The notes under the pieces were generated by a model that searched no databases, was not told where the DNA came from, and saw nothing but the letters and a program-made list of their open reading frames with translations. A stretch of DNA of 64,000 nucleotides. Source: Cytobacillus gottheilii (GTDB lineage Bacteria; Bacillota; Bacilli; Bacillales; Cytobacillaceae). The stretch lies in assembly GCF_001636345.1 (NCBI RefSeq), contig NZ_KV440945.1, forward strand, positions 1,456,975-1,520,974. Reading direction: 5' to 3'. Each line of letters starts with the position of its first letter. Within the stretch, counting starts at the first letter, position 1. Position numbers and translations under genes: made by a program. Positions 1 through 64,000 of the stretch are shown here, piece by piece.

Positions 1-716
1 GCACGCAGGCTTATCACGATCATGGCATTGTACAGGAAGCAACAAGATTAATTAAAGAAAGCTTCCCTGAGCTGATTGTTATTGCGGATACATGCCTATG
101 TGAATTTACAGACCACGGCCATTGCGGTCTTGTGGAAAATGAAGAAGTTTTAAATGATGAGTCACTTGATTTGCTAGTGCAGACGGCTGTCAGTCAAGCA
201 AAAGCAGGAGCTGATATCATTGCTCCATCCAATATGATGGATGGCTTTACAGCAGCAATTCGTGATGGATTGGATGAAGCAGGATTCGAAAATGTGCCGA
301 TTATGTCCTATGCTGTTAAATATGCTTCAGCCTTTTACGGACCGTTCAGAGAAGCGGCTGACAGCACACCTCAATTCGGTGACCGCAAAGCCTATCAAAT
401 GGATCCGGCAAACCGCCTTGAAGCAATTAGAGAAGCAGAGTCTGACTTGGTAGAAGGTGCCGACTTCCTTATTGTGAAGCCAGGGATGCCGTACTTGGAT
501 ATTGTCCGCGATGTAAAGAACAATATCAATCTTCCGCTTGTCATTTATAATGTGAGCGGAGAATACTCCATGGTCAAAGCAGCCTCTCAAAACGGCTGGA
601 TTGACGAAGAGCGAATTGTAATGGAAATGCTGACAGGCATGAAGAGAGCCGGCTGTGATCTGATCATTACGTATCATGCAAAAGATGCGGCAAGATGGCT
701 GAAAAAGCAAAACTAA
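1..716 (+). CDS. hemB: delta-aminolevulinic acid dehydratase (porphobilinogen synthase), 5' end outside window
   Basis: The enzyme condenses two 5-aminolevulinate molecules to porphobilinogen in cytosolic heme synthesis. The reading frame is open from base 3, so the N-terminal part lies outside the window; about 237 residues remain. Seen: the metal-binding cysteine segment [15 protein letters not shown] near bases 93-126, the first Schiff-base lysine region ([13 protein letters not shown], near base 309) and the second one ([11 protein letters not shown], near base 470). These three together are specific for this family. hemL follows 42 bp downstream with its own SD, as in the Bacillus hemAXCDBL operon. 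The ATG/GTG codons inside the visible part are internal, not starts. Confidence 0.97.
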
Positions 717-758
717 TAAAAAAACAATCTTTAACTAAAAAACGAAAAGAGGGATCGT

Positions 759-2045
759 ATGCGTTCTTATACTAAATCCATTCAAGCGTTTGAAGAAGCG
801 AAAAAGCTATTGCCTGGCGGAGTTAACTCCCCTGTCCGTGCATTTAAATCTGTTAATATGGATCCAATCTTCATGGAGCGCGGAAAAGGATCAAAGATTT
901 ATGATATTGACGGCAATGAATACATTGATTATGTCCTTTCGTGGGGACCGCTAATTTTAGGTCACAGTAATGACCGCGTGGTTGAAGCAATCAAAAAAGT
1001 GGCTGAAAACGGGACGAGCTTTGGGGCTCCAACAGAAATTGAAAATGAGCTTGCCAAGCTTGTCATCGAGCGTGTGCCATCGATTGAAATCGTGCGTATG
1101 GTTTCTTCTGGAACAGAGGCAACAATGAGTGCCCTTCGCCTGGCGAGAGGCTATACTGGCCGCAACATGATTATGAAATTTGAAGGCTGCTACCACGGTC
1201 ATGGTGATTCCTTGCTTATCAAGGCTGGTTCTGGTGTTGCCACGTTAGGACTGCCAGATAGTCCTGGTGTGCCTGAGGGTGTGGCTAAAAATACTATCAC
1301 AGTTCCTTACAATGACCTTGAGAGCGTAAAGCTGGCATTTAATCAATATGGAGATGATATTGCTGGTGTAATTGTTGAGCCAGTTGCCGGCAATATGGGT
1401 GTTGTGCCGCCACTGCCGGGATTCCTTGAAGGACTTCGTGAGATCACAGAGCAAAATGGAACACTTCTTATCTTTGATGAAGTGATGACAGGCTTCCGCG
1501 TAGATTATCAATGTGCACAAGGCTATTTTAACGTTACACCTGATATTACATGTTTAGGGAAAGTCATCGGCGGTGGACTGCCAGTTGGTGCATACGGCGG
1601 GAAAGCTGAAATTATGGAAAGAATTGCACCGAGCGGACCAATCTATCAGGCAGGTACCCTATCAGGAAATCCGCTTGCCATGACAGCAGGGCTTGAAACA
1701 TTAAGTCAGCTGACACCAGAAACTTATAAAGAATTTGGACGCAAAGCAGACATGCTGCAGTCAGGCTTAAAAGCAGCAGCAGAAAAATACGGAGTTCCGC
1801 ATACGATTAACCGCGCTGGTTCCATGGTTGGCATCTTTTTCACAAACGAAAAAGTAACAAACTATGATCAAGCGAAAACATCTGATTTGAACCTATTTGC
1901 TTCCTACTATCGTGAAATGGCAAATGAAGGGGTCTTCCTTCCGCCTTCACAGTTCGAAGGATTATTCCTCTCAACTGCACACAGTGACGAAGACATTCAA
2001 AACACAATTAAAGCAGCAGAAACTGCTTTTTCAAGAATTATGTAA
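759..2045 (+). CDS. hemL: glutamate-1-semialdehyde 2,1-aminomutase
   Basis: This PLP enzyme converts glutamate-1-semialdehyde to 5-aminolevulinate, the substrate of HemB encoded just upstream. It has 428 residues, the usual family length. The start motif [13 protein letters not shown], the cofactor region [16 protein letters not shown] and the PLP-lysine segment [14 protein letters not shown] (lysine near residue 268) are all present. The ATG at 759 follows an AAAAGAGGG SD. It is the last gene of the heme operon here. The insertion sequence begins only 10 bp after its stop codon, so the original 3' flank and any native terminator have been displaced. Confidence 0.97.
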
Positions 2046-2055
2046 TACAGTGGAG

Positions 2056-2069
2056 GAGGCTGGGACAAA
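2056..2069 (+). repeat. left terminal inverted repeat of the IS
   Basis: GAGGCTGGGACAAA; perfect complement of 3864-3877. From general knowledge, this end sequence is common among IS1182-type elements of Bacillales. Confidence 0.88.
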
Positions 2070-2086
2070 ACCTACCTCCAAGATAA

Positions 2087-2131
2087 AAAAGCCGGTGAAA
2101 TTTTACTCATTGTAAAATTTCACCGGCTTTT
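2087..2131 (+). terminator. 20-bp perfect hairpin inside the left IS end
   Basis: The arms 2087-2106 and 2112-2131 are exact complements (core GCCGGTGAAATTTTAC) around a 5-nt TCATT loop. The stem begins with an A run and ends with a T run, so it can act as a terminator in either direction. Inference: it ends hemL transcription and blocks read-through into the transposase gene. Confidence 0.75.
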
Positions 2132-2148
2132 ATCATTTTTAAATAAAA

Positions 2149-2213
2149 ATAAGGACCACTTCTGATAAAATAAAGTCACCACAACAAATTCAATCAGAAA
2201 GAAGGGTCCTTAT
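2149..2213 (+). promoter_or_regulatory. inverted repeat that can hide the transposase SD and start codon
   Basis: ATAAGGACC (2149-2157) is the exact complement of GGTCCTTAT (2205-2213), which covers the end of the SD region (GAAGGG) and the first two bases of the ATG at 2212. A transcript entering from outside would contain both arms and could fold; one starting inside the interval would lack the first arm. The folding effect is inferred. Confidence 0.55.
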
Positions 2214-3780
2214 GTTTAAAGATTATAACATGAATCAAATTATTTTGCCTTTAGATTTAGCAGTGAAATTACAAGAAAATGATATCGCCTTTTCCATCCA
2301 TCATTTAGTCGAAAGTATTCCTCAAGAAGCTTTTCATTCCTTTAGCCGACAGACTGGCTGTCCATCCTATCATCCACGCATGATGCTGAAAATTATTTTA
2401 TGCGGCTACACGCAATCTACTTTCTCTGGTCGTAAAATAGAAGGATTATTGAAAGATAGTATCCGCATGATGTGGCTCGCACAAGGATATGAGCCAAGCT
2501 ACCGCACGATCAACCGGTTCCGTGTACACCCCGAAATGAAAGAATTAATACGCCAATGTTTCGTCCAATTCCGATGTCAGCTGGTTCAGGAGAACCTGAT
2601 TGATCAAGAAGCGATCTTTATTGATGGCACAAAAATTGAGGCGAACGCTAATAAATTCACGTTTGTATGGAAGAAAGCCATTGAAAAATTCCATGCCAAT
2701 CTCATTGAAAAGTCTAATCAGTTATACAGCCAGCTCCTTGAAAATGAAATCATTCCTGAAATAAAAAGAGAGAATGAAGAACAGCTTTCGATTGAAGAGT
2801 TAAAGCAAGTCGCCAAACAACTAGATGAAGTAGTCGATGATTATACACAAAAAATTGAGAGCTCTGATGATGCAGAAGAGCGTAAACAGCTTCGGAGTGA
2901 ACGGAAGTCACCAAAACAAATGGTAAAACAACTGAACGATTGGATTGCCCGCAAACAGAAGTATGAAAAGGATTTTAACATGTTTGGCACAAGAAACAGC
3001 TATTCAAAAACGGATCAGGATGCAACTTTCATGCGAATGAAAGATGACTATATGCAAAACGGACAATTAAAGGCTGGCTATAATGTACAAATCGCGACAG
3101 AAGGACAATACGCACTGGCTTATGATGTGTTTCCAAACCCGACGGATACCAAAACATTAATCCCCTTTCTTGACCGAATTGAACAGGAATTCTTTTCGTT
3201 GCCGAAATACATTGTGGCAGATGCCGGTTATGGAAGCGAACAAAATTATGATGACATTTTGACAAAACGCAGCTGTACACCGCTTATTACGTATAATCAC
3301 TACTTAAATGAGCAAAAGAAAAAGTTCAAACAAGATCCCTTCAAAACAAGTAACTGGGAGTATGATAAGGAAAGTGATACGTTCACTTGTCCGAATGACA
3401 AAAAGGTCATGTTTCAATACCATTCAACTCGTTCCGATAAAAGTGGTTACAAGCGACAATTAAAGGTTTATGAATGCGAGGACTGTTCAGACTGCCCATT
3501 GCGATCGTTTTGTACAAAAGCACAAGTAGGTACAAATCGTAAACTCATGATCAACGAGAAATGGGAACAGCAAAAAGAATATGTAAAGACAAAGCTTTCG
3601 GAAGAAGAAACGGCTGCCATTTACCGTCAACGCAAAACAGACGTGGAGCCAGTTTTTGGATTCTTGAAGGCTAATTTGGGTTTCACTCGGTTTTCGGTTC
3701 GCGGTCAATCAAAAGTCGATAACGAAATCGGCCTCGCGTTAATGGCCGTGAATATAAGAAAATCTGCGGCAAGAGCGTAA
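2212..3780 (+). CDS. IS1182-family transposase
   Basis: The 522-residue protein has the layout of IS1182-type DDE transposases. The N-terminal DUF772-like helical region contains a SYRTINRFR segment near residues 97-105. A first acidic site follows in IFIDGTKIEANANKFTFVWKK, near residue 140. A long charged coiled region covers about residues 165-250, then comes IVADAGYGSEQNYDD near residue 335. A CxxC pair series (YECEDCSDCPLRSFC) lies near residue 420, and the C-terminal part has RKTDVEPVFGFLKANLGF with the last acidic residue. The frame is intact, so the element may be active. The start is ATG at 2212 after GAAAGAAGGG. Cargo genes are absent. Confidence 0.93.
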   Translation: MFKDYNMNQIILPLDLAVKLQENDIAFSIHHLVESIPQEAFHSFSRQTGCPSYHPRMMLKIILCGYTQSTFSGRKIEGLLKDSIRMMWLAQGYEPSYRTINRFRVHPEMKELIRQCFVQFRCQLVQENLIDQEAIFIDGTKIEANANKFTFVWKKAIEKFHANLIEKSNQLYSQLLENEIIPEIKRENEEQLSIEELKQVAKQLDEVVDDYTQKIESSDDAEERKQLRSERKSPKQMVKQLNDWIARKQKYEKDFNMFGTRNSYSKTDQDATFMRMKDDYMQNGQLKAGYNVQIATEGQYALAYDVFPNPTDTKTLIPFLDRIEQEFFSLPKYIVADAGYGSEQNYDDILTKRSCTPLITYNHYLNEQKKKFKQDPFKTSNWEYDKESDTFTCPNDKKVMFQYHSTRSDKSGYKRQLKVYECEDCSDCPLRSFCTKAQVGTNRKLMINEKWEQQKEYVKTKLSEEETAAIYRQRKTDVEPVFGFLKANLGFTRFSVRGQSKVDNEIGLALMAVNIRKSAARA

Positions 3781-3812
3781 GATCTTGCCTACCTAAGACC
3801 AAAATACATAAG

Positions 3813-3847
3813 AAAAAAGTGAAATCGACGAGCGATTTCACTTTTTT
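3813..3847 (+). terminator. terminator hairpin inside the right IS end
   Basis: A 15-bp perfect stem (AAAAAAGTGAAATCG, 3813-3827, with its complement 3833-3847) surrounds ACGAG and ends in a T run. It lies 33 bp after the transposase stop and is flanked by A and T tracts, so it can work on both strands. Confidence 0.78.
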
Positions 3848-3863
3848 TCATTGACTGAGACTA

Positions 3864-3877
3864 TTTGTCCCAGCCTC
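3864..3877 (-). repeat. right terminal inverted repeat of the IS
   Basis: TTTGTCCCAGCCTC, exact complement of the left end at 2056-2069. Confidence 0.88.
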
Positions 3878-3930
3878 TTTTTTAATGGTGTTTTTTTAGA
3901 TGGGTTTGGGTTGAATGGCGGAAATTTGGG

Positions 3931-4112
3931 TTTGTGATCTGTAAATTAGTAAATGATGTTGTGGGGGAGGAAAGGTACCTTTAAATCTCATTAGAGATGT
4001 GGTGGGAAAAGAGGGAATGTACCTTTGTGATCCAGGAATTGGTATATAGTGTCGCGAAAAGGGAAGAAACGCACCCGTATAAATCAGAAACTGGGTATAT
4101 AGTGTCGCAAAC
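3931..4112 (+). repeat. three degenerate copies of a ~36-bp intergenic repeat
   Basis: The copies are at 3931-3965, 4024-4059 and 4077-4112. Copies 1 and 2 share TTTGTGATC and the pattern AATTrGTAwATrrTGT. Copies 2 and 3 share the exact 15-mer GGTATATAGTGTCGC (4041-4055 and 4094-4108). The surrounding 3878-4347 stretch has no credible gene: it moves from G-rich to very C/A-rich on this strand, and its only longer open frame (minus strand, 3896-4234) is low-complexity with no SD. Function unknown. Confidence 0.6.
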
Positions 4113-4347
4113 CTCCAAATTCCAGCAGCAACCGTTAAACCTAAAACCCAAAACAATCGCTGCACCTCACTCCCAGAAGTGAAAAACCAGACAATCAAGC
4201 AAAAACACCCCCCCAAAAAAGCACAACCCCCCACAGCAAAACCCCTCCCTTCAAAGCATTAAACAAACCAGCTGCCTCTAACAAGTTCCTAATCTCAAAA
4301 CTCCTGCACCGAAAGCACTCTTACTAATCTATCTTGCAATTTTTTAC

Positions 4348-4376
4348 TCATATTTAGAATCGTCTATTCATAAATT
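4348..4376 (+). promoter_or_regulatory. SigE-type (mother-cell) promoter of spoVID
   Basis: TCATATT (4348-4354), a 14-bp spacer and CATAAATT (4369-4376) fit the SigE pattern (KMATATT, 14-15 bp, CATACANT). It lies about 50 bp ahead of the spoVID start; spoVID is a known SigE-regulon gene in B. subtilis. Confidence 0.65.
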
Positions 4377-4425
4377 GATAATGACATAGTGATTAGACGT
4401 GAAAGATATGAAGGGAGGAGTCGCT

Positions 4426-5610
4426 TTGACTCAGGGAAATCCATCGTGCTTACGATTTTCTTTAGAAGAATCAGTGTGGTTTCAAAGAGGACAGGAAGTA
4501 CTGCAATTAATATCAATCTCACTTGATCCAAATATTACAATCCAGGAAAGTGAACAATATGTCACCATCCAAGGTGCTTTAGAGCTTACAGGGGAGTATA
4601 ATCGCGTCGAAGCAGATGAAGCAGAGCAGCAGAATGCTGGCTACCAGGCAAAGTTTGTGCAAAGTGTAGAGGAAAGAGATGAAGGTGTTTTTGAATTCAC
4701 TCACTTTTTTCCAGTAGATATTACGATCCCGAATAATCGAATTCAAAGCATTGAGGACATTGGTGTAGAAGTGGAATCCTTTGATTACGATTTTCCTGAA
4801 CGCAGCTGTATGAAGCTGAACGCAAACTTAATGATTTCCGGTTTATATGGCGAGCAGCGTGAAGAGGCTGAAAATGCTGTTGAGGAAGTTGTAGAAGCTT
4901 CTGAGGCAGAGGCAGAGCTGGAGCCGCTCTATCGTTCATCCGCTTCAATATTTGAGCCTCCAGCACAAGAAGATGAAGAACAAGAAAGTGATTTTGTCAC
5001 TGAACTGCGCATTGAAAAAGCTGAACAGCAAGAACAAGAACAAGATCAAGAACAAGTAGAAGAGTTATTCCGCCCATTTGAAGCAGAGGCAAGAAAACAG
5101 CCGGAAGTCCCGGCAGTTGAGGTGAATGAAGAAGAGGTAGCACCTCCAGCATTGCAGGAAGCTCAAATTGCACCTCAAGCCGCAGAAGAGCCTAAGGAAG
5201 CATTCCCTAATATCGCATTTACAGCTCAAAGAAGTGAAACACCTGCTGAAACATACGTGGCAGAAGTGGAAGAGTTCAAGCAAGTACCGCTTGAAGAAAG
5301 TCCTGTTCAAGAAGTAAAAGTGACTGAAAATGTATACATGGAAGAATCATCATCTTCTTCTGAGCAAGAAGTAAAGAAAAAGAAAAAATCCAAAAACAGT
5401 ATGACATTAACAGAGTTTTTTGCACGAAAAGATGAAAATGAAATGTCTAAGCTGAAGGTATGCATTGTGCAGCACGGAGAAACACTCGAGCTGCTTGCAG
5501 AAAGATATGAAGTGTCTTCTCAGCAGCTGCAGAGAGTGAACAACCTTGATATCACTCAAGACGTCTTTGAAGGTCAGGTGCTGTATATCCCTGCTGTTGT
5601 AACCCGTTAA
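4426..5610 (+). CDS. spoVID: stage VI/spore coat morphogenesis protein SpoVID with LysM domain
   Basis: SpoVID coats the developing forespore from the mother-cell side and guides coat encasement with SpoIVA and SafA. The N-terminal 130 residues form the conserved region (CLRFSLEESVWFQRGQEV, LELTGEYNR). A long Glu/Gln-rich disordered stretch follows, about residues 145-310. A single LysM domain closes the protein near residues 345-391 (VQHGETLELLAERYEVSSQQLQ). The TTG at 4426 is preferred: AAGGGAGGAG lies 5 bp before it, and its first residues match the family start. An upstream in-frame GTG (4399) has no SD. The gene directly follows a SigE-type promoter and ends in a strong terminator, so it appears monocistronic. 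Confidence 0.92.
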   Translation: MTQGNPSCLRFSLEESVWFQRGQEVLQLISISLDPNITIQESEQYVTIQGALELTGEYNRVEADEAEQQNAGYQAKFVQSVEERDEGVFEFTHFFPVDITIPNNRIQSIEDIGVEVESFDYDFPERSCMKLNANLMISGLYGEQREEAENAVEEVVEASEAEAELEPLYRSSASIFEPPAQEDEEQESDFVTELRIEKAEQQEQEQDQEQVEELFRPFEAEARKQPEVPAVEVNEEEVAPPALQEAQIAPQAAEEPKEAFPNIAFTAQRSETPAETYVAEVEEFKQVPLEESPVQEVKVTENVYMEESSSSSEQEVKKKKKSKNSMTLTEFFARKDENEMSKLKVCIVQHGETLELLAERYEVSSQQLQRVNNLDITQDVFEGQVLYIPAVVTR

Positions 5611-5626
5611 TGTTGATCATGGACCA

Positions 5627-5664
5627 ATGAGCAGGTGTATGTTAACCTGCTCATCTGTTTTTTT
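5627..5664 (+). terminator. Rho-independent terminator after spoVID
   Basis: A perfect 10-bp stem, ATGAGCAGGT (5627-5636) with ACCTGCTCAT (5645-5654), is followed by a run of Ts. Confidence 0.88.
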
Positions 5665-5707
5665 ACGCAGAAGTGATCATGTATCTGCGCTGAATTGTAG
5701 GAAGTGA

Positions 5708-6784
5708 GTGATTACTGTGCAGGAAAAAAATCGATTAAAGCAGGTAGCACCCATTTTAAGACATTATGCTGTAGAAGCGAATTTTGTTGAGGATTTTGGC
5801 AGAGTCCAAAAAATTTATAGCAATAAAGGGATCTTTGCTTTAAAGAAAATCAAAACCAATCATGGTGCTGACTTTATCAGACATGTTCATAACTTATATC
5901 AAAAAGGCTATAACCGGGTTGTACCAATTTATCCGACTGCAGATGGCCGTTACGCGGTGCTGCATGGTCATCATTTATATTATTTAATGCCTTGGCTGGC
6001 GAATGAATTAAAAGAGGACCGAACACAAAGGTATCAGCAGATGTTCCGGGAATTGGCACGGATGCATACCCTTTCGGTCAAAGAAGTAAAAATCACCAAA
6101 GAGGAAAGAGAAGAGCATTATGAGAACACACTGCAGCAATGGGAAAGAGAAAAGGAATTTCTTTCAGGCTTTATAGAGCAATGTGAAAAACGAGCGTATA
6201 TGTCACCGACAGAGCTGTTATTTTGCTTGTATTATCATGATATAACACAGGCAATAAAATATGCGGAAGATAAGTTGAAAGCATGGTATGAAAAGACGAA
6301 AGAAGAAGAAAAAGCAAGAACGGTCCTTATTCATGGAAAGGTTTCACCTGAACATTTTTTATTTGATGAGCGCGGCTATGGATATTTCCTGAATTTCGAA
6401 AATGCAAAGCTAAGCTCTCCTCTGCATGACATGCTTCCGTTTCTCTCCAGGTCGTTAAAGACATATCCTAAACGCTCGGAGGAAGCTGTGGATTGGTTTT
6501 ATACGTATTTAAAATACTTTCCATATAAAGAAGATGAGTTATTGCTTTTTCAAAGCTATTTCGCCTATCCTGGTCCGGTGATCCGTGCAGCAGAACGTTA
6601 TTATAAAAAGAAAAATAGCCGTGGTGAACGTAAAATGCTGCAATATTTCCAGAATCAGTTCTGGCTATTAAAAAATACAGAATATGTGATTATGAGAATA
6701 GAAGAAACAGAAAGACAAAAAAAAGAGGCAGCGGCTGCTGCGGCAGCACAAGCACAGGCAGAACAAGAAGGAGCCCAGAATTAA
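5708..6784 (+). CDS. ysxE: YsxE, CotS-family kinase-fold spore coat protein (apparent pseudokinase)
   Basis: The 358-residue protein has the aminoglycoside-phosphotransferase-like fold of the CotS/YsxE spore coat family: an N-lobe with FALKKIKTNHG near residue 40 and a helical C-lobe. The expected catalytic HGD is HGK (LIHGKVSPEHFLF, near residue 209), and the metal-binding DFD is NFE (near residue 229). Phosphotransfer is therefore unlikely, and a binding or structural role in the coat is inferred. The C-terminus is an Ala/Gln-rich tail. It follows spoVID, as in B. subtilis. Start: GTG 5708 is only 3 bp from AGGAAG, and GTG 5717 (12 bp) is an alternative. Confidence 0.85.
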   Translation: MITVQEKNRLKQVAPILRHYAVEANFVEDFGRVQKIYSNKGIFALKKIKTNHGADFIRHVHNLYQKGYNRVVPIYPTADGRYAVLHGHHLYYLMPWLANELKEDRTQRYQQMFRELARMHTLSVKEVKITKEEREEHYENTLQQWEREKEFLSGFIEQCEKRAYMSPTELLFCLYYHDITQAIKYAEDKLKAWYEKTKEEEKARTVLIHGKVSPEHFLFDERGYGYFLNFENAKLSSPLHDMLPFLSRSLKTYPKRSEEAVDWFYTYLKYFPYKEDELLLFQSYFAYPGPVIRAAERYYKKKNSRGERKMLQYFQNQFWLLKNTEYVIMRIEETERQKKEAAAAAAAQAQAEQEGAQN

Positions 6785-6799
6785 TCCATGTTCCGGGCT

Positions 6800-6994
6800 C
6801 TAAATCATTTCAAATTGAAATGCAATGACAGCAGCAATAAGCAGGAAAAGCAATAGCACGTCTAAAATGGAAGGCAGAATCAGTGTTCGAATGCCTTGAA
6901 AAATGCAAATCGGAACAATAAATTGTCCGCATACATTGCGAATCGATCTTAGCCAAGGCGGCAGTCCATGCGGATTATATCTTCTTTTCATCAT
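6800..6994 (-). CDS. small conserved membrane protein
   Basis: A 64-residue protein on the minus strand. It has a basic, Pro-rich head (MKRRYNPHGLPPWLRSIRN), a middle segment with CGQFIVPICIFQGIR, and a C-terminal transmembrane helix (VLLLFLLIAAVIAFQF). The start at 6994 (or 6991) is preceded by GAAGGGGGA at good distance, which separates it from the many shadow frames. It lies convergent to ysxE, and a GAGCCC/GGGCTC stem lies between the two ends. I recognise the general look of a Bacillaceae hypothetical protein but know no function. Head positive, tail membrane: probably anchored with the N-terminus in the cytosol. Confidence 0.65.
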   Translation of the reverse strand: MMKRRYNPHGLPPWLRSIRNVCGQFIVPICIFQGIRTLILPSILDVLLLFLLIAAVIAFQFEMI

Positions 6995-7121
6995 CAGTCC
7001 CCCTTCTCCCCATCATATGAACCTCATTTAGTGATAGTGCCTAAACTCCATGCATAATTTGCCGTATCCCTTGGAACGTTTCCTCAGAAAAGGTATAAAA
7101 TAAAAAAATAGTGTTACGATA

Positions 7122-7150
7122 TTGACTAGCGTTATTGATTTGAGTAGTAT
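7122..7150 (+). promoter_or_regulatory. SigA promoter of the valS T-box leader
   Basis: TTGACT (7122-7127), 17-bp spacer, TAGTAT (7145-7150), directly ahead of the T-box leader. Confidence 0.7.
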
Positions 7151-7159
7151 AGAGCATAT

Positions 7160-7427
7160 AAATAATGAATAAAAGCCAGGATAGGGAAGAGTACAGAGTG
7201 AAAAGCCTTAAGAGAGATGAACCATTTTGCTGCGAGGTTTGTCAGGCGGATGCTTTGGAAGGTCGCCCTTGAGCTTCTTTTGCGAACGGCATTATGCTCA
7301 TTAGTAAAAGACGGGAAAGCCGTTATCAATTTTAAGAGTCAATATCAGGCTGTTTTTTTGATATTGAAAAAAAGGTGGTACCGCGAAGCAAACTCCATTC
7401 GTCCTTTTATGACGAATGGGGTTTTTT
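7160..7427 (+). promoter_or_regulatory. T-box riboswitch (tRNA-Val sensing) controlling valS
   Basis: The leader has Stem I landmarks (AGAGTA near 7190, AGAGAG near 7213). The segment GGTCGCCCTTGAG contains the specifier codon GTC (Val, 7262-7264). The T-box itself is AAGGTGGTACCGCG (7372-7385). The bulge UGGU fits a tRNA whose discriminator base is A, as in tRNA-Val. The terminator is CCATTCGTC/GACGAATGG (7395-7403 with 7411-7419) plus a T run to 7427. Uncharged tRNA-Val binding would stabilise the antiterminator and switch valS on. Small frames seen inside this stretch are not genes. Confidence 0.93.
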
Positions 7428-7472
7428 GTTTTTTTAAAAGTATTAGGTCATGTGAAAGGAATGAATATAAAA

Positions 7473-10121
7473 ATGGAAAACAATAATGAACTGACAATGC
7501 CGACGAAATACGATCCGGCATCGATTGAGAAAGGGCGCTACGATTGGTGGCTTTCCGGTAAATATTTTGAATCTGGTGCAGATGAAACAAAAACACCTTA
7601 CACCATTGTTATTCCGCCGCCAAACGTAACGGGAAGGCTGCACCTTGGTCATGCATGGGACACAACGCTTCAGGATATTTTAACGCGTATTAAAAGAATG
7701 CAAGGCTATGATGTTCTTTGGCTGCCTGGAATGGACCATGCCGGCATCGCGACACAGGCAAAGGTTGAAGAAAAGCTCCGCAATGAAGGAAAAAGCCGCT
7801 ACGATTTAGGGCGTGAAAAGTTTGTGGAAGAAACATGGAAATGGACAAATGAATACAAAGGCCATATCCGTGAGCAGTGGGGCAAGGTCGGACTTGGACT
7901 GGACTATACGAAAGAACGATTCACGCTTGATGAAGGATTATCAAAAGCTGTAAATAAAGTATTCGTTTCTCTTTATGAGAAAGGCTTAATTTACCGCGGT
8001 GAATATATCATCAACTGGGATCCTGCAACGAAAACAGCACTATCTGATATCGAGGTTATTTATAAAGATGTTCAGGGTGCATTTTATCATATGAGATACC
8101 CATTAACAGATGGAAGCGGCTATATTGAAGTTGCGACAACTCGTCCGGAAACGATGCTTGGAGATACGGCAGTTGCTGTCCACCCTGAAGATGACCGTTA
8201 CAAGCATTTAATCGGCAAAACGGTAAAGCTTCCGATCACTGGAAGAGAAATCCCGATTGTCGGTGATGATTATGTAGATATGGAATTTGGTTCTGGTGCA
8301 GTTAAAATTACACCAGCACACGATCCTAATGACTTTGAAATCGGCAACCGCCATAATCTTGAGCGTATTCTTGTTATGAACGAAGACGGTACAATGAATG
8401 GAAATGCCGGCGAATACAAAGGATTAGATCGTTTCCAATGCAGAAAGCAAATCGTAAAGGACCTGCAGGAAGCGGATGTTCTGTTTAAAATTGAAGAGCA
8501 TATGCATTCTGTTGGACACTCTGAAAGAAGCGGCGCCGTTGTTGAACCATACCTTTCAACACAATGGTTTGTTAAAATGCAGCCATTAGCTGATGAAGCG
8601 ATCGCCCTGCAAAGCAAGGAAGAAAAGGTTAACTTCGTGCCTGCCCGCTTTGAGAATACGTATTTGCGCTGGATGGAAAATATCCGTGATTGGTGTATTT
8701 CCCGTCAATTATGGTGGGGACACCGCATTCCTGCCTGGTATCACAATGAAACAGGCGAACTTTACGTTGGTGAGAATGCTCCTGCTGACCCGGAGAACTG
8801 GACACAGGATAACGATGTATTAGATACATGGTTCAGCTCCGCACTATGGCCATTTTCAACAATGGGCTGGCCAGATGAAGATTCAGCAGATTTCAAACGC
8901 TATTACTCAACAGATGCCCTTGTAACAGGATATGATATTATTTTCTTCTGGGTTTCCCGTATGATTTTCCAAGGTCTAGAGTTTACGGGTAAGCGTCCAT
9001 TTAAAGACGTTCTCATTCATGGGCTTGTACGCGATGAGCAAGGCCGCAAGATGAGTAAATCGCTTGGAAATGGTGTTGATCCAATGGATGTCATTGATCA
9101 ATACGGAGCAGATGCACTAAGATACTTCCTTTCCACTGGAAGCTCACCTGGTCAGGACTTGCGTTTCAGCATGGAGAAGGTAGAATCGACATGGAACTTT
9201 GCCAATAAAATCTGGAATGCTTCCCGTTTTGCGTTGATGAATATGGATGGACTGAAATACGAGGAGATCGATTTATCTGGAGAAAAATCCGTTGCAGATA
9301 AATGGATTCTGACACGTTTAAATGAAACAATTGAAACCGTAACAAGATTATCTGATCGCTATGAGTTCGGTGAAGTAGGACGGATTCTTTACAACTTCAT
9401 CTGGGATGATTTCTGTGACTGGTATATTGAAATGGCGAAGCTGCCGTTGAATGGCGAAGATGAAGCTGCTAAGAAGACGACGCGTTCGATTCTTGCTTAT
9501 GTTTTAGACAACACGATGAGACTTCTTCATCCATTTATGCCATTCATCACAGAAGAAATCTGGCAGAACCTTCCGCATGAAGGGGAGTCTATTACAGTAG
9601 CTTCTTGGCCAGAGGTTGTAGAAGAGTACAGCGATGAAAAGGCTGCTGCAGAAATGAAGCTTCTTGTTGAAATTATCCGTTCTGTACGAAACAGCAGAGC
9701 TGAGGTAAACACACCAATGAGCAAGAAAATCAAGATGCTGATTAAAGCGAAGGACGAAGAGATCGAAAGCATCCTAGAAAGCAACCGTGCGTATATCGAA
9801 CGCTTCTGTAATCCGGAAGAACTAACGATTGGTATGAATGTTGAGACTCCTGACAAAGCAATGACCGCTGTTATTACAGGAGCAGAAATTATTCTTCCGC
9901 TTGAAGGCCTGATTAATATAGACGAAGAAATCGCCCGCCTGCAAAAAGAGTGGGAGAAGCTGAACAAGGAAGTAGAGCGTGTTCAGAAGAAACTAAGCAA
10001 CGAAGGTTTTGTTAAAAAGGCTCCGGAAAAAGTAATTGAAGAGGAAAGAGCGAAGGAGCTTGATTATACGGAAAAACGTGCTGCTGTTGAAGCACGTATG
10101 AATGAACTGAAAAACGTGTAA
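7473..10121 (+). CDS. valS: valyl-tRNA synthetase
   Basis: Class I aminoacyl-tRNA synthetase that charges tRNA-Val and edits Thr-tRNA-Val. The 882 residues match the usual Bacillus length. Landmarks are the HIGH-type motif [13 protein letters not shown] near residue 56, the editing domain ([15 protein letters not shown], about 190-340), KMSKS ([11 protein letters not shown], near residue 526), the anticodon-binding domain (about 610-750) and the C-terminal coiled-coil arm ([19 protein letters not shown]). The start is ATG at 7473 ([15 protein letters not shown]); the in-frame codons upstream fall in the T-box terminator. It is regulated by the T-box leader and probably cotranscribed with folC. 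Confidence 0.96.
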
Positions 10122-10137
10122 TCTAGGTTAAATAATG

Positions 10138-10182
10138 TATGGATCGAAGGCGAGTCCCTCTATGAAGGATTCGTCTTCCATA
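10138..10182 (+). promoter_or_regulatory. stable hairpin between valS and folC
   Basis: TATGGA (10138-10143) pairs with TCCATA (10177-10182). After a 4-nt bulge, AGGCGAGTCC (10148-10157) pairs with GGATTCGTCT (10167-10176), with two G-U pairs. There is no T run directly after it, so it is not a typical terminator. It ends 4 bp before the folC SD. Confidence 0.5.
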
Positions 10183-10201
10183 CTGTAAGGAGGTTTTTAT
10201 T

Positions 10202-11533
10202 ATTTTTACTACATATGAACAAGCACTGGAATGGATCCATGGCAGATTGCGGTTAGGGATTAAACCTGGATTAAAAAGAATGGAATGGATGCTTTCGAAA
10301 CTGGGAAACCCAGAGAAAAAAATAAAGACCGTACATATTGGCGGAACAAATGGAAAAGGTTCAACACTGACGTATTTACGCTGTATTTTACAGGAAGCAG
10401 GGTTTACTGTGGGCAGCTTCACATCTCCATTTTTTGAGCAATTTAATGAACGGATTTCTTACAACGGCAAACCAATCTCAGATGAAGAGATTTTACAGCT
10501 TGTGAACCGGATATTGCCGCTTGCTGAGGAATTAGAAGAGACAGACCTTGGTGGTCCGACTGAATTTGAGGTCATTACTGTGATGGCATTTGAATATTTT
10601 GGTCATGTTCAGCCTGCAGATATAGCCTTGTTTGAAGTGGGTCTTGGCGGACGGCTTGATTCCACGAATGTCATAGAACCTCTTCTCTCTATCATAACAA
10701 GCATTGGCCTGGATCATACGAGTATCCTTGGAGAGACTTATGCAGAAATCGCCTATGAAAAAGCCGGGATTATCAAGAAAGATACCCCGCTCATTACAGC
10801 TGTAAAAGAAGAAAGTGCGAGAAGTGTGATATTAGAGACAGCATCTAAGCAGAATGCAGAGGTTTATCAGCTTGGAAAGAATCTTGTCATTCAAGAACAT
10901 TTTTCCACAGCAGCTGGTGAGCAATTTAGTCTAAAGACAGCAAATAACGAGTATGGACAACTTGACATTACCATGCCAGGAGAGCATCAAGTTGAAAATG
11001 CCTCCCTCGCCGTTATGGCAGCTGAACTGTTAACTCTTAAAGGTTTTCCTCTAGAGGAACATCAAATAAAGCAGGGGTTAATGAAAGCCTATTGGCCGGG
11101 CCGATTTGAAACCGTCAGCGAAAAGCCTTTAATTATAGTAGATGGTGCGCACAACAATGAGGGGATCCAAGCCCTCACAAACGAATTGCAAAAACGATAC
11201 AGAAAATTACAAAAGAGGGTTATATTCGCTGCTCTTTCTGATAAAAAACTAGACAAAATGATCATGCAATTAGACTCAGTTGCAGATACAATGACATTTG
11301 TGGACTTTGACTTCCCGAGGGCTGCTAAAGCTTCAGATCTATTGAAAATTAGCTCTTCACATCGTAAAAGAGCTGCATCTGATTGGAAAGATGCCATTCG
11401 CTCTGAGATGCTTTCGGTGGGGAAAAATGAGATGCTGATTATTACAGGCTCACTCTATTTTTTATCAGAAGCAAAGCCATTTTTAATTAAAAGTTTAAAT
11501 AGTTTGAATATAGATGTGACAAAAACCTTTTAA
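10202..11533 (+). CDS. folC: folylpolyglutamate synthase / dihydrofolate synthase, apparent ATT start
   Basis: FolC adds glutamate to dihydropteroate and folates in an ATP-dependent Mur-ligase-type reaction. The P-loop is VGGTNGKGSTLTY-like (GGTNGKGSTL, near residue 47). TSPFFEQFNERIS, the substrate loop GGPTEFEVITVMAFEYF, GLGGRLDSTN and VDGAHNNEG are all present. No ATG, GTG or TTG lies in frame between the stop at 10163 and a TTG at 10247. That TTG would drop 15 residues that match the family N-terminus (FTTYEQALEWIHGRL). A perfect AAGGAGG (10187-10193) sits 8 bp before ATT at 10202; a second ATT at 10199 is also possible. The gene follows valS as in B. subtilis. About 443 residues. Confidence 0.9.
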   Translation: MFTTYEQALEWIHGRLRLGIKPGLKRMEWMLSKLGNPEKKIKTVHIGGTNGKGSTLTYLRCILQEAGFTVGSFTSPFFEQFNERISYNGKPISDEEILQLVNRILPLAEELEETDLGGPTEFEVITVMAFEYFGHVQPADIALFEVGLGGRLDSTNVIEPLLSIITSIGLDHTSILGETYAEIAYEKAGIIKKDTPLITAVKEESARSVILETASKQNAEVYQLGKNLVIQEHFSTAAGEQFSLKTANNEYGQLDITMPGEHQVENASLAVMAAELLTLKGFPLEEHQIKQGLMKAYWPGRFETVSEKPLIIVDGAHNNEGIQALTNELQKRYRKLQKRVIFAALSDKKLDKMIMQLDSVADTMTFVDFDFPRAAKASDLLKISSSHRKRAASDWKDAIRSEMLSVGKNEMLIITGSLYFLSEAKPFLIKSLNSLNIDVTKTF

Positions 11534-11590
11534 TTTGATAAAATATCCACATTATACAACTTTTTACCTATGGAAAAAGGAGGGATGAAA

Positions 11591-13309
11591 ATGAAGGTGA
11601 AATATAAAAAAATCATCTGGGCTGCTTGGATCTTGTTAATGCCAGCTTCACTTTGGATTGCCTATCATTTTTATCCTCCTCCTGTTGAAGCAGTTCCGCT
11701 GACTGATTTGGCAGCCTTCTTTTTACTTACCTTTCTCGTTGCGCTATTACCTGTCGTCATAAATAATACACCAGTGTTTTTACTGCAATGGGTCTCTATG
11801 GCGGTTTTTCTTTTATTTGGTCTGTTTATTGAAATTTTGCTGGCTCAATTTGCGATTTTTGTGCTGCTTGCCAGACTCAATATCAGTAAAAATAAACAAC
11901 TGTATCGACTGCCTTTAAATTCAAGTATGTTCCTGCTTGTTTCTTTATTTAGCGGTATGCTTTACTATGCAGTTGGCGGTGTTTCCGCCGACCAGCTCAC
12001 CTATAATACTGAGTCCTTTTTTATTGCTCTCTTATATCCAGTCTTTTACTATATTTTAAATTTATTATTTCTTATTTTTATAGATATTGTTTTAACGGAT
12101 AAAAAGAAGTTTCTCTTTGGAAAAGATATGGTTTGGGACATGCTCTCATCATTAGCATCTTTCCCTGTAGGGTATGTTCTGTTTATTTTATATAAGGAAA
12201 TTGGTGTCATTGCCGTTTTATGTGTCGGCATACCATTTGCCAGTCTTTCGCTGATTATGAGTCTATATTCCTCCAGTGAAAATGTGAATGCGTATTTACA
12301 AAAAGTATCGGAAATAGGCCATCAGCTGGCAGAACGATTAAAAGTCGGAGCAGTACTCGATTTATTTATGGAAAAGCTGATTCAGATGCTTCCAGCAGAT
12401 TATGCCTATCTAATGGACATTGTGGACGGGAAAGAGCTGCAGATCATCCGCAGTTATGAAAATGGGCAAATAAACCGAGCGGTGATGAAGCCGCTAAAAA
12501 AAGGAGAAGGAATAAGCGGTTTTGTGTGGGAACAAAAAAAGGGTGTCCTATTTAAGACAAGAAAAGATTGGCAGCTGCTGATTAAAGGGTATGTGCCTGC
12601 CAATATCGAAAGCATTGTCTCTGTTCCGGTTGTTCGAAACAGCGAAGTAACCGGTGTACTCTTTTTGGCTTCTACAAGAAAAGCCGTTTTTGACAAATCT
12701 TTGCTGATGATTGTTGATATCCTTTGTTCACATCTGGCCATTGCTGTCGAAAATGCCAATCATTACGAGAAAACAAAAGAAAAAAGCGAGCGCTGTGCAC
12801 TAACAAAGCTTTATAATTACAGATACCTTGAGAAAAGACTGAATAACGAATTTGCAAAACTGGCAAAACAGGAGATATACACACTATCTTTAATCATTCT
12901 CGACCTTGATCATTTTAAATCTATCAATGATAACTATGGACATCAAAGCGGCAATGAGATTTTATGTGAACTGGCAAATCGTTTGACAGCAGCTACCGGT
13001 GATTCTGGAATTGTTGCCCGGTATGGCGGTGAGGAATTTGTTATTGTTCTTCCCAACTATCCAAAGCATGAAGCTATTCAATTTGCTGAAACTTTAAGGC
13101 TCCTGCTGGCAAATAAGCCGTTTCAATTATCACAGCATATTGGAGCAGAACAGATCGATCTGGAAATACAGATCACGGCCTCATTTGGGGTCGCGGCAGC
13201 ACCAGAAAATGCCGAAGACCCAATGACTCTTATTCGCCATGCTGACAGAGCACTCTATACTGGCGCGAAAAGAGCGGGGAGAAATAAGGTCGCAGAGTAT
13301 GTGAAGTAA
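11591..13309 (+). CDS. membrane-anchored diguanylate cyclase (GAF-GGDEF)
   Basis: This enzyme should make c-di-GMP from two GTP at the membrane. The N-terminal 230 residues hold about six hydrophobic segments. They are followed by a GAF-like domain (about 245-390; KGEGISGFVWEQKKGVLF, VPVVRNSEVTGVLFLAS). The GGDEF domain spans about 410-572 with an intact active site GGEEF near residue 479 (ARYGGEEFVIVLP) and LDLDHFKSINDNYGH upstream. The RxxD product-inhibition site five residues before GGEEF is missing (GDSG in its place). The start ATG 11591 lies 6 bp after AAGGAGGG. It is the first gene of the pilus island, and its product could act on the MshEN domain of PilB (23662). B. subtilis has no counterpart here. 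Confidence 0.9.
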   Translation: MKVKYKKIIWAAWILLMPASLWIAYHFYPPPVEAVPLTDLAAFFLLTFLVALLPVVINNTPVFLLQWVSMAVFLLFGLFIEILLAQFAIFVLLARLNISKNKQLYRLPLNSSMFLLVSLFSGMLYYAVGGVSADQLTYNTESFFIALLYPVFYYILNLLFLIFIDIVLTDKKKFLFGKDMVWDMLSSLASFPVGYVLFILYKEIGVIAVLCVGIPFASLSLIMSLYSSSENVNAYLQKVSEIGHQLAERLKVGAVLDLFMEKLIQMLPADYAYLMDIVDGKELQIIRSYENGQINRAVMKPLKKGEGISGFVWEQKKGVLFKTRKDWQLLIKGYVPANIESIVSVPVVRNSEVTGVLFLASTRKAVFDKSLLMIVDILCSHLAIAVENANHYEKTKEKSERCALTKLYNYRYLEKRLNNEFAKLAKQEIYTLSLIILDLDHFKSINDNYGHQSGNEILCELANRLTAATGDSGIVARYGGEEFVIVLPNYPKHEAIQFAETLRLLLANKPFQLSQHIGAEQIDLEIQITASFGVAAAPENAEDPMTLIRHADRALYTGAKRAGRNKVAEYVK

Positions 13310-13321
13310 AGGTGCTTCGGA

Positions 13322-13352
13322 AATAGGAGACAGGTTTCTGTCTTCTATTTTT
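13322..13352 (+). terminator. terminator after the diguanylate cyclase gene
   Basis: ATAGGAGACAG and CTGTCTTCTAT pair around GTTT (one G-U pair) and are followed by TTTTTT. Confidence 0.8.
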
Positions 13353-13477
13353 TATTAAAAAAATTTTATGATTTCAATAGATTTATCTATTTGTTTTATA
13401 GGTAAATTGGTATACTTATAGTATAAAAGTTCTGAAATTAATCTGAAAAATTTATATATTTGAAAGGAGTGAAAAAG

Positions 13478-16375
13478 ATGAAGCAAATAAAGAAAGGCTT
13501 TTTACTATTATTGATGCTGCCATTGCTATTATCTATTCTTTTTTCTCCAGCTGGAGCGTCTGCAGCAGCAGATCCTCCGTCGGTAAACTTTTCGGCAAAA
13601 GCGTCGCAGAAAATTATTGTTAAGCCGCAGAATGCAGATGCAATTGGAGGTCTTGACCTTCATCTTATGCCAAAAGGAATGGCTACAAATCCTGAGAGAG
13701 ATCCGATCGACCTAATCTTCATCTTTGATAAATCGGGTTCGATGAATGAATCGGGTAGAAATCCGAAAAAGTTTCAGGATGCAAAGGATGCCATTGAAGA
13801 AGCGGTTGAGTATTTTAAAGAGCATGGACAGCCTGGAGATCGTTTTGGGTTAGTTCCTTTTGATACAAAAGTATCGGATAGAGTTGTGTATTTCTCATTT
13901 AATGATTTTATAAGCAATCTAAATAAAATTGAGGATACTGTGAATACTTTATCTGCCTCTGGGGGTACAAACTATACTCAATCTTTTGAAAAAGCACTTG
14001 AAATGCTCGGTGGCCAAACGAATGGGGCAGAAAAACCGGCAGAAAACCAATATGTAATTTTTATGACTGATGGGGAGCCTACTTTTTCTAACTATAAGGA
14101 AGCAATAACTTATCAGAAACAAGTTCAAGTAGGAACTAGAGAAGATTGTTTCTTGTTTTGGTGTTCTACTGTACCAGTATATGAGAAAAAAACAGTAACT
14201 GAAAATGTTCTTGTTTATCATGAAATATACACAGACACTAGAACAGGCCGCGATTTTAGTGAAGTATATTATTATCTGAATGGCAACCGTTACACTATCA
14301 ACCAGGACGTAAATGAAACAAAAAGGCGAATTAAACAGCATGGTATAAATATGGCACAATCCCTTGCTCAAAAAGATATTAAACTGTATTCAATAGGCTT
14401 TGGCAATGACAGTGAAGTCGATATGGATTATTTGCGCAAGCTATCATCTGTAACTGGTGTAACAGCCCGCCAAGCATCACAAGGGAATATATCTGAAGTT
14501 TTCCGGGCGATTTCCGGGGAAATCGATACACCATCCATCAGCGGGGAAATTACAGTAGATCTTAACAAATTTAATGGAAAAGTGAAGCTGCAGGATGGTG
14601 CAAATGCTACCATTACGAATGGAATTGCGACCATTAAGTTTGATTTAAAATATCCTTTAAATCAAAGAGCTCCACAGCCAATTGATTTCTCTCTGCCATT
14701 AAGCTTTACGCAAGCAGGAGATTATGTATTTGATAATATTAAACTTTCATACAGGGATATTGATGGCAAAGCAGTTGCGCCAATCACCCATGCACCTGTA
14801 AAAATCTCTGTAAAAGATGATGCCGCGCCAAGTATGGTTGGTGAGATGAGCTTAAAGGGTGTTATCAATAATCCGGATAATTTAATCAAAGTTTCTGGTT
14901 CTAATGAAAGAACAAATGAATTTAAAGTCAATTATTCTTTAAGTCCGAATGGTTTATTCAATAATCAAGTGAAGGGAAATCTATCAAATATCCAAATTGT
15001 TCAGCCACTGCCAAGCGGCGTTTCTCTAATTCCTTCTGAAGGAGTTAAGCTTATCACTGGACAAGATGGTCGTCCGGCAGCACAAATTACACTAGGTCAG
15101 TCAATCAATTATGCTTCCGGTGTTTTTTCACCGAACAGCTTAGCTGCTTCTTTAAACCTAAAAGGGGACTGGGCGCTAAATAACGTCAAGATGCCAACAG
15201 CGTATGTTACGTACAAAGATAGCCGTTTTGGTGAGCAGCAGGCTTCCATTGCTCCAGCCAACCAGTTTATCAATTTAAAGGTGCGCTTGAATGAAATGGG
15301 CGGCAAAGCATATGATGGATATGCTTCTGGTCTCATAAACAAGGTGGATCTTAATAACAATAATACAGTTGTTGCACAAACAGAGTTCCCAAATGATTAC
15401 GGATTAAAGCCTAAGCCAATTAAGGATATGGAATTTGTCGGCGATAAAAATACAGCCATTAAAGTAACATATTCTGATAATGAAGAAGTGATCATCTACT
15501 TGACTCCGGATTTTGAGATGACAGGACAGGATAGCGGAGTTGTCTACAAGGACGGAGACGTTACAAGTGAAAAAGTCAATGTGGATGTTACACAGCTGGT
15601 TGCCGGCAAAGGAGTTAAGTATTATTACTCTATTGAGAATCCTAACGGCAATATTGGGTGGACAGAATTTGACCCTTCAAAATCCATCGTAATCGATGAT
15701 ATAGGGAAAAATACGATCAGAATAAAAGCTGAAGGCGGATTTGCCTTCAATACGCCTGTAGAAAAGGATATTACTCTTCAAGTTCCAGTTGAATCAATCC
15801 ATGTAACACCAAATCCATTGGAACTGGAAGTGGATGAAGTTAAGTCCTTTACGGTTAACATTTCTCCGCTAAATGCATCTAATAAAGATCTTGATATTTA
15901 TATCGAAGATCAGAATATAGCTGAATATAAAGGGGATATGAGAATTATCGGCAAAGCTGAAGGTGAAACCTATTTAGTTGTCAAAGCGAAAGATGGCTCT
16001 GGTATAACAGTCAGGGTGCCGGTAATTGTTAAAGACGCTTATATTGGATTAAAAGAAATTAAGTTTATCAAGTCTGTCTTCAAAATTGAAGAAGGTGAAG
16101 AGATTGCTCTCAGCGATGTGTTAATCTTTAACCCTAATAATGCAACAGACAAAGACATTGAATCTCTGCTGTCTACTCTGCCAGATAAAGTATCTGTAAG
16201 AAAAGAAGGATCTGAGTGGTATATTATCGGTGAAGAAGTCGGTTATTCTACGGTAACCGCAGAAGCCGAAAAGCAAAGAGATCAATCAAAACCAAAGGCA
16301 TCTGCTTTATTTGAAGTAGGACCTGAGGGAGCAGACCATGACAGCGGCGGCTCAAATGGAGCAGGACGCTGGTAA
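13478..16375 (+). CDS. secreted von Willebrand factor A domain protein, candidate pilus-associated adhesin
   Basis: A 965-residue exported protein. The signal peptide is MKQIKKGFLLLLMLPLLLS... with likely cleavage after ASA near residue 29. The vWA domain covers about residues 77-350 with a complete metal-ion site: DKSGS at 84-88, the SGGT threonine near 164 and TDGE near 198. An insert at about 214-275 holds two cysteines (C224, C229). The C-terminal half is all-beta; residues about 768-855 look like a bacterial Ig-like (Big_2) module (VESIHVTPNPLELEVDEVKSF), with a second one to about 950. There is no LPxTG motif or C-terminal anchor. Start ATG 13478 has AAAGGAG 8 bp upstream. Its position between the cyclase and the minor pilins suggests a tip adhesin like PilY1 or the vWA pilins of streptococci; this is inference. 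Confidence 0.85.
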   Translation: MKQIKKGFLLLLMLPLLLSILFSPAGASAAADPPSVNFSAKASQKIIVKPQNADAIGGLDLHLMPKGMATNPERDPIDLIFIFDKSGSMNESGRNPKKFQDAKDAIEEAVEYFKEHGQPGDRFGLVPFDTKVSDRVVYFSFNDFISNLNKIEDTVNTLSASGGTNYTQSFEKALEMLGGQTNGAEKPAENQYVIFMTDGEPTFSNYKEAITYQKQVQVGTREDCFLFWCSTVPVYEKKTVTENVLVYHEIYTDTRTGRDFSEVYYYLNGNRYTINQDVNETKRRIKQHGINMAQSLAQKDIKLYSIGFGNDSEVDMDYLRKLSSVTGVTARQASQGNISEVFRAISGEIDTPSISGEITVDLNKFNGKVKLQDGANATITNGIATIKFDLKYPLNQRAPQPIDFSLPLSFTQAGDYVFDNIKLSYRDIDGKAVAPITHAPVKISVKDDAAPSMVGEMSLKGVINNPDNLIKVSGSNERTNEFKVNYSLSPNGLFNNQVKGNLSNIQIVQPLPSGVSLIPSEGVKLITGQDGRPAAQITLGQSINYASGVFSPNSLAASLNLKGDWALNNVKMPTAYVTYKDSRFGEQQASIAPANQFINLKVRLNEMGGKAYDGYASGLINKVDLNNNNTVVAQTEFPNDYGLKPKPIKDMEFVGDKNTAIKVTYSDNEEVIIYLTPDFEMTGQDSGVVYKDGDVTSEKVNVDVTQLVAGKGVKYYYSIENPNGNIGWTEFDPSKSIVIDDIGKNTIRIKAEGGFAFNTPVEKDITLQVPVESIHVTPNPLELEVDEVKSFTVNISPLNASNKDLDIYIEDQNIAEYKGDMRIIGKAEGETYLVVKAKDGSGITVRVPVIVKDAYIGLKEIKFIKSVFKIEEGEEIALSDVLIFNPNNATDKDIESLLSTLPDKVSVRKEGSEWYIIGEEVGYSTVTAEAEKQRDQSKPKASALFEVGPEGADHDSGGSNGAGRW

Positions 16376-16394
16376 AATGAATAGCTAGAACATG

Positions 16395-16425
16395 AAAAAC
16401 GCCCTATATGATGTAGGGCGTTTTT
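16395..16425 (+). terminator. terminator of the vWA gene
   Basis: AAACGCCCTA (16397-16406) pairs with TAGGGCGTTT (16414-16423), followed by Ts. Confidence 0.88.
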
Positions 16426-16450
16426 GTTTGCATATTTTTAATTTACTCAA

Positions 16451-16484
16451 AAAAAGAAGGGATGCTTTGCGGCATCCCTTCTTT
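16451..16484 (-). terminator. terminator of the minus-strand minor-pilin operon
   Basis: AAAGAAGGGATGC (16453-16465) pairs with GCATCCCTTCTTT (16472-16484). Read on the minus strand the stem is followed by a long T run, which fits the end of the gene at 16503. Confidence 0.85.
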
Positions 16485-16502
16485 ACATTTAAACCAACGT
16501 TC

Positions 16503-18521
16503 TTAATCTACAATCAGCTCATCCGAAAATACTTGAAGCTGTTCAACAATCGGAAGTGCTTCGATTCTCTGCAGCAAAACATCCTGATTATAATCGACAA
16601 TAAAGCGCGAATAGTTGTCTTCTTGCTGATTGCTCATTGGGAGCTGAGTGATAGAATTAACTCTGCCGCGAATCGCATTAATCGTTAATGCCTCTTTAGC
16701 AAAAAGCCCGCCTTCTATATAAAAGAGTGAGCCGACTCCATACAATTCAGCATCCTTTTCAGTATAGAAAAATCCTTTTAGCGGCTTTACGGTATTGTTT
16801 TCCCTTGGCAAGTATGGAAGTCCTTCTTCATCAGCAGGTGTATAGTTATTAAACTCATTAATCCTTGTTATTAACAAGTCGTCATGAACAAGCAGGACAA
16901 TCTGTTTTTCATTGTTTTGCGCACCAATGATATTGACATTGGATATGCTCGCTTTTTCCCCTGTATATACGACAGAGTCAAACATGACCTGATCATCTTC
17001 TCCGCCTTGGTCATTCTCGTCCCCAATGATCGTCAGGTTTTTATTACTGATAATATTGCTTTGGATATCAATGGTTGTCGAAAAAGGTTTAAGAAAAACA
17101 TTTTCTCCAGAAACAATGTCGCCAGCCACTTTTAGTCCGCTGCTTTCCACAGAAAAGACGTTGTTTTCATAGGACTCTAACTCAACATTTTTTGCACCAA
17201 TAATATTGCGGTTTGCATTTAACATTCCAGTCATATTAATGATGTGAACATCACCTGTCGCAAGTATGTCGCCATTAAAATTCATATCCTTATAGCTTAC
17301 TAAGTAAAGATCACCGTCAACCACAAGCTGTTCACGGAATGAAATTGGATAATTAGTGCTCATTACGACAAGATCGCCATTTACTTTTAACGGGTCATTA
17401 AATTCCATTGCCTGATCTGCACTTTCAATAATAAAGCTATTATCAAGCGGAGCAGCCGTTTCACCTACAATGGATAGCGGATTTGGCTGAACCTCCACTT
17501 TCTCGATGTATCCATCGCTTCCAACAATTTGTCTGCTTGGCTGTGTATTACTTATCGCAGATGCCAAGCTGTCTGAGAAATCACTGCCATTGCCAGTTCT
17601 TGCTGCAGACAGTTTACTGTCCGTTAAAATCGAATTGGTCAGTTCATTCATTGACTTTTGAAATTGAATGTTAATAAACTGACTGTCATGCTTTAAATCC
17701 GGAATATCCTCTTTGTAAAAGTTATCTTCTTTTAATAGCGGCAGCAGGTTAGCTGAACTGCTATATAAATCGCCGATAATGGATGACATCGGTGTATCCT
17801 GCCTTTTTTCTGTGCCATCGCGCAGCTCAAACTCTGCTTCTTCTTGAATATGAAGATGATTGGCATATACATTTCCATTAAAGTTCGCAGAGCCATTTAA
17901 TTTAAAGCCTTCTCCTTCATTATCAGAAAAAGATCCGGCTGCATACTTCAAAAAGCTTGGCAGCGGAGAAAGTATTAATCTTTTCTTAATGGTTCTCGTT
18001 ACTTTTCCTTCTGTTTCAATTGGGTTTTTTGTTACAAGTACAACATCTAGTATTCTGGTAAAATCGAGATCTTTATCAATGTTAAAAGGAGCATCATAGT
18101 TTGTAAGACTGCCTACACAGGCGTGACTGTTATCCAGGTACGATGGTGAAGCTGTACTGACGTCAATTACATTCATGCACTCGATATAATCTGCCGCGCG
18201 ATTGGGTTCAAGTATCTGTTCCACAATTGCATTCTCTAAGACATCGTCAAATCGATTTTCGACGTATAAGCGGTGATTGCTGTCCCAGCGTCTGAAATTT
18301 TCGAGGTTCAATTCATTTTCGCCTAATAGTTCGGGAAGGGTGCTCGTCATTTCATTCAATAGTTTTAATGCATCATACGTATAGACAACATCACTTTCCC
18401 TTGTTTCAGTTCTTTTGGCACCTCCGATGGATGCAGAGACAACGGCCATACCTAAAACGGTAAAAACGAGTGAAACAAGTAATACGATAATTAAACTATT
18501 TCCTTGTTCATTTTTTATCAT
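16503..18521 (-). CDS. very large PilX/GspK-like minor prepilin with beta-solenoid body
   Basis: A 672-residue protein that starts like a prepilin: a short basic leader MIKNEQG, then the hydrophobic helix NSLIIVLLVSLVFTVLGMAV. The position after cleavage at G7 that normally holds Glu5 is Ile, as in GspK/PilX-type subunits that cap the tip complex. The rest is unusual. Residues about 215-540 repeat a short pattern of the type (V/I)xGD(L/I)xxxxxxx(I/L) (for example VDGDLYLVS, ILATGDVHIIN, GLKVAGDIVSGENVFL), suggesting a right-handed beta-helix or bactofilin-like solenoid. It is the last of three minus-strand pilin genes and ends in its own terminator. The PilX_N-type head is clear; a role in the pilus tip is inferred. 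Confidence 0.78.
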   Translation of the reverse strand: MIKNEQGNSLIIVLLVSLVFTVLGMAVVSASIGGAKRTETRESDVVYTYDALKLLNEMTSTLPELLGENELNLENFRRWDSNHRLYVENRFDDVLENAIVEQILEPNRAADYIECMNVIDVSTASPSYLDNSHACVGSLTNYDAPFNIDKDLDFTRILDVVLVTKNPIETEGKVTRTIKKRLILSPLPSFLKYAAGSFSDNEGEGFKLNGSANFNGNVYANHLHIQEEAEFELRDGTEKRQDTPMSSIIGDLYSSSANLLPLLKEDNFYKEDIPDLKHDSQFINIQFQKSMNELTNSILTDSKLSAARTGNGSDFSDSLASAISNTQPSRQIVGSDGYIEKVEVQPNPLSIVGETAAPLDNSFIIESADQAMEFNDPLKVNGDLVVMSTNYPISFREQLVVDGDLYLVSYKDMNFNGDILATGDVHIINMTGMLNANRNIIGAKNVELESYENNVFSVESSGLKVAGDIVSGENVFLKPFSTTIDIQSNIISNKNLTIIGDENDQGGEDDQVMFDSVVYTGEKASISNVNIIGAQNNEKQIVLLVHDDLLITRINEFNNYTPADEEGLPYLPRENNTVKPLKGFFYTEKDAELYGVGSLFYIEGGLFAKEALTINAIRGRVNSITQLPMSNQQEDNYSRFIVDYNQDVLLQRIEALPIVEQLQVFSDELIVD

Positions 18522-18532
18522 TTTGTTCTCCT

Positions 18533-19093
18533 TTAAAAGCCGAATTGACTGTCAAGCTCCAAATTTCCTTCCGCAAGCCTTTTATGTGATAAATTGAAAT
18601 GAAGCTGAATAATTCCATTCTCACAAGGACCACCTTCACAGCCTGTAATGGTCGAATTTGAAAAATCGGACTGAACATCTAAAGCAGCTCCATCAATTTC
18701 AAATACTGAAATCGTTTGATCGTTCACTGTTTTATCTGTCAGCTGTATAACCGTTACTTTTTCTTCATCATATACACTTGATTGATCAATACTGTAAAAT
18801 GATTGCTGTTCTCCTTCTTCAAGTGCAACAGTGGTATGCTCGCTGTCTACAAGCTCTATGCAGTTGTCTCCGCAGGAACGGACATAATCAAAAGGAGTAG
18901 AGTAAAAGGCATTCATAATCATGGTCGCTGTATAGTCAGCATCATCGCGGAGCTGGCCTTCAGCATTTACTTTATTGTACAATTTATAGCCTGACGAAAA
19001 GACACCATATATCACCGGCAATACAATCATTAAGATGACCATTACCGCGAGCAGCTCATAGAGTGTTGCTCCTTTTTCATCTAATATCTTCAC
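18533..19093 (-). CDS. PilW-like minor prepilin
   Basis: The 186-residue protein has a type IV prepilin N-terminus: leader VKILDEKG, then ATLYELLAVMVILMIVLPVIYG with Glu at mature position 5. The globular part has two cysteine pairs (SCGDNC; GCEGGPC) that could form disulfides outside the cell. The GTG at 19093 is chosen because AAGGAG lies 9 bp before it and it gives a short leader. A longer ATG version (19141) would have a 24-residue leader and no SD. It overlaps the upstream pilin gene by 17 bp, pointing to translational coupling. The large PilX-like gene follows 11 bp downstream. Confidence 0.8.
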   Translation of the reverse strand: MKILDEKGATLYELLAVMVILMIVLPVIYGVFSSGYKLYNKVNAEGQLRDDADYTATMIMNAFYSTPFDYVRSCGDNCIELVDSEHTTVALEEGEQQSFYSIDQSSVYDEEKVTVIQLTDKTVNDQTISVFEIDGAALDVQSDFSNSTITGCEGGPCENGIIQLHFNLSHKRLAEGNLELDSQFGF

Positions 19094-19601
19094 TTTGAAT
19101 AGCTCCTTCAACCTCGGTCGATTTTTGATGATCACCATCATTCCATGTCACTACTGCTTTAAGCGGAACAAAATAGTCCTCATGATTTTCTTTATAATCA
19201 CTAGAATAATTAGATGTAATACGCACATCATATTTTATATTGTTTACTGTAATGGATGAGCAGTCTGCTGACTGTGTTTCGCCCTTCCAAAACAAATTAT
19301 ATTGTTCACTGCCATTTGGATTTTTACATATATAAATACGTAACTCTTCATTTTGATTAGTAGAGTTGGAGGAGGAGAATTTCTCTCTCATTTCTATAAA
19401 ACTCTGATTTTCGACATACATCAAGGCATTGCGGGCAACATTGACAGCTGCCGTTTTGGTCTCGTTTTTATTGGTGTAGGAAAATGCTTGTGTAAAAAAG
19501 CTCATGATTCCAATTAAAACGATACTCAAGATGGTTAATGAGGCTAAAACCTCAATAAGAGTAAGGCCTTTAGTACTAGAAAGGATTTTTTTACAATTCA
19601 T
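19077..19601 (-). CDS. PilV-like minor prepilin
   Basis: The 174-residue protein starts MNCKKILSSTKG, then LTLIEVLASLTILSIVLIGIMSFF, a standard prepilin cleavage and assembly helix with Glu5. Two cysteines (ICKNPNG and SADCSS) may pair. The ATG at 19601 lies 5-6 bp after GAAGGGA; an ATG at 19619 is in frame but has no SD. It is the first gene of a three-gene minor-pilin operon on the minus strand. The order PilV-PilW-PilX-like resembles the minor-pilin (priming) operons of other type IV pilus systems. Processing by PilD encoded at 28106 is expected. Confidence 0.82.
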   Translation of the reverse strand: MNCKKILSSTKGLTLIEVLASLTILSIVLIGIMSFFTQAFSYTNKNETKTAAVNVARNALMYVENQSFIEMREKFSSSNSTNQNEELRIYICKNPNGSEQYNLFWKGETQSADCSSITVNNIKYDVRITSNYSSDYKENHEDYFVPLKAVVTWNDGDHQKSTEVEGAIQSEDIR

Positions 19602-19632
19602 TCGTTTCCCTTCTTTCATTCTTGATGATTAT

Positions 19633-19638
19633 ATTATA
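19633..19638 (-). promoter_or_regulatory. possible -10 box of the minor-pilin operon
   Basis: TATAAT on the minus strand about 32 bp before the ATG at 19601; the -35 is weak. The same 150-bp region must also hold the promoter for the plus-strand gene at 19753, for which TATACT at about 19735 is a candidate -10. Confidence 0.35.
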
Positions 19639-19752
19639 CAATATTTCTTATGATTTACTGTTTTTTTAGGACAATTTACATTGTTTTCTATTATTTTTCG
19701 ACAATGTTAGCAATATTATGAATCTTTTATCCTATACTAGTGAGGTGAAACG

Positions 19753-21162
19753 ATGATTAGCTTCATTTTAGCTGCAATCTCCCTAATCGTCATTATTCCG
19801 CTCGTCATTTATTTGCCGCTCGGTTTAACGAAAAAAGGGAAAGTGATGATGACCGTTTTATCCTTTTCATTTGCACTGCTTGGCATAGCGGGACAATCGG
19901 TGATGGAATTATGGAAGTTATTATTAATACTGCTTCTGCTGGTTGTTATGAGCGGGTATTTAATGATGAAGAGAAGCGAGCAATTTCTTGCAGCAGAAGC
20001 AACTGCAGACACTGCTTTTCCTCTTTACAATCAGGATGATCATCAAGAGTATAAAGAAAAGGAAGCCGAAGAGGAGGTATCTCCTATTGAGGACCATGAT
20101 TCAGTGATCGAAATGATCGAAACAGATCACGATGAAGAAAATGTACTGGAAGTTTTTGAAGCAGAAATTATAGTGCCGGTAGCTGATTCTAAGCAAACTG
20201 ATGCAGTGGTGTTAGCGGAAAAGGCAGAAGCGGAATCAGAAACGGAAGCAGAAGCAGTGGACGGACAGCTTGATGAAATTGACTTCGACCAAATTAGATT
20301 AACTGAACTTGCACAAGACAAAGAGACGCTTGCTATAGACGAAAAGGAAGATGAGTCTAAAGATGCGGAGCTTTCCTATATTGGTGAGCTGGAGTCACTG
20401 ATGTCTGATGACAATCCTGTCATACAGGTAGAGCAAAAGTACGAGGAAAACTTGCCTGGTAAAACCGAAGAAAATGAGTTTAGCCTTGGTCTGGAATTAG
20501 AGGATGATGATTTTATTATCCCTGCTTCAGTCGAAAATGAGACAAGCACTTCAGAGCAAGAGCTGAAGTCAGAGGAAAGCGAACTTCTCGATGAAAGTTC
20601 ATACATTATCCCTTCACTAGAGGAAATGCTGGAGGAGGATGAAGTCTCTGCTGAAGAAATTCTTCAGCCTCAAGATGGTGAAGAACTGATTGTGCTTGAA
20701 GAGTTCCAAGAAAGTCTCGAAGAAGAAGTCGTTAATGAAAGTGATGAGATCATTCCAGAGCTTATGGCCGATGAAGAAGATCCTATTATAGAGGAAGAAG
20801 AAGAGCCGTGGATTCTAGCAGCAACATCATCTGATTCGGATGAAGAGCAGCAAGAACAAGAAGAAAATATCACCCTTCAAAGAGAAGTGCTGAAAACTCT
20901 TCTTGAACAGCTTCAACTGGCAAAAGAAACAACCGAACCTCATGTATACGAAAAATGGATTCAGCAGTGCATGCAGCAAAAAATGCCGCAAAAAGAGCAT
21001 TACATCTTTGCCAGCCTGCTAATCGAACACTATATTTCACAGCAAGAGCACCAAAAACTGAAAACCTTACTAAACGAACTAAAAAAACAATATTCCAACA
21101 TGCCAATCATCTCAGAACAAATCCAATTTTTACTACTTTCTTATTCCAATCAGGAACAGTAA
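19753..21162 (+). CDS. acidic bitopic/polytopic membrane protein of the pilus island, function unknown
   Basis: I do not recognise this family. The 469-residue protein begins with two hydrophobic segments (about residues 2-24 and 32-68). A long, strongly acidic, low-complexity stretch follows, about residues 75-365, rich in Glu and Asp with almost no aromatic residues. The C-terminal 100 residues are helical and more balanced (LQREVLKTLLEQLQLAKE, HYIFASLLIEHYISQQEHQKL), resembling a TPR-like helical module. The ATG at 19753 follows GAGGTGAAACG. It is transcribed divergently from the minor pilins and precedes the PRC-barrel and VanW/G5-like genes. The layout (membrane anchor, acidic linker, helical end) is broadly like FimV-type pilus scaffold proteins, but that is only an analogy. 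Confidence 0.75.
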   Translation: MISFILAAISLIVIIPLVIYLPLGLTKKGKVMMTVLSFSFALLGIAGQSVMELWKLLLILLLLVVMSGYLMMKRSEQFLAAEATADTAFPLYNQDDHQEYKEKEAEEEVSPIEDHDSVIEMIETDHDEENVLEVFEAEIIVPVADSKQTDAVVLAEKAEAESETEAEAVDGQLDEIDFDQIRLTELAQDKETLAIDEKEDESKDAELSYIGELESLMSDDNPVIQVEQKYEENLPGKTEENEFSLGLELEDDDFIIPASVENETSTSEQELKSEESELLDESSYIIPSLEEMLEEDEVSAEEILQPQDGEELIVLEEFQESLEEEVVNESDEIIPELMADEEDPIIEEEEEPWILAATSSDSDEEQQEQEENITLQREVLKTLLEQLQLAKETTEPHVYEKWIQQCMQQKMPQKEHYIFASLLIEHYISQQEHQKLKTLLNELKKQYSNMPIISEQIQFLLLSYSNQEQ

Positions 21163-21265
21163 TCTATAAGTAATGGGTTGATATGACTGTGTTATATGGC
21201 CTGTGATTTTTAGTATAAGATGATTATTAGTGAGAGAATTGAATTCGATATGTATATGTAAAAAT

Positions 21266-21380
21266 GTTGGCTGATTGCAGCGGAGGGGTACGAGACTCCT
21301 GCGGGAGAAGTGGAAAGGTTGAGACCCCACAGGTGCGAATGCACCGAGGAGGCTCAACTTCCACCCGCGGAAAGCAGCTC
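21266..21380 (+). repeat. palindromic intergenic repeat element of Bacillaceae type
   Basis: The element contains ACTCCTGCGGGAGAAG, GGTTGAGACCCC, a small stem GGTGC-GAAT-GCACC, GAGGAGGCTCAAC and CCACCCGCGGAAAGC. The halves are complementary: GCGGG, TGGAA and GGTTGAG on the left pair with CTCAACTT, CCA and CCCGC on the right, giving one long imperfect hairpin with a second stem at the tip. From memory, near-identical sequences are scattered in intergenic regions of many Bacillus genomes; no named family is assigned here. The rest of the 309-bp gap (21163-21471) shows nothing else clear. Confidence 0.7.
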
Positions 21381-21471
21381 TATGTGAACCCTTAATGAAT
21401 ATAAATCTTTATACCTTTTCTGTAATCTAAGCAGAAAAGTGATCTCTAAAAGAATAGGTGTGGTGACATAA

Positions 21472-22227
21472 ATGAAAAACAGCTCACAAATTACAGGATT
21501 GCCAATTATCAGCATCGCAGACGGACAGCAGATCGGCGCAGTAAAAACACTTGTAATCAACCCTGAAAAAGGCACAATTGACTTCCTGACAATCGAACAC
21601 GAAGACTGGCAAGTAAGCGTTAAAGCAATTCCATTCAAAAAAGTTGTCGGAATTGGAGAATACGCTATTACTGTCGAAACAGACAACGCCGTCATTGACC
21701 TCAACGAAATTCCAATTGCAAACCAGCTCGTAAACAAAAAAATTAAAATCAACCAAACAAAAGTAATGACACGAAAAGGTGCATTGCTTGGTGAAGTTAT
21801 TGAATTTTACGCTGATGACGAAACTGGTCAAATCCTTGGAATGGATTTACTTGTAGGTGAAAAACAAGTGACAATGCCTTCAGAGTACGTACTTACGTAT
21901 GGAAAGGATATTGTTATTGTAAAAGAAGATGCAGAACAAGGCTTCCTTGATAACCATGAGCTTCTTGGACAACAAACACCTGAAACGGATTCCATCCACC
22001 ATGAGGAAGCGGCTGCTAGTGAAGAACAGCAAAATACGAAGCAGCTTGATGCCTTGAAAAATAAACAGGTGGAACTGCTTGTTGGCAAAAAAGTGAATAA
22101 AGATATTATCGGTTTAGATGGACAAGTTTTCATTCCAGCTGGAACCATTCTAACAGAAGACCAAATACACTCTGCGCAAACGGAAGGACCAGCAGTCCTA
22201 ATTGAATTGGCAGTAAATGTTGAATAG
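21472..22227 (+). CDS. PRC-barrel domain protein of the pilus island
   Basis: The 251-residue cytosolic-looking protein has two PRC-barrel-like repeats: about residues 8-78 (GLPIISIADGQQIGAVKTL) and about 88-155 (KVMTRKGALLGEVIEFYAD). PRC-barrels often bind RNA, nucleotides or partner proteins. A third small beta module closes the protein (GKKVNKDIIGLDGQVFIPAG). A Glu/Gln-rich linker covers about 158-195. Charged composition and no signal peptide or membrane helix indicate an intracellular role. It sits between the acidic membrane protein and the VanW/G5-like gene and probably starts the long transcript that runs through pilO. The domain call is from sequence look; the pilus role is inferred from position. 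Confidence 0.75.
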   Translation: MKNSSQITGLPIISIADGQQIGAVKTLVINPEKGTIDFLTIEHEDWQVSVKAIPFKKVVGIGEYAITVETDNAVIDLNEIPIANQLVNKKIKINQTKVMTRKGALLGEVIEFYADDETGQILGMDLLVGEKQVTMPSEYVLTYGKDIVIVKEDAEQGFLDNHELLGQQTPETDSIHHEEAAASEEQQNTKQLDALKNKQVELLVGKKVNKDIIGLDGQVFIPAGTILTEDQIHSAQTEGPAVLIELAVNVE

Positions 22228-22232
22228 GAATA

Positions 22233-23639
22233 ATGAGCGGAGCGGATCGGAGCATGAAGAAATCAGATAGTGCTAAATTATATATCATCTTGCTTGTTAG
22301 CACAGCGTTTATTTTTAGTTTTTCATACTTTGGCACTGCTGTTTATGGAAATGTTACGGGAAGTAAAGGTGTTTATACAGAAAAGACGCTGGTAGGCTCG
22401 GTAGATGTTACAGGATTATCACCTCAAGAAGCGTATGATCAAATCCTGCAGAACACTAAACTGTGGCAGGAGCAAAGCACCCTTTCTTTTAACTATAAAG
22501 AAAAAGATGAACAAGTTGATCTTTCTATCTTTTCTTTTGATGTAGACTCTTCTTTGCAGGCGGTTAAGCAAGGCGGCACATATCCGTTGCTTGTAACAGT
22601 AAATGAAGATGAGCTGGCACTTAAGCTTTTAGAGATTTCTCCAGAGCTGACATCTGAGGATTTTCAGGAGGAGAAACTAAGAACGGAATTGCTGAATATG
22701 GCCTCTCTTTTGCATACGGGCAGCCAGACTATGAAGCTGCAGACATTTTTTGCCCAAGCAGAAGAGGATCAAGTGGTGGCTGAAGCTACTTTAGCAGCTG
22801 ACGAGGCTTATGAAAGTCTGGAAAAATGGACACAAGCGGTAAGTCAGATTGAAATTGAGCCGCAATCACAGCTGTCACTATTAAAATATATTGAGGAAAA
22901 CGGGTTAACATCTTCCTTTAGCAGTGAGACATTAAGCCATATTGCCTCTGCCATGTATAAAACAGTGCTGTCAACCAATTTTCTTATTTCTGAGCGCCAT
23001 ATTAGCAGGCTGCTGCCAGATTATGCGGAAGCCGGCTTTGAGGCAAAAGTAGATCCTGCCAAGAATATGGATTTTATTATCAGCAATACAAATGACAGCT
23101 CTTTTACACTGGAATTTAAGCTTATTGATAATCAATTCCATGTTTCCTTAAAAGGCTCGCCATTTCTTTATGAATACAGCCTTTCTCTTGAAGATCAAGA
23201 GGTATTCAAACCAAAGACAATTGTGCAGTATGATGCAAAGCTGAGATTTGGTGAGGAACAGACTGTTTCAGAAGGCAGTGATGGTGTCATTATTAAATTA
23301 TATCGTGAAGTAAAGGAACCATCAGGCAGCATTCTAAGAAAAGAATTCATTTCTGATGACTTTTACCCTCCTGTTCATAAAGTTGTGATTAAGAGTTTAA
23401 TAGCTAACACACAGCCAGATCCGGTGGAAGAAGATTCAATAGATACAACGATTGAAGATGGAACAGATTCTGATGGAAATGCAGATATCAATGTTGATAC
23501 AGATGCAGATTCAGAAGATGATATGAGGGATGAGGAAGCAGGATCAGATTCTGAAACTGGCTCTGAGGAAGAAGCTCAGAATGGTGAAAAGAAGAATGAA
23601 AATGAATTATGGGGTCACGAAAAAGAAGCAACAAAATAA
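22233..23639 (+). CDS. membrane-anchored VanW/G5-like protein of the pilus island
   Basis: The 468-residue protein has one N-terminal membrane helix (LYIILLVSTAFIFSFSYFGTAVYG) and a large outer region. Residues about 50-125 (LVGSVDVTGLSPQEAYDQI) look like the peptidoglycan-binding-type N-domain that precedes VanW modules. The segment near 365-390 (VIIKLYREVKEPSGSILRKE...DDFYPPVHKVV) resembles a G5-type module. The C-terminal 55 residues are a very acidic tail. Start: ATG 22233 after AGGAATA, or ATG 22254 (MKKSDSAKL). It lies 22 bp before pilB, so cotranscription is likely. A role in fixing or guiding the pilus through the thick cell wall, where Gram-negatives use PilQ, is a hypothesis. Confidence 0.68.
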   Translation: MSGADRSMKKSDSAKLYIILLVSTAFIFSFSYFGTAVYGNVTGSKGVYTEKTLVGSVDVTGLSPQEAYDQILQNTKLWQEQSTLSFNYKEKDEQVDLSIFSFDVDSSLQAVKQGGTYPLLVTVNEDELALKLLEISPELTSEDFQEEKLRTELLNMASLLHTGSQTMKLQTFFAQAEEDQVVAEATLAADEAYESLEKWTQAVSQIEIEPQSQLSLLKYIEENGLTSSFSSETLSHIASAMYKTVLSTNFLISERHISRLLPDYAEAGFEAKVDPAKNMDFIISNTNDSSFTLEFKLIDNQFHVSLKGSPFLYEYSLSLEDQEVFKPKTIVQYDAKLRFGEEQTVSEGSDGVIIKLYREVKEPSGSILRKEFISDDFYPPVHKVVIKSLIANTQPDPVEEDSIDTTIEDGTDSDGNADINVDTDADSEDDMRDEEAGSDSETGSEEEAQNGEKKNENELWGHEKEATK

Positions 23640-23661
23640 TGAGGTTAAAGCAGGGATATAG

Positions 23662-25326
23662 ATGACTCAAGTTCGTAAAAGATTAGGAGACTTGCTTGTT
23701 GATGCAGGGTTAATTACGGAAGAACAGCTGCAGCTGACGCTTAAAGAAAAGAGCAGCGGGCAAAAGCTTGGAGATGCCCTCCTGCAGCGCGGATATGTGA
23801 CAGAGCAGCAGCTGATCGAAGTATTGGAATTTCAGCTTGGCATTCCACATGTAAGTTTGTACCGTTATCCATTTGATACGAATCTATTTAGTATAGTTCC
23901 AAAGGATATGGCGAAACGCAACTTAATCATTCCCATGAAAAAAGATGGAGATAAGTTATACGTAGCGATGGCCGATCCTATGGACTTTTATACCATTGAT
24001 GATCTTCGTCTATCAACCGGCTTCCAAATCGAAACAGCGATTGCAACAAAAGATGATATTTTGCGTGCAGTCAATAAATACTACGATATGGATGAAGGGC
24101 TGGAGGAATTATTCGGGACTTCACCTGCACATACAGAAGAAGTAGAACAAGAGAAAATCGTTGACCAGGATTCTCCGATTGTCCGTCTAGTTAACCAAGT
24201 ATTGACGAATGCCGCTGTTGTAAAGGCCAGTGATGTGCATATTGATCCGCAGGAGACAAAGGTAGTTATCCGCTATCGTGTGGATGGCATACTCCGAACA
24301 GAGAGAGTGCTGCCTAAGCATATGCAAAGTGTTCTTACAGCAAGAATCAAAATCATGGCGAATCTTGATATTACAGAGCATCGGATTCCTCAGGACGGCA
24401 GAATCAAGATGAACTTGGATTTCCACCCGGTTGATTTGCGTGTATCCACATTGCCTACTGTCTATGGTGAAAAAATTGTTATGCGTCTTCTTGACCTTGG
24501 AAGTACGCTGAATGACATTAATAAACTGGGCTTTAACAAAGTAAATCTTCAGCGCTTTACCGATATGATTGAAAAACCAACAGGGATTGTTCTCATAACA
24601 GGGCCAACAGGTTCCGGTAAATCGTCCACTTTATATGCGGCTTTAAACAAGCTTAATAGCGAAGAAGTGAACATTATAACAGTCGAAGATCCTGTTGAGT
24701 ACCAGCTTGAAGGCATTAATCAAATTCATGTGAACTCAAACGTGGGAATGACGTTTGCCGCTGGACTGCGTGCCATCCTTCGGCAAGACCCGAATATTAT
24801 CATGGTTGGGGAGATTCGTGATAAGGAAACAGCGGAAGTTGCCATTCGTGCTTCCTTAACAGGGCATCTCGTGTTAAGCACCTTGCATACAAATGATTCA
24901 ATTGGCACGATTACAAGATTAGTAGACATGGGTGTTGAGCCTTTCCTTGTTGCCTCTTCATTGAGCGGGGTTGTGGCACAGCGACTTGTCCGAAGAGTTT
25001 GCCGTGACTGTGCGAAAACAATGGAGCCATCAAAACGGGAGATTGAGATTTTTGCCAAGAGAGGCATGAAAATCGATCAGGTTGTAAAAGGTGCCGGCTG
25101 TTCATCCTGTAATATGACTGGCTATAAAGGCCGTGTCGCGATCCATGAAGTTTTAGTTGTAGATGATGTTATGCGCCGTGTGATTATGAATGGTGAATCT
25201 CTCTCGAAACTAAGAGAAATTGCCATTAAAAACAAAACGATCTTCCTTGTTGATGATGGATTAATCAAAATCAAGCAAGGAATTACAACAACAGAAGAGG
25301 TGCTAAGAGTAGCACTACCTGATTAG
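23662..25326 (+). CDS. pilB: type IV pilus extension ATPase PilB with MshEN domain
   Basis: PilB is the hexameric cytosolic motor that drives pilin polymerisation. The N-terminus (residues 4-60) has the tandem MshEN pattern, RLGDLLVDAGLITEEQL then KLGDALLQRGYVTEQQL, a known c-di-GMP-binding module. In the first half the usual terminal Gln is Lys. The C-terminal ATPase has Walker A GPTGSGKSST near residue 313, an Asp box (VEDPVEYQLEG), Walker B near 380 (IIMVGEIRD), the His box (LSTLHTND) and a tetracysteine zinc site (CRDC near 448, CSSC near 479). The 554 residues are full length. PilT follows 12 bp downstream. It is distinct from ComGA, which lacks the MshEN head. Confidence 0.95.
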   Translation: MTQVRKRLGDLLVDAGLITEEQLQLTLKEKSSGQKLGDALLQRGYVTEQQLIEVLEFQLGIPHVSLYRYPFDTNLFSIVPKDMAKRNLIIPMKKDGDKLYVAMADPMDFYTIDDLRLSTGFQIETAIATKDDILRAVNKYYDMDEGLEELFGTSPAHTEEVEQEKIVDQDSPIVRLVNQVLTNAAVVKASDVHIDPQETKVVIRYRVDGILRTERVLPKHMQSVLTARIKIMANLDITEHRIPQDGRIKMNLDFHPVDLRVSTLPTVYGEKIVMRLLDLGSTLNDINKLGFNKVNLQRFTDMIEKPTGIVLITGPTGSGKSSTLYAALNKLNSEEVNIITVEDPVEYQLEGINQIHVNSNVGMTFAAGLRAILRQDPNIIMVGEIRDKETAEVAIRASLTGHLVLSTLHTNDSIGTITRLVDMGVEPFLVASSLSGVVAQRLVRRVCRDCAKTMEPSKREIEIFAKRGMKIDQVVKGAGCSSCNMTGYKGRVAIHEVLVVDDVMRRVIMNGESLSKLREIAIKNKTIFLVDDGLIKIKQGITTTEEVLRVALPD

Positions 25327-25338
25327 GAGTAAAACGGT

Positions 25339-26379
25339 ATGGTAAATAAAATTGATTTGCTTCTGAAGGCAGGCTTTGAGCTAAAAGCATCAGATATTCA
25401 TCTCACGGTTGGTGTACCGCCAATCATGAGGATCAATGGAGATTTAAAACGCTACGGGCAAGATACGCTTCTGCCGGCAGATACTGAAAGCATGGCAAGA
25501 GCCGTAATCCCGGATCATCTCTGGAATACATTTAAGCAAAATGGCGAGCTGGATTTTTCCTATGGCCTGCATGGCGTTTCCCGTTTCAGGGTGAATGCTT
25601 ATCATCAGCGTTCTTGTGTGGCACTTGCAGTCCGTGTTGTTCCGACGAAAATACCTTCAATGGATGAACTGGACTTGCCGCTGATCTTAAAAGAAATTGC
25701 AGCAAAGCCGCAGGGACTTGTACTTGTTACAGGACCTACAGGCAGCGGGAAATCAACCACGCTTGCGTCAATGATTGATTATATGAACCAGACCATGCGC
25801 AAGCATGTCATTACACTGGAAGATCCAATTGAATATTTGCATAAGCACGGCAAATGTATCATAGATCAGCGTGAGGTTGGCTTTGATACGAATAACTTTG
25901 CGAATGGTTTAAGAGCATCACTCAGACAGGATCCTGATGTTATCTTAGTAGGAGAAATGAGAGATCTTGAAACGATCCAAACGGCTATAACGGCAGCAGA
26001 AACAGGACACTTAGTGTTTGCAACCTTGCATACATCCAGTGCCCCTGCAACCATTAACCGGATCATTGATGTCTTTCCGCCGGCACAGCAGGATCAGATT
26101 CGCATTCAGCTTGCATCTGTGCTTGTTTCCATTGTCTCGCAGCGCTTGTTTCCGCTTGTTAATGGACAGGGCAGAAAAGCGGCAACGGAAATTCTGCTCA
26201 ATAATGCGGCTGTCGCTAACCTTATTCGCAATGAAAAAATTCATCAGATTGTGAATGTAATGCAAACATCAAGAAGTCAGGGCATGCATACATTGGAGAC
26301 CAATGTGAAAGAGCTTTATCAGAACGGTTTAATTTCAAAGGAACTCGCGAACCCTTATTTAGTTGAGAAGGTGGAATAA
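25339..26379 (+). CDS. pilT: type IV pilus retraction ATPase PilT
   Basis: PilT powers pilus depolymerisation and twitching motility. The 346 residues carry Walker A GPTGSGKSTT near residue 131, the Asp box (ITLEDPIEYLH), Walker B (VILVGEMRDLETI), the His box (FATLHTSSAP) and a C-terminal AIRNLIRE-like motif (VANLIRNEKIHQI) that is specific for PilT as opposed to PilB. The ATG lies 9 bp after AGGAG. A retraction motor argues for a dynamic pilus, not just a DNA-uptake pseudopilus, because the ComG system has no PilT. pilC starts 1 bp after its stop. Confidence 0.95.
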   Translation: MVNKIDLLLKAGFELKASDIHLTVGVPPIMRINGDLKRYGQDTLLPADTESMARAVIPDHLWNTFKQNGELDFSYGLHGVSRFRVNAYHQRSCVALAVRVVPTKIPSMDELDLPLILKEIAAKPQGLVLVTGPTGSGKSTTLASMIDYMNQTMRKHVITLEDPIEYLHKHGKCIIDQREVGFDTNNFANGLRASLRQDPDVILVGEMRDLETIQTAITAAETGHLVFATLHTSSAPATINRIIDVFPPAQQDQIRIQLASVLVSIVSQRLFPLVNGQGRKAATEILLNNAAVANLIRNEKIHQIVNVMQTSRSQGMHTLETNVKELYQNGLISKELANPYLVEKVE

Positions 26380-26380
26380 G

Positions 26381-27586
26381 ATGCCTCGTTATAAATATAG
26401 CGGAAGAGACCGAAAAGGAAATAAGTCAGGTGTCATCACCGCTTCTTCAAAACGTGAGGCAGTGGTTCAGCTGAGGGAAAATGGCATTCGTGTCATGGAT
26501 TTTCAGGAATTGCCCGAAACGGTCCTGACAAAGGATATTACGATCGGCAACCCTGTTAAGCTAGAAGACTTTGTCATCTATCTGCGGCAATTTTCGACTT
26601 TGCTGAAGGCTGGCGTGTCTGTTGTCGACTCGACCGCCATCCTTTCCGAACAAACGGAAAGCAAAGCACTGCGAAAAGCCTTAAAGGTTGTTGAACAGGA
26701 TCTGCGGGAAGGAAATCCACTTTCTGAGGCAGCGGCGAAGCATAAGAAGATCTTTACAAGCATGTTTATTAATATGATTCGTGCTGGTGAAGTAGGCGGT
26801 AATATGGATGATACGCTTGAGAGATTAGCAGTTCATTATGAAAAGCAGCATTTTACAAAGCAAAAAATCGTCTCAGCTCTCGCATATCCTATTGTGGTAG
26901 GAATCATTGCTGTTGCGGTTGTCATCTTTTTGCTTGTCTCTGTTGTTCCGACCTTTGTTGAAATGTTTGAGGACTTTGGGGGCGAGCTTCCAGCGATCAC
27001 GCAGTTTGTCTTGAAATCCAGTGAACTGATGCAGGTATACTGGTGGCTGGTTATACTGTTTTTTATCGCCATTTTCGTAGGCATTATGGTTATTCGCAAT
27101 AATAAACAAACAAAATATTATTTAGATTATTTTCTATTAAGAATGCCGATTTTCCGAAAGATTTTTCAAAAAGCAGCGTTAGCCCGGATGACGAGAACAT
27201 TAAGCTCTTTATTTACTTCATCCGTTCCAATTCTGCAGGCAATGACCATTGTTGAAAATATTGTTGAAAATGAAGTCATTGCAAAAGTAATTCGCCAATC
27301 GAGAGATTCACTAGAGCAAGGCCGCTCATTAACAGAGCCAATGCGCAGGCACTGGGTCTTTCCGCCCCTTGTCTCGCAGATGATTGCGATTGGTGAGGAA
27401 ACCGGTTCTCTTGATGCCATGCTGGCAAAAGTAGCAGACTTCTATGAAAAAGAAGTAGAAAGTGCGACAGATCGCTTAAAATCTCTCATTGAACCAATCA
27501 TGATTGTCTTCCTGGCAGGCATTGTCGGAACAATCGTTACATCCATTATGGTGCCGATGTTTGAGATCTTTAACCATGTCGGGTAA
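26381..27586 (+). CDS. pilC: type IV pilus inner-membrane platform protein PilC
   Basis: The polytopic platform protein couples PilB/PilT to the growing fibre. The 401 residues hold an N-terminal cytosolic stretch (MPRYKYSGRDRKGNKSG) and two homologous T2SSF domains (about 70-195 and 270-395), each with the conserved FxxxxxxLLxAGV pattern (FSTLLKAGVSVVD; LSSLFTSSVPILQAM). Membrane helices lie near 170-195, 218-242 and 372-398. ATG 26381 is preferred over an upstream in-frame ATA/ATG-rich extension because GAAGGTGGA sits 6 bp ahead. It is packed tightly against pilT, and the next gene, pilA, has its own promoter. Confidence 0.95.
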   Translation: MPRYKYSGRDRKGNKSGVITASSKREAVVQLRENGIRVMDFQELPETVLTKDITIGNPVKLEDFVIYLRQFSTLLKAGVSVVDSTAILSEQTESKALRKALKVVEQDLREGNPLSEAAAKHKKIFTSMFINMIRAGEVGGNMDDTLERLAVHYEKQHFTKQKIVSALAYPIVVGIIAVAVVIFLLVSVVPTFVEMFEDFGGELPAITQFVLKSSELMQVYWWLVILFFIAIFVGIMVIRNNKQTKYYLDYFLLRMPIFRKIFQKAALARMTRTLSSLFTSSVPILQAMTIVENIVENEVIAKVIRQSRDSLEQGRSLTEPMRRHWVFPPLVSQMIAIGEETGSLDAMLAKVADFYEKEVESATDRLKSLIEPIMIVFLAGIVGTIVTSIMVPMFEIFNHVG

Positions 27587-27642
27587 CTATACAAAAGTTT
27601 TACAATTTCAAACAATTTCCTACTAGCACAATTCTATGAATC

Positions 27643-27651
27643 TGTTATAAT
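27643..27651 (+). promoter_or_regulatory. extended -10 promoter for pilA
   Basis: TGTTATAAT (TGn plus a perfect TATAAT, 27646-27651) lies 50 bp ahead of pilA, with a weak -35 (CTAGCA) 17-18 bp upstream. It lies in the only sizeable gap inside pilB-pilO and would give extra pilin expression. Confidence 0.65.
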
Positions 27652-27700
27652 GAGACTAGTAAAAAAGTAACATAAAATTCACATTTTAAGGAGAATGAAC

Positions 27701-28099
27701 ATGTTTCAAAAACTAAGAAACACATTAAAAAATCAAAAAGGTTTAACTCTTATTGAGCTTCTTGCTGTTATTGTTATTTTAGGGATTATTGCTGCGATTG
27801 CTATACCTAGTATTGGTGGGATTATTAACAAGTCAGAAAAAGATGCTACAGTAGCAGAAGGAATTCAAATAATTAGTGCAGCTAAAATGTATGTTACATC
27901 ATCAAACCCTGAATCTGGTGCAAAGTTGACACAAACTGAATTAGGTCAATTTTTAGATAGTGTTGATGATACAGACTATACTGTAACCTTAACAAAAGAT
28001 AGTGCTGGTAAATTTATCTACACATTAGAAGATCACGATTCAGTACCATTAGTATCAGATACTGATTCTGCTACTGAAAAAAATCTATTAGATTATTAA
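27701..28099 (+). CDS. pilA: major type IV pilin PilA (prepilin)
   Basis: A 132-residue prepilin: leader MFQKLRNTLKNQKG, cleavage after G14, then LTLIELLAVIVILGIIAAIA with Glu5. The mature protein is about 118 residues, small for a major pilin but typical of Gram-positive ones. No cysteines, and an acidic C-terminus. Start: ATG 27701 is 7 bp after AAGGAG, whereas ATG 27695 is only 1 bp away. Its own promoter and SD and its place between pilC and pilD argue that it is the major subunit; a second pilin gene lies at 31398. Processed and N-methylated by PilD encoded next door. Confidence 0.9.
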   Translation: MFQKLRNTLKNQKGLTLIELLAVIVILGIIAAIAIPSIGGIINKSEKDATVAEGIQIISAAKMYVTSSNPESGAKLTQTELGQFLDSVDDTDYTVTLTKDSAGKFIYTLEDHDSVPLVSDTDSATEKNLLDY

Positions 28100-28105
28100 G
28101 AACGG

Positions 28106-28849
28106 ATGTATATACTAGTTCTCATCTACGGCCTCCTCCTAGGCTCCTTCTACAACGTAGTCGGCCTTAGGGTCCCGAACGGAGAGTCAATTGTAAAGCC
28201 GCGGTCGCATTGTCCAAAGTGTGGACATGTTCTCACGCCGCTTGAGCTTGTCCCAGTTTTATCTTATGTATTTTTACGAGGAAGATGCAGGTGCTGTAAG
28301 GCACCTGTTTCGCTCGTTTATCCGCTAATTGAATTGATGACAGGTTTGCTGTTTGTGGCAGCGCCACTCCTTATGGGGTGGAGTGCGGAATTATTGATTG
28401 CCTGGACGCTTATCTCTCTGATCGTCATCATCTGGATCACCGATATTAAATACATGCTGATCCCAGATAAAATCCTGCTTGTATTTGCAATTATCTTAAT
28501 AGCTGAACGTATCTTTATTCCGCTCACACCGTGGTGGGATTCAATTGCTGGTGCTGCAGTCGGTTTTGGTCTGCTGCTTTTTATTGCCGTAATCAGTAAA
28601 GGCGGCATGGGGGGCGGAGATATTAAGCTTTATGGAGTTCTCGGAATAGCACTTGGAGTAAAGCTTGTCCTATTATCATTTTTTATTGCTACTTTAATAG
28701 GAGCTGTTTTTGGCGGTTTGGGCTTGCTGACAGGCAAACTTAAAAGAGGAAATCCGATTCCTTTTGGTCCTTTTATCGGGATTGGTGCTTTAGCAGCTTA
28801 TTTTTTTGGCAATGACATTATCACCTGGTATTTGCATTCACTATTATAA
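28106..28849 (+). CDS. pilD: prepilin leader peptidase / N-methyltransferase (PilD/ComC)
   Basis: A membrane aspartyl protease that cuts prepilins after Gly and methylates the new N-terminus. The 247 residues hold the N-terminal methylation domain with two zinc-type CxxC pairs (CPKC near 34, CRCC near 61). The two catalytic aspartates are in DIKYMLIPD near 112 and GGMGGGDIKLYG near 171. About seven to eight membrane helices. The gene starts 6 bp after pilA. It takes the chromosomal place of B. subtilis comC (folC-comC-spoIIB), so it may also process the competence pseudopilins if a comG operon exists elsewhere. That dual use is inferred. Confidence 0.94.
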   Translation: MYILVLIYGLLLGSFYNVVGLRVPNGESIVKPRSHCPKCGHVLTPLELVPVLSYVFLRGRCRCCKAPVSLVYPLIELMTGLLFVAAPLLMGWSAELLIAWTLISLIVIIWITDIKYMLIPDKILLVFAIILIAERIFIPLTPWWDSIAGAAVGFGLLLFIAVISKGGMGGGDIKLYGVLGIALGVKLVLLSFFIATLIGAVFGGLGLLTGKLKRGNPIPFGPFIGIGALAAYFFGNDIITWYLHSLL

Positions 28850-28861
28850 GGAGTTTTGAAA

Positions 28862-29854
28862 ATGGCCTTTCGTTTGAAGCTGGGAAAACAATCAAATATT
28901 AGCCTGATCATTAAGGATCATGTTATTCGTTTAGCTGAGGTAAAGTCACATGGAGATCTGCACATCCAGCGTTTAGAAGAACGGTTTATTCCTAGTGGAT
29001 TGATTAAGGAAGGCAGAATTCAGGATAGTGAAACATTACTAGCCATTTTAGAAGAATGTGTGAATGAATGGAAGCTAAAAAACAAGCAAGTAACCTTTTT
29101 AGTTCCGGATCCTTTCATTGTCATGAGAAAAATAGCAATCCCTGCTGATGTGCATGAAGATGAACTGAAGGGCTATTTATTTATGGAAATTGGTGCAACG
29201 ATTCATCTTCCGTTTGAGGATCCAATATTTGATTATTATTCTTTGCCGCAGCAGAACAATGAGCGCAAGGAAGTACTGCTTTTTGCCGCACCTGAAAGTG
29301 TAGTTGCTGAGTATACAGATATTCTGGAAGAGGTAAAGCTTAAGCCGGCAGCAGCTGACTTATCAGCACTTTCTCTTTATAGACTGTATCATAAGCTCGA
29401 TATGGCAAACGCGGATGAAAACTTAATGCTCGTTCAATATGATCTTACAACCGTAAATGTTAGTATATTTGAAAATCATATCCCGATTATTATGCGCCAT
29501 CTAAAGCTGGACATTGATGCATCACAATGGGATACGGTCAGATCTGAAAATGGCGGCAGGAAGCTTCATTATTCAGGATCTGCAAATGATGTAGGCAGTT
29601 CCTTAATGGACAGCTATAAAGAAATCGACCGGGTTCAGGATTATTATCAATTTTCACTGACACAAGGCAAAAAGAAGATTACGAAGATCGTTGTCGATGG
29701 TGATCATCCTTATCTTGACGATATTTTTAAAGAAATGAAGAATCGCTATTCTGTACCTGTTTTAACATTAAAAAATGATGTGATAGATTCGGGTCAGGAT
29801 GCTGAGCTTCCTTCATTTTATTTGAATATCGGATTAGCTTTAAAAGAGGTGTAG
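28862..29854 (+). CDS. pilM: pilus assembly actin-like ATPase PilM
   Basis: PilM is a cytosolic actin-like protein that joins the PilN/PilO membrane complex and helps position the pilus motor. The 330 residues show the family start (SLIIKDHVIRLAEVKSHGDLH), the conserved helix region DELKGYLFMEIGATIHLPFEDPIFDY and the second subdomain (LMLVQYDLTTVNVSIFENHIP). ATG 28862 lies 8 bp after AAGGAG; an in-frame TTG (28856) is too close to the SD. PilN, encoded next, has the INLLP tail known to dock into PilM. Part of the same operon. Confidence 0.9.
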   Translation: MAFRLKLGKQSNISLIIKDHVIRLAEVKSHGDLHIQRLEERFIPSGLIKEGRIQDSETLLAILEECVNEWKLKNKQVTFLVPDPFIVMRKIAIPADVHEDELKGYLFMEIGATIHLPFEDPIFDYYSLPQQNNERKEVLLFAAPESVVAEYTDILEEVKLKPAAADLSALSLYRLYHKLDMANADENLMLVQYDLTTVNVSIFENHIPIIMRHLKLDIDASQWDTVRSENGGRKLHYSGSANDVGSSLMDSYKEIDRVQDYYQFSLTQGKKKITKIVVDGDHPYLDDIFKEMKNRYSVPVLTLKNDVIDSGQDAELPSFYLNIGLALKEV

Positions 29855-29857
29855 AAG

Positions 29858-30496
29858 ATGTTAGTCGATATTAATCTGCTTCCGCAAAAAGAGAAAAAAA
29901 CAAAAGCTTCTTATATCGTTCTTCTAGCTTCTATATTGATTGTGTTGATGATAGCTACTGTTTTCTTTTTTATCATTCAGGACCGGAAGCAGTCTATTGC
30001 GGATACTGAGCAGCAGCTGGCACAAACAACGGAGCTGCTGGAGGCAAAGCGGGCAAAGCTGGAAAACTATCAGTCCTCCAATTCTGTAACAGACTTACAA
30101 AATGCAATTACTTGGGCAGATCAGCAGCCTTATAATGTAGTTTATATGCTGCAGGGGCTGACAAAACTTCTGCCAGAACGGGGCTTTATCAGCGAGTTTG
30201 AAATGGACGAAGATCATGCAGTTAATCAGCAGGTTCAATTTGATACAAAATCAGAAGCCGCATACTATTTGAGCTTGCTGACATCTGTTGATTGGATAGA
30301 GGAAGCTGTGCTTACGGAAGCGCAAACAGCTGACTTAACCGACCAGGAAAATGAATCTGCTGTTAGTGATGATATTGTTCCAAGATATATTGCCAATTAC
30401 GAGATGAGAATCAATGTGCCTGCATTAAAAGAGGCTGCTCAGACAGAAAATGATGAGCAAGATCGTGTCCAGGATGAAGGAGGCACTTCACCATGA
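29858..30496 (+). CDS. pilN: pilus assembly protein PilN
   Basis: A bitopic membrane protein, 212 residues. The short cytosolic tail MLVDINLLPQKEKK contains the INLLP docking motif for PilM. One membrane helix follows (YIVLLASILIVLMIATVFFFII, about 23-44), then a coiled coil (about 48-75) and an outer alpha/beta ferredoxin-like domain. The C-terminus is acidic. It begins 3 bp after the pilM stop and overlaps pilO by 4 bp (ATGA), so PilM, PilN and PilO are translationally coupled. Confidence 0.9.
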   Translation: MLVDINLLPQKEKKTKASYIVLLASILIVLMIATVFFFIIQDRKQSIADTEQQLAQTTELLEAKRAKLENYQSSNSVTDLQNAITWADQQPYNVVYMLQGLTKLLPERGFISEFEMDEDHAVNQQVQFDTKSEAAYYLSLLTSVDWIEEAVLTEAQTADLTDQENESAVSDDIVPRYIANYEMRINVPALKEAAQTENDEQDRVQDEGGTSP

Positions 30497-31290
30497 ATGT
30501 ACAGCTTTCAAAAAAACAGCTTGGCTTTGGCTTCCTGGGAATTGTTTTAATCGGTATTCTCACTTTCGGGCTTTATTACTTATTTATTTTGCCGCTGAAC
30601 GATCAGATTGACCGTAAGAACACAGAACTCGATATGGCAAGACAGGAACTTGATATTATTGATAATACGTTAACTCAAAATAGTGAGCAGACCGTTTTAA
30701 ATACGATGGAACTGCAAAAAGAAGTGCCTGTTAAGCGTCTTTTAGATCAGCTTCTTTTAAATGTGGAAAAGGCTGAAATTGTTTCGGATGCAACTATTAA
30801 TGAAATACAGCTTAATGGAACACAGGAAGATGAAAATATTGATTTGATCAGTGAAGAAGGAACAGTACAATATGATCCAGAAACAGAGGAAGAGCAAGCT
30901 GATCCTGAGGAAATTGTAGATGAAGATTCTGAAACAAGTGAAACAGGAGAACCCGAAACTCCATTGCCAAACGGCATTAAAAAAACATCACTAACATTGT
31001 TTGGAGAGTCAGATTCCTATTTTGAATTAGAGAAGCTGCTTGAGAATCTATTGTCTATGGAGCGGATTATTAAAATAGAAGAATTGAATTTTACTGGTCT
31101 TCAGGAGGTATATTCTGTCGAGCAGGATACGAGCAATGTCACATTTGAAATCACTCTTGCTGCCTATTATTATCCAGCACTTGAAGATTTAGAGGCAGAG
31201 CTTCCGCCGGTAGATGCACCAGATGGTTCAAATAAAAGCGATCCTCTAAATCGCTTCACAACGGAAGAAGATGAAGATGATACACCTTAA
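30493..31290 (+). CDS. pilO: pilus assembly protein PilO
   Basis: The partner of PilN in the membrane alignment complex. It has 265 residues: a short cytosolic tail, one membrane helix (LGFGFLGIVLIGILTFGLYYLFIL, about 10-33), a coiled coil (PLNDQIDRKNTELDMARQEL, about 35-60) and an outer domain. The outer domain contains a very acidic insert, about residues 112-155 (EEEQADPEEIVDEDSET), which Gram-negative PilO proteins lack. The C-terminal tail is also acidic. The ATG overlaps the pilN stop. There is no PilP or PilQ gene after it, as expected for a cell without an outer membrane. Confidence 0.85.
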   Translation: MNVQLSKKQLGFGFLGIVLIGILTFGLYYLFILPLNDQIDRKNTELDMARQELDIIDNTLTQNSEQTVLNTMELQKEVPVKRLLDQLLLNVEKAEIVSDATINEIQLNGTQEDENIDLISEEGTVQYDPETEEEQADPEEIVDEDSETSETGEPETPLPNGIKKTSLTLFGESDSYFELEKLLENLLSMERIIKIEELNFTGLQEVYSVEQDTSNVTFEITLAAYYYPALEDLEAELPPVDAPDGSNKSDPLNRFTTEEDEDDTP

Positions 31291-31397
31291 GAGGGGTATT
31301 TGCTATTATGCAATGGCAGCAGGCTTATAATAGCAATCTTCCTCTCTCTGTTGAAACTCTGTAAAAAATACTTCTGTCGAAAAAGAGGGGTCTAGTC

Positions 31398-31850
31398 ATG
31401 ATCAAAATGGACACTAGACTAAACGAAAAAGGACTTACATTAATTGAACTGCTTGCTGTGATTGTTATTTTAGGCATTGTCGCTGCAATTGCCGTTATGT
31501 CGATTACAAACGTCATTCAAAAGGCACGCGATCAGGCCTTTGTCGGCAATGCGATCGCTTTGAAAGAAGCTGCTGACTTTTATATTCGTCATGAATTAAC
31601 AAGCGGAGGCACCCTTCAAGCTTCTGTTTCTTATAAAGCGCTGGAAGAACAGCAGTTTATAGATGCATTTAAAGATCCGCATAGCGGTGACTTGCTAGAG
31701 CCATCAGATGATACATATGTTGTGATAACAGGAGAATCAGCCACAGCTGTCTGTTTAAAAGGTACCGAGAAAAACCTTTGCACTTATAATGGTGCAGAAA
31801 ATGCCATTCCTATCAGCGAGTTAATCACAGCAAATATATTGCCGAATTAA
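31398..31850 (+). CDS. second type IV prepilin
   Basis: A 150-residue prepilin with leader MIKMDTRLNEKG and helix LTLIELLAVIVILGIVAAIAVMSI (Glu5 present), closely matching PilA in the first 30 residues and diverging after that. Unlike PilA it has a C-terminal cysteine pair (AVCLKGTEKNLCTY) that would form a D-loop-like disulfide. SD AGAGGGG lies 7 bp before the ATG. It is separated from pilO by 107 bp that contain an 11-bp inverted repeat (TTGCTATTAT at 31300 and ATAATAGCAA at 31327), and it ends in a strong terminator, so it may be a separate small transcript. It could be a minor pilin or an alternative major subunit. Confidence 0.88.
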   Translation: MIKMDTRLNEKGLTLIELLAVIVILGIVAAIAVMSITNVIQKARDQAFVGNAIALKEAADFYIRHELTSGGTLQASVSYKALEEQQFIDAFKDPHSGDLLEPSDDTYVVITGESATAVCLKGTEKNLCTYNGAENAIPISELITANILPN

Positions 31851-31882
31851 AGCGACTATAAAAAATTTGACGAAACTCTCCC

Positions 31883-31917
31883 ATAACAAGACGACAAAAG
31901 TCTTGTTATTTTTTTTT
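31883..31917 (+). terminator. terminator closing the pilus island
   Basis: ATAACAAGAC (31883-31892) pairs with GTCTTGTTAT (31900-31909), followed by nine Ts. Confidence 0.9.
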
Positions 31918-31971
31918 GCTGTTGTGTTAGGATGTAACCATTCAAAAATCGACAGGATGGGAGGACAAGCA

Positions 31972-33030
31972 GTGGAACACAAAAAAGGACAAAAGACAAT
32001 CACCATTAAAATAAATGGAGAAGACCGGCCGTTTCAAGTGAAAAAAACAGATCATCCAGAGGAAAAGCTGCAGAAAAAAAAGGAACCAATGGAGAGTTTT
32101 GCGAGCTTCCAGACGGCAGCTGCTCAAGAGGCGGAATCTGAAGATCAATTTGACTGGATTCTTCCTGAGGAAGAGCCTGAAAATGAAGTGAAGGAATTTA
32201 ACATTGCTTCTGCTCCTGAAAAGAAGAAAAACGTAAAAGGTTTCTCTGTTTTTAACGCAGGGCTGAAAAAGAAAGGAACAAAGAGTTATGTGCCAACGGT
32301 CTTTTTTGCTGTGTTTTTCGCCGTATTGCTTGGGACAAGCTTTGGTTTCATTCTATTAAAGCTTGTGATTGCGGAGCCTGATGCAACTGCTTCGCCAGCT
32401 GCTGGAACACCTTCAGAGGAAACAGGTGAACAGCCAGGTGCGCCTGCTGGTACGATTCAGTTTGAAGCCGGACCTATAAATACATTTATTGTTCAAGGCG
32501 GAGTATTTACGACAGAAGAAGGAGTTAAGCAAGAGCAGCAAAAGAGTATGGATAAAGGGGTGCCAGCTTCTTATATTCAGGGTGAAGGCAATTATCCGCT
32601 TCTGCTTGCTGTATCGGCTGATCTTACAAAAGCAAAGGAAGCTGGGACTAAGCTGAAAGAACAAGGATTTCAAGTATTTGCAAAAGAGCTCACTTTTGGC
32701 GGGGCGACCATAGAAGGGCTGACAGAAGATGAAAAAGCGCTGCTTGAACACATTCCTGCTCTTTTTAAAAGCTTAACAGCCAGTGCGTCAGCTGCATTTA
32801 CTGGAGTTGAAATTCCTGCAGATACAGCTGAAAGTACAGCTGCAGCCGGCGAAGTCCTTACGGCTATTTCAGAAGATCAGATCAAACAGGAAAAGCTGAT
32901 TCTTTTAAAACAGGAGCTGAGTTCGGCACTTGCACAATTTGAAGCATATGTCAGCAAACCTGATGCTTCTTCTTCAAATAAACTGCAAGGTCATCTGCTT
33001 GCTTTTTTAGCCGCGTATGATGCTTTATAA
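31972..33030 (+). CDS. spoIIB: stage II sporulation protein SpoIIB (SPOR-domain septal protein)
   Basis: SpoIIB is a membrane protein that helps dissolve septal peptidoglycan during engulfment. The 352-residue protein starts KKGQKTITIKINGEDRPF, has a charged cytosolic stretch, one membrane helix near 105-130 (YVPTVFFAVFFAVLLGTSFGF) and an outer SPOR-type region near 165-235 (NTFIVQGGVFTTEEGVKQEQ). GTG 31972 is chosen for GGGAGGA 7 bp upstream and the family-like beginning; an in-frame TTG at 31867 lies inside the preceding terminator. Position between the prepilin peptidase and maf is the same as in B. subtilis. Confidence 0.85.
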   Translation: MEHKKGQKTITIKINGEDRPFQVKKTDHPEEKLQKKKEPMESFASFQTAAAQEAESEDQFDWILPEEEPENEVKEFNIASAPEKKKNVKGFSVFNAGLKKKGTKSYVPTVFFAVFFAVLLGTSFGFILLKLVIAEPDATASPAAGTPSEETGEQPGAPAGTIQFEAGPINTFIVQGGVFTTEEGVKQEQQKSMDKGVPASYIQGEGNYPLLLAVSADLTKAKEAGTKLKEQGFQVFAKELTFGGATIEGLTEDEKALLEHIPALFKSLTASASAAFTGVEIPADTAESTAAAGEVLTAISEDQIKQEKLILLKQELSSALAQFEAYVSKPDASSSNKLQGHLLAFLAAYDAL

Positions 33031-33067
33031 ATTATAGTAGAGAAAAATTTTCCCGGGAAATTTTTTC

Positions 33068-33103
33068 GAGTCTGTTCGATTTTATGTGACAGGCTCTTTT
33101 TTT
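33068..33103 (+). terminator. terminator after spoIIB
   Basis: GAGTCTGT (33068-33075) pairs with ACAGGCTC (33089-33096), one G-U pair, followed by seven Ts. Confidence 0.85.
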
Positions 33104-33182
33104 ATGCCTAAAGATAGAAAATCATAAAGATTTTCTGCAAAAGCTTTATTAAAAATTGTTTGCTTCTGCAAAGTTTGGTACG

Positions 33183-33211
33183 ATTAGAATGTATCTCCAT
33201 TCTGGTACAAT
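33183..33211 (+). promoter_or_regulatory. SigA promoter with extended -10 ahead of maf
   Basis: TGGTACAAT (TGn plus TACAAT at 33206-33211) with a weak -35 ATTAGA 17 bp upstream; 21 bp to the maf start. Confidence 0.55.
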
Positions 33212-33231
33212 AACAAAGGTAAGGTGATTAC

Positions 33232-33804
33232 ATGCAAACCCTCATTTTAGCCTCTTCTTCTCCACGTCGGAAAGAACTTCTTGAAATTCTTCAACTACCA
33301 TTTGAAATCAAAAGCAGTGATGTTGATGAAAATTTTGAACCTGGCACAAAACCTGCCGAGGTTGTCATGGAACTTGCCAAACGTAAAGCAGACGCCGTTT
33401 TTCAGGATCATAAAGATTCGTATGTGATCGGTGCGGATACAGTTGTTGTGTTAGGTGATGCCATTTTAGGAAAACCGCACGATGAAGATGATGCTTTTAC
33501 GATGCTTCGTTCTCTTTCTGGGAAACAGCATTCTGTCTTTACCGGTGTATCCATTGTGTCTCCACAAGGCACAACTACGTTTTTTACAGAAACAAAAGTA
33601 TTATTCTGGGAGTTAGCGGATGATGAAATAAAGGCCTACTTAAAAACGGGCGAACCTTTTGATAAGGCAGGAGCATATGGGATTCAAGGATTTGGTTCCA
33701 TGCTTGTGAAGGAAATACAAGGTGATTATTTTGCGGTAGTAGGTCTTCCTGTTTCACAGACGGTTCGCAAGTTAAAAGAAGCTGGCTTTAACCTCCCGAT
33801 GTAA
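33232..33804 (+). CDS. maf: Maf-like nucleoside triphosphate pyrophosphatase
   Basis: A Maf-family house-cleaning enzyme that hydrolyses dTTP/UTP and modified nucleotides to monophosphates; overexpression in B. subtilis blocks septation. The 190 residues have the family start LILASSSPRRKELLEIL, the catalytic VIGADTVVVLGDAILGKP (Asp near residue 70) and the C-terminal GAYGIQGFGSMLV...GDYFAVVGLP. ATG 33232 has AAGGTGATT upstream. radC follows 43 bp later with its own GGGAGGA. Confidence 0.95.
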   Translation: MQTLILASSSPRRKELLEILQLPFEIKSSDVDENFEPGTKPAEVVMELAKRKADAVFQDHKDSYVIGADTVVVLGDAILGKPHDEDDAFTMLRSLSGKQHSVFTGVSIVSPQGTTTFFTETKVLFWELADDEIKAYLKTGEPFDKAGAYGIQGFGSMLVKEIQGDYFAVVGLPVSQTVRKLKEAGFNLPM

Positions 33805-33847
33805 TGGCACCATTTCCATAACTCCCTTCAGCAAAGGGAGGAATACG

Positions 33848-34537
33848 ATGGACACGGAATCATTGTTAATAAAAGATTTCCCCGAAAGCGAAAGGCCAAG
33901 GGAGCGGTTTATTCAAAAAGGTCCTGAAAGTCTTTCCACACATGAATTAATCGCTATTTTGCTGAGAACAGGCACAAAAGATGAATCTGTTCTGCAATTA
34001 TCGAATCGTCTTCTTAAGCATTTTGAAGGTCTTCGCTTATTAAAGGATGCAACGCTGGATGAAATTACATCCATTAAAGGCATAGGCACAGCCAAAGCAA
34101 TTCAAGTCCTGGCTGCCGTTGAAATTGGCAGGCGTATTTCTAATCTCACTTATGAGGAACGATACAGCATCCGCTCTCCTGAGGATGGAGCAAATTATGT
34201 CATGCATGATATGCGCTTTTTATCGCAGGAGCATTTTGTATGCTTATATTTGAATACGAAAAATCAGGTGCTGAGCAAGCAAACCGTTTTTATCGGGAGC
34301 TTAAATGCTTCGATTGTCCATCCGCGCGAGGTATTCAAAGAAGCGTTAAAGCGTTCTGCTGCATCAGTAATTTGTGTTCATAATCACCCGTCTGGAGATC
34401 CGTCTCCAAGCAGGGAGGATATTGAAGTGACGAAACGTTTAGGTGAGTGCGGAAAAATAATTGGCATTGAAGTGCTTGATCATCTTATTATCGGGGAAAA
34501 TAAATTTGTCAGCTTAAAGGAAAAAGGGTATTTATAG
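33848..34537 (+). CDS. radC: RadC-family JAB/MPN-domain protein
   Basis: A 229-residue RadC (YsxA) protein: N-terminal helix-hairpin-helix region (LLKDATLDEITSIKGIGTAKA) and a C-terminal JAB metalloprotease-like domain with the metal motif VHNHPSGDPSPSREDI near residue 175. The family is linked by name to DNA repair, but its real biochemical role remains unsettled. Same gene order as B. subtilis (maf-radC-mreB). Confidence 0.95.
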   Translation: MDTESLLIKDFPESERPRERFIQKGPESLSTHELIAILLRTGTKDESVLQLSNRLLKHFEGLRLLKDATLDEITSIKGIGTAKAIQVLAAVEIGRRISNLTYEERYSIRSPEDGANYVMHDMRFLSQEHFVCLYLNTKNQVLSKQTVFIGSLNASIVHPREVFKEALKRSAASVICVHNHPSGDPSPSREDIEVTKRLGECGKIIGIEVLDHLIIGENKFVSLKEKGYL

Positions 34538-34551
34538 CACTAGGTTTTTAT

Positions 34552-34581
34552 TTGACGTTGGGCTATAATATTGTTTATGAT
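34552..34581 (+). promoter_or_regulatory. candidate promoter of mreB
   Basis: TTGACG (34552-34557), 18-bp spacer, TATGAT (34576-34581). A second TATAAT at 34563 overlaps and could serve with a weaker -35. About 100 bp upstream of mreB. Confidence 0.5.
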
Positions 34582-34607
34582 TTTTTAGATGCACAGTAAT
34601 AAAATGA

Positions 34608-35705
<1,098 letters not shown>

Positions 35706-35721
35706 TCAAGGAAAATAGAAT

Positions 35722-35755
35722 GGCATCATTCTTTTTCAGGTCTGATGCCTTTTTT
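35722..35755 (+). terminator. terminator/attenuator between mreB and mreC
   Basis: GGCATCA (35722-35728) pairs with TGATGCC (35743-35749), followed by six Ts. With no clear promoter behind it, it probably lets part of the transcripts through and lowers mreC-minD expression relative to mreB. Confidence 0.75.
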
Positions 35756-35796
35756 CCTTTATATGCTAAGTGAAAAAATAAATCGAGGTGTTCAAA

Positions 35797-36696
35797 ATGC
35801 CACAGTTTTTTTTGAATAAGCGCCTGATTATTTTGCTTGTCAGCATTATCGTACTTGTGGCATTAATTGGTTTTTCCTTGCGTGAACGCGAAAAGGTTAC
35901 GTGGCCGGAGCAATTCCTTAAGGACATGACAGGATTTGTGCAAAATGCTCTATCAGGCCCAACAAATTATATTGCCGGCTTTATTGAAAATGTGCAGGAC
36001 TTGCAAAATACATACAGTGAAAATCAAGAACTCAAGCCGCGGCTAGACAAGCTTGCCAGTCTTGAAGCTGAAGTGCAGCGATTGAAAAAAGACAATGCAG
36101 AACTGCGTGATATTGTCGGGAAAGAAGATGCACTCAGTCAATATGAACCGATCCAGGCGACAGTGATCGGAAGAAACCCTGACCGTTATCATGAGAATCT
36201 GATTATTAATAGAGGGGAAAATGACGGCATTCAAGCAGATATGGCGGTTATTACGGCAAATGGATTAATTGGTAAGGTTAAGAATGCCCAAAGCTTTACT
36301 TCAACCGTACAGTTATTAAGCTCTATGGATCCAACGAACCGGATTTCTGCAGCAATTCAGGCAGAAGACAATAAGAAAGTTTTTGGTTTAATTGAAGGCT
36401 ATGATAAAGATAAAAAGCTGTTAATGATGACGAAAATTCCGTATGATGCCGAGGTAAAAGAAGGTCAGAATGTAATTAGTTCAGGTCTTGGCGGCGTGTT
36501 TCCTGAAGGGCTAATTATTGGGAAAGTGGTCGAAGTCGAAAACGCCGAATATGGTTTGACACAAACAGCTTACCTGGAAACTGGTGCAGACTTATACGAT
36601 ATTAATCATGTCATGGTTGCTAAAATTACAAGCATGTCAGCTGAGATTCAAGAAGAATTGCAAAGTACGCTAGAAGAAGAGGAGGAAGAGGAGTGA
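35797..36696 (+). CDS. mreC: rod-shape determining protein MreC
   Basis: A bitopic scaffold of the elongation machinery: a short cytosolic tail, a membrane helix (RLIILLVSIIVLVALIGF, about 8-28), a coiled coil (about 65-105, ELKPRLDKLASLEAEVQRLKKDNAELRDIV) and a beta-domain (VIGRNPDRYHENLIINRG). 299 residues, with a Glu-rich end. ATG 35797 has AGGTG 7 bp upstream; an in-frame GTG 35788 is less likely. Overlaps mreD by 4 bp. Confidence 0.95.
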   Translation: MPQFFLNKRLIILLVSIIVLVALIGFSLREREKVTWPEQFLKDMTGFVQNALSGPTNYIAGFIENVQDLQNTYSENQELKPRLDKLASLEAEVQRLKKDNAELRDIVGKEDALSQYEPIQATVIGRNPDRYHENLIINRGENDGIQADMAVITANGLIGKVKNAQSFTSTVQLLSSMDPTNRISAAIQAEDNKKVFGLIEGYDKDKKLLMMTKIPYDAEVKEGQNVISSGLGGVFPEGLIIGKVVEVENAEYGLTQTAYLETGADLYDINHVMVAKITSMSAEIQEELQSTLEEEEEEE

Positions 36697-37208
36697 GAAA
36701 ATATCTTCTTCCATTCTTGTTTCTTTTTCTGTTTGTTTTTGAAAGTATTTTTGTGCAATATTTGCCGACTGAAATGTTTGGCAGCGACAGAATTACCGTT
36801 CCGCGCTTTCTAATCATCAGTATTTTATTTCTGACTGTGTTCAGCTCGCGTAAATATGGAATTATTTATGGAATAATCTTTGGATTGCTGTTTGATATTG
36901 TGTATACAGGCGTGATAGGCATTTATTTGTTTTCTTTTCCAATTTTTGCTTACTTAATGTCCAAATTAATGCGAATACTGCAGACAAACATCGTGATGGT
37001 CAGCTTGGCTTCATTACTGTTGATTGTTCTGCTTGAAATAGGTGTATATGAAATTAATGTAGTGATTAATCAGACTGATCTGTCGTTTGCAGACTTTGCT
37101 TCTTTGCGTCTTTTGCCGACAGTTGTGCTTAACTCTGCCTTTATTATCATTGCCAGCTATCCATTAAAAAGGCATTTTGAAAAGTTTATGGCAAGTGTAT
37201 CTGATTAA
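36693..37208 (+). CDS. mreD: rod-shape determining protein MreD
   Basis: An integral membrane partner of MreC, 171 residues with about five to six helices (KYLLPFLFLFLFVFESIF, FLIISILFLTVFSS, YGIIYGIIFGLLFDIVYTG). The GTG start overlaps the mreC stop (GTGA), so the two are translationally coupled; AAGAGGAG lies in the end of mreC. Confidence 0.93.
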   Translation: MRKYLLPFLFLFLFVFESIFVQYLPTEMFGSDRITVPRFLIISILFLTVFSSRKYGIIYGIIFGLLFDIVYTGVIGIYLFSFPIFAYLMSKLMRILQTNIVMVSLASLLLIVLLEIGVYEINVVINQTDLSFADFASLRLLPTVVLNSAFIIIASYPLKRHFEKFMASVSD

Positions 37209-37246
37209 TACAGCAATAATCCGCTGTAATTGATGTTTCATATTCT

Positions 37247-37279
37247 TTAGGCTGTTGAAAAATATTGTCATCAGCCTAA
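37247..37279 (+). other. hairpin in the mreD-minC gap
   Basis: TTAGGCTG[T]TGA (37247-37258) pairs with TCA[T]CAGCCTAA (37268-37279): a 12-bp stem with one T-T mismatch and no T run. The 277-bp gap also contains AT-rich sequence but no convincing promoter or gene. Confidence 0.5.
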
Positions 37280-37485
37280 GGAATCATCTATTAGGTGAAA
37301 GGATTTTCTGAGCTTTCTGTCGAATATAATTTCAGATAGAGAAAATCTGTAAGCTTTTTACATGAGGTAGTAGATTCATATAAAAACGAAAAAGGAAGAA
37401 ATAGAATATCAACTATATATTTTCTGTTTCCTTCCAGTATATGATTTTTATGCGGAGAGCTTTTTCTTGAGGTGAACAACTTGAA

Positions 37486-38163
37486 ATGAAAAAATACCAA
37501 AATGTAACGATAAAAGGAACAAAAGAAGGACTAACACTGCATCTTGATGATACATGTTCCTACAGTGACTTGAAAGAAGAGCTCGATCAGAAGCTTTCAG
37601 AAAGCAGCAAGTCTCAGAGTGACAAATTAATTTCGGTTATGGTCCAAGTTGGCAATCGTTATTTAACTGCTGACCAGAAGGAAGAATTGAGAGAATTAAT
37701 TCGTCAGAAGAAGAATCTTGTTGTTGATACGATTAATTCAAATGTGATAACAAAGCAAGAAGCAGAAGCTGAACGAATTGCACATGAAGTTGTGTCCATC
37801 GCGAAAATTGTAAGATCGGGACAAGTCCTTGAAGTTTCCGGGGACCTGCTGCTCATCGGTGACGTGAATCCTGGCGGAACCGTGAAAGCGGGAGGGAATA
37901 TTTACATATTAGGAGCTTTGAAGGGGATTGCACATGCAGGCTGCAGCGGTAATCGGGAAGCTGTGATCGCCGCTTCGGTTATGAAGCCTTCACAATTGAG
38001 AATTGAAGAATGTTTAAATCGTGCACCTGATCATTACCCTGGAGAAGATGGCCGCGAAATGGAATGTGCTTATATAGATGAAAACAATCAAATTACAATT
38101 GATAGATTACAAGCTTTAATGAATATTCGACCAAATTTATCGAAATTGCAAGGGGGATTCTAG
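37486..38163 (+). CDS. minC: septum site-determining protein MinC
   Basis: MinC inhibits FtsZ polymerisation near the poles, recruited by MinD. It has 225 residues: an N-terminal domain (about 1-100, [16 protein letters not shown]) and a C-terminal beta-helix (about 115-210, [29 protein letters not shown] split by turns), which binds MinD. ATG 37486 is preceded by GAGGTGAAC. minD begins 1 bp after the stop. Confidence 0.95.
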
Positions 38164-38164
38164 T

Positions 38165-38968
38165 GTGGGAGAAGCAATAGTCATTACATCCGGTAAGGGT
38201 GGTGTCGGTAAAACGACGACATCAGCAAATGTTGGAACTGCCTTAGCCTTGCAGGGCAAAAAAGTATGTCTAGTTGATACAGATATCGGCCTCCGCAATC
38301 TGGATGTAGTAATGGGACTGGAAAACCGCATTATATATGACCTTGTGGACGTCGTCGAAGGCAGATGCAAAATTCATCAGGCGCTTGTAAAAGATAAGCG
38401 TTTTGAGGATTTGCTTTATTTGCTTCCAGCAGCACAAACGAGTGATAAAAACGCTGTGTCTCCAGAACAAATGAAAGTGTTAATTGATGAATTAAAACAG
38501 GATTATGATTATATCGTAATCGACTGTCCTGCAGGAATTGAACAGGGATACCGAAATGCTGTTGCCGGAGCGGATCATGCAATCGTTGTGACAACACCTG
38601 AGGTTAGTGCTGTAAGAGATGCGGACAGAATTATCGGCTTATTGGAAAAAGAAGAAGGAATCAGCGCTCCGAGACTTATTATCAATCGTATTCGCAATCA
38701 TCTGATGAAAAATGGCGACATGTTGGATGTAGATGAAATTACAACCCATCTTTCCATTGACCTGATTGGCATTGTAGCTGATGATGATGAAGTGATTAAG
38801 GCTTCAAATCACGGTGAGCCAATTGCTTTAAATCCGAATAGCAAAGCTTCTATTGCTTACCGGAATATTGCGCGCCGCATTTTGGGTGAATCTGTTCCTC
38901 TTCAATCATTTGAAGAAGATCAGGCAGGCATGTTTTCCAAAATTAAAAAGTTTTTTGGTGTTAAATAA
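38165..38968 (+). CDS. minD: septum site-determining ATPase MinD
   Basis: A membrane-bound ParA/MinD ATPase that carries MinC to the membrane. The deviant Walker A is KGGVGKTTTSAN near residue 11, switch I is DTDIGLRNLD, and the C-terminal amphipathic membrane-targeting helix is FSKIKKFFGVK. 267 residues, GTG start, SD AAGGGGG about 8 bp upstream. Terminator at 38998. Confidence 0.97.
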   Translation: MGEAIVITSGKGGVGKTTTSANVGTALALQGKKVCLVDTDIGLRNLDVVMGLENRIIYDLVDVVEGRCKIHQALVKDKRFEDLLYLLPAAQTSDKNAVSPEQMKVLIDELKQDYDYIVIDCPAGIEQGYRNAVAGADHAIVVTTPEVSAVRDADRIIGLLEKEEGISAPRLIINRIRNHLMKNGDMLDVDEITTHLSIDLIGIVADDDEVIKASNHGEPIALNPNSKASIAYRNIARRILGESVPLQSFEEDQAGMFSKIKKFFGVK

Positions 38969-38997
38969 TAATGTGTGTGTATGCACTGTAAGAAATT

Positions 38998-39021
38998 AAA
39001 CCGGGGATTCCCGGTTTTTTT
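38998..39021 (+). terminator. terminator after minD
   Basis: AAACCGGG (38998-39005) pairs with CCCGGTTT (39010-39017), T run to 39021. Confidence 0.9.
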
Positions 39022-39043
39022 ATTTGGAAAGCTTCCCCATCAG

Positions 39044-39072
39044 TCATACTCTATTTGGACAACTCATAAAAT
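39044..39072 (+). promoter_or_regulatory. SigE-type promoter of spoIVFA-spoIVFB
   Basis: TCATACT (39044-39050), 14-bp spacer, CATAAAAT (39065-39072); fits the SigE pattern and the known mother-cell expression of this operon. Confidence 0.65.
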
Positions 39073-39108
39073 GGTAGAAATAAATACCATGATGGTGGTG
39101 GAATAGAT

Positions 39109-39891
39109 ATGAGCTCAAGAGCTGATGAAATTCGCAAGAAGATGGCTAAGAAGAAAAGAGAAATGGAAAGAACCCCAAATAGAGGACATAAACCTCCTAT
39201 GTGGATGGAAGAAGAACAGGAAAACGGCTACGGCTACAGTACTATCCCGGATTATGATCATCCGCCCTTAAAAGATGGACATCCTCTTTTTAAAAAAGAA
39301 GCGATCATCTTTAAAATTCTTTTTTCGGCATGTTTATTTCTGGCTGTGGCCATTTTGTTTCGCAGCGAAACTCCGTCCTTAACATCGGCAAAAACATTTA
39401 TCGTCTCTACAATGGAAAAGGATTTTCAGTTTGCGGCCGTTGCAGATTGGTATGAAGATCAATTTGGCAAGCCGCTTGCGTTATTGCCAGTCAAAGACGA
39501 TGAAAACAATGAAGAAACACAGCAGAACCTCACCGATTATGCCTTACCTGCATCTGCTAAGATTGTCGAAGATTTCGATGATAATGGACAAAGAATGATC
39601 CTTGAAACGGAAAAGGGTGCAAGTGTGGAAGCCATGAGTGAGGGATACGTGTCCTTTGCTGGTTTAAAAGAGGACTTTGGCAATACGGTTGTGATTCAGC
39701 ATCCAGACCGGAGTGAGTCATGGTATGGCAATCTTGAAAGCATTGATGTAAAGCTTTCACAGTATATAAACAAGGGCACTGCTGTAGGAGCAGCTTCAGC
39801 GTCTGAAAATGGTGAGAAAGGTTCCTTTTACCTGGCGATTAAAAAGGGAGATGATTTCATCGACCCTATTCAGGTGATCCCATTTGATTAA
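39109..39891 (+). CDS. spoIVFA: stage IV sporulation protein SpoIVFA
   Basis: SpoIVFA anchors and holds the protease SpoIVFB in the outer forespore membrane until the SpoIVB signal arrives. 260 residues: a charged cytosolic N-terminus (SSRADEIRKKMAKKKREMER), one membrane helix near 67-85 (IIFKILFSACLFLAVAILF) and an outer part with an M23/LytM-like fold (GYVSFAGLKEDFGNTVVI; IQHPDRSESWYGNLESI) without a complete zinc site. The stop overlaps spoIVFB by 8 bp. Confidence 0.93.
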   Translation: MSSRADEIRKKMAKKKREMERTPNRGHKPPMWMEEEQENGYGYSTIPDYDHPPLKDGHPLFKKEAIIFKILFSACLFLAVAILFRSETPSLTSAKTFIVSTMEKDFQFAAVADWYEDQFGKPLALLPVKDDENNEETQQNLTDYALPASAKIVEDFDDNGQRMILETEKGASVEAMSEGYVSFAGLKEDFGNTVVIQHPDRSESWYGNLESIDVKLSQYINKGTAVGAASASENGEKGSFYLAIKKGDDFIDPIQVIPFD

Positions 39892-40750
39892 AATACTGAG
39901 CTTGGTAAAATATCTTTATATACATCCGCTCCTATGGGTTGTAATAGGACTGGCCATTGCTACTGGGCATTTCAGAGAATTGCTGCTTCTGCTTTGCATT
40001 ATCATTGTTCACGAATTTGGTCATGCTGCGGCTGCGGCTCATTATAATTGGCGTATAAAAAGGATTGCCTTGCTCCCATTTGGCGGTGTTGCTGAAATGG
40101 ATGAGCATGGCAATCGTCCATTGCGCGAAGAACTTATGGTTATATTGGCAGGACCGCTTCAGCATGTCTGGTTAATTGGCGGAGCTGCTTTATTACATAG
40201 CGTCTCATGGATGTCAGCAGATGTCTTTCAATTGTTTGTCCACTATAACTTAATGATCTTAGTTTTTAATTTACTTCCTATTTGGCCGCTTGATGGAGGA
40301 AAGCTCATTTTTTTGTTTTATTCCAGTAAGCTTCCGTTTCCGGCTGCCCATAAAAAAACAATCTACCTGTCAATCAGCAGCCTGGCAGTATTTATGATCT
40401 TCTTTTTATTCACTGGGCCTTTTAATTTAAATATTTGGATTGTAGCTGCTTTTTTGGCATTTTCACTATATTATGAATGGAAACAAACCAGATATACATT
40501 TATGCGCTTTTTGCTGCAGCGTTATTATGGAAAGCATACAGATATACGGATATTAAAGCCGATTGTTGTGGACGAACAAGACAAATTGATTGATGTGCTT
40601 GATCAATTTCAGCGCGGCTGCAAGCATCCGATCGTGATTGAGCAGGATGGATTTGAAAAAGGGACGCTTGATGAAAACGAACTTCTTCATGCTTATTTTT
40701 CTGAAAAGCTTGTAACTGCTAAAATAGGAGATATTGTTTATCTGTATTAA
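39884..40750 (+). CDS. spoIVFB: intramembrane metalloprotease SpoIVFB
   Basis: A site-2-type protease that cuts pro-SigK in the mother cell. 288 residues: membrane helices, HEFGH near residues 43-47 (IIIVHEFGHAAA), the second zinc ligand region LLPIWPLDGGKL near 136, and a C-terminal CBS-like domain (PIVVDEQDKLIDVLDQF; KHPIVIEQDGF). The TTG at 39884 lies inside the spoIVFA end with GGTGAT upstream, so translation is coupled. Confidence 0.95.
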   Translation: MIKILSLVKYLYIHPLLWVVIGLAIATGHFRELLLLLCIIIVHEFGHAAAAAHYNWRIKRIALLPFGGVAEMDEHGNRPLREELMVILAGPLQHVWLIGGAALLHSVSWMSADVFQLFVHYNLMILVFNLLPIWPLDGGKLIFLFYSSKLPFPAAHKKTIYLSISSLAVFMIFFLFTGPFNLNIWIVAAFLAFSLYYEWKQTRYTFMRFLLQRYYGKHTDIRILKPIVVDEQDKLIDVLDQFQRGCKHPIVIEQDGFEKGTLDENELLHAYFSEKLVTAKIGDIVYLY

Positions 40751-40773
40751 AGAATAAAGCGAGGAACCTAGAA

Positions 40774-42240
40774 TTGGAAAAGCTAATCATTAACAGCACC
40801 ACAAGGGAAAAAAGGTATATTTTGCTTAAGGATCATGTAGTAGAAAAACTTGTGATTGAACAGCCAAAGCAGCAGGCAGCTGTGGGAAATATTTATTTAG
40901 GACTGACTGAAAAGGTTCTTCCGGGCTTAAATGCTGCATTCATAGGCATTGGTCAGGAGAAAAGCGGGTTTCTTCATAAAGAGAAGCTTAGTTCCTTTGT
41001 GAATGAAGATCAGGAAAAGGCGGTAAAAGAGAACCGTTCAATCTCGTCATATGTACATCAGGGTGAAAAAATGCTTGTCCAGATCGAGAAGGATGCTGCC
41101 GGGACAAAGGGGCCGAGACTAACCGGTATAATCGAACTGGCGGGAGAGCACATGATCTATATGCCGGAAGGACGTTATGTGGCTATTTCAAAAAAAATAG
41201 ACCAGCCAACGGACAGACACCGCCTGAGAAGCTTTGGGATGAGAGAAAAAAATGATCGTGAGGGCCTCATTTTTAGAACATCGTCTCTAGAGCAGACTGA
41301 ATCTGCTCTTCTCGAAGAGCTTCAAAACCTGCGAGAACAATATAAAGAAATATCTGCACTGGCTGCTTCCAGAAAAAAGCCTGGGCTTGTATTTGAAGAA
41401 GACGTCTTTTTACAAAGCTTGATTGAAGAAGTGAAAAAAATGAAATCAGGCGAAATCCTGGCTGATGATCGTTCTGTACAGACATTGCTTGGCCGCTATA
41501 CATCTTTGCCTGTTACGTTTTATCATGATAAAGAAAATATTCTAGCCTCTCATAGTCTTGAAGGTGAAATCGAGAAGGCGATCAAGCGTATTGTCTGGCT
41601 TAATCAGGGCAGCTATTTAATTTTTGATGAAGCTGAGGCGCTTACAGTTATTGACGTCAATACCGGGAAGTTCTCAGGCAAGCAAAATCGGCAGGATACG
41701 GTTTATAAAACAAATGAGCTTGCAGCAAGAGAAGCGGCAAGACAAATCAGGCTGCGCGATCTCGCGGGCATCATTTTAATTGATTTTATTGATATGCAAA
41801 ATGAGAACGATAAAAAATCAATTATAAAGGTTATGGGAGAAGAGCTCGCGAAGGATGAACGGCAAACAAAGCTGATCGGCTTCACTCCATTAGGCATATT
41901 GCAGCTGACGAGAAAAAAGACGAAAAACTCTCTGCGGGAAGTACTTACTTCCTCATGTGGAGTTTGTCATGGAACAGGACGGGTCCTAAGCGCGGAAAGT
42001 ATTGCTTTTCGATTAGAAAGGGAGCTATGGGAGTATCGGGGCAGTGATTATGACGCAGTGCTGATTAGACTGACACAAGATGTAAAGGATGTTTTCTTGG
42101 GAGAACAAGCAGTTCATCAGCAGCGATTAGAAGAAACGCTCGGAATGAAATTGTTATTTTCAATTGCTGAAGATGTAATCCCTTCATATGAGATTAAGCA
42201 ATTGGGTGCTTATTCTGATCTGAAAAAGAATTTACATTGA
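40774..42240 (+). CDS. rng: ribonuclease E/G family protein
   Basis: An endoribonuclease for RNA processing and decay. 488 residues: a start region (MEKLIINSTTREKRYILL), an S1 RNA-binding domain (about 38-125, GNIYLGLTEKVLPGLNAAFI), an RNase-H-like catalytic core with LTVIDVNTGKFSGK near 293 and IILIDFIDM near 335 (metal-binding Asp), and the zinc-link CGVCHGTGR near 395. The length fits RNase G, without the long E-type tail. B. subtilis 168 has no such enzyme, but many Bacillaceae do, at this same place between spoIVFB and rplU. TTG start with GAGG upstream. Confidence 0.93.
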   Translation: MEKLIINSTTREKRYILLKDHVVEKLVIEQPKQQAAVGNIYLGLTEKVLPGLNAAFIGIGQEKSGFLHKEKLSSFVNEDQEKAVKENRSISSYVHQGEKMLVQIEKDAAGTKGPRLTGIIELAGEHMIYMPEGRYVAISKKIDQPTDRHRLRSFGMREKNDREGLIFRTSSLEQTESALLEELQNLREQYKEISALAASRKKPGLVFEEDVFLQSLIEEVKKMKSGEILADDRSVQTLLGRYTSLPVTFYHDKENILASHSLEGEIEKAIKRIVWLNQGSYLIFDEAEALTVIDVNTGKFSGKQNRQDTVYKTNELAAREAARQIRLRDLAGIILIDFIDMQNENDKKSIIKVMGEELAKDERQTKLIGFTPLGILQLTRKKTKNSLREVLTSSCGVCHGTGRVLSAESIAFRLERELWEYRGSDYDAVLIRLTQDVKDVFLGEQAVHQQRLEETLGMKLLFSIAEDVIPSYEIKQLGAYSDLKKNLH

Positions 42241-42266
42241 CATATATCCTGATAATATGATAGTAT
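42237..42266 (+). promoter_or_regulatory. SigA promoter of the rplU operon
   Basis: A perfect TTGACA (42237-42242, overlapping the rng stop), 18-bp spacer, TAGTAT (42261-42266). Confidence 0.75.
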
Positions 42267-42274
42267 TTTCATGT

Positions 42275-42378
42275 TATGTTTGTAGCGCACCTGTGCTACA
42301 ACCGCACAGACCAGGTGTTAAGAGGTAGCATTCCGCTTCCCACCTGAAGATGGCGAGTCTTAGTTTATGAGGAGGTGC
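42275..42378 (+). promoter_or_regulatory. ribosomal protein L21 leader RNA
   Basis: The untranslated leader holds GTAGCGCACCTGTGCTACAA, a compact stem GTAGCNNN/GTGCTAC, and then a second pairing region CAGGTGTTAAGAGG with CCCACCTG, just before the SD GAGGAGGTG. This matches the layout of the L21-binding leader known in Bacillus, by which L21 represses its own operon. The family assignment is from sequence look and position. Confidence 0.75.
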
Positions 42379-42382
42379 ATTT

Positions 42383-42691
42383 ATGTACGCGATTATTGAA
42401 ACTGGCGGTAAGCAAGTACGTGTAGAAGAAGGTCAAGCAATCTACATCGAAAAACTTAACGGCGAAGCAGGCGAAACGGTAACTTTTGATAAGGTTCTTT
42501 TTGTAGGTGGAGAAAGTGTGAAAGTAGGAAGCCCGGTTGTTGAGGGTGCTACTGTAACGGCTAAAGTTGAAAAACAAGGCCGTGCGAAGAAGATCACTGT
42601 ATTCAAATACAAAGCGAAAAAGAACTACCGCAAAAAGCAAGGTCATCGTCAGCCTTACACTAAAGTTGTTATTGAAAAGATCAACGCATAA
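42383..42691 (+). CDS. rplU: 50S ribosomal protein L21
   Basis: 102 residues, [18 protein letters not shown]..., full family length, with the basic C-terminus [28 protein letters not shown]. First gene of the L21-Prp-L27 operon. Confidence 0.98.
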
Positions 42692-42703
42692 GGCGATTCT
42701 GAC

Positions 42704-43048
42704 ATGATTGATATTACGATTTATCGTAATCAAACCGGTAAGATTCAATCCTTTGCCATCAGCGGCCATGCTTTTTTTGCCGAAAGAGGTCAAGATATTG
42801 TGTGTGCAGGTGTTTCTGCTGTCTCGGTCGGCGCAATTAATGCGGTGCACGAGCTGACAGGTGTGACACCAGATATCTCCCATGATCCCGATGGACTGCT
42901 TCACTGCACTCTTCCTGATGACCTGTCAGGAGATGTACTTGATAAAGTTCAGCTTTTGCTACAAGGAATGGTTGTCTCGTTGCAGAGTATTGAAGAGACT
43001 TACGGACAGAATATAAGAATTACCTTCAAAAAACAGGAGGTGGAATAA
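42704..43048 (+). CDS. prp: ribosomal-processing cysteine protease Prp
   Basis: Cysteine protease (YsxB) that removes the N-terminal extension of L27 in Firmicutes. 114 residues with catalytic His22 and Cys34 in SGHAFFAERGQDIVCAGVS. It sits between rplU and rpmA, 12 bp after rplU and directly followed by rpmA, and its substrate L27 has the matching cleavage site. Confidence 0.94.
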   Translation: MIDITIYRNQTGKIQSFAISGHAFFAERGQDIVCAGVSAVSVGAINAVHELTGVTPDISHDPDGLLHCTLPDDLSGDVLDKVQLLLQGMVVSLQSIEETYGQNIRITFKKQEVE

Positions 43049-43342
43049 ATGCTATTAAAATTAGATCTTCAGTTGTTCGCTTCTAAAAAAGGAGTAGGTT
43101 CTACTAAGAACGGCCGTGATTCAATCTCTAAGCGTCTTGGCGCTAAGCGTGCGGACGGTCAATTCGTAACTGGCGGTTCTATCCTTTACCGTCAGCGCGG
43201 AACAAAGATTTACCCAGGTGTAAACGTAGGTAAAGGTGGAGATGACACACTTTTCGCGAAAGTGGACGGTGTTGTTAAATTCGAGCGTCTTGGACGTGAC
43301 CGCAAGCAAGTGAGCGTATATCCACAAGCACAAGAAGCATAA
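43049..43342 (+). CDS. rpmA: 50S ribosomal protein L27 (with Prp-cleaved N-extension)
   Basis: 97 residues. The first 11 ([11 protein letters not shown]) form the Firmicutes-type extension that Prp removes before ASKKG-type sequence, freeing the tail that reaches the peptidyl-transferase centre. SD CAGGAGGTGG lies in the end of prp. Strong terminator follows. Confidence 0.98.
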
Positions 43343-43352
43343 GCGATTAGGA

Positions 43353-43386
43353 AAACTCTAACCTTTATGGTTAGAGTTTTCGTTTT
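43353..43386 (+). terminator. terminator after rpmA
   Basis: AAAACTCTAACC and GGTTAGAGTTTT pair around TTTAT (43353-43380) and lead into CGTTTTAT. Confidence 0.85.
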
Positions 43387-43553
43387 ATATACAGCTTTTC
43401 CTTTGAGTCGTCCCAAAAAAATGATGAAAAAATGAAAAGATGTACTTTACAGTCATGTTATTTGCTCAAATTAGATTACGTCCAGTTGCTTTTTTGATAT
43501 ACTTACTAAAAGGATGATTTCGTCACTACTTAGTATAGGAGTATCTGTATCTT

Positions 43554-44114
43554 ATGGATAAAGAATGGGATATGATTGAAGTGCTGCGCCATGCACGTCA
43601 TGACTGGCTTAACAAACTTCAATTAATCAAAGGAAATCTGGCACTGGATAAAATAGATCGGGCAAAAGAAATTATTGATGAGATTGTGTTGGAATCGCAG
43701 CAAGAGGCGAAGCTTTCAAACTTAAAAATTCCTCTATTTGCATCATTGCTCCTCACCTATAATTGGGAAAATCACTTTTTTCAGCTCGAATATGATGTGC
43801 TGGAGGTTGATGGAAACAGCTGTATTAAACAGCTGGATGACAAAGCGCTGGCACAATGGACAAGCACATTTTTTGAGTGCCTCAATGCATCGGTAAAACC
43901 TTATTATGAAAATCACCTTTCAGTTTCAATAGAGCCCCAAAGCGAAGCAGCGCGATTCTTTTTTGATTTTAGCGGGATCATAGTCGATAAAAGTATGTTA
44001 AACGAGTTTTTTACAAGCATACCGAACTTTTTAAGCGTACATCTTCATGAGTTTTCAGATATGGAGCTTGGATTGGAAGTTTTCGTGCTTTTTAGCATGG
44101 AAAATAAAAAGTAG
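43554..44114 (+). CDS. spo0B: sporulation initiation phosphotransferase Spo0B
   Basis: Spo0B passes phosphate from Spo0F to Spo0A in the sporulation phosphorelay. 186 residues: an N-terminal two-helix hairpin with the phospho-His in ARHDWLNKLQLIKGNLAL (His16) and a C-terminal ATPase-like fold (LAQWTSTFFECLNASVKPYY) without nucleotide-binding boxes. Placement between rpmA and obgE is the same as in B. subtilis. The protein is somewhat shorter at its N-terminus, but the start ATG with GGAGTATCTG upstream looks sound. Confidence 0.92.
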   Translation: MDKEWDMIEVLRHARHDWLNKLQLIKGNLALDKIDRAKEIIDEIVLESQQEAKLSNLKIPLFASLLLTYNWENHFFQLEYDVLEVDGNSCIKQLDDKALAQWTSTFFECLNASVKPYYENHLSVSIEPQSEAARFFFDFSGIIVDKSMLNEFFTSIPNFLSVHLHEFSDMELGLEVFVLFSMENKK

Positions 44115-44217
44115 TGATTCTCGTCGAATAGCATTTCATCAAACATGCACAAGCTAAGGCTATAAAGAGCTGGCATTATAGAAGCAGATTATCTGCATGA
44201 CGGGAGGAAGTTAAACA

Positions 44218-45510
44218 ATGTTTGTTGATCAGGTTAAGATATATGTAAAAGGCGGAGATGGAGGCAACGGGATGGTTGCATTCCGCCGTGAAAAGTATGT
44301 GCCAAAAGGCGGTCCAGCTGGCGGTGACGGCGGTAAAGGAGCAAATGTCGTTTTTGAAGTAGAAGAAGGCCTGCGCACCTTAATGGATTTCCGCTACCAA
44401 AGACACTTTAAAGCAACACGCGGTGAGCATGGGATGTCTAAAAATCAGCATGGCCGCGGTGCAAAAGATATGGTTGTAAAGGTTCCGCCCGGTACGGTGG
44501 TATCTGATGCAGAAACAAATGAAGTCATTGCAGACTTAACAGAGCATGGCCAAAGAGCCGTTATTGCTAAAGGCGGAAGAGGCGGAAGAGGTAACTCGCG
44601 TTTTGCTACACCTGCAAATCCGGCTCCTGAACTTTCAGAGCACGGAGAACCAGGCCAGGAGCGTGATGTGATCCTTGAGCTGAAGTTATTAGCGGATGTT
44701 GGCTTAGTTGGATTCCCAAGTGTAGGAAAATCAACCTTGCTTTCAGTCGTGTCATCTGCACGTCCGAAAATTGCTGAGTACCACTTTACTACCATTGCGC
44801 CTAACTTAGGAATGGTCGAGACAGAGGATGCAAGAAGCTTTGTTATGGCTGACCTTCCAGGGTTAATTGAAGGAGCACATGAAGGAGTCGGTCTTGGACA
44901 CCAATTTCTTCGTCATATCGAAAGAACAAGAGTTATTGTCCATGTCATTGATATGGCTGCAACAGAAGGCAGAGATCCTTACGAGGACTATGTGACAATC
45001 AACAAAGAATTAAAGGAATATAATTTGCGTTTAACAGAAAGACCGCAAATTATTGTAGCGAACAAAATGGACATGCCTGAAGCGGAGGAAAATCTGCAGC
45101 TGTTTAAAGAAAAGCTGGAGGAAGATTATCCGATTTTCCCAATTTCGGCTGTTACACGCAAAGGTCTTCGTGATTTGCTGTTTGCCGTGGCTGATAAAAT
45201 TGAGCAAACGCCTGAATTCCCGCTTATTGAGGAGCAGGAAGAGGAAAGTGGCGTTCACCGCGTTCTTTACAAGCATGAATCACAGCAAACTGAGTTTGTG
45301 ATCACACGTGATTCTTCTGGAACGTTTATTTTAGAAGGAGATGCGGTTGTTAAGCTCTTCAAGATGACCGACTTCAGCCGTGAGGAATCTGTACGCCGTT
45401 TTGCACGTCAGCTGCGAGGAATGGGCATTGACGATGCACTTCGTGAAAAAGGTGCGAAAGACGGAGACACTGTTAAGCTCATGGAATTTGAATTTGATTT
45501 TGTTGACTAG
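44218..45510 (+). CDS. obgE: GTPase ObgE/CgtA
   Basis: An essential ribosome-assembly and stress-linked GTPase. 430 residues: the glycine-rich Obg fold (1-158, [18 protein letters not shown]), the G domain with G1 [11 protein letters not shown] near 165 and G3 [20 protein letters not shown] and SAV G4/G5 motifs, and the C-terminal OCT domain (about 345-430). ATG follows GGGAGGAAG. Confidence 0.98.
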
Positions 45511-45538
45511 CCTTTTCAGAATGTGACGAGGTGTAAAA

Positions 45539-45994
45539 ATGAAACAAGATAAGTCTGATAAAAAATTCTTTTTAATAAGAGAAGATGTCTTGCCTGAAGC
45601 GATGAAAAAAACGTTAGAGGCAAAGGAAATGATCGAGAGAGGGAAAGCGGAATCTGTATGGGAAGCTGTTCAAAAAGTGGACCTAAGCAGAAGTGCTTTT
45701 TATAAGTACCGCGATACCGTTTTTCCTTTCCATACGGTTGTAAAAGAACGGATTATTACTTTGTTTTTCCATCTGGAAGATCGTTCAGGCACATTATCAC
45801 ATTTGCTGAGTGTTGTGGCGAATTCAGGCTGTAATGTTCTGACCATCCACCAGACAATTCCGCTGTTAGGAAGAGCAAATGTAACTTTATCATTAAATGT
45901 GGCTGAGATGGCTACTGAAATTGATGAACTGCTGACAAATTTAAGAAGACTTGAGTTTGTTGATAAAGTGGAGGTACTCAGTTCAGGTGCGTAA
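45539..45994 (+). CDS. pheB: ACT-domain protein PheB
   Basis: 151 residues: an N-terminal helical/HTH-like part ([24 protein letters not shown]) and a C-terminal ACT domain (about 72-148, [22 protein letters not shown]). PheB accompanies prephenate dehydratase in Bacilli; its exact role is unclear, probably phenylalanine-responsive regulation. Its stop TAA overlaps an ATG (TAATG) and lies in the loop-side of a 10-bp hairpin. Confidence 0.93.
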
Positions 45995-46006
45995 TGTACG
46001 CACCTG
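45984..46006 (+). promoter_or_regulatory. perfect hairpin over the pheB stop codon
   Basis: CAGGTGCGTA (45984-45993) pairs with TACGCACCTG (45997-46006) around ATG. A seven-T run follows only after another 11 bp (46018-46024). It may be a weak terminator or an attenuator for pheA. Confidence 0.5.
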
Positions 46007-46068
46007 CCGAGTGCCTGTTTTTTTACAACTTTATATTTATATACATAAGATTCAAAGGAGAGGTTTTC

Positions 46069-46932
46069 ATGAAGATCGGCTTTTTAGGACCACAAGCAAC
46101 ATTTACCGATATTGCGGTGAGAGGTTTGTTTCCAGACGAAACAAGAATCCCTCTTCAAACCATTCCAGACTGCTTTGATGCTTTAAATGAAGGAAAAGTT
46201 GATCTGGCTGTGATTCCAATTGAGAATGCATTAGAAGGTTCTGTTAATATAACCTTGGATTACCTAATTCATGAAGCGAAGAAACCCATTATTGGGGAAA
46301 TCACTGCGCCGATTCGGCAGCATTTAATGGTGCATCCACTTCATCAGGATAAATGGAATGAAACAACGGCTGTCTACAGTCACTCGCATGCGATTGCACA
46401 ATGCCATAAATTTTTACATACAGAATTAAAAGGAATTCCATCGATGAATACAACATCTACGGCAGCAGCTGCTTCTTACATAAAAGATCATCCAGAGCTA
46501 AAGATTGCTGCAATTGCAAATGAACTGGCGGCAGAAGTATATGGACTGGCCATCGCCCAACCCGATATACATGATTTTGATTACAACCACACCCGTTTTA
46601 TTGTTGTTTCAAAAGAGGAACAGGAACTCAATACGGATACACCCCTTTTTAAAGGTCATAAAACAACGATTATGGTGACTCTGCCATTAGACCGTGCTGG
46701 TGCACTTCACCAGGTTTTGTCGGCATTCGCCTGGAGAAATCTGAATTTATCCAAAATTGAATCAAGACCAATGAAAACAGGACTTGGAAACTATTTCTTT
46801 ATCATTGATGTGGATATGCAGAAAGATGAAGTGTTAATTCCAGGAGTTGCCGCTGAATTGGAGGCGCTTGGATGCAGAGTAAATATATTGGGGAGTTATC
46901 CTTATTTTAGTTTAGGGAGTAGTGAGGCGTAG
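46069..46932 (+). CDS. pheA: prephenate dehydratase
   Basis: Converts prephenate to phenylpyruvate in phenylalanine synthesis. 287 residues: a PBP-like catalytic domain (KIGFLGPQATFTD; VPIENALEGSVN-like VIPIENALEGS; the catalytic T-R-F in NHTRFIVV near 173) and a C-terminal ACT domain (about 200-278, LDRAGALHQVLSAFAWRNLNLSKIESRP) for feedback by Phe. ATG 46069 has AAAGGAGAGG upstream. The frame is open for a further 25 codons back to an ATG overlapping the pheB stop. Confidence 0.95.
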   Translation: MKIGFLGPQATFTDIAVRGLFPDETRIPLQTIPDCFDALNEGKVDLAVIPIENALEGSVNITLDYLIHEAKKPIIGEITAPIRQHLMVHPLHQDKWNETTAVYSHSHAIAQCHKFLHTELKGIPSMNTTSTAAAASYIKDHPELKIAAIANELAAEVYGLAIAQPDIHDFDYNHTRFIVVSKEEQELNTDTPLFKGHKTTIMVTLPLDRAGALHQVLSAFAWRNLNLSKIESRPMKTGLGNYFFIIDVDMQKDEVLIPGVAAELEALGCRVNILGSYPYFSLGSSEA

Positions 46933-46956
46933 AATTTCTTCATCTTTTTAGGAAAG

Positions 46957-46988
46957 GCTGTCTAGTTCTTGACTGGACAGCTTTTTTT
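46957..46988 (+). terminator. terminator after pheA
   Basis: GCTGTCTAGTT (46957-46967) pairs with GACTGGACAGC (with G-U pairs), followed by seven Ts. Confidence 0.85.
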
Positions 46989-47052
46989 AATGGGGTGAAA
47001 GAAATCAGGAGAAACCTGTCAGGCGATACGGGGAGGTAGGTTTGACGGGAAC

Positions 47053-47262
47053 TGCCCGTGATGGTGAAACGAGAGGGTGGACGGGTAGTAAAGAAGCGGC
47101 AAAGTGCCCGTGAGCCCGAAAAAAGCGAGTCGCCGGGCACTAAGGAAGGACCAAAGTGACCGTCAGACCAAAAAAAGAGAGCCGGGGGGCACTAAAGAAG
47201 CACCAAAGAGCCCGACAGTCCCCAAAAAAAGAGCCTCCGGTCAGCAAAGAACCCGGCCCTAC
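47053..47262 (+). repeat. four degenerate ~52-bp tandem repeats between pheA and niaR
   Basis: The units start near 47053, 47107, 47159 and 47210. The shared plan is a CCCGT/CCGTC opening, an AAAAAA(A)G tract, a G/C-rich middle (CCGGGCACTAA, GGGGGGCACTAAA) and AAGAAGCACCAAAGTG-type ends. Units 2 and 3 agree best. The 470-bp gap 46933-47403 holds no believable gene: the small frames found there switch phase and have no SD. Confidence 0.6.
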
Positions 47263-47363
47263 TGTCCCCCGCGTCACACCAAATAAACACCTGCAAAGCG
47301 AAGAACAAAAGCCCGCACAACTCCCAGTGCAAAAGCAATCACCCACTCACCCCAAACGAAAAA

Positions 47364-47391
47364 AGAGGCAGGAAATAAACCCCGCCTCTCC
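47364..47391 (-). terminator. terminator of niaR (minus strand)
   Basis: AGAGGCAGG and CCCCGCCTCT pair around AAATAAA; on the minus strand the stem is followed by TTTTTTCG. Confidence 0.75.
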
Positions 47392-47403
47392 ATTAACCCG
47401 TAT

Positions 47404-47940
47404 TTATTCCACCAAAAATCCTGCTTCTCTTAAGGCTTCTGCCGCTTCATCTAAATTTTTTTCTGAAGGTGCCGAGATGGTGTGGATATGGTAGCCATCA
47501 GTCAGCTCTGACAAGAAGGATGCTTGTGTGGTTTTGATTTTTTTAATAAATTGATTGACTTCTTTTCTGCTTGAAACCATGATAGAAGCTGTTAAGTCTC
47601 CGTATACAGGATGTTCAATTTTGACATCTTTCACAGTCACTCCATAATCAACGAAAAGACAGAGCTCCTCTTCGGCGCGTTCTGGTGTATGACAGCAGGC
47701 GATGATCCTCTCGGCAATGGGAGAAGGGATGTTGTTTGCCAAGTACATATAGCCTTGGCTTGTTGCAATAATTGGCTCGCCTCGGGCTTTTAATAAGGTA
47801 ATATCACCGACAATCACTTGCCTGCTGACATTTGCTTTTGTGGCCAGATCGCCTCCTGTTATAGGCTGACCGGCTTTTTGTAAAAGCTCAAGCAGTAAGG
47901 ATCGTCTTTCTTCACCTAGTATTTTCTTTGATTCGCTCAA
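47404..47940 (-). CDS. niaR: niacin-responsive transcriptional repressor NiaR
   Basis: 178 residues: an N-terminal winged HTH (about 12-62, RRSLLLELLQKAGQPITGGDLA; NVSRQVIVGDITLLKARG) and a C-terminal 3H domain with the metal-binding histidines (ACCHTPERAEEE, EHPVYGDL, GYHIHTIS). NiaR (YrxA) binds nicotinic acid and represses NAD synthesis and niacin uptake genes. In B. subtilis it lies beside nifS-nadBCA, but here the next upstream gene is safA, with no nad genes between. Minus strand, with its own terminator. Confidence 0.93.
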   Translation of the reverse strand: MSESKKILGEERRSLLLELLQKAGQPITGGDLATKANVSRQVIVGDITLLKARGEPIIATSQGYMYLANNIPSPIAERIIACCHTPERAEEELCLFVDYGVTVKDVKIEHPVYGDLTASIMVSSRKEVNQFIKKIKTTQASFLSELTDGYHIHTISAPSEKNLDEAAEALREAGFLVE

Positions 47941-48118
47941 AATAGGTTTCCCCCCAAACGCTCACATATTGTCCCATTTTACCATAATTTTTACCTGAAT
48001 TTAAATGGATGAGTATTTGTCCGCTGAAAGACAAATGATGTTTTTTCAAATTAGATCATATTTTCATAAAAAAAATCATAAGTTTCTGTGTAGATTGTTA
48101 GCAATTTGCCCATTCCTT

Positions 48119-48126
48119 CATACACT
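48119..48126 (+). promoter_or_regulatory. SigE-type -10 (CATACACT) ahead of safA
   Basis: An exact match to the SigE -10 pattern CATACANT; the -35 side (TTAGCAA, 14 bp upstream) is poor. The surrounding gap 47941-48278 also has the niaR promoter region near 47950-48000 and otherwise nothing clear; an in-frame extension of safA back to 48129 has no SD. Confidence 0.5.
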
Positions 48127-48278
48127 ATATGGACTATCGCAGATATTCAGTTATTATTCTGCTTGCCCACAGCTGCTGGAAAATAACTGAAAAGCCCGAT
48201 TTGATCAACAATCCGTGTGACCGCACAAATCATCAGCGGGAAACGCGGTATGACTTTACACATAGGAGGGAAATCAGA

Positions 48279-49775
48279 GTGAAAATCCATATCGTACAGA
48301 AAGGGGATACCCTTTGGAAAATCGCCAAAAAGTACGGAGTGAATTTTGAAGAGCTTAAAAAGATGAATACACAGCTCAGTAATCCTGATATGATTATGCC
48401 CGGCATGAAAATAAAAGTTCCTGCATCAGGCGGCACGATTAAAAAAGAGGCGCCAATTGGTCCAGAAATTCATATGGGTTCCAAAAAGGAAATGCCAAAG
48501 GCAGAGCATCCATTTGCAAAAGAAAAGCCAATCACACAGCCTGTAGCTGAAACACCAAAGGAAATGCCTGTTCAGCCGCAGAAACCGGCGCCGCTTAAGC
48601 AAGAAAAGCCTAAAAAACCATATATGCCAAAAATGCCAAAGCCAATGATGCCAGATATCGATATTAATAATTATTATTTAATGAACCTTGCCAATATACA
48701 AACGCAGCAGCCTGCTCCACAGCCAAAACCAATGCCGCAGCCAAAGCCTGTTCAGCAGAAGCCTGTTGCACAGCCAAAACCAGTACAGCCAAAGCCAGTG
48801 GAACAAACAAAGCCTGTTGAACAAGTAAAACCAGTTATGCCAAAGGCAGTAGAACAGCCAATCGCGGCACCAACAAAACCAAAGCTGCCGCCAAAACCAT
48901 TAAATTTATTTCCACAGGAAAGCCCTGTTGAAATGCATGAAAGCATGAATTTGCCAACAAACCAAGGAGGTTACGAACAGCCTATGAATCCTTATCACAA
49001 CCAAAATCCATTTTACCCGGGAGCACCTGCAGCACAAGCAGGGCATCAAGGAGGATTTCCTCAAGCGCAAATGCCATACCCGCAAGTTCAGGGAGTACAG
49101 TCACCTTATGGAATGATGCCAGGAGTTGAAAGTCCTAACTATGAGGAATCTTCACCGTATATGTCACAGCATCAATTACCGCTGTCACCATCACAGGCAC
49201 AAATGCCAGCACCAGTAATGGGCGTTGAGGATTATGGTCAGCAGCTTCCGCTTCAGCCGACATATACAGCACCTGCATATCAACAGCCTTATTATCCATG
49301 CCCGCCAACACAGATTTATCCGATTTCACCTGTAATGCCGGGACCAGGACCAGGCTACTGTCCGCCTCCAATGCATCATGGTTATCCGCAATATGCGCCG
49401 ATGCCGCAAGTGCAAGGGGTAATGGAGGAGCCGAATTATGCTCAGATGCCATTAATGCCAACGGAGAGTCAAATGCCGTTAAGTCCAGCTCAACACCAAA
49501 TGCCATTAATGCCGTCACAAAGTCAAATGCCGTTAATGCCTACTTCAGTACAAGGAGCTGAAGCAGACTGCGGATGTGGAGGCGGAGCACCTGCTGGATT
49601 TCCACATCAATATCAGCAGCCTTTCGCACCTGCGCCTGCATTCCCAGGAGCTGTACCATATGGCCAGCCTTATGGAGCATTTCCACAAGGACAGATGAAC
49701 CCATACGGATATGGACCAATGGGCGGACCTGCATTTGGTCGTCCTTTTGACGAAAGCAGTGACTTCGAAGGATAA
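48279..49775 (+). CDS. safA: SafA, LysM spore coat morphogenetic protein
   Basis: SafA organises the inner spore coat together with SpoVID. 498 residues: an N-terminal LysM domain (2-46, HIVQKGDTLWKIAKKYGVN), a Lys/Pro/Gln-rich repeat region (about 140-210, repeated KPV and QPKP units) and a Pro/Met/Gln/Tyr-rich rest with repeated QMPLMP/QMPLSP units near 385-425 and a CGCGG cluster near 430. GTG 48279 is chosen because AGGAGGG lies 8-10 bp upstream and the LysM begins at once. It is followed by a CotS-like kinase gene that overlaps its 3' end. SigE control is expected. Confidence 0.9.
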   Translation: MKIHIVQKGDTLWKIAKKYGVNFEELKKMNTQLSNPDMIMPGMKIKVPASGGTIKKEAPIGPEIHMGSKKEMPKAEHPFAKEKPITQPVAETPKEMPVQPQKPAPLKQEKPKKPYMPKMPKPMMPDIDINNYYLMNLANIQTQQPAPQPKPMPQPKPVQQKPVAQPKPVQPKPVEQTKPVEQVKPVMPKAVEQPIAAPTKPKLPPKPLNLFPQESPVEMHESMNLPTNQGGYEQPMNPYHNQNPFYPGAPAAQAGHQGGFPQAQMPYPQVQGVQSPYGMMPGVESPNYEESSPYMSQHQLPLSPSQAQMPAPVMGVEDYGQQLPLQPTYTAPAYQQPYYPCPPTQIYPISPVMPGPGPGYCPPPMHHGYPQYAPMPQVQGVMEEPNYAQMPLMPTESQMPLSPAQHQMPLMPSQSQMPLMPTSVQGAEADCGCGGGAPAGFPHQYQQPFAPAPAFPGAVPYGQPYGAFPQGQMNPYGYGPMGGPAFGRPFDESSDFEG

Positions 49776-50742
49776 CGGACGAAGAGACGATTTAGATATA
49801 AATCGTCTCTTCACCTATTTAAATGGTCAACTGCCTTTTGTTTTAACAGATCTAAGACCGATCCGCAAAAATGTTTTTAAAATCAGCACAGATGAGAAAC
49901 AATATATCTTAAAAGGATTTTCTCCAGGAAATCGATTAAGGCTGCAAGAGACCTTTACATCTTCACTAAAGCATGAGGGCTTTAATCAGACCTATCAGTT
50001 TGTTGACTTGGCACAAGATGCACCTCTATATTTTCAAGGGAAATTGTTTGGGCTGCTGGACTATATACCTTCAGCAGAACAGCCTTTTGCGTACAATACA
50101 TCTAAAAATAGAGAAGATGCATTGTCACTTCTGCATCACTATCATGAAACAACTGCAAAATTATATCCAAGATACAAAACCTTGCTTCCTGCATTCAATC
50201 AAATGGCAAAGTGGACAGACCGCTTGACTGTTTTTAAGCAAAATAGTACGCTGCTCAAATTGTTTATTCATGGCGATCTACTTGAAGAATTTATTCTGTG
50301 GGCAAAATGGTCATTAGCTGGAATGAAGGAGACGTTCGAGTGGTTTGAAACACAGCCAAAAGTTGTGCTGCATGGAGATGTGGCATTTCATAATTTTCTT
50401 CGCGGTAAAAATGGGCGTCTATATTTATTGGATTTTGATTTAATCAGCAATGGCCATGCTTATGCTGATTATTTGCAATATGCCAACCGGATCTTGCCAT
50501 CGATCGGCTGGTCCTTCCATGAATTGCAATCCTTACAAATATTAAAGCCTTATCTTTCAGAAAAAGGCTTTTTGTATGGACTCATTTACCCGACAGATAT
50601 TTTCCGTGAATGGAACCGGCTTATACGCGGGAGAATGTACAATGATCGAGTGAAAATAAAAAATGTGCTTGATATGACTTTTTATCAATTAGAGAAAAGG
50701 CGCACATTTATTCATGATATAAAAATGGAAATAGGCTCATAG
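49759..50742 (+). CDS. CotS-like phosphotransferase downstream of safA, start uncertain
   Basis: About 327 residues with an aminoglycoside-phosphotransferase/CotS-type fold and intact motifs: VVLHGDVAFHNFL (HGD...N, near residue 200) and LYLLDFDLISNGHAYADYL (DFD near 225), so an active small-molecule or protein kinase is possible. No ATG/GTG/TTG with an SD lies near the expected beginning (INRLFTYLNGQLPF). The GTG at 49759 and a TTG at 49747 lie inside safA without an SD, and an ATA codon at 49797 sits in the loop of a perfect hairpin. The frame is +1 relative to safA. Compare ysxE after spoVID. The gene is convincing, the start is not. Confidence 0.8.
   Translation: MTSKDNGRRDDLDINRLFTYLNGQLPFVLTDLRPIRKNVFKISTDEKQYILKGFSPGNRLRLQETFTSSLKHEGFNQTYQFVDLAQDAPLYFQGKLFGLLDYIPSAEQPFAYNTSKNREDALSLLHHYHETTAKLYPRYKTLLPAFNQMAKWTDRLTVFKQNSTLLKLFIHGDLLEEFILWAKWSLAGMKETFEWFETQPKVVLHGDVAFHNFLRGKNGRLYLLDFDLISNGHAYADYLQYANRILPSIGWSFHELQSLQILKPYLSEKGFLYGLIYPTDIFREWNRLIRGRMYNDRVKIKNVLDMTFYQLEKRRTFIHDIKMEIGS
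49781..49812 (+). promoter_or_regulatory. 14-bp perfect hairpin at the safA/kinase junction
   Basis: GAAGAGACGATTTA (49781-49794) pairs exactly with TAAATCGTCTCTTC (49799-49812), loop GATA, 6 bp after the safA stop. No T run follows, and the kinase reading frame runs straight through it. Confidence 0.7.
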
Positions 50743-50766
50743 ATCTTCCTGTTTTCTGCAGGCATT

Positions 50767-50836
50767 AAACCTCTTCGAACCAGCCAAGCTAAACAAGAGC
50801 AGACCGCTCAGGCTTGTGATATCCGAGGAGGTTTTT
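50767..50836 (+). promoter_or_regulatory. nested hairpin leader covering the coxA SD
   Basis: AAACCTCTTCG (50767-50777) pairs with CGAGGAGGTTT (50824-50834), which contains the coxA SD. Inside it CAAGC/GCTTG (50785-50789, 50812-50816) and GAGC/GCTC (50797-50800, 50806-50809) form inner stems. The outer stem ends in a T run, so it could also terminate the transcript from the kinase gene. Confidence 0.6.
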
Positions 50837-50839
50837 ATT

Positions 50840-51493
50840 TTGAATAAAAAACGGGCTCTTATTCCCTTTGCAGCACTTGTCTCGCTTGGTTTAACAGCAT
50901 GCGGAACGAATGGAGATACTGCTGTTCAGGATCGAAATACAGAAGTAACGCAGCCAATGGGGTATTATTCAAATGAGCACCACGAAGATGAAGATCGCGG
51001 AAATGCACGCTTGCTCACAAACAATGATAATGATGGGCCGATTGTGGAAATGATGGATCATTCACTTGGTGAGGAGAGAGGCCATCAGCGTGATGGCACA
51101 TACAGCCGGGCTGATCGTAACTACCATAAGCACCTTGGTGATCCAGTCAGAACTCCGCGAACATCTTATTATCAATCTTACGATGGCACTACTGCTGAAA
51201 ACATAAGCAAAGCAGCTTCAAATGTAGAAAATGTCAAAGATGCACAAGCTTTATTACATGAAAATGACATTGTCATAGCTGCATTGCTGGAAAATCGTAA
51301 CAATGATGCTGAGACGAAAAAAAGTATTCAGCAGGCGGTTCGTCCCCTAATTGGCGATCGCTCAGTCCATATCCTCACGAATGAAAGTCAATATAACCGG
51401 ATTAAGGTTCTTAACAATGATCTTAAAGAAGGCGGAATGCGCGAGCAAATTGACTTGGATATGGAAAACTTGTTTAGAGATGTGAATAATTAA
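50840..51493 (+). CDS. coxA: YhcN/YlaJ-family sporulation lipoprotein (CoxA-like)
   Basis: 217 residues with a lipoprotein signal peptide (KKRALIPFAALVSLGLTAC, lipid Cys21) and a C-terminal YhcN/YlaJ domain (about 110-205, AENISKAASNVENVKDAQALL; PLIGDRSVHIL). In B. subtilis the protein CoxA/YrbB beside safA is a spore cortex protein of this family. TTG start at 50840, 8 bp after GAGGAGG; an in-frame GTG further up has no SD. Gene symbol given by family and position. Confidence 0.82.
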   Translation: MNKKRALIPFAALVSLGLTACGTNGDTAVQDRNTEVTQPMGYYSNEHHEDEDRGNARLLTNNDNDGPIVEMMDHSLGEERGHQRDGTYSRADRNYHKHLGDPVRTPRTSYYQSYDGTTAENISKAASNVENVKDAQALLHENDIVIAALLENRNNDAETKKSIQQAVRPLIGDRSVHILTNESQYNRIKVLNNDLKEGGMREQIDLDMENLFRDVNN

Positions 51494-51507
51494 GTAAGAC
51501 ATATAAC

Positions 51508-51538
51508 AGCAGAGAGGGGTTTTTCTCTCTGCTTTTTT
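51508..51538 (+). terminator. terminator after coxA
   Basis: AGCAGAGAG (51508-51516) pairs with CTCTCTGCT (51525-51533), then Ts. Confidence 0.9.
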
Positions 51539-51633
51539 CTTTATCCAATAAATAGGAATAAGCATAAAATTTTTGGTCAAACTAGTAATAAACAAAGATA
51601 TTTAAAGTCGCATATATAGGCGAGGTGACCAAA

Positions 51634-52152
51634 ATGAAAAGCATATCTGCATCACTGCTTTCTGCATTTATGATGATTGTTGGAATTGGTGCGGCCCATG
51701 AGGTGTCCGCACAGGCAATGGATAATAATGAATCTCCGCCGCAGATGAAAGTGATTTTAGAAAGAGTGTATCTGGACGGAGAAATAAGTGAAGAAACAGT
51801 GACGGAAACCATTTGGGCAGCCGAAGATTTCTGGGCGAAATATGAAGATTGGAAGTTAGTAGATATGGATGAAGGATACGTTGTTTTCAGGCAGCAGACG
51901 GACGATATTTCCCCGCTGCTAAAGGCAAATGGCTATTTTGGCATCACAGATGAAGGTATTCTCACCATATTTAACGGAAAACCGCAGCGCACAAACATTA
52001 TTCAATCCTTCTTTCAAATCGATATCCAGAGACTTGAAAGCAATAAATGTGAACAGTTGAAAAAAGGGATTCCGATCATGACAAAAGATCGATATATAGA
52101 AGTACTTGAAACCTTTAAAACCTATTCAACGGATGACAAGGTCTTAAATTGA
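51634..52152 (+). CDS. bofC: forespore intermembrane-space protein BofC
   Basis: BofC restrains the SpoIVB protease and so the SigK checkpoint whose other parts (spoIVFA/FB) are encoded at 39109. 172 residues: signal peptide (MKSISASLLSAFMMIVGIG, cleavage near ASA/VSA 26) and a small alpha/beta body (KVILERVYLDGEISEETVTE; YFGITDEGILTIFNGKP). ATG 51634 after GAGGTGA. A CATATAT element at about 51610 might be a forespore (SigG) -10, without a clear -35. Confidence 0.9.
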   Translation: MKSISASLLSAFMMIVGIGAAHEVSAQAMDNNESPPQMKVILERVYLDGEISEETVTETIWAAEDFWAKYEDWKLVDMDEGYVVFRQQTDDISPLLKANGYFGITDEGILTIFNGKPQRTNIIQSFFQIDIQRLESNKCEQLKKGIPIMTKDRYIEVLETFKTYSTDDKVLN

Positions 52153-52182
52153 TTAATTGACAGGCCCAAATCGCAATAAATC

Positions 52183-52213
52183 GACCGGTGACAGATGTCC
52201 TGGTCTTTTTTTG
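52183..52213 (+). terminator. terminator after bofC
   Basis: GACCGG (52183-52188) pairs with CTGGTC (52200-52205; one G-U), then seven Ts. Confidence 0.75.
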
Positions 52214-52229
52214 CGGATTAAACATTTGT

Positions 52230-52270
52230 AATGTTACATAGTATTTGTTAACATATAATTAAGTAACATT
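52230..52270 (+). promoter_or_regulatory. promoter with overlapping palindromic operator of the recombinase gene
   Basis: AATGTTAC (52230-52237) and GTAACATT (52263-52270) are exact complements that bracket a TATAAT (52254-52259) and an inner GTTAAC. This is a typical layout for a repressor site over a -10. Confidence 0.5.
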
Positions 52271-52290
52271 AGAAAACAGGAGGAAATTCT

Positions 52291-52842
52291 GTGGAGTACG
52301 TCGATCCTATTAAGGATATTCAAAGTATTAATGAAATAAAAAAAGAGTTAAAGGAACAGTCACAAAGAGATTTGCTTCTTTTTGTTTTTGGAATTAATAC
52401 TGGAATTAGGATAAGTGACTTGCTTTCATTAAAAGTTGGCGATGTTTCCGATGGTAAGGAGACGAAAGAGTTTTTAGAATTAGAAGAATCTCAACAGACG
52501 ATTTACTTGAACAATTCCGTCCGTGGAGAATTACAGAATTATCTGGCGCAGTTTACCTATCAAGGTGAAGATTATTTATTCAAATCAAAAAAGAATGATT
52601 TGCCGATTACAAGACAGCAAGCATATAGAATCATTAATACTGCAGCTAAAAAGGTCGGTATCCCCGGCAAGATTGGCACTCATACTCTGCGCAAAACATT
52701 TGGATACCATGCTTACCGCAAAGGCATAGCCATCTCGATAATAAAAGGGATCTATCAGCATCATTCTTCTGCAGAGACTTTAAAGTATATTGGAATTGAT
52801 AAACATGAGGGACAGATGATCAAAGTCGATGTCAATTTGTAG
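52291..52842 (+). CDS. solo tyrosine recombinase (catalytic domain only)
   Basis: 183 residues that contain just the catalytic domain of the phage-integrase/Xer family: Arg40 (NTGIRISDLLSL), the HxxR box (His131-Arg134 in GTHTLRKTFGYH), a late His (YQHHSS) and the tyrosine nucleophile Tyr166 (LKYIGI). The N-terminal core-binding domain of normal integrases is absent, so the protein is about half length. GTG start with AGGAGGA upstream. It is not flanked by phage genes or an att site that I can see. It lies between bofC and the Usp gene, on its own promoter. Confidence 0.85.
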   Translation: MEYVDPIKDIQSINEIKKELKEQSQRDLLLFVFGINTGIRISDLLSLKVGDVSDGKETKEFLELEESQQTIYLNNSVRGELQNYLAQFTYQGEDYLFKSKKNDLPITRQQAYRIINTAAKKVGIPGKIGTHTLRKTFGYHAYRKGIAISIIKGIYQHHSSAETLKYIGIDKHEGQMIKVDVNL

Positions 52843-52870
52843 GTGAAATAAGCTTTGGGTGAATATAAAG

Positions 52871-52898
52871 AAAACCCCCGCATTTTGATGCGGAGGCT
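52871..52898 (-). terminator. terminator of the Usp gene (minus strand)
   Basis: CCCCCGCAT and ATGCGGAGG pair around TTTTG; on the minus strand the stem runs into TTTTC. It may serve both converging genes. Confidence 0.75.
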
Positions 52899-52903
52899 GG
52901 GAA

Positions 52904-53590
52904 TTAATCTTCATTATCCTCAAGCGTTGTGTTCATATCGACATGTGTCAAATCGGTCACAATATCCTCAGTCACATTTACTTGAAGCATTTCGTTGTTT
53001 TTCATAAATTTGAAAATCCCATTGTTAAAGTCAGTACAGCTGTCCTTGAAAAAGATGCCTTCGTATTCAACATTTTTGGTATGTTTAAAAATGACTCGGT
53101 GTTGCTCACCGTCTTTAACAAGATACGCCCGGACGCCTTTTTCAAATAAACCTTCATTATCTTTCAGATCACGGGAAACAGAGATAATATGAAGGTCTAC
53201 AAAAGGTATTTCGCGCAGCAAAGAATTAATGATTGATCCTTTTGCAATTTGCTCCCAGCGGCTTTGTGCCGTCTGGCCGAGAATAATCTGTGTGATATGC
53301 TGTTCCCTTGCAACTTCTGCAATCACTTTTGAAACAGGCTTTTTTTCATTGTCTCTTAATATAAAGGCATCTGCACCCTGCTGCTCTGCCAGCTGCTGCC
53401 ACCTCGTAATGTAGTGAGATTTCTCAGCATCCATTTCATCAAATGGTTTAGGGTCAATCGTCAAAATATAAAGTGGGCAATCAAGCATATTTGCCAGCTT
53501 GCTGCCGCGCTGTATGAGTCGTTCACCATTCGGGCCATAATAGACACAGACTAAGATGCTTTCGTCCATACGACCTTTAATTTTCTTCAT
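52904..53590 (-). CDS. universal stress protein, KdpD-like Usp domain
   Basis: 228 residues. Residues about 10-140 form a Usp domain of the type found in the KdpD sensor (ILVCVYYGPNGERLIQRGSKLA; ITQIILGQTAQSRWEQIAKGSIINSLLRE). The C-terminal 90 residues are separate and mixed (RAYLVKDGEQHRVIFKHTKN), with no kinase part. ATG 53590 has GAGGTGAG 6 bp upstream. It is divergent from the mrp antiporter operon, which suggests a link to cation (K/Na) homeostasis; this is inference from position and domain. Confidence 0.82.
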   Translation of the reverse strand: MKKIKGRMDESILVCVYYGPNGERLIQRGSKLANMLDCPLYILTIDPKPFDEMDAEKSHYITRWQQLAEQQGADAFILRDNEKKPVSKVIAEVAREQHITQIILGQTAQSRWEQIAKGSIINSLLREIPFVDLHIISVSRDLKDNEGLFEKGVRAYLVKDGEQHRVIFKHTKNVEYEGIFFKDSCTDFNNGIFKFMKNNEMLQVNVTEDIVTDLTHVDMNTTLEDNED

Positions 53591-53702
53591 TTAAAGCTCA
53601 CCTCGTAATAGATGTGAAATAAGTAATCAAAAATCAGTTAAATAAATTGGCTATGTATGACTATAGCTTATGACACACACACAGTCAATGTAAAAAACAA
53701 AA

Positions 53703-53732
53703 TTGAAGCAGTCCTTTTTAAAAAGATAAAAT
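53703..53732 (+). promoter_or_regulatory. candidate SigA promoter of the mrp operon
   Basis: TTGAAG (53703-53708), 18-bp spacer, TAAAAT (53727-53732), about 120 bp ahead of mrpA. The rest of the 261-bp gap shows a CACACACA run and no gene. Confidence 0.5.
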
Positions 53733-53851
53733 AATCATTCAACAGCAGTAAGCCGAGACAGTATGGCAACAGAGTAAGCAAGAGATAACACATTTTTCTT
53801 TTTTCAGGCATGCTTTTTCAAAAAAAATTCGTATAAAGGAGGTACACAAAT

Positions 53852-56275
53852 ATGGTATGGCTGAGCATTATCATTTTAGTACCATTTATTGCTGCAATTA
53901 TTGTTCCCTTTCTTTATAAAGTGTTCAATCAAAAAATTCATATAGGCTGGTTCGTATTGTTTATACCGTTCCTGATTTTTATCTATTTATTAACGTATAT
54001 TCCTTCCATATCAGCAGGTAAAACATTTACCTATCTTGTTCAATGGATCCCCACTTATGACATTAATTTTGAACTTTATATGGATGGATTGTCATTAGTA
54101 TTTGGTCTCTTAATTACAGGAATTGGATCACTGGTCATTTTTTACTCGATTTTCTATCTCTCAAAGGAGCGGGAAGCTCTCCATAATTTCTATGTGTATC
54201 TAATGATGTTTATGGGTGCCATGCTGGGTCTTGTGTTCTCGGATAATATCCTTGTGATCTACGTATTCTGGGAGTTAACGAGCATTTCTTCGTTCTTATT
54301 AATTGCCTACTGGTATCAGCGGCAAAGGTCTCGTTATGGTGCACAAAAATCAATGCTGATTACAATTTTTGGCGGTTTAAGCATGCTTGCGGGCTTTATT
54401 ATGCTTTCCATCATAACGGATACTTATAGCATGCGGGAAATTGCTTCACAAATGGATCTAATTCATGGACATGAACTTTTCTTCCCTTTAATGATCCTGA
54501 TCTTAATTGGGGCTTTTACAAAATCAGCTCAGTTTCCTTTTAGTATTTGGCTTCCCGACGCAATGGAGGCACCAACACCGATTAGTGCTTATTTGCATTC
54601 AGCAACGATGGTTAAGGCAGGCATTTATTTAGTTGCCCGTTTTACGCCAGTTTTTGGCGGAACAGCTGAATGGTTTTGGCTTGTGTCAGGAATTGGAATA
54701 CTAACCTTATTGTATGGCTCTATTAATGCTGTCAGGCAGACAGATTTAAAAGCGCTGCTTGCTTATTCCACCATCAGTCAGCTCGGTTTAATCATGAGCT
54801 TGCTCGGGATAGGCTCTGCTATTTTATATTTTGGCTATAATGACGAATCGTCAGTGTATGCGATCGCATCACTTGCTGCTGTGTTTCACTTAGTCAATCA
54901 TTCTACCTTTAAAGGATCCTTATTCATGGTTGTTGGGATTATTGACCATGAAACAGGGACACGTGATATCCGTAAGCTGGGCGGTTTACTGAGTTTTATG
55001 CCGATTTCTTTTACACTTGCTGTAATCGGAAGCTTTGCAATGGCGGGCTTGCCGCCGTTTAACGGTTTCTTGAGTAAGGAAATGTTTTTTACGGCTGTTG
55101 TAAATGCCTCACAGCTGGAGATTTTTAATATGGAAACAATCGGAGTATTATTTCCTGTTATTGCTTGGATCGCAAGTGTTTTCACATTTGTTTATAGTAT
55201 GATACTTGTCTTTAAAACGTTCGGAGGGAAATATAAGCCCAAAATGCTTGAAAAGCCGGCACATGAAGCACCGCTTGGCATGCTGATTCCTCCTGCAATT
55301 TTGGCTTCGCTCGTTGTGATCTTTTTCTTTTTTCCAAATGTCCTTGCCAATTATTTATTAAAGCCGGCACTTGCTTCTTTATTGCCGGAGGAAGTGACTG
55401 CGGTTGATATTGAGATGAAAATCAGCGCATGGCATGGATGGAATACCGAACTGTTTATGACAATTGGTGTTGTCGTGATTGGAAGCATTTTATATATACT
55501 ATTAAAAAAATGGATCGGATTATACAGCGTTTATCCGCAAAGTTTTACACTTAACCGCTTATATGATAGTGGTCTGGCAAAAATGGAAAGCGGAGCAAAA
55601 ACCATTACGGATCAGTATATGACAGGTTCTCTGCGAGCTTATATGATTTACATCTTCTCGCTTTTGATTTTCGTATGGGGAGGTGCGCTTCTGCTGCCTG
55701 GTGCATTTTCTATTGATGTTTCAAATGACGCACCAGTAAGTTTTTATGAAGTTGGCATTATGGGCAGTATGCTTGCTGCGGCGTTAACCGTCTTATTTGC
55801 AAAGTCGCGCCTGACTGCCATTATTGCCGTAGGAGCACTTGGTTATTTGGTTGCCATCTTCTTTGTTCTTTTCAGAGCACCAGATTTGGCTTTAACACAG
55901 CTTGTTGTAGAGACGGTTACAACCGCTCTGTTTTTACTATGCTTTTACCATTTGCCGAAGTTTAAAAAGGAAAAAGAGAAAAAAGGAATACCATTCAAGC
56001 CATTAAACTTAATTATTTCGCTCGGTGTAGGGACTGTCGTTACTTTGTTTGCGATATCAGCGAACAGCAGCAGAATGTTTGAACCAGTTTCATCGTATTT
56101 TGAAGATTCGTATGAGCTTGCAGGGGCAAGAAATATTGTTAATGCCATATTGGTTGATTTCCGAGGTCTTGATACTATGCTTGAAATATTTGTGCTGACC
56201 ATTGTAGGCCTTGGTGTATATACATTGATCAAATTAAGATTAGCAAGGAGGGAAAAAGATGAAGGAGCCGAATGA
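53852..56275 (+). CDS. mrpA: Mrp Na+(K+)/H+ antiporter subunit A
   Basis: The largest subunit of the multi-gene antiporter, related to NuoL of complex I. 807 residues and about 20 membrane helices. It has the proton-channel segment FVFWELTSISSFLLIAYWYQ (Glu in helix 5) near 145, the lysine helix QFPFSIWLPDAMEAPTPISA near 230 and a C-terminal MrpB-like region after residue 600. Start ATG after AAGGAGG. It overlaps mrpB by 17 bp. Exports Na+ in exchange for protons, needed for alkali/salt tolerance and sporulation in B. subtilis. Confidence 0.96.
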   Translation: MVWLSIIILVPFIAAIIVPFLYKVFNQKIHIGWFVLFIPFLIFIYLLTYIPSISAGKTFTYLVQWIPTYDINFELYMDGLSLVFGLLITGIGSLVIFYSIFYLSKEREALHNFYVYLMMFMGAMLGLVFSDNILVIYVFWELTSISSFLLIAYWYQRQRSRYGAQKSMLITIFGGLSMLAGFIMLSIITDTYSMREIASQMDLIHGHELFFPLMILILIGAFTKSAQFPFSIWLPDAMEAPTPISAYLHSATMVKAGIYLVARFTPVFGGTAEWFWLVSGIGILTLLYGSINAVRQTDLKALLAYSTISQLGLIMSLLGIGSAILYFGYNDESSVYAIASLAAVFHLVNHSTFKGSLFMVVGIIDHETGTRDIRKLGGLLSFMPISFTLAVIGSFAMAGLPPFNGFLSKEMFFTAVVNASQLEIFNMETIGVLFPVIAWIASVFTFVYSMILVFKTFGGKYKPKMLEKPAHEAPLGMLIPPAILASLVVIFFFFPNVLANYLLKPALASLLPEEVTAVDIEMKISAWHGWNTELFMTIGVVVIGSILYILLKKWIGLYSVYPQSFTLNRLYDSGLAKMESGAKTITDQYMTGSLRAYMIYIFSLLIFVWGGALLLPGAFSIDVSNDAPVSFYEVGIMGSMLAAALTVLFAKSRLTAIIAVGALGYLVAIFFVLFRAPDLALTQLVVETVTTALFLLCFYHLPKFKKEKEKKGIPFKPLNLIISLGVGTVVTLFAISANSSRMFEPVSSYFEDSYELAGARNIVNAILVDFRGLDTMLEIFVLTIVGLGVYTLIKLRLARREKDEGAE

Positions 56276-56684
56276 TGTAATTTTAAGAAGTGTCACAAAG
56301 GTGGCAGTCGTCATTATTTTCACCTTCTCCATTAACCTTTTTTTCTCCGGTCATCATCTTCCGGGAGGCGGGTTTATTGGCGGCTTGGGCTTTGCGGCCG
56401 CTCTAACGCTGCTATTTCTTAGTTATGATATTGAAACAGTCCGTGAAAATATATCACTCGATTTCAAAAAGGTGGCTGTGGTTGGTGTTCTGATTGCCGT
56501 TGGAACAGGCCTTGGTTCCTTTCTATTTGATGCGCCATTTCTATCTCATACGTTTGATTATTTTGATCTGCCAATATTCGGAAAGACAGAGCTTGCAACG
56601 GCAGTTTTGTTTGATGTGGGAGTTGCAATGGCTGTTATTGGCACGGCGGTTACGGTCATCATGACGATAAGTGAGGATCGATAA
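56259..56684 (+). CDS. mrpB: Mrp antiporter subunit B
   Basis: 141 residues with four membrane helices and the signature SGHHLPGGGFIGGLGFA near residue 29. ATG after AAGGAGGG, inside the end of mrpA. Part of the A-D subcomplex. Confidence 0.95.
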   Translation: MKEPNDVILRSVTKVAVVIIFTFSINLFFSGHHLPGGGFIGGLGFAAALTLLFLSYDIETVRENISLDFKKVAVVGVLIAVGTGLGSFLFDAPFLSHTFDYFDLPIFGKTELATAVLFDVGVAMAVIGTAVTVIMTISEDR

Positions 56685-56685
56685 T

Positions 56686-57024
56686 ATGGAAACATTGATG
56701 TCAATTTTAATTGGATTATTCTTTGCCATTGGAACGTATTTAATTTTAACGAAAACTCTGCTGCGAATTATTTTAGGGACTTCTATTATAAGTCATGGTG
56801 TTCATCTTCTCATTTTAACAATGGGGGGAGTAAAAGCTGGCGGTCCGCCGCTTTTAGGCTTTGAAGAGATCACATTTACAGATCCTATACCGCAGGCATT
56901 GATTTTAACTGCGATCGTTATTAATTTTGCTACAACGGCTTTGTTTTTAGTATTAAGTTACCGTGCCTATAAGGTTATAGGAACAGACAACACAGAGAAA
57001 ATGAGGGGGAATGAGGATGAATAA
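56686..57024 (+). CDS. mrpC: Mrp antiporter subunit C (NuoK-like)
   Basis: 112 residues, three helices, NuoK-type signature ILGTSIISHGVHLLIL with conserved Ser-His-Gly and the region PLPQALILTAIVI-like IPQALILTAIVINFA. ATG 56686 after GTGAGGA; begins 1 bp after the mrpB stop. Overlaps mrpD by 8 bp. Confidence 0.94.
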   Translation: METLMSILIGLFFAIGTYLILTKTLLRIILGTSIISHGVHLLILTMGGVKAGGPPLLGFEEITFTDPIPQALILTAIVINFATTALFLVLSYRAYKVIGTDNTEKMRGNEDE

Positions 57025-58495
57025 TCTGCTGATTTTGCCCGTCGTCATCCCTTTGGTTATGGGACTTTTGATGGTTTTATTTAGAAAGAATATTACCCTC
57101 CAAAAAATAGTAAGTGCAGCGAGCATAACCGCTACTGGAGCTGTGGCAGTGCTGCTTATGATTCAAAATGATCAAGATGGCATTCAAACCCTGCAGATTG
57201 GAGGCTGGCAGGCGCCTTTCGGGATCACTTACGCTGCTGATATGTTTTCAAGTCTTTTGCTGACAACTACAAGTATTGTTGCTCTGTCATGTTTGTTATT
57301 TGCTTTTAAGACAATTGGGGAAGAAAGGGAGAGCTATTATTTCTATCCTGTTTTCTTATTTCTGATTACCGGGGTAAATGGCTCGTTTTTAACAGGCGAT
57401 CTCTTTCATTTGTTTGTTTGCTTCGAAGTCATGCTGATTTCGTCCTATGTTCTGCTGTCATTAGGCGGCACTAGAAAGCAGCTGAGAGAATCGGTTAAAT
57501 ATGTGCTGATCAATCTTATTTCATCGTTTCTATTCTTAGTTGGAGTTGCTTATATTTATGCTGTGGTAGGAACGCTAAATCTGGCTGATCTCTCTGTCAA
57601 GGTAGCAGAGGCAGGTCAGGGCGGAATGCTGACAGCCATTTCACTCGTATTTCTGATCGTGTTTAGTTTAAAGGCCGGGTTACTGCTGTTTTTCTGGCTT
57701 CCTGGGTCCTATAGTGCACCGCCAACTGCCATCGCTGCAGTGTTCGCAGGTTTACTGACAAAGGTGGGCATGTATGCGATTTTCCGCTTGTTTACGCTTG
57801 TGTTTTATCATGAACCGCAAATAACCCACCTTCTCATTGGAGTTTTGGGTGCTGTTACTATGGTGCTAGGTGCAATCGGAGCAGTTGCCTATGGAGATAT
57901 TAAGAAAATTTTAACCTATAATGTGATCATCGGTGTCGGTTTTATTATGGCTGGACTTGCCTCCATGTCAATTGCAGGCATGACAGGTTCCGTATTTTAT
58001 CTGATTCATGACATGATTATTAAAGCGCTCATCTTCCTCATTGGGGGAACGATTATTTCTCTGACAGGCACGAGTAAGCTTGAAGATATGAGCGGTTTGA
58101 TACGCACTCATCCGTATTTAGGCTGGATGTTTTTCACAGCTGCATTAGCATTGGCAGGTATTCCACCGTTAAGCGGCTTTTTAGGCAAGGTGTTTATCAC
58201 ACAAGGCACCTTTGAAGCGGAGTATTATTGGCTTGGAGGCATTGGACTTCTGACAAGTCTGCTCGTTTTATATTCAATTATGAAAATATTTATGAATGCG
58301 TTTTGGGGAGAGACCTATCTCAGTGAAGAAATGGAAAAAGGGTCTACAAAGGGTATAATGGTGCCGATTGCTCTTTTAACAGGATTAGCTGTGCTGCTTG
58401 GAGTCGGTGCTGAAGGGATTAGTTCGTATGTCAATCTAGCGGCAGAAGGACTGATGAATCCTGAGCTCTATATCAAAGCTGTATTTGGAGAATAA
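57017..58495 (+). CDS. mrpD: Mrp antiporter subunit D (NuoM/N-like)
   Basis: 492 residues and about 14 helices, with the channel Glu in FHLFVCFEVMLISSYVLL near 137, the Lys helix FSLKAGLLLFFWLPGSYSAPP near 219 and the second Lys region ALIFLIGGTIISLTG. ATG 57017 sits 7 bp after GAGGGGGA; ATG 57011 is too close. Confidence 0.95.
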   Translation: MNNLLILPVVIPLVMGLLMVLFRKNITLQKIVSAASITATGAVAVLLMIQNDQDGIQTLQIGGWQAPFGITYAADMFSSLLLTTTSIVALSCLLFAFKTIGEERESYYFYPVFLFLITGVNGSFLTGDLFHLFVCFEVMLISSYVLLSLGGTRKQLRESVKYVLINLISSFLFLVGVAYIYAVVGTLNLADLSVKVAEAGQGGMLTAISLVFLIVFSLKAGLLLFFWLPGSYSAPPTAIAAVFAGLLTKVGMYAIFRLFTLVFYHEPQITHLLIGVLGAVTMVLGAIGAVAYGDIKKILTYNVIIGVGFIMAGLASMSIAGMTGSVFYLIHDMIIKALIFLIGGTIISLTGTSKLEDMSGLIRTHPYLGWMFFTAALALAGIPPLSGFLGKVFITQGTFEAEYYWLGGIGLLTSLLVLYSIMKIFMNAFWGETYLSEEMEKGSTKGIMVPIALLTGLAVLLGVGAEGISSYVNLAAEGLMNPELYIKAVFGE

Positions 58496-58526
58496 AATAG
58501 AAGGCTAAAGGATTGGGGTGAAGCTG

Positions 58527-59006
58527 ATGCCAAAGCAAGTACTGACGAATTTATTTATAGCGATATTATGGAGTTTTCTCCAAAATGATTGGAGTGCCAT
58601 CACATTCTTATCAGGATATATAGTCGGGATTGTCGTCATATTCATATTGCGGAAATATTTGCGTGATCAGTTTTATCTGATTACCATTTTAAATGTTTTA
58701 AAGTTGTTTTTTATTTTCTTGCGCGAACTGCTTTCATCTAGTATTTTAGTGATTCGGCAAGTAACTAGACCAAAAATTAATATTACGCCTGGTATTTTTA
58801 AACTGCGCACAGAATTAGAGGGAGATCTGGAAATTACCCTATTGGCTCTATTGCTGAGTTTAACGCCGGGTTCTGTCGTAATAGAAGTTTCAAATGATAA
58901 TAAAGTGTTTTATATGCATGCAATGGATATCCCGGAATCTAAAAAATCTGTACTCCGGTCAAAGCAGAAGTTTGAAACGGCCATTAAGAAGGTGACTCGC
59001 AAATGA
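58527..59006 (+). CDS. mrpE: Mrp antiporter subunit E
   Basis: 159 residues, two or three N-terminal helices and a cytosolic end. Family signatures are ITPGIFKLRTELEGDLEITLL and SLTPGSVVIEVSNDN. ATG 58527 after GGGGTGA. Confidence 0.93.
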   Translation: MPKQVLTNLFIAILWSFLQNDWSAITFLSGYIVGIVVIFILRKYLRDQFYLITILNVLKLFFIFLRELLSSSILVIRQVTRPKINITPGIFKLRTELEGDLEITLLALLLSLTPGSVVIEVSNDNKVFYMHAMDIPESKKSVLRSKQKFETAIKKVTRK

Positions 59007-59287
59007 TTTATACGATTCTATTGATATCAATATTCTTTTTAGTTCTTTCTATAATTGCAGCCGTTTATCGGCTCATAAAAGGGCCTTCGATCCCTGATAA
59101 GGTGCAGGCACTTGATGCAATTGGCATCAATCTCATTGCAGTGGTAGCAATCATCTCTGTTATGCTCAGAACGACGGCTTTTTTTGAAGTGATCTTATTG
59201 ATCGGTATATTATCCTTTATCGGGACGATTGCGTTTGCCAGATATTTAGAAAGAGGTGTTGTCATTGAGCATAAACGTTCTAAGTGA
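59003..59287 (+). CDS. mrpF: Mrp antiporter subunit F
   Basis: 94 residues, three helices, signature YRLIKGPSIPDKVQALDAIG. ATG overlaps the mrpE stop by 4 bp. Confidence 0.93.
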   Translation: MIYTILLISIFFLVLSIIAAVYRLIKGPSIPDKVQALDAIGINLIAVVAIISVMLRTTAFFEVILLIGILSFIGTIAFARYLERGVVIEHKRSK

Positions 59288-59630
59288 AATAGTTGCTGTC
59301 ACTCTCATTCTCATTGGCTGTATTATTAGTTTTTTAAGTGCAGTTGGATTAGTTCGTTTGCCAGATGTTTATACACGGTCACACGCAGCTTCTAAAAGCT
59401 CCACATTAGGCGTGCTTTGTACACTCCTCGGCACTTTCGTCTTTTTTATCTTTCAAGAAGGATATTTTAGTATAAAACTGCTGCTTGGAATTTTCTTTGT
59501 CTTTCTAACTGCACCTGTATCTGCTCACTTAATCTGCCGCTCTGCTTACCGCACAGATGTGGAGCTTGCAGAAGTAAGTGCACGCGACGATTTAAAGGAA
59601 GAGTTAAAACGTCTGCAGGAAAAAGGATAG
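59265..59630 (+). CDS. mrpG: Mrp antiporter subunit G
   Basis: 121 residues, three helices, signature AVGLVRLPDVYTRSHAASKS and LTAPVSAHLICRSAYR. The TTG at 59265 lies 7 bp after GAGGTG; a GTG at 59256 is possible but closer than usual. It overlaps mrpF by 23 bp and completes the seven-gene operon. Confidence 0.92.
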   Translation: MSINVLSEIVAVTLILIGCIISFLSAVGLVRLPDVYTRSHAASKSSTLGVLCTLLGTFVFFIFQEGYFSIKLLLGIFFVFLTAPVSAHLICRSAYRTDVELAEVSARDDLKEELKRLQEKG

Positions 59631-59640
59631 TAACTTGTAC

Positions 59641-59693
59641 ACTCTGTTGCTTAGGGGCATGCAGGATATGCCTGTGTCATTAAGCAGCAGAGT
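59641..59693 (+). other. 13-bp stem cruciform between mrpG and ruvA
   Basis: ACTCTGTTGCTTA (59641-59653) pairs with TAAGCAGCAGAGT (59681-59693) with one T-G wobble; inside, GGCAT/ATGCC forms a second stem. No T run. It ends 5 bp before the ruvA -10, so it could be a terminator for mrpG, a regulator site, or both. Confidence 0.5.
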
Positions 59694-59694
59694 A

Positions 59695-59703
59695 TGGTAC
59701 AAT
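59695..59703 (+). promoter_or_regulatory. extended -10 promoter of ruvA
   Basis: TGGTACAAT (TGn plus TACAAT at 59698-59703), the same word as at maf (33203). No good -35. 32 bp to the ruvA start. Confidence 0.5.
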
Positions 59704-59735
59704 GAAATACAGCATTTTAGAGGAGCGAGAACAGT

Positions 59736-60347
59736 TTGTACGAATATATTAAAGGCAAAATTGATTATATCGGGCCAGAATATATCGTCGTTGAAAATGG
59801 CGGCATTGGCTATCAAATCCTGACACCAAATCCATTCAGCTATTCAAGCAAGGCTGGGCAGGAAGTTAAGGTGCATACATATCATTATGTGCGTGAAGAT
59901 ATCTTTGCTCTTTATGGATTTACTTCACAAGAAGAAAAAACGCTCTTTACAAAGCTGATTAACGTTACTGGAATTGGGCCCAAAGGAGCGCTTGCTATTT
60001 TAGCAACAGGACAGCCAGAGCAAGTGGTTTCAGCCATTGAAAATGAAGATGAAGCCTTTTTGGTGAAATTCCCAGGTGTAGGTAAGAAGACAGCCAGACA
60101 AATAATCCTTGATTTAAAAGGAAAGCTGCAGGACTTTGTGCCAGACTATTTCCCTAATCTATTTAGTGACCATGAGAGCATCGAGAAAAGCAGTGAGCAT
60201 GAAGCAGACTTTGAAGAAGCTTTATTGGCGCTCAAGGCTTTAGGATACTCTGATCGAGAATTGAAGAAAATTACACCTGCACTGAAAGCTGAGAAACTGA
60301 CAACTGACCAATATATAAAAGCTGCACTGCAAAAGCTTTTAAAATAA
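59736..60347 (+). CDS. ruvA: Holliday junction DNA helicase subunit RuvA
   Basis: 203 residues: an OB-fold ([19 protein letters not shown]), tandem helix-hairpin-helix motifs ([28 protein letters not shown]) and a C-terminal RuvB-binding domain ([19 protein letters not shown]). TTG start with GGAGCGAG upstream. ruvB follows 42 bp later. Confidence 0.96.
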
Positions 60348-60389
60348 ATACTCTGCTCCTATATTGAGTGAATAAAGAAGGTGATGGAG

Positions 60390-61391
60390 TTGGAAGACCG
60401 CATTATTTCGGGCGAAGCCGATATGCTTGATGTTACTTTTGAGCAAAGTCTGCGCCCTCAGACGATACGGCAATACATCGGCCAGGATAAAGTGAAGGCG
60501 AATCTTGAAGTGTTTATCCAGGCAGCGAAGTTAAGGCAGGAAACACTTGATCATGTCTTATTATATGGCCCGCCAGGTCTTGGGAAGACGACCCTTGCGG
60601 CGATTATAGCAAATGAAATGGGCGTGAATTTGAGAACGACGGCTGGACCGGCTATTGAACGTCCAGGGGATTTAGCCGCAATTTTAACAGCGCTGGAGCC
60701 TGGAGATGTATTGTTTATTGATGAAATCCATCGCCTGCCCCGGTCGATTGAAGAAGTCCTCTATCCGGCAATGGAGGATTTTTGTCTTGACATTGTCATC
60801 GGCAAAGGGCCAAGTGCACGTTCTGTACGCCTTGACTTGCCTCCCTTCACACTCGTTGGAGCGACAACAAGAGCAGGCTCTTTATCAGCTCCATTAAGAG
60901 ATCGCTTCGGTGTGATGTGCAGGCTTGAGTATTATACGGAAGAACAGCTGAAGCAAATAGTCGTGCGAACAGCTGAAGTGCTTGAAACGGGCATTGACGA
61001 TCATGCTGCAATGGAAATTGCCCGCCGTTCAAGGGGAACTCCGCGTATTGCGAACCGTCTGCTCCGCAGAGTAAGAGACTTTGCTCAGGTCCGGAGCAAT
61101 GGAACTGTAGATCTGCTGATAACGGATGAAGCATTGGGATTGATGCAAGTTGACCGTTTAGGACTTGATCATATTGACCATAAATTATTAATAGGGCTCA
61201 TTGAGAAATTTCGCGGAGGTCCAGTTGGCTTAGAAACAATTGCAGCCACAATTGGGGAAGAAGCACACACAATTGAAGATGTTTATGAGCCTTATTTGCT
61301 GCAAATTGGTTTCTTGCAGCGGACACCGCGCGGAAGAGTAGCGACAAGATTGGTTTACGAGCATTTCCAATTAGAAATGCCAGAACAATAG
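60390..61391 (+). CDS. ruvB: Holliday junction branch-migration ATPase RuvB
   Basis: 333 residues: Walker [11 protein letters not shown] near 59, Walker [10 protein letters not shown], sensor 1 [18 protein letters not shown] with arginine finger, and a C-terminal winged helix ([18 protein letters not shown]). TTG 60390 gives the family-like N-terminus [11 protein letters not shown] and is spaced well from GAAGGTGATG; GTG 60381/ATG 60384 overlap that SD. Confidence 0.96.
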
Positions 61392-61424
61392 GGGAATATA
61401 TTATTAGCAGGAGACGGTGACAAC

Positions 61425-62453
61425 ATGAAGGTAGATTTATTTGATTTTCACTTGCCGGAGGAGCTGATCGCTCAAACTCCGCTTGAAGACCGGACAAGCA
61501 GCAGACTGATGGTGCTTGATAAGGAAACAGGTGAAATCAAACACGATATATTTAAGCATATTAAAGAGCATTTTAAAGCGGGAGATGCTCTTGTGTTGAA
61601 TGATACAAGAGTACTGCCAGCAAGGCTGTTTGGCGAAAAAGAAGGAACTGGTGCAAAGATTGAGGTTCTTCTATTAAAACAGCAAGAGGGTGACAAGTGG
61701 GAAACCCTGATAAAGCCGGCGAAACGCGTTAAAGAAGGTACAGTGATTACATTTGGGGATGGTTTGCTGTCGGCAACATGCATTGGTGAAGCTGAGCATG
61801 GCGGACGTCTTCTTGAATTCAGCTACGAAGGTATTTTTTATGAAGTGCTCGATCGCCTGGGTGAAATGCCCCTTCCTCCATATATAAAAGAACAGCTTGA
61901 TGATAAGGAACGATATCAGACCGTATTTGCTAAAGAGCGCGGATCGGCTGCTGCACCAACTGCAGGACTTCACTTCACAGAGGAACTGCTGGAAGAAATA
62001 AGAGCCATGGGCGTTCATATTGCTTTTATCACATTGCATGTTGGTTTAGGGACATTTAGACCTGTCAGTGTGGAAGATTTAACAGAGCATGATATGCATG
62101 CCGAGTATTATCAAATGAGTGAAGGTACTGCTAATTTACTGAATGAAGTGCGCAAACAAGGCGGAAAGATTATCAGTGTCGGAACGACTTCAACTAGAAC
62201 ACTTGAGACCATTGCAAGAGACCATGATGGACAATTTGAGGCTGCGAGCGGCTGGACAGATATATTTATCTTCCCTGGCTTCGAATTTAAAGCGATCGAT
62301 GGGATGATTACCAATTTCCATCTGCCAAAATCAACACTGATCATGTTAATTAGTGCACTGGCAGGAAGAGAGAACGTCCTGCATGCCTACAACACAGCGG
62401 TCGAGGAGCGCTATCGCTTCTTTAGCTTTGGCGACGCAATGCTGATAAAATAA
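61425..62453 (+). CDS. queA: S-adenosylmethionine:tRNA ribosyltransferase-isomerase
   Basis: Adds the cyclopentanediol part from S-adenosylmethionine to preQ1 in tRNA, forming epoxyqueuosine. 342 residues, [22 protein letters not shown] at the start (split by family-typical turns), [23 protein letters not shown] and [18 protein letters not shown] after AGGAGACGG. Confidence 0.96.
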
Positions 62454-62476
62454 GAAACGTTTAGCACATAGAATGA

Positions 62477-63655
<1,179 letters not shown>

Positions 63656-63679
63656 TGCTTGAAAGGAGGGGAAAAGAGA

Positions 63680-63964
63680 ATGGAAATCTTAGGAACATTA
63701 GCACCATTGCTATTGATGTTTGTATTGTTTTACTTCCTGTTAATTCGTCCGCAGCAGAAGCGCCAAAAAGCGGTTCAGCAAATGCAGACTGATTTGAAAA
63801 AGGGAGATAAAGTTGTAACAATTGGTGGTCTTCATGGTTTTGTTGATGCAATCGATGAAGATAAGATTGTCATCAAATGCGGTGACGGCAGCAGACTTAC
63901 ATACGATCGCGCAGCAATTCGCGAAGTAACGGAAGTATCAGCTGGAGATATGCTAGCAAAATAA
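63680..63964 (+). CDS. yajC: preprotein translocase accessory subunit YajC
   Basis: 94 residues: one membrane helix (LAPLLLMFVLFYFLLIRPQQKRQK) and a small cytosolic beta domain (GDKVVTIGGLHGFVDAID). ATG 63680 after AAAGGAGGGG. Associates with SecDF. Strong terminator follows. Confidence 0.95.
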   Translation: MEILGTLAPLLLMFVLFYFLLIRPQQKRQKAVQQMQTDLKKGDKVVTIGGLHGFVDAIDEDKIVIKCGDGSRLTYDRAAIREVTEVSAGDMLAK

Positions 63965-63970
63965 AAAAGA

Positions 63971-63997
63971 AGCGGATCCATTTTGGGTCCGCTTTTT
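63971..63997 (+). terminator. terminator after yajC
   Basis: AGCGGATCC (63971-63979) pairs with GGGTCCGCT (63985-63993; one G-U), then Ts. Confidence 0.88.
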
Positions 63998-64000
63998 GCT

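Follow-up and report, generated by a model that had tools for sequence, protein, structure and literature searches.

Gene content of the locus

In the window (the whole stretch of 64,000 nucleotides analysed here, from Cytobacillus gottheilii), 17 genes of a type IVa pilus occupy the interval between folC and a spoIIB-like gene, as read from open reading frames (ORFs) together with Pfam and NCBIfam matches (Table 1). Both lines of evidence agree with the preliminary description of this DNA, which placed genes of a type IV pilus, PilT included, at the comC locus; its count of 15 genes is to be corrected, since its own list adds up to 17. Three proteins had been left unassigned there, which holds for the 469-aa protein only, the other two carrying Pfam domains. 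Downstream of the spoIIB-like gene, the ORF list continues with maf, radC and mreB (radC named by NCBIfam, maf by a PDB match, mreB and mreC from their translated ORFs). The order pilB-pilT-pilC-pilA-pilD-pilM is found again in 151 of 180 related loci, so the arrangement is not a matter of chance.

Table 1. Genes of the pilus set and its immediate flanks (positions in the window)
Feature	Position	Strand	Evidence
folC, upstream flank of the pilus set	10247-11533		
Membrane GAF-GGDEF protein, predicted diguanylate cyclase	11570-13309	+	PF00990 E 3.5e-41; GGEEF motif read in the sequence
Secreted vWA/Big_2 protein, candidate tip adhesin	13460-16375	+	PF00092 E 4.7e-18; PF02368
672-aa large minor pilin, predicted pilin-like N-terminal helix and beta-solenoid	16503-18521	-	
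PilW-like minor prepilin	18533-19141	-	N_methyl E 0.038, below cut-off; N-terminus inspected
PilV-like minor prepilin	19077-19619	-	N_methyl E 2.8e-5
469-aa acidic protein	19753-21162	+	no Pfam match
PRC-barrel protein	21472-22227	+	PF05239 E 1.3e-12
Membrane-anchored VanW-G5 protein	22233-23639	+	PF04294, PF07501
PilB extension ATPase, MshEN c-di-GMP-type domain	23662-25326	+	PF00437 E 3.5e-135; PF05157 E 5.3e-22; NF053729
PilT retraction ATPase	25339-26379	+	TIGR01420, 481 bits, cut-off 319
PilC platform protein	26363-27586	+	PF00482 E 9.5e-66
Pilin (PilA)	27695-28099	+	PF07963 E 1.2e-8
PilD/ComC prepilin peptidase	28106-28849	+	PF06750 (A24_N) E 5.4e-34; PF01478 (A24)
PilM	28856-29854	+	PF11104 E 1e-19
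PilN	29858-30496	+	PF05137 E 5e-4, below cut-off, plus gene order
PilO	30493-31290	+	PF04350 E 0.003, below cut-off, plus gene order
Second pilin	31398-31850	+	PF07963 E 1.4e-7
Gene in spoIIB position	31867-33030		weak SPOR match, E 0.03

The pilus machine and its accessory proteins

The core of a type IVa pilus is complete: PilB and PilC, PilT, an A24_N peptidase, class III prepilins, and PilM, PilN and PilO. PilB and PilC exceed the cut-offs of PF00437 and PF00482 by a wide margin, the best NCBIfam model being TIGR02538 with 623 bits (cut-off 675.65, not reached), and PilM passes its Pfam cut-off as well. Of the prepilins, three score above the PF07963 cut-off and one below it. PilN homologues occur in 159 and PilO homologues in 155 of the 180 loci that bear pilB and pilC. 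PilB would extend the pilus and PilT retract it; given PilT and two pilin genes, pili are likely produced and retracting. Cyclic di-GMP may act via the MshEN domain of PilB, and of the 180 PilBs, 103 have two copies of a loose pattern built on what we take to be the MshEN consensus, 52 have one copy and 25 have none. The GAF-GGDEF gene is present in 11 of 30 reduced loci (those with PilD between folC and maf/radC and without pilB and pilC), against 35 of the 62 pilus loci with folC in view. It is therefore not tied to the pilus, and a dedicated circuit from GGDEF protein to PilB was rejected because the gene is about equally frequent where the pilus is missing (p 0.12).

Among the remaining accessory proteins, the VanW-G5 protein occurs in 160 of 180 pilus loci, immediately 5′ of pilB in 151, and in a single one of the 30 reduced loci. 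Its C-terminal domain has the G5 fold (Foldseek), and it is a candidate cell-wall part of the machine. The 469-aa protein has a match in 69 of 180 pilus loci; the reduced loci hold two scraps of its gene and no intact copy (0 of 30). The vWA gene adjoins the gene of the 672-aa pilin in all 25 pilus loci with a match, and the PilV-like, PilW-like, 672-aa and vWA proteins could together form the tip. A fuller model, in which the VanW-G5 protein is a core wall anchor or guide for the fibre that replaces the secretin of diderms, with the 672-aa solenoid pilin and the vWA protein as tip, is tentative and to be held with considerable doubt.

The prepilin peptidase and the comG pilus

In the part of PMC7232415 available to us, comC of B. 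subtilis lies between folC and maf, beside spoIIB; the comC state of B. subtilis used here comes from the literature and not from its genome. By its position at the same folC-spoIIB-maf site and by its protein family, PilD is the counterpart of ComC. A genome-wide match identifies PilD of the pilus set as the one A24_N protein of the genome; a comG set is present at a separate place. As the sole peptidase of the PilD/ComC type, PilD presumably works for the pilus encoded here as well as for the comG pilus: it would cleave the prepilins of both machines, and from its standing as sole A24_N peptidase alongside a comG set we infer that it processes ComGC. All 30 genomes examined for ComGC have it, 29 of them with a score above cut-off. 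Across the order (n = 199), 195 genomes have one A24_N peptidase, one has two and three have none. Regulatory capture by ComK was considered and rejected: paired boxes upstream of pilD (two AAAA-N5-TTTT boxes at spacings of 8, 18 or 31, which we take to be the ComK box motif; 14 of 16 matches) are not enriched in reduced loci (0 in 30, 0.2 expected) and number one in the 180 pilus loci (1.0 expected).

Distribution of the operon

PilT is found in 146 of 199 genomes of the order. PilT and PilD lie within 10 kb on the same strand in all 124 listed pairs and in 18 of the remaining 22, the link being absent in 4 of the 146 genomes. The neighbourhood of PilD was compared in 221 loci, among them 140 with the best A24_N scores and sequence obtained (from 196 genomes with a match) and a further 80 that rank highest among 563 relatives, neither sample being random. 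At 180 loci pilB and pilC stand by PilD, 30 are reduced and 11 are neither. The 180 include L216 (Parageobacillus caldoxylosilyticus), where pilT is missing and both pilB and pilC are cut short; in L050 (G011) pilB gave no match, and of pilT there is a piece of 63 aa. PilT is downstream of PilD in a few loci (G087, G130, G144, G148, G167, G191, L149 and L168). Both states, operon and reduced, occur within 16 of 96 genera.

Among the 53 PilT-negative genomes, 37 still have PilD at the folC-maf site (18 of 26 fetched genomes, judged by folC and maf/radC, and 19 of the 27 remaining ones, judged only by maf). In the family nearest to B. subtilis by Maf (we take PDB 1ex2 to be the Maf of this organism), the operon is present in one genus (G081, G185). 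The other genus of that family, with Maf 64-79% identical to that of B. subtilis, has no PilT, and its PilD lies 1.4-1.5 kb from maf; in G043, G111 and G138 (Bacillus genus, traced via B. subtilis Maf) PilD is known by position only. Among the best matches listed for the fetched loci, none exceeds about 59% identity to B. subtilis Maf.

The PilT-PilD-maf order also occurs in other orders of class Bacilli. Of 98 PilT-bearing genomes, 64 from outside the order were tested for maf: in 39 of them (0.24 expected) PilT is located upstream of maf at a distance of 1.6-18.7 kb, and in 25 the link was not found. PilD sits between PilT and maf in 25 of the 35 linked genomes tested for it.

Leftovers and trees

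Whole or broken pil genes remain in 7 of the 30 reduced loci, each on the same side of pilD as its gene in the operon; the same search recognised no pil leftover in the other 23. A control with 3,940 reversed pieces gave 0 matches. The remnants of pilin genes are short, with 40 aa in G044 and 28 aa in G093, and a pilB scrap in G025 (E 0.0098) was too weak to be counted. In-frame stops within matched spans were dismissed as a sign of decay; they are common even in mreB and spoIIB, as tblastn overruns gene ends.

The two states change at least 25 times on the PilD tree, which is within the range of 20 shuffles (24-30), and at least 21 times on the maf-radC-mreB tree; such counts alone do not separate loss from gain, and as the trees were built quickly (LG+G4) from short proteins, tree error may cause part of the scatter. 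The preliminary description had named a PilD set apart from ComC in trees as the outcome that would speak against it. No such separation appears: a single clade of the PilDs from reduced loci is rejected (p 3.6e-29).

History of the locus

Two histories had been offered, one with comC of B. subtilis as a remnant of the pilus set and one with the set growing around comC. The leftovers, the scattered reduced loci and the PilT-maf link outside the order together argue for the former: the operon at the folC-maf site would be ancestral for class Bacilli and the comC-only state the product of repeated losses, after each of which PilD alone would tend to persist because the comG pilus needs it. Very probably, then, this type IVa pilus operon set was passed on by vertical descent, ancestral for Bacilli and repeatedly lost, with comC of B. 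subtilis as its remnant.

The opposite course, in which the operon grew around an ancestral lone comC or was repeatedly inserted beside it, for example by homologous recombination via folC, pilD and maf, seems improbable. Recombination through common flanks would likewise yield one site every time, and the few loci with a differently ordered set after PilD may be replacements in place. Growth or insertion is opposed, however, by the leftovers in reduced loci and the identical gene arrangement in further orders of Bacilli, as well as by two properties of the set itself: its base composition of 39.6% matches that of the flanks (41.4 and 41.1%), and PilB, PilC and PilM diverge at the pace of the flanks (Spearman 0.68, compared with 0.67 for radC versus maf). 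Both properties fit vertical descent, and the term "island", in the sense of a mobile insert, is thus not appropriate.

There is a small chance that the set is a dead relic with intact but unexpressed genes, or that it builds a non-retractile, short pseudopilus like that of type II secretion. PilB and PilC do score equally against GspE/GspF and pilus models, all below those cut-offs, and some relatives have broken sets (L050, L216). On the other side, the reading frames of all 17 genes are open in the window, PilT is far over its cut-off and is retained in 174 of 180 loci with pilB and pilC, and to our knowledge type II secretion systems have no PilT. In addition, no secretin (PilQ/GspD) match over cut-off was found in the genome (best 19.4 bits versus 27.5), and assignment to type II secretion was rejected on these two grounds. 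The absence of PilQ is expected in a monoderm host, as the secretin goes with an outer membrane.

Repeated loss of the operon around its peptidase would place comC, known from the classic competence model, in a historical setting: it would be the peptidase that outlasted a pilus operon, retained since the competence pilus brings none of its own. One PilD for two machines is predicted in many Bacillaceae, and deletion of pilD should halt both; the partly decayed loci display steps of the loss. Type IV pilus genes are the common state in the order, though laboratory Bacillus is without them. The VanW-G5 protein stands out as an unstudied candidate part of the machine.

Comparison with known systems

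Pili in Bacillaceae are already known. The parts of Imam et al. (2011, PMC3244431) available to us describe pil operons in Bacillus sp. NRRL B-14911, Geobacillus and Exiguobacterium, note PilT in Gram-positive pil operons, and report for Bacillus a pil operon beside com, as here, together with tad operons; the folC-spoIIB site, comC as a remnant and losses are not mentioned in those parts. In the open-licence literature we found no account of the loss history of the comC locus. The nearest named locus found among the best 80 of 563 relatives is that of Bacillus infantis (L181; PilB 84% and PilD 69% identical). The likeness to ComC/ComG of B. subtilis lies in the peptidase, its site and the comG set; unlike C. 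gottheilii, B. subtilis has no PilT-family match, being absent from the control genomes matching TIGR01420. The 672-aa protein, with its predicted pilin helix and beta-solenoid, resembles the beta-solenoid tip pilin ComZ of Thermus thermophilus (PMC6561018, as far as its accessible text goes). ComZ is the top Foldseek match of its AlphaFold2 model (mean pLDDT 84.5) at an E of only 2.2e-3, and the Z of 13.1 over 235 residues is equalled by unrelated solenoid proteins. The type IVa pili of the monoderms Streptococcus sanguinis and Clostridium, as presented in the available part of PMC6916266, where Bacillus is not treated, likewise have a gene cluster with PilM, PilN and PilO and no secretin. 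What sets the present system apart from them is its accessory set of VanW-G5, PRC and vWA proteins.

The pilus gene set

From folC to the gene in the spoIIB position, the window holds 17 genes, assigned from open reading frames and Pfam or NCBIfam matches. The preliminary description had the pil gene set right, PilT and two pilins included, but its count of 15 genes was too low. The core comprises PilB, PilT, PilC, PilD, PilM, PilN, PilO, the two pilins and three further pilin-like proteins, accompanied by GGDEF, vWA, p469 (469 aa, no Pfam match), PRC-barrel and VanW-G5 genes. The sequence marks these genes as the type IVa pilus set of a monoderm. Four T2SSE-family ATPases are encoded in the genome, which totals 4.59 Mb in 3 contigs. 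Two are PilB and PilT; a third lies near a ComGC match, and a comG set is therefore placed there. The fourth may be of the Tad type. The single A24_N-domain protein, PilD (the ComC counterpart), lies within the pilus set, and no secretin over its cut-off was found in this genome.

Distribution of the operon

In 199 genomes drawn evenly across the order, exactly one A24_N peptidase was found in 195, two in G087 and none in G053, G172 and G173, the last an assembly of 480 contigs. PilT (TIGR01420, E 1e-100 or better, all above the curated cut-off) is present in 146 genomes and 78 of 96 genera. Wherever the places of both genes were listed (124/124), PilT and PilD lie on the same strand less than 10 kb apart, PilT being upstream of PilD in 118 genomes and downstream of it in 6. 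Among the remaining 22 PilT genomes, 18 have a full-length A24 protein near PilT and four do not (G037, G140, G187, G173). The downstream cases are L149, L168, L106 and L139 (loci of G144, G167, G087 and G130), together with G148 and G191; L149 and L168 have, after PilD and at the site's folC side, a pil set in another order, an arrangement that in-place replacement of the operon might produce.

The window's proteins were compared with 221 loci around PilD: 140 from the order sample, 80 from named relatives and the window's own. Of these, 180 carry pilB and pilC by PilD (operon loci), with both flanks visible in the fetched stretch in 61, the right alone in 97, the left alone in 1 and neither in 21. 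Thirty are reduced, with PilD between folC and spoIIB, maf, radC or mreB but without pilB and pilC; the other 11 belong to neither group. The order sample supplies 18 of the reduced loci, all from PilT-negative genomes. Named reduced species include Peribacillus butanolivorans, P. frigoritolerans, Mesobacillus foraminis, Lederbergia galactosidilytica, Siminovitchia thermophila and Cytobacillus horneckiae; their congeners P. acanthi, M. subterraneus, L. panacisoli and C. praedii have the operon. Five loci of Alkalibacillus and relatives (L248, L251, L105, L166, L128) read pilB-pilC-pilA-pilD-pilM without pilT, with neither folC nor maf within the fetched stretch. A record titled Pseudomonas sp. 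ISL-84 (L190) shows a Bacillaceae-type valS-folC-PilD-spoIIB-maf locus and is probably misnamed.

Leftovers in reduced loci

In each of the 30 reduced loci, the intervals folC-pilD and pilD-maf/radC were cut into every stop-to-stop piece and searched with profiles made from operon loci. The GGDEF gene occurs in 11 and pil genes or pieces in 7 (see table); the same pieces reversed gave no match. Sides agree with the operon: pilC, pilin, VanW and p469 pieces precede pilD and pilM/N/O pieces follow it, and the G100 pilin, after pilD, has the position of the window's second pilin. In L216, pilT is missing; this locus and L050 resemble further, or different, stages of decay.

Leftover pieces and other features, with coordinates where available
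Genome or locus	Feature	Position	Strand
G025	Whole VanW-G5, pilM, pilN, pilO; p469 piece		
G100	pilM as two overlapping pieces, pilN, pilO scrap, pilin		
G070	pilO piece, p469 piece		
G082	Pilin gene		
G044	Pilin, 40 aa		
G093	Pilin N-terminus, 28 aa		
L192 (Cytobacillus horneckiae)	pilC piece		
L216 (Parageobacillus caldoxylosilyticus)	Truncated pilB running into truncated pilC	8158-9402	
G000 (window's genome)	Third T2SSE-family ATPase	C1:1743377	
G000	ComGC match	C1:1745477	
G000	Fourth T2SSE-family ATPase	C1:4291777-4292625	-
G108	Split ComGC, two parts	C26:443293-479534	

Direction and age of the change

A tree of 191 PilDs (158 from operon loci, 30 from reduced) does not set PilD apart from ComC: reduced-locus PilDs do not form one clade, and a single clade of reduced loci is rejected (log-likelihood 1,057 lower, p 3.6e-29). 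The PilD tree requires at least 25 changes between states (20 shuffles, 24-30, mean 27.7), and on a tree of maf-radC-mreB from 155 loci, 28 of them reduced, the minimum is 21 (shuffles, 24-28). The count on the PilD tree is near random and may in part reflect tree error. Sixteen of 96 genera contain both states, as do 20 of 47 families. These trees indicate that the state changed many times.

Of the two histories, growth of the set around comC or loss that left comC behind, we read the second from the pil leftovers, from divergence of PilB/C/M that tracks that of radC/maf (Spearman 0.68 in 123 loci; radC against maf, 0.67), from the ordinary base composition of the window's set and from recurrence of the site beyond the order. 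In that outside group, 39 of 64 PilT-bearing genomes tested (0.24 expected), spanning 17 of 26 families, have PilT and maf on one strand with PilT 1.6-18.7 kb upstream, and PilD lies between them in 25 of 35 linked genomes tested. It follows that the operon occupied this site before the order arose.

Identity to B. subtilis Maf (PDB 1ex2) is 79% for Maf of G111, 78% for that of G138 and 64% for that of G043 (family f44, genus g47); in the remaining 27 genomes with a match it does not exceed 59%. G111, G138 and G043 have no PilT, and their PilD is 1.4-1.5 kb from maf. The same family holds G081 and G185 (genus g64), where the whole operon follows folC and precedes spoIIB. PMC7232415 puts comC of B. 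subtilis between folC and maf, next to spoIIB, and that of B. anthracis elsewhere.

ComGC was detected in all 30 genomes checked (the window's, the three that lack A24_N and 26 PilT-negative ones whose loci were fetched), over the cut-off in 29. Retention of PilD is here probably explained by sharing with the comG pilus (see Denise et al.). In G108, ComGC is split: its two parts lie about 36 kb apart on a single contig, which looks like insertion of an element into comGC.

Comparison with known systems

Type IV pili of Bacillus and Geobacillus were described in 2011 (PMC3244431). The placement of a pil operon at the comC site and the reading of comC as its remnant appear new, as no paper on either was found in the open-licence literature searched. 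VanW-G5 closely tracks the operon (160/180 operon against 1/30 reduced loci, p 2e-21, kinship ignored); its model (mean pLDDT 83.6) shows a membrane helix and, at the C-terminus, a G5 domain that matches the G5 of HP0197 (Foldseek E 3.2e-7). The large 672-aa pilin-like protein is predicted to form a pilin-like helix leading into a beta-solenoid (mean pLDDT 84.5). Taken with its PilV- and PilW-like neighbours, the model suggests a tip complex resembling GspI/J/K. The first Foldseek match of the 672-aa model is Thermus ComZ (E 2.2e-3; none under 0.001), and in a VIA-align comparison with 278 chains ComZ scores Z 13.1, while unrelated solenoids score as high (up to 14.8).
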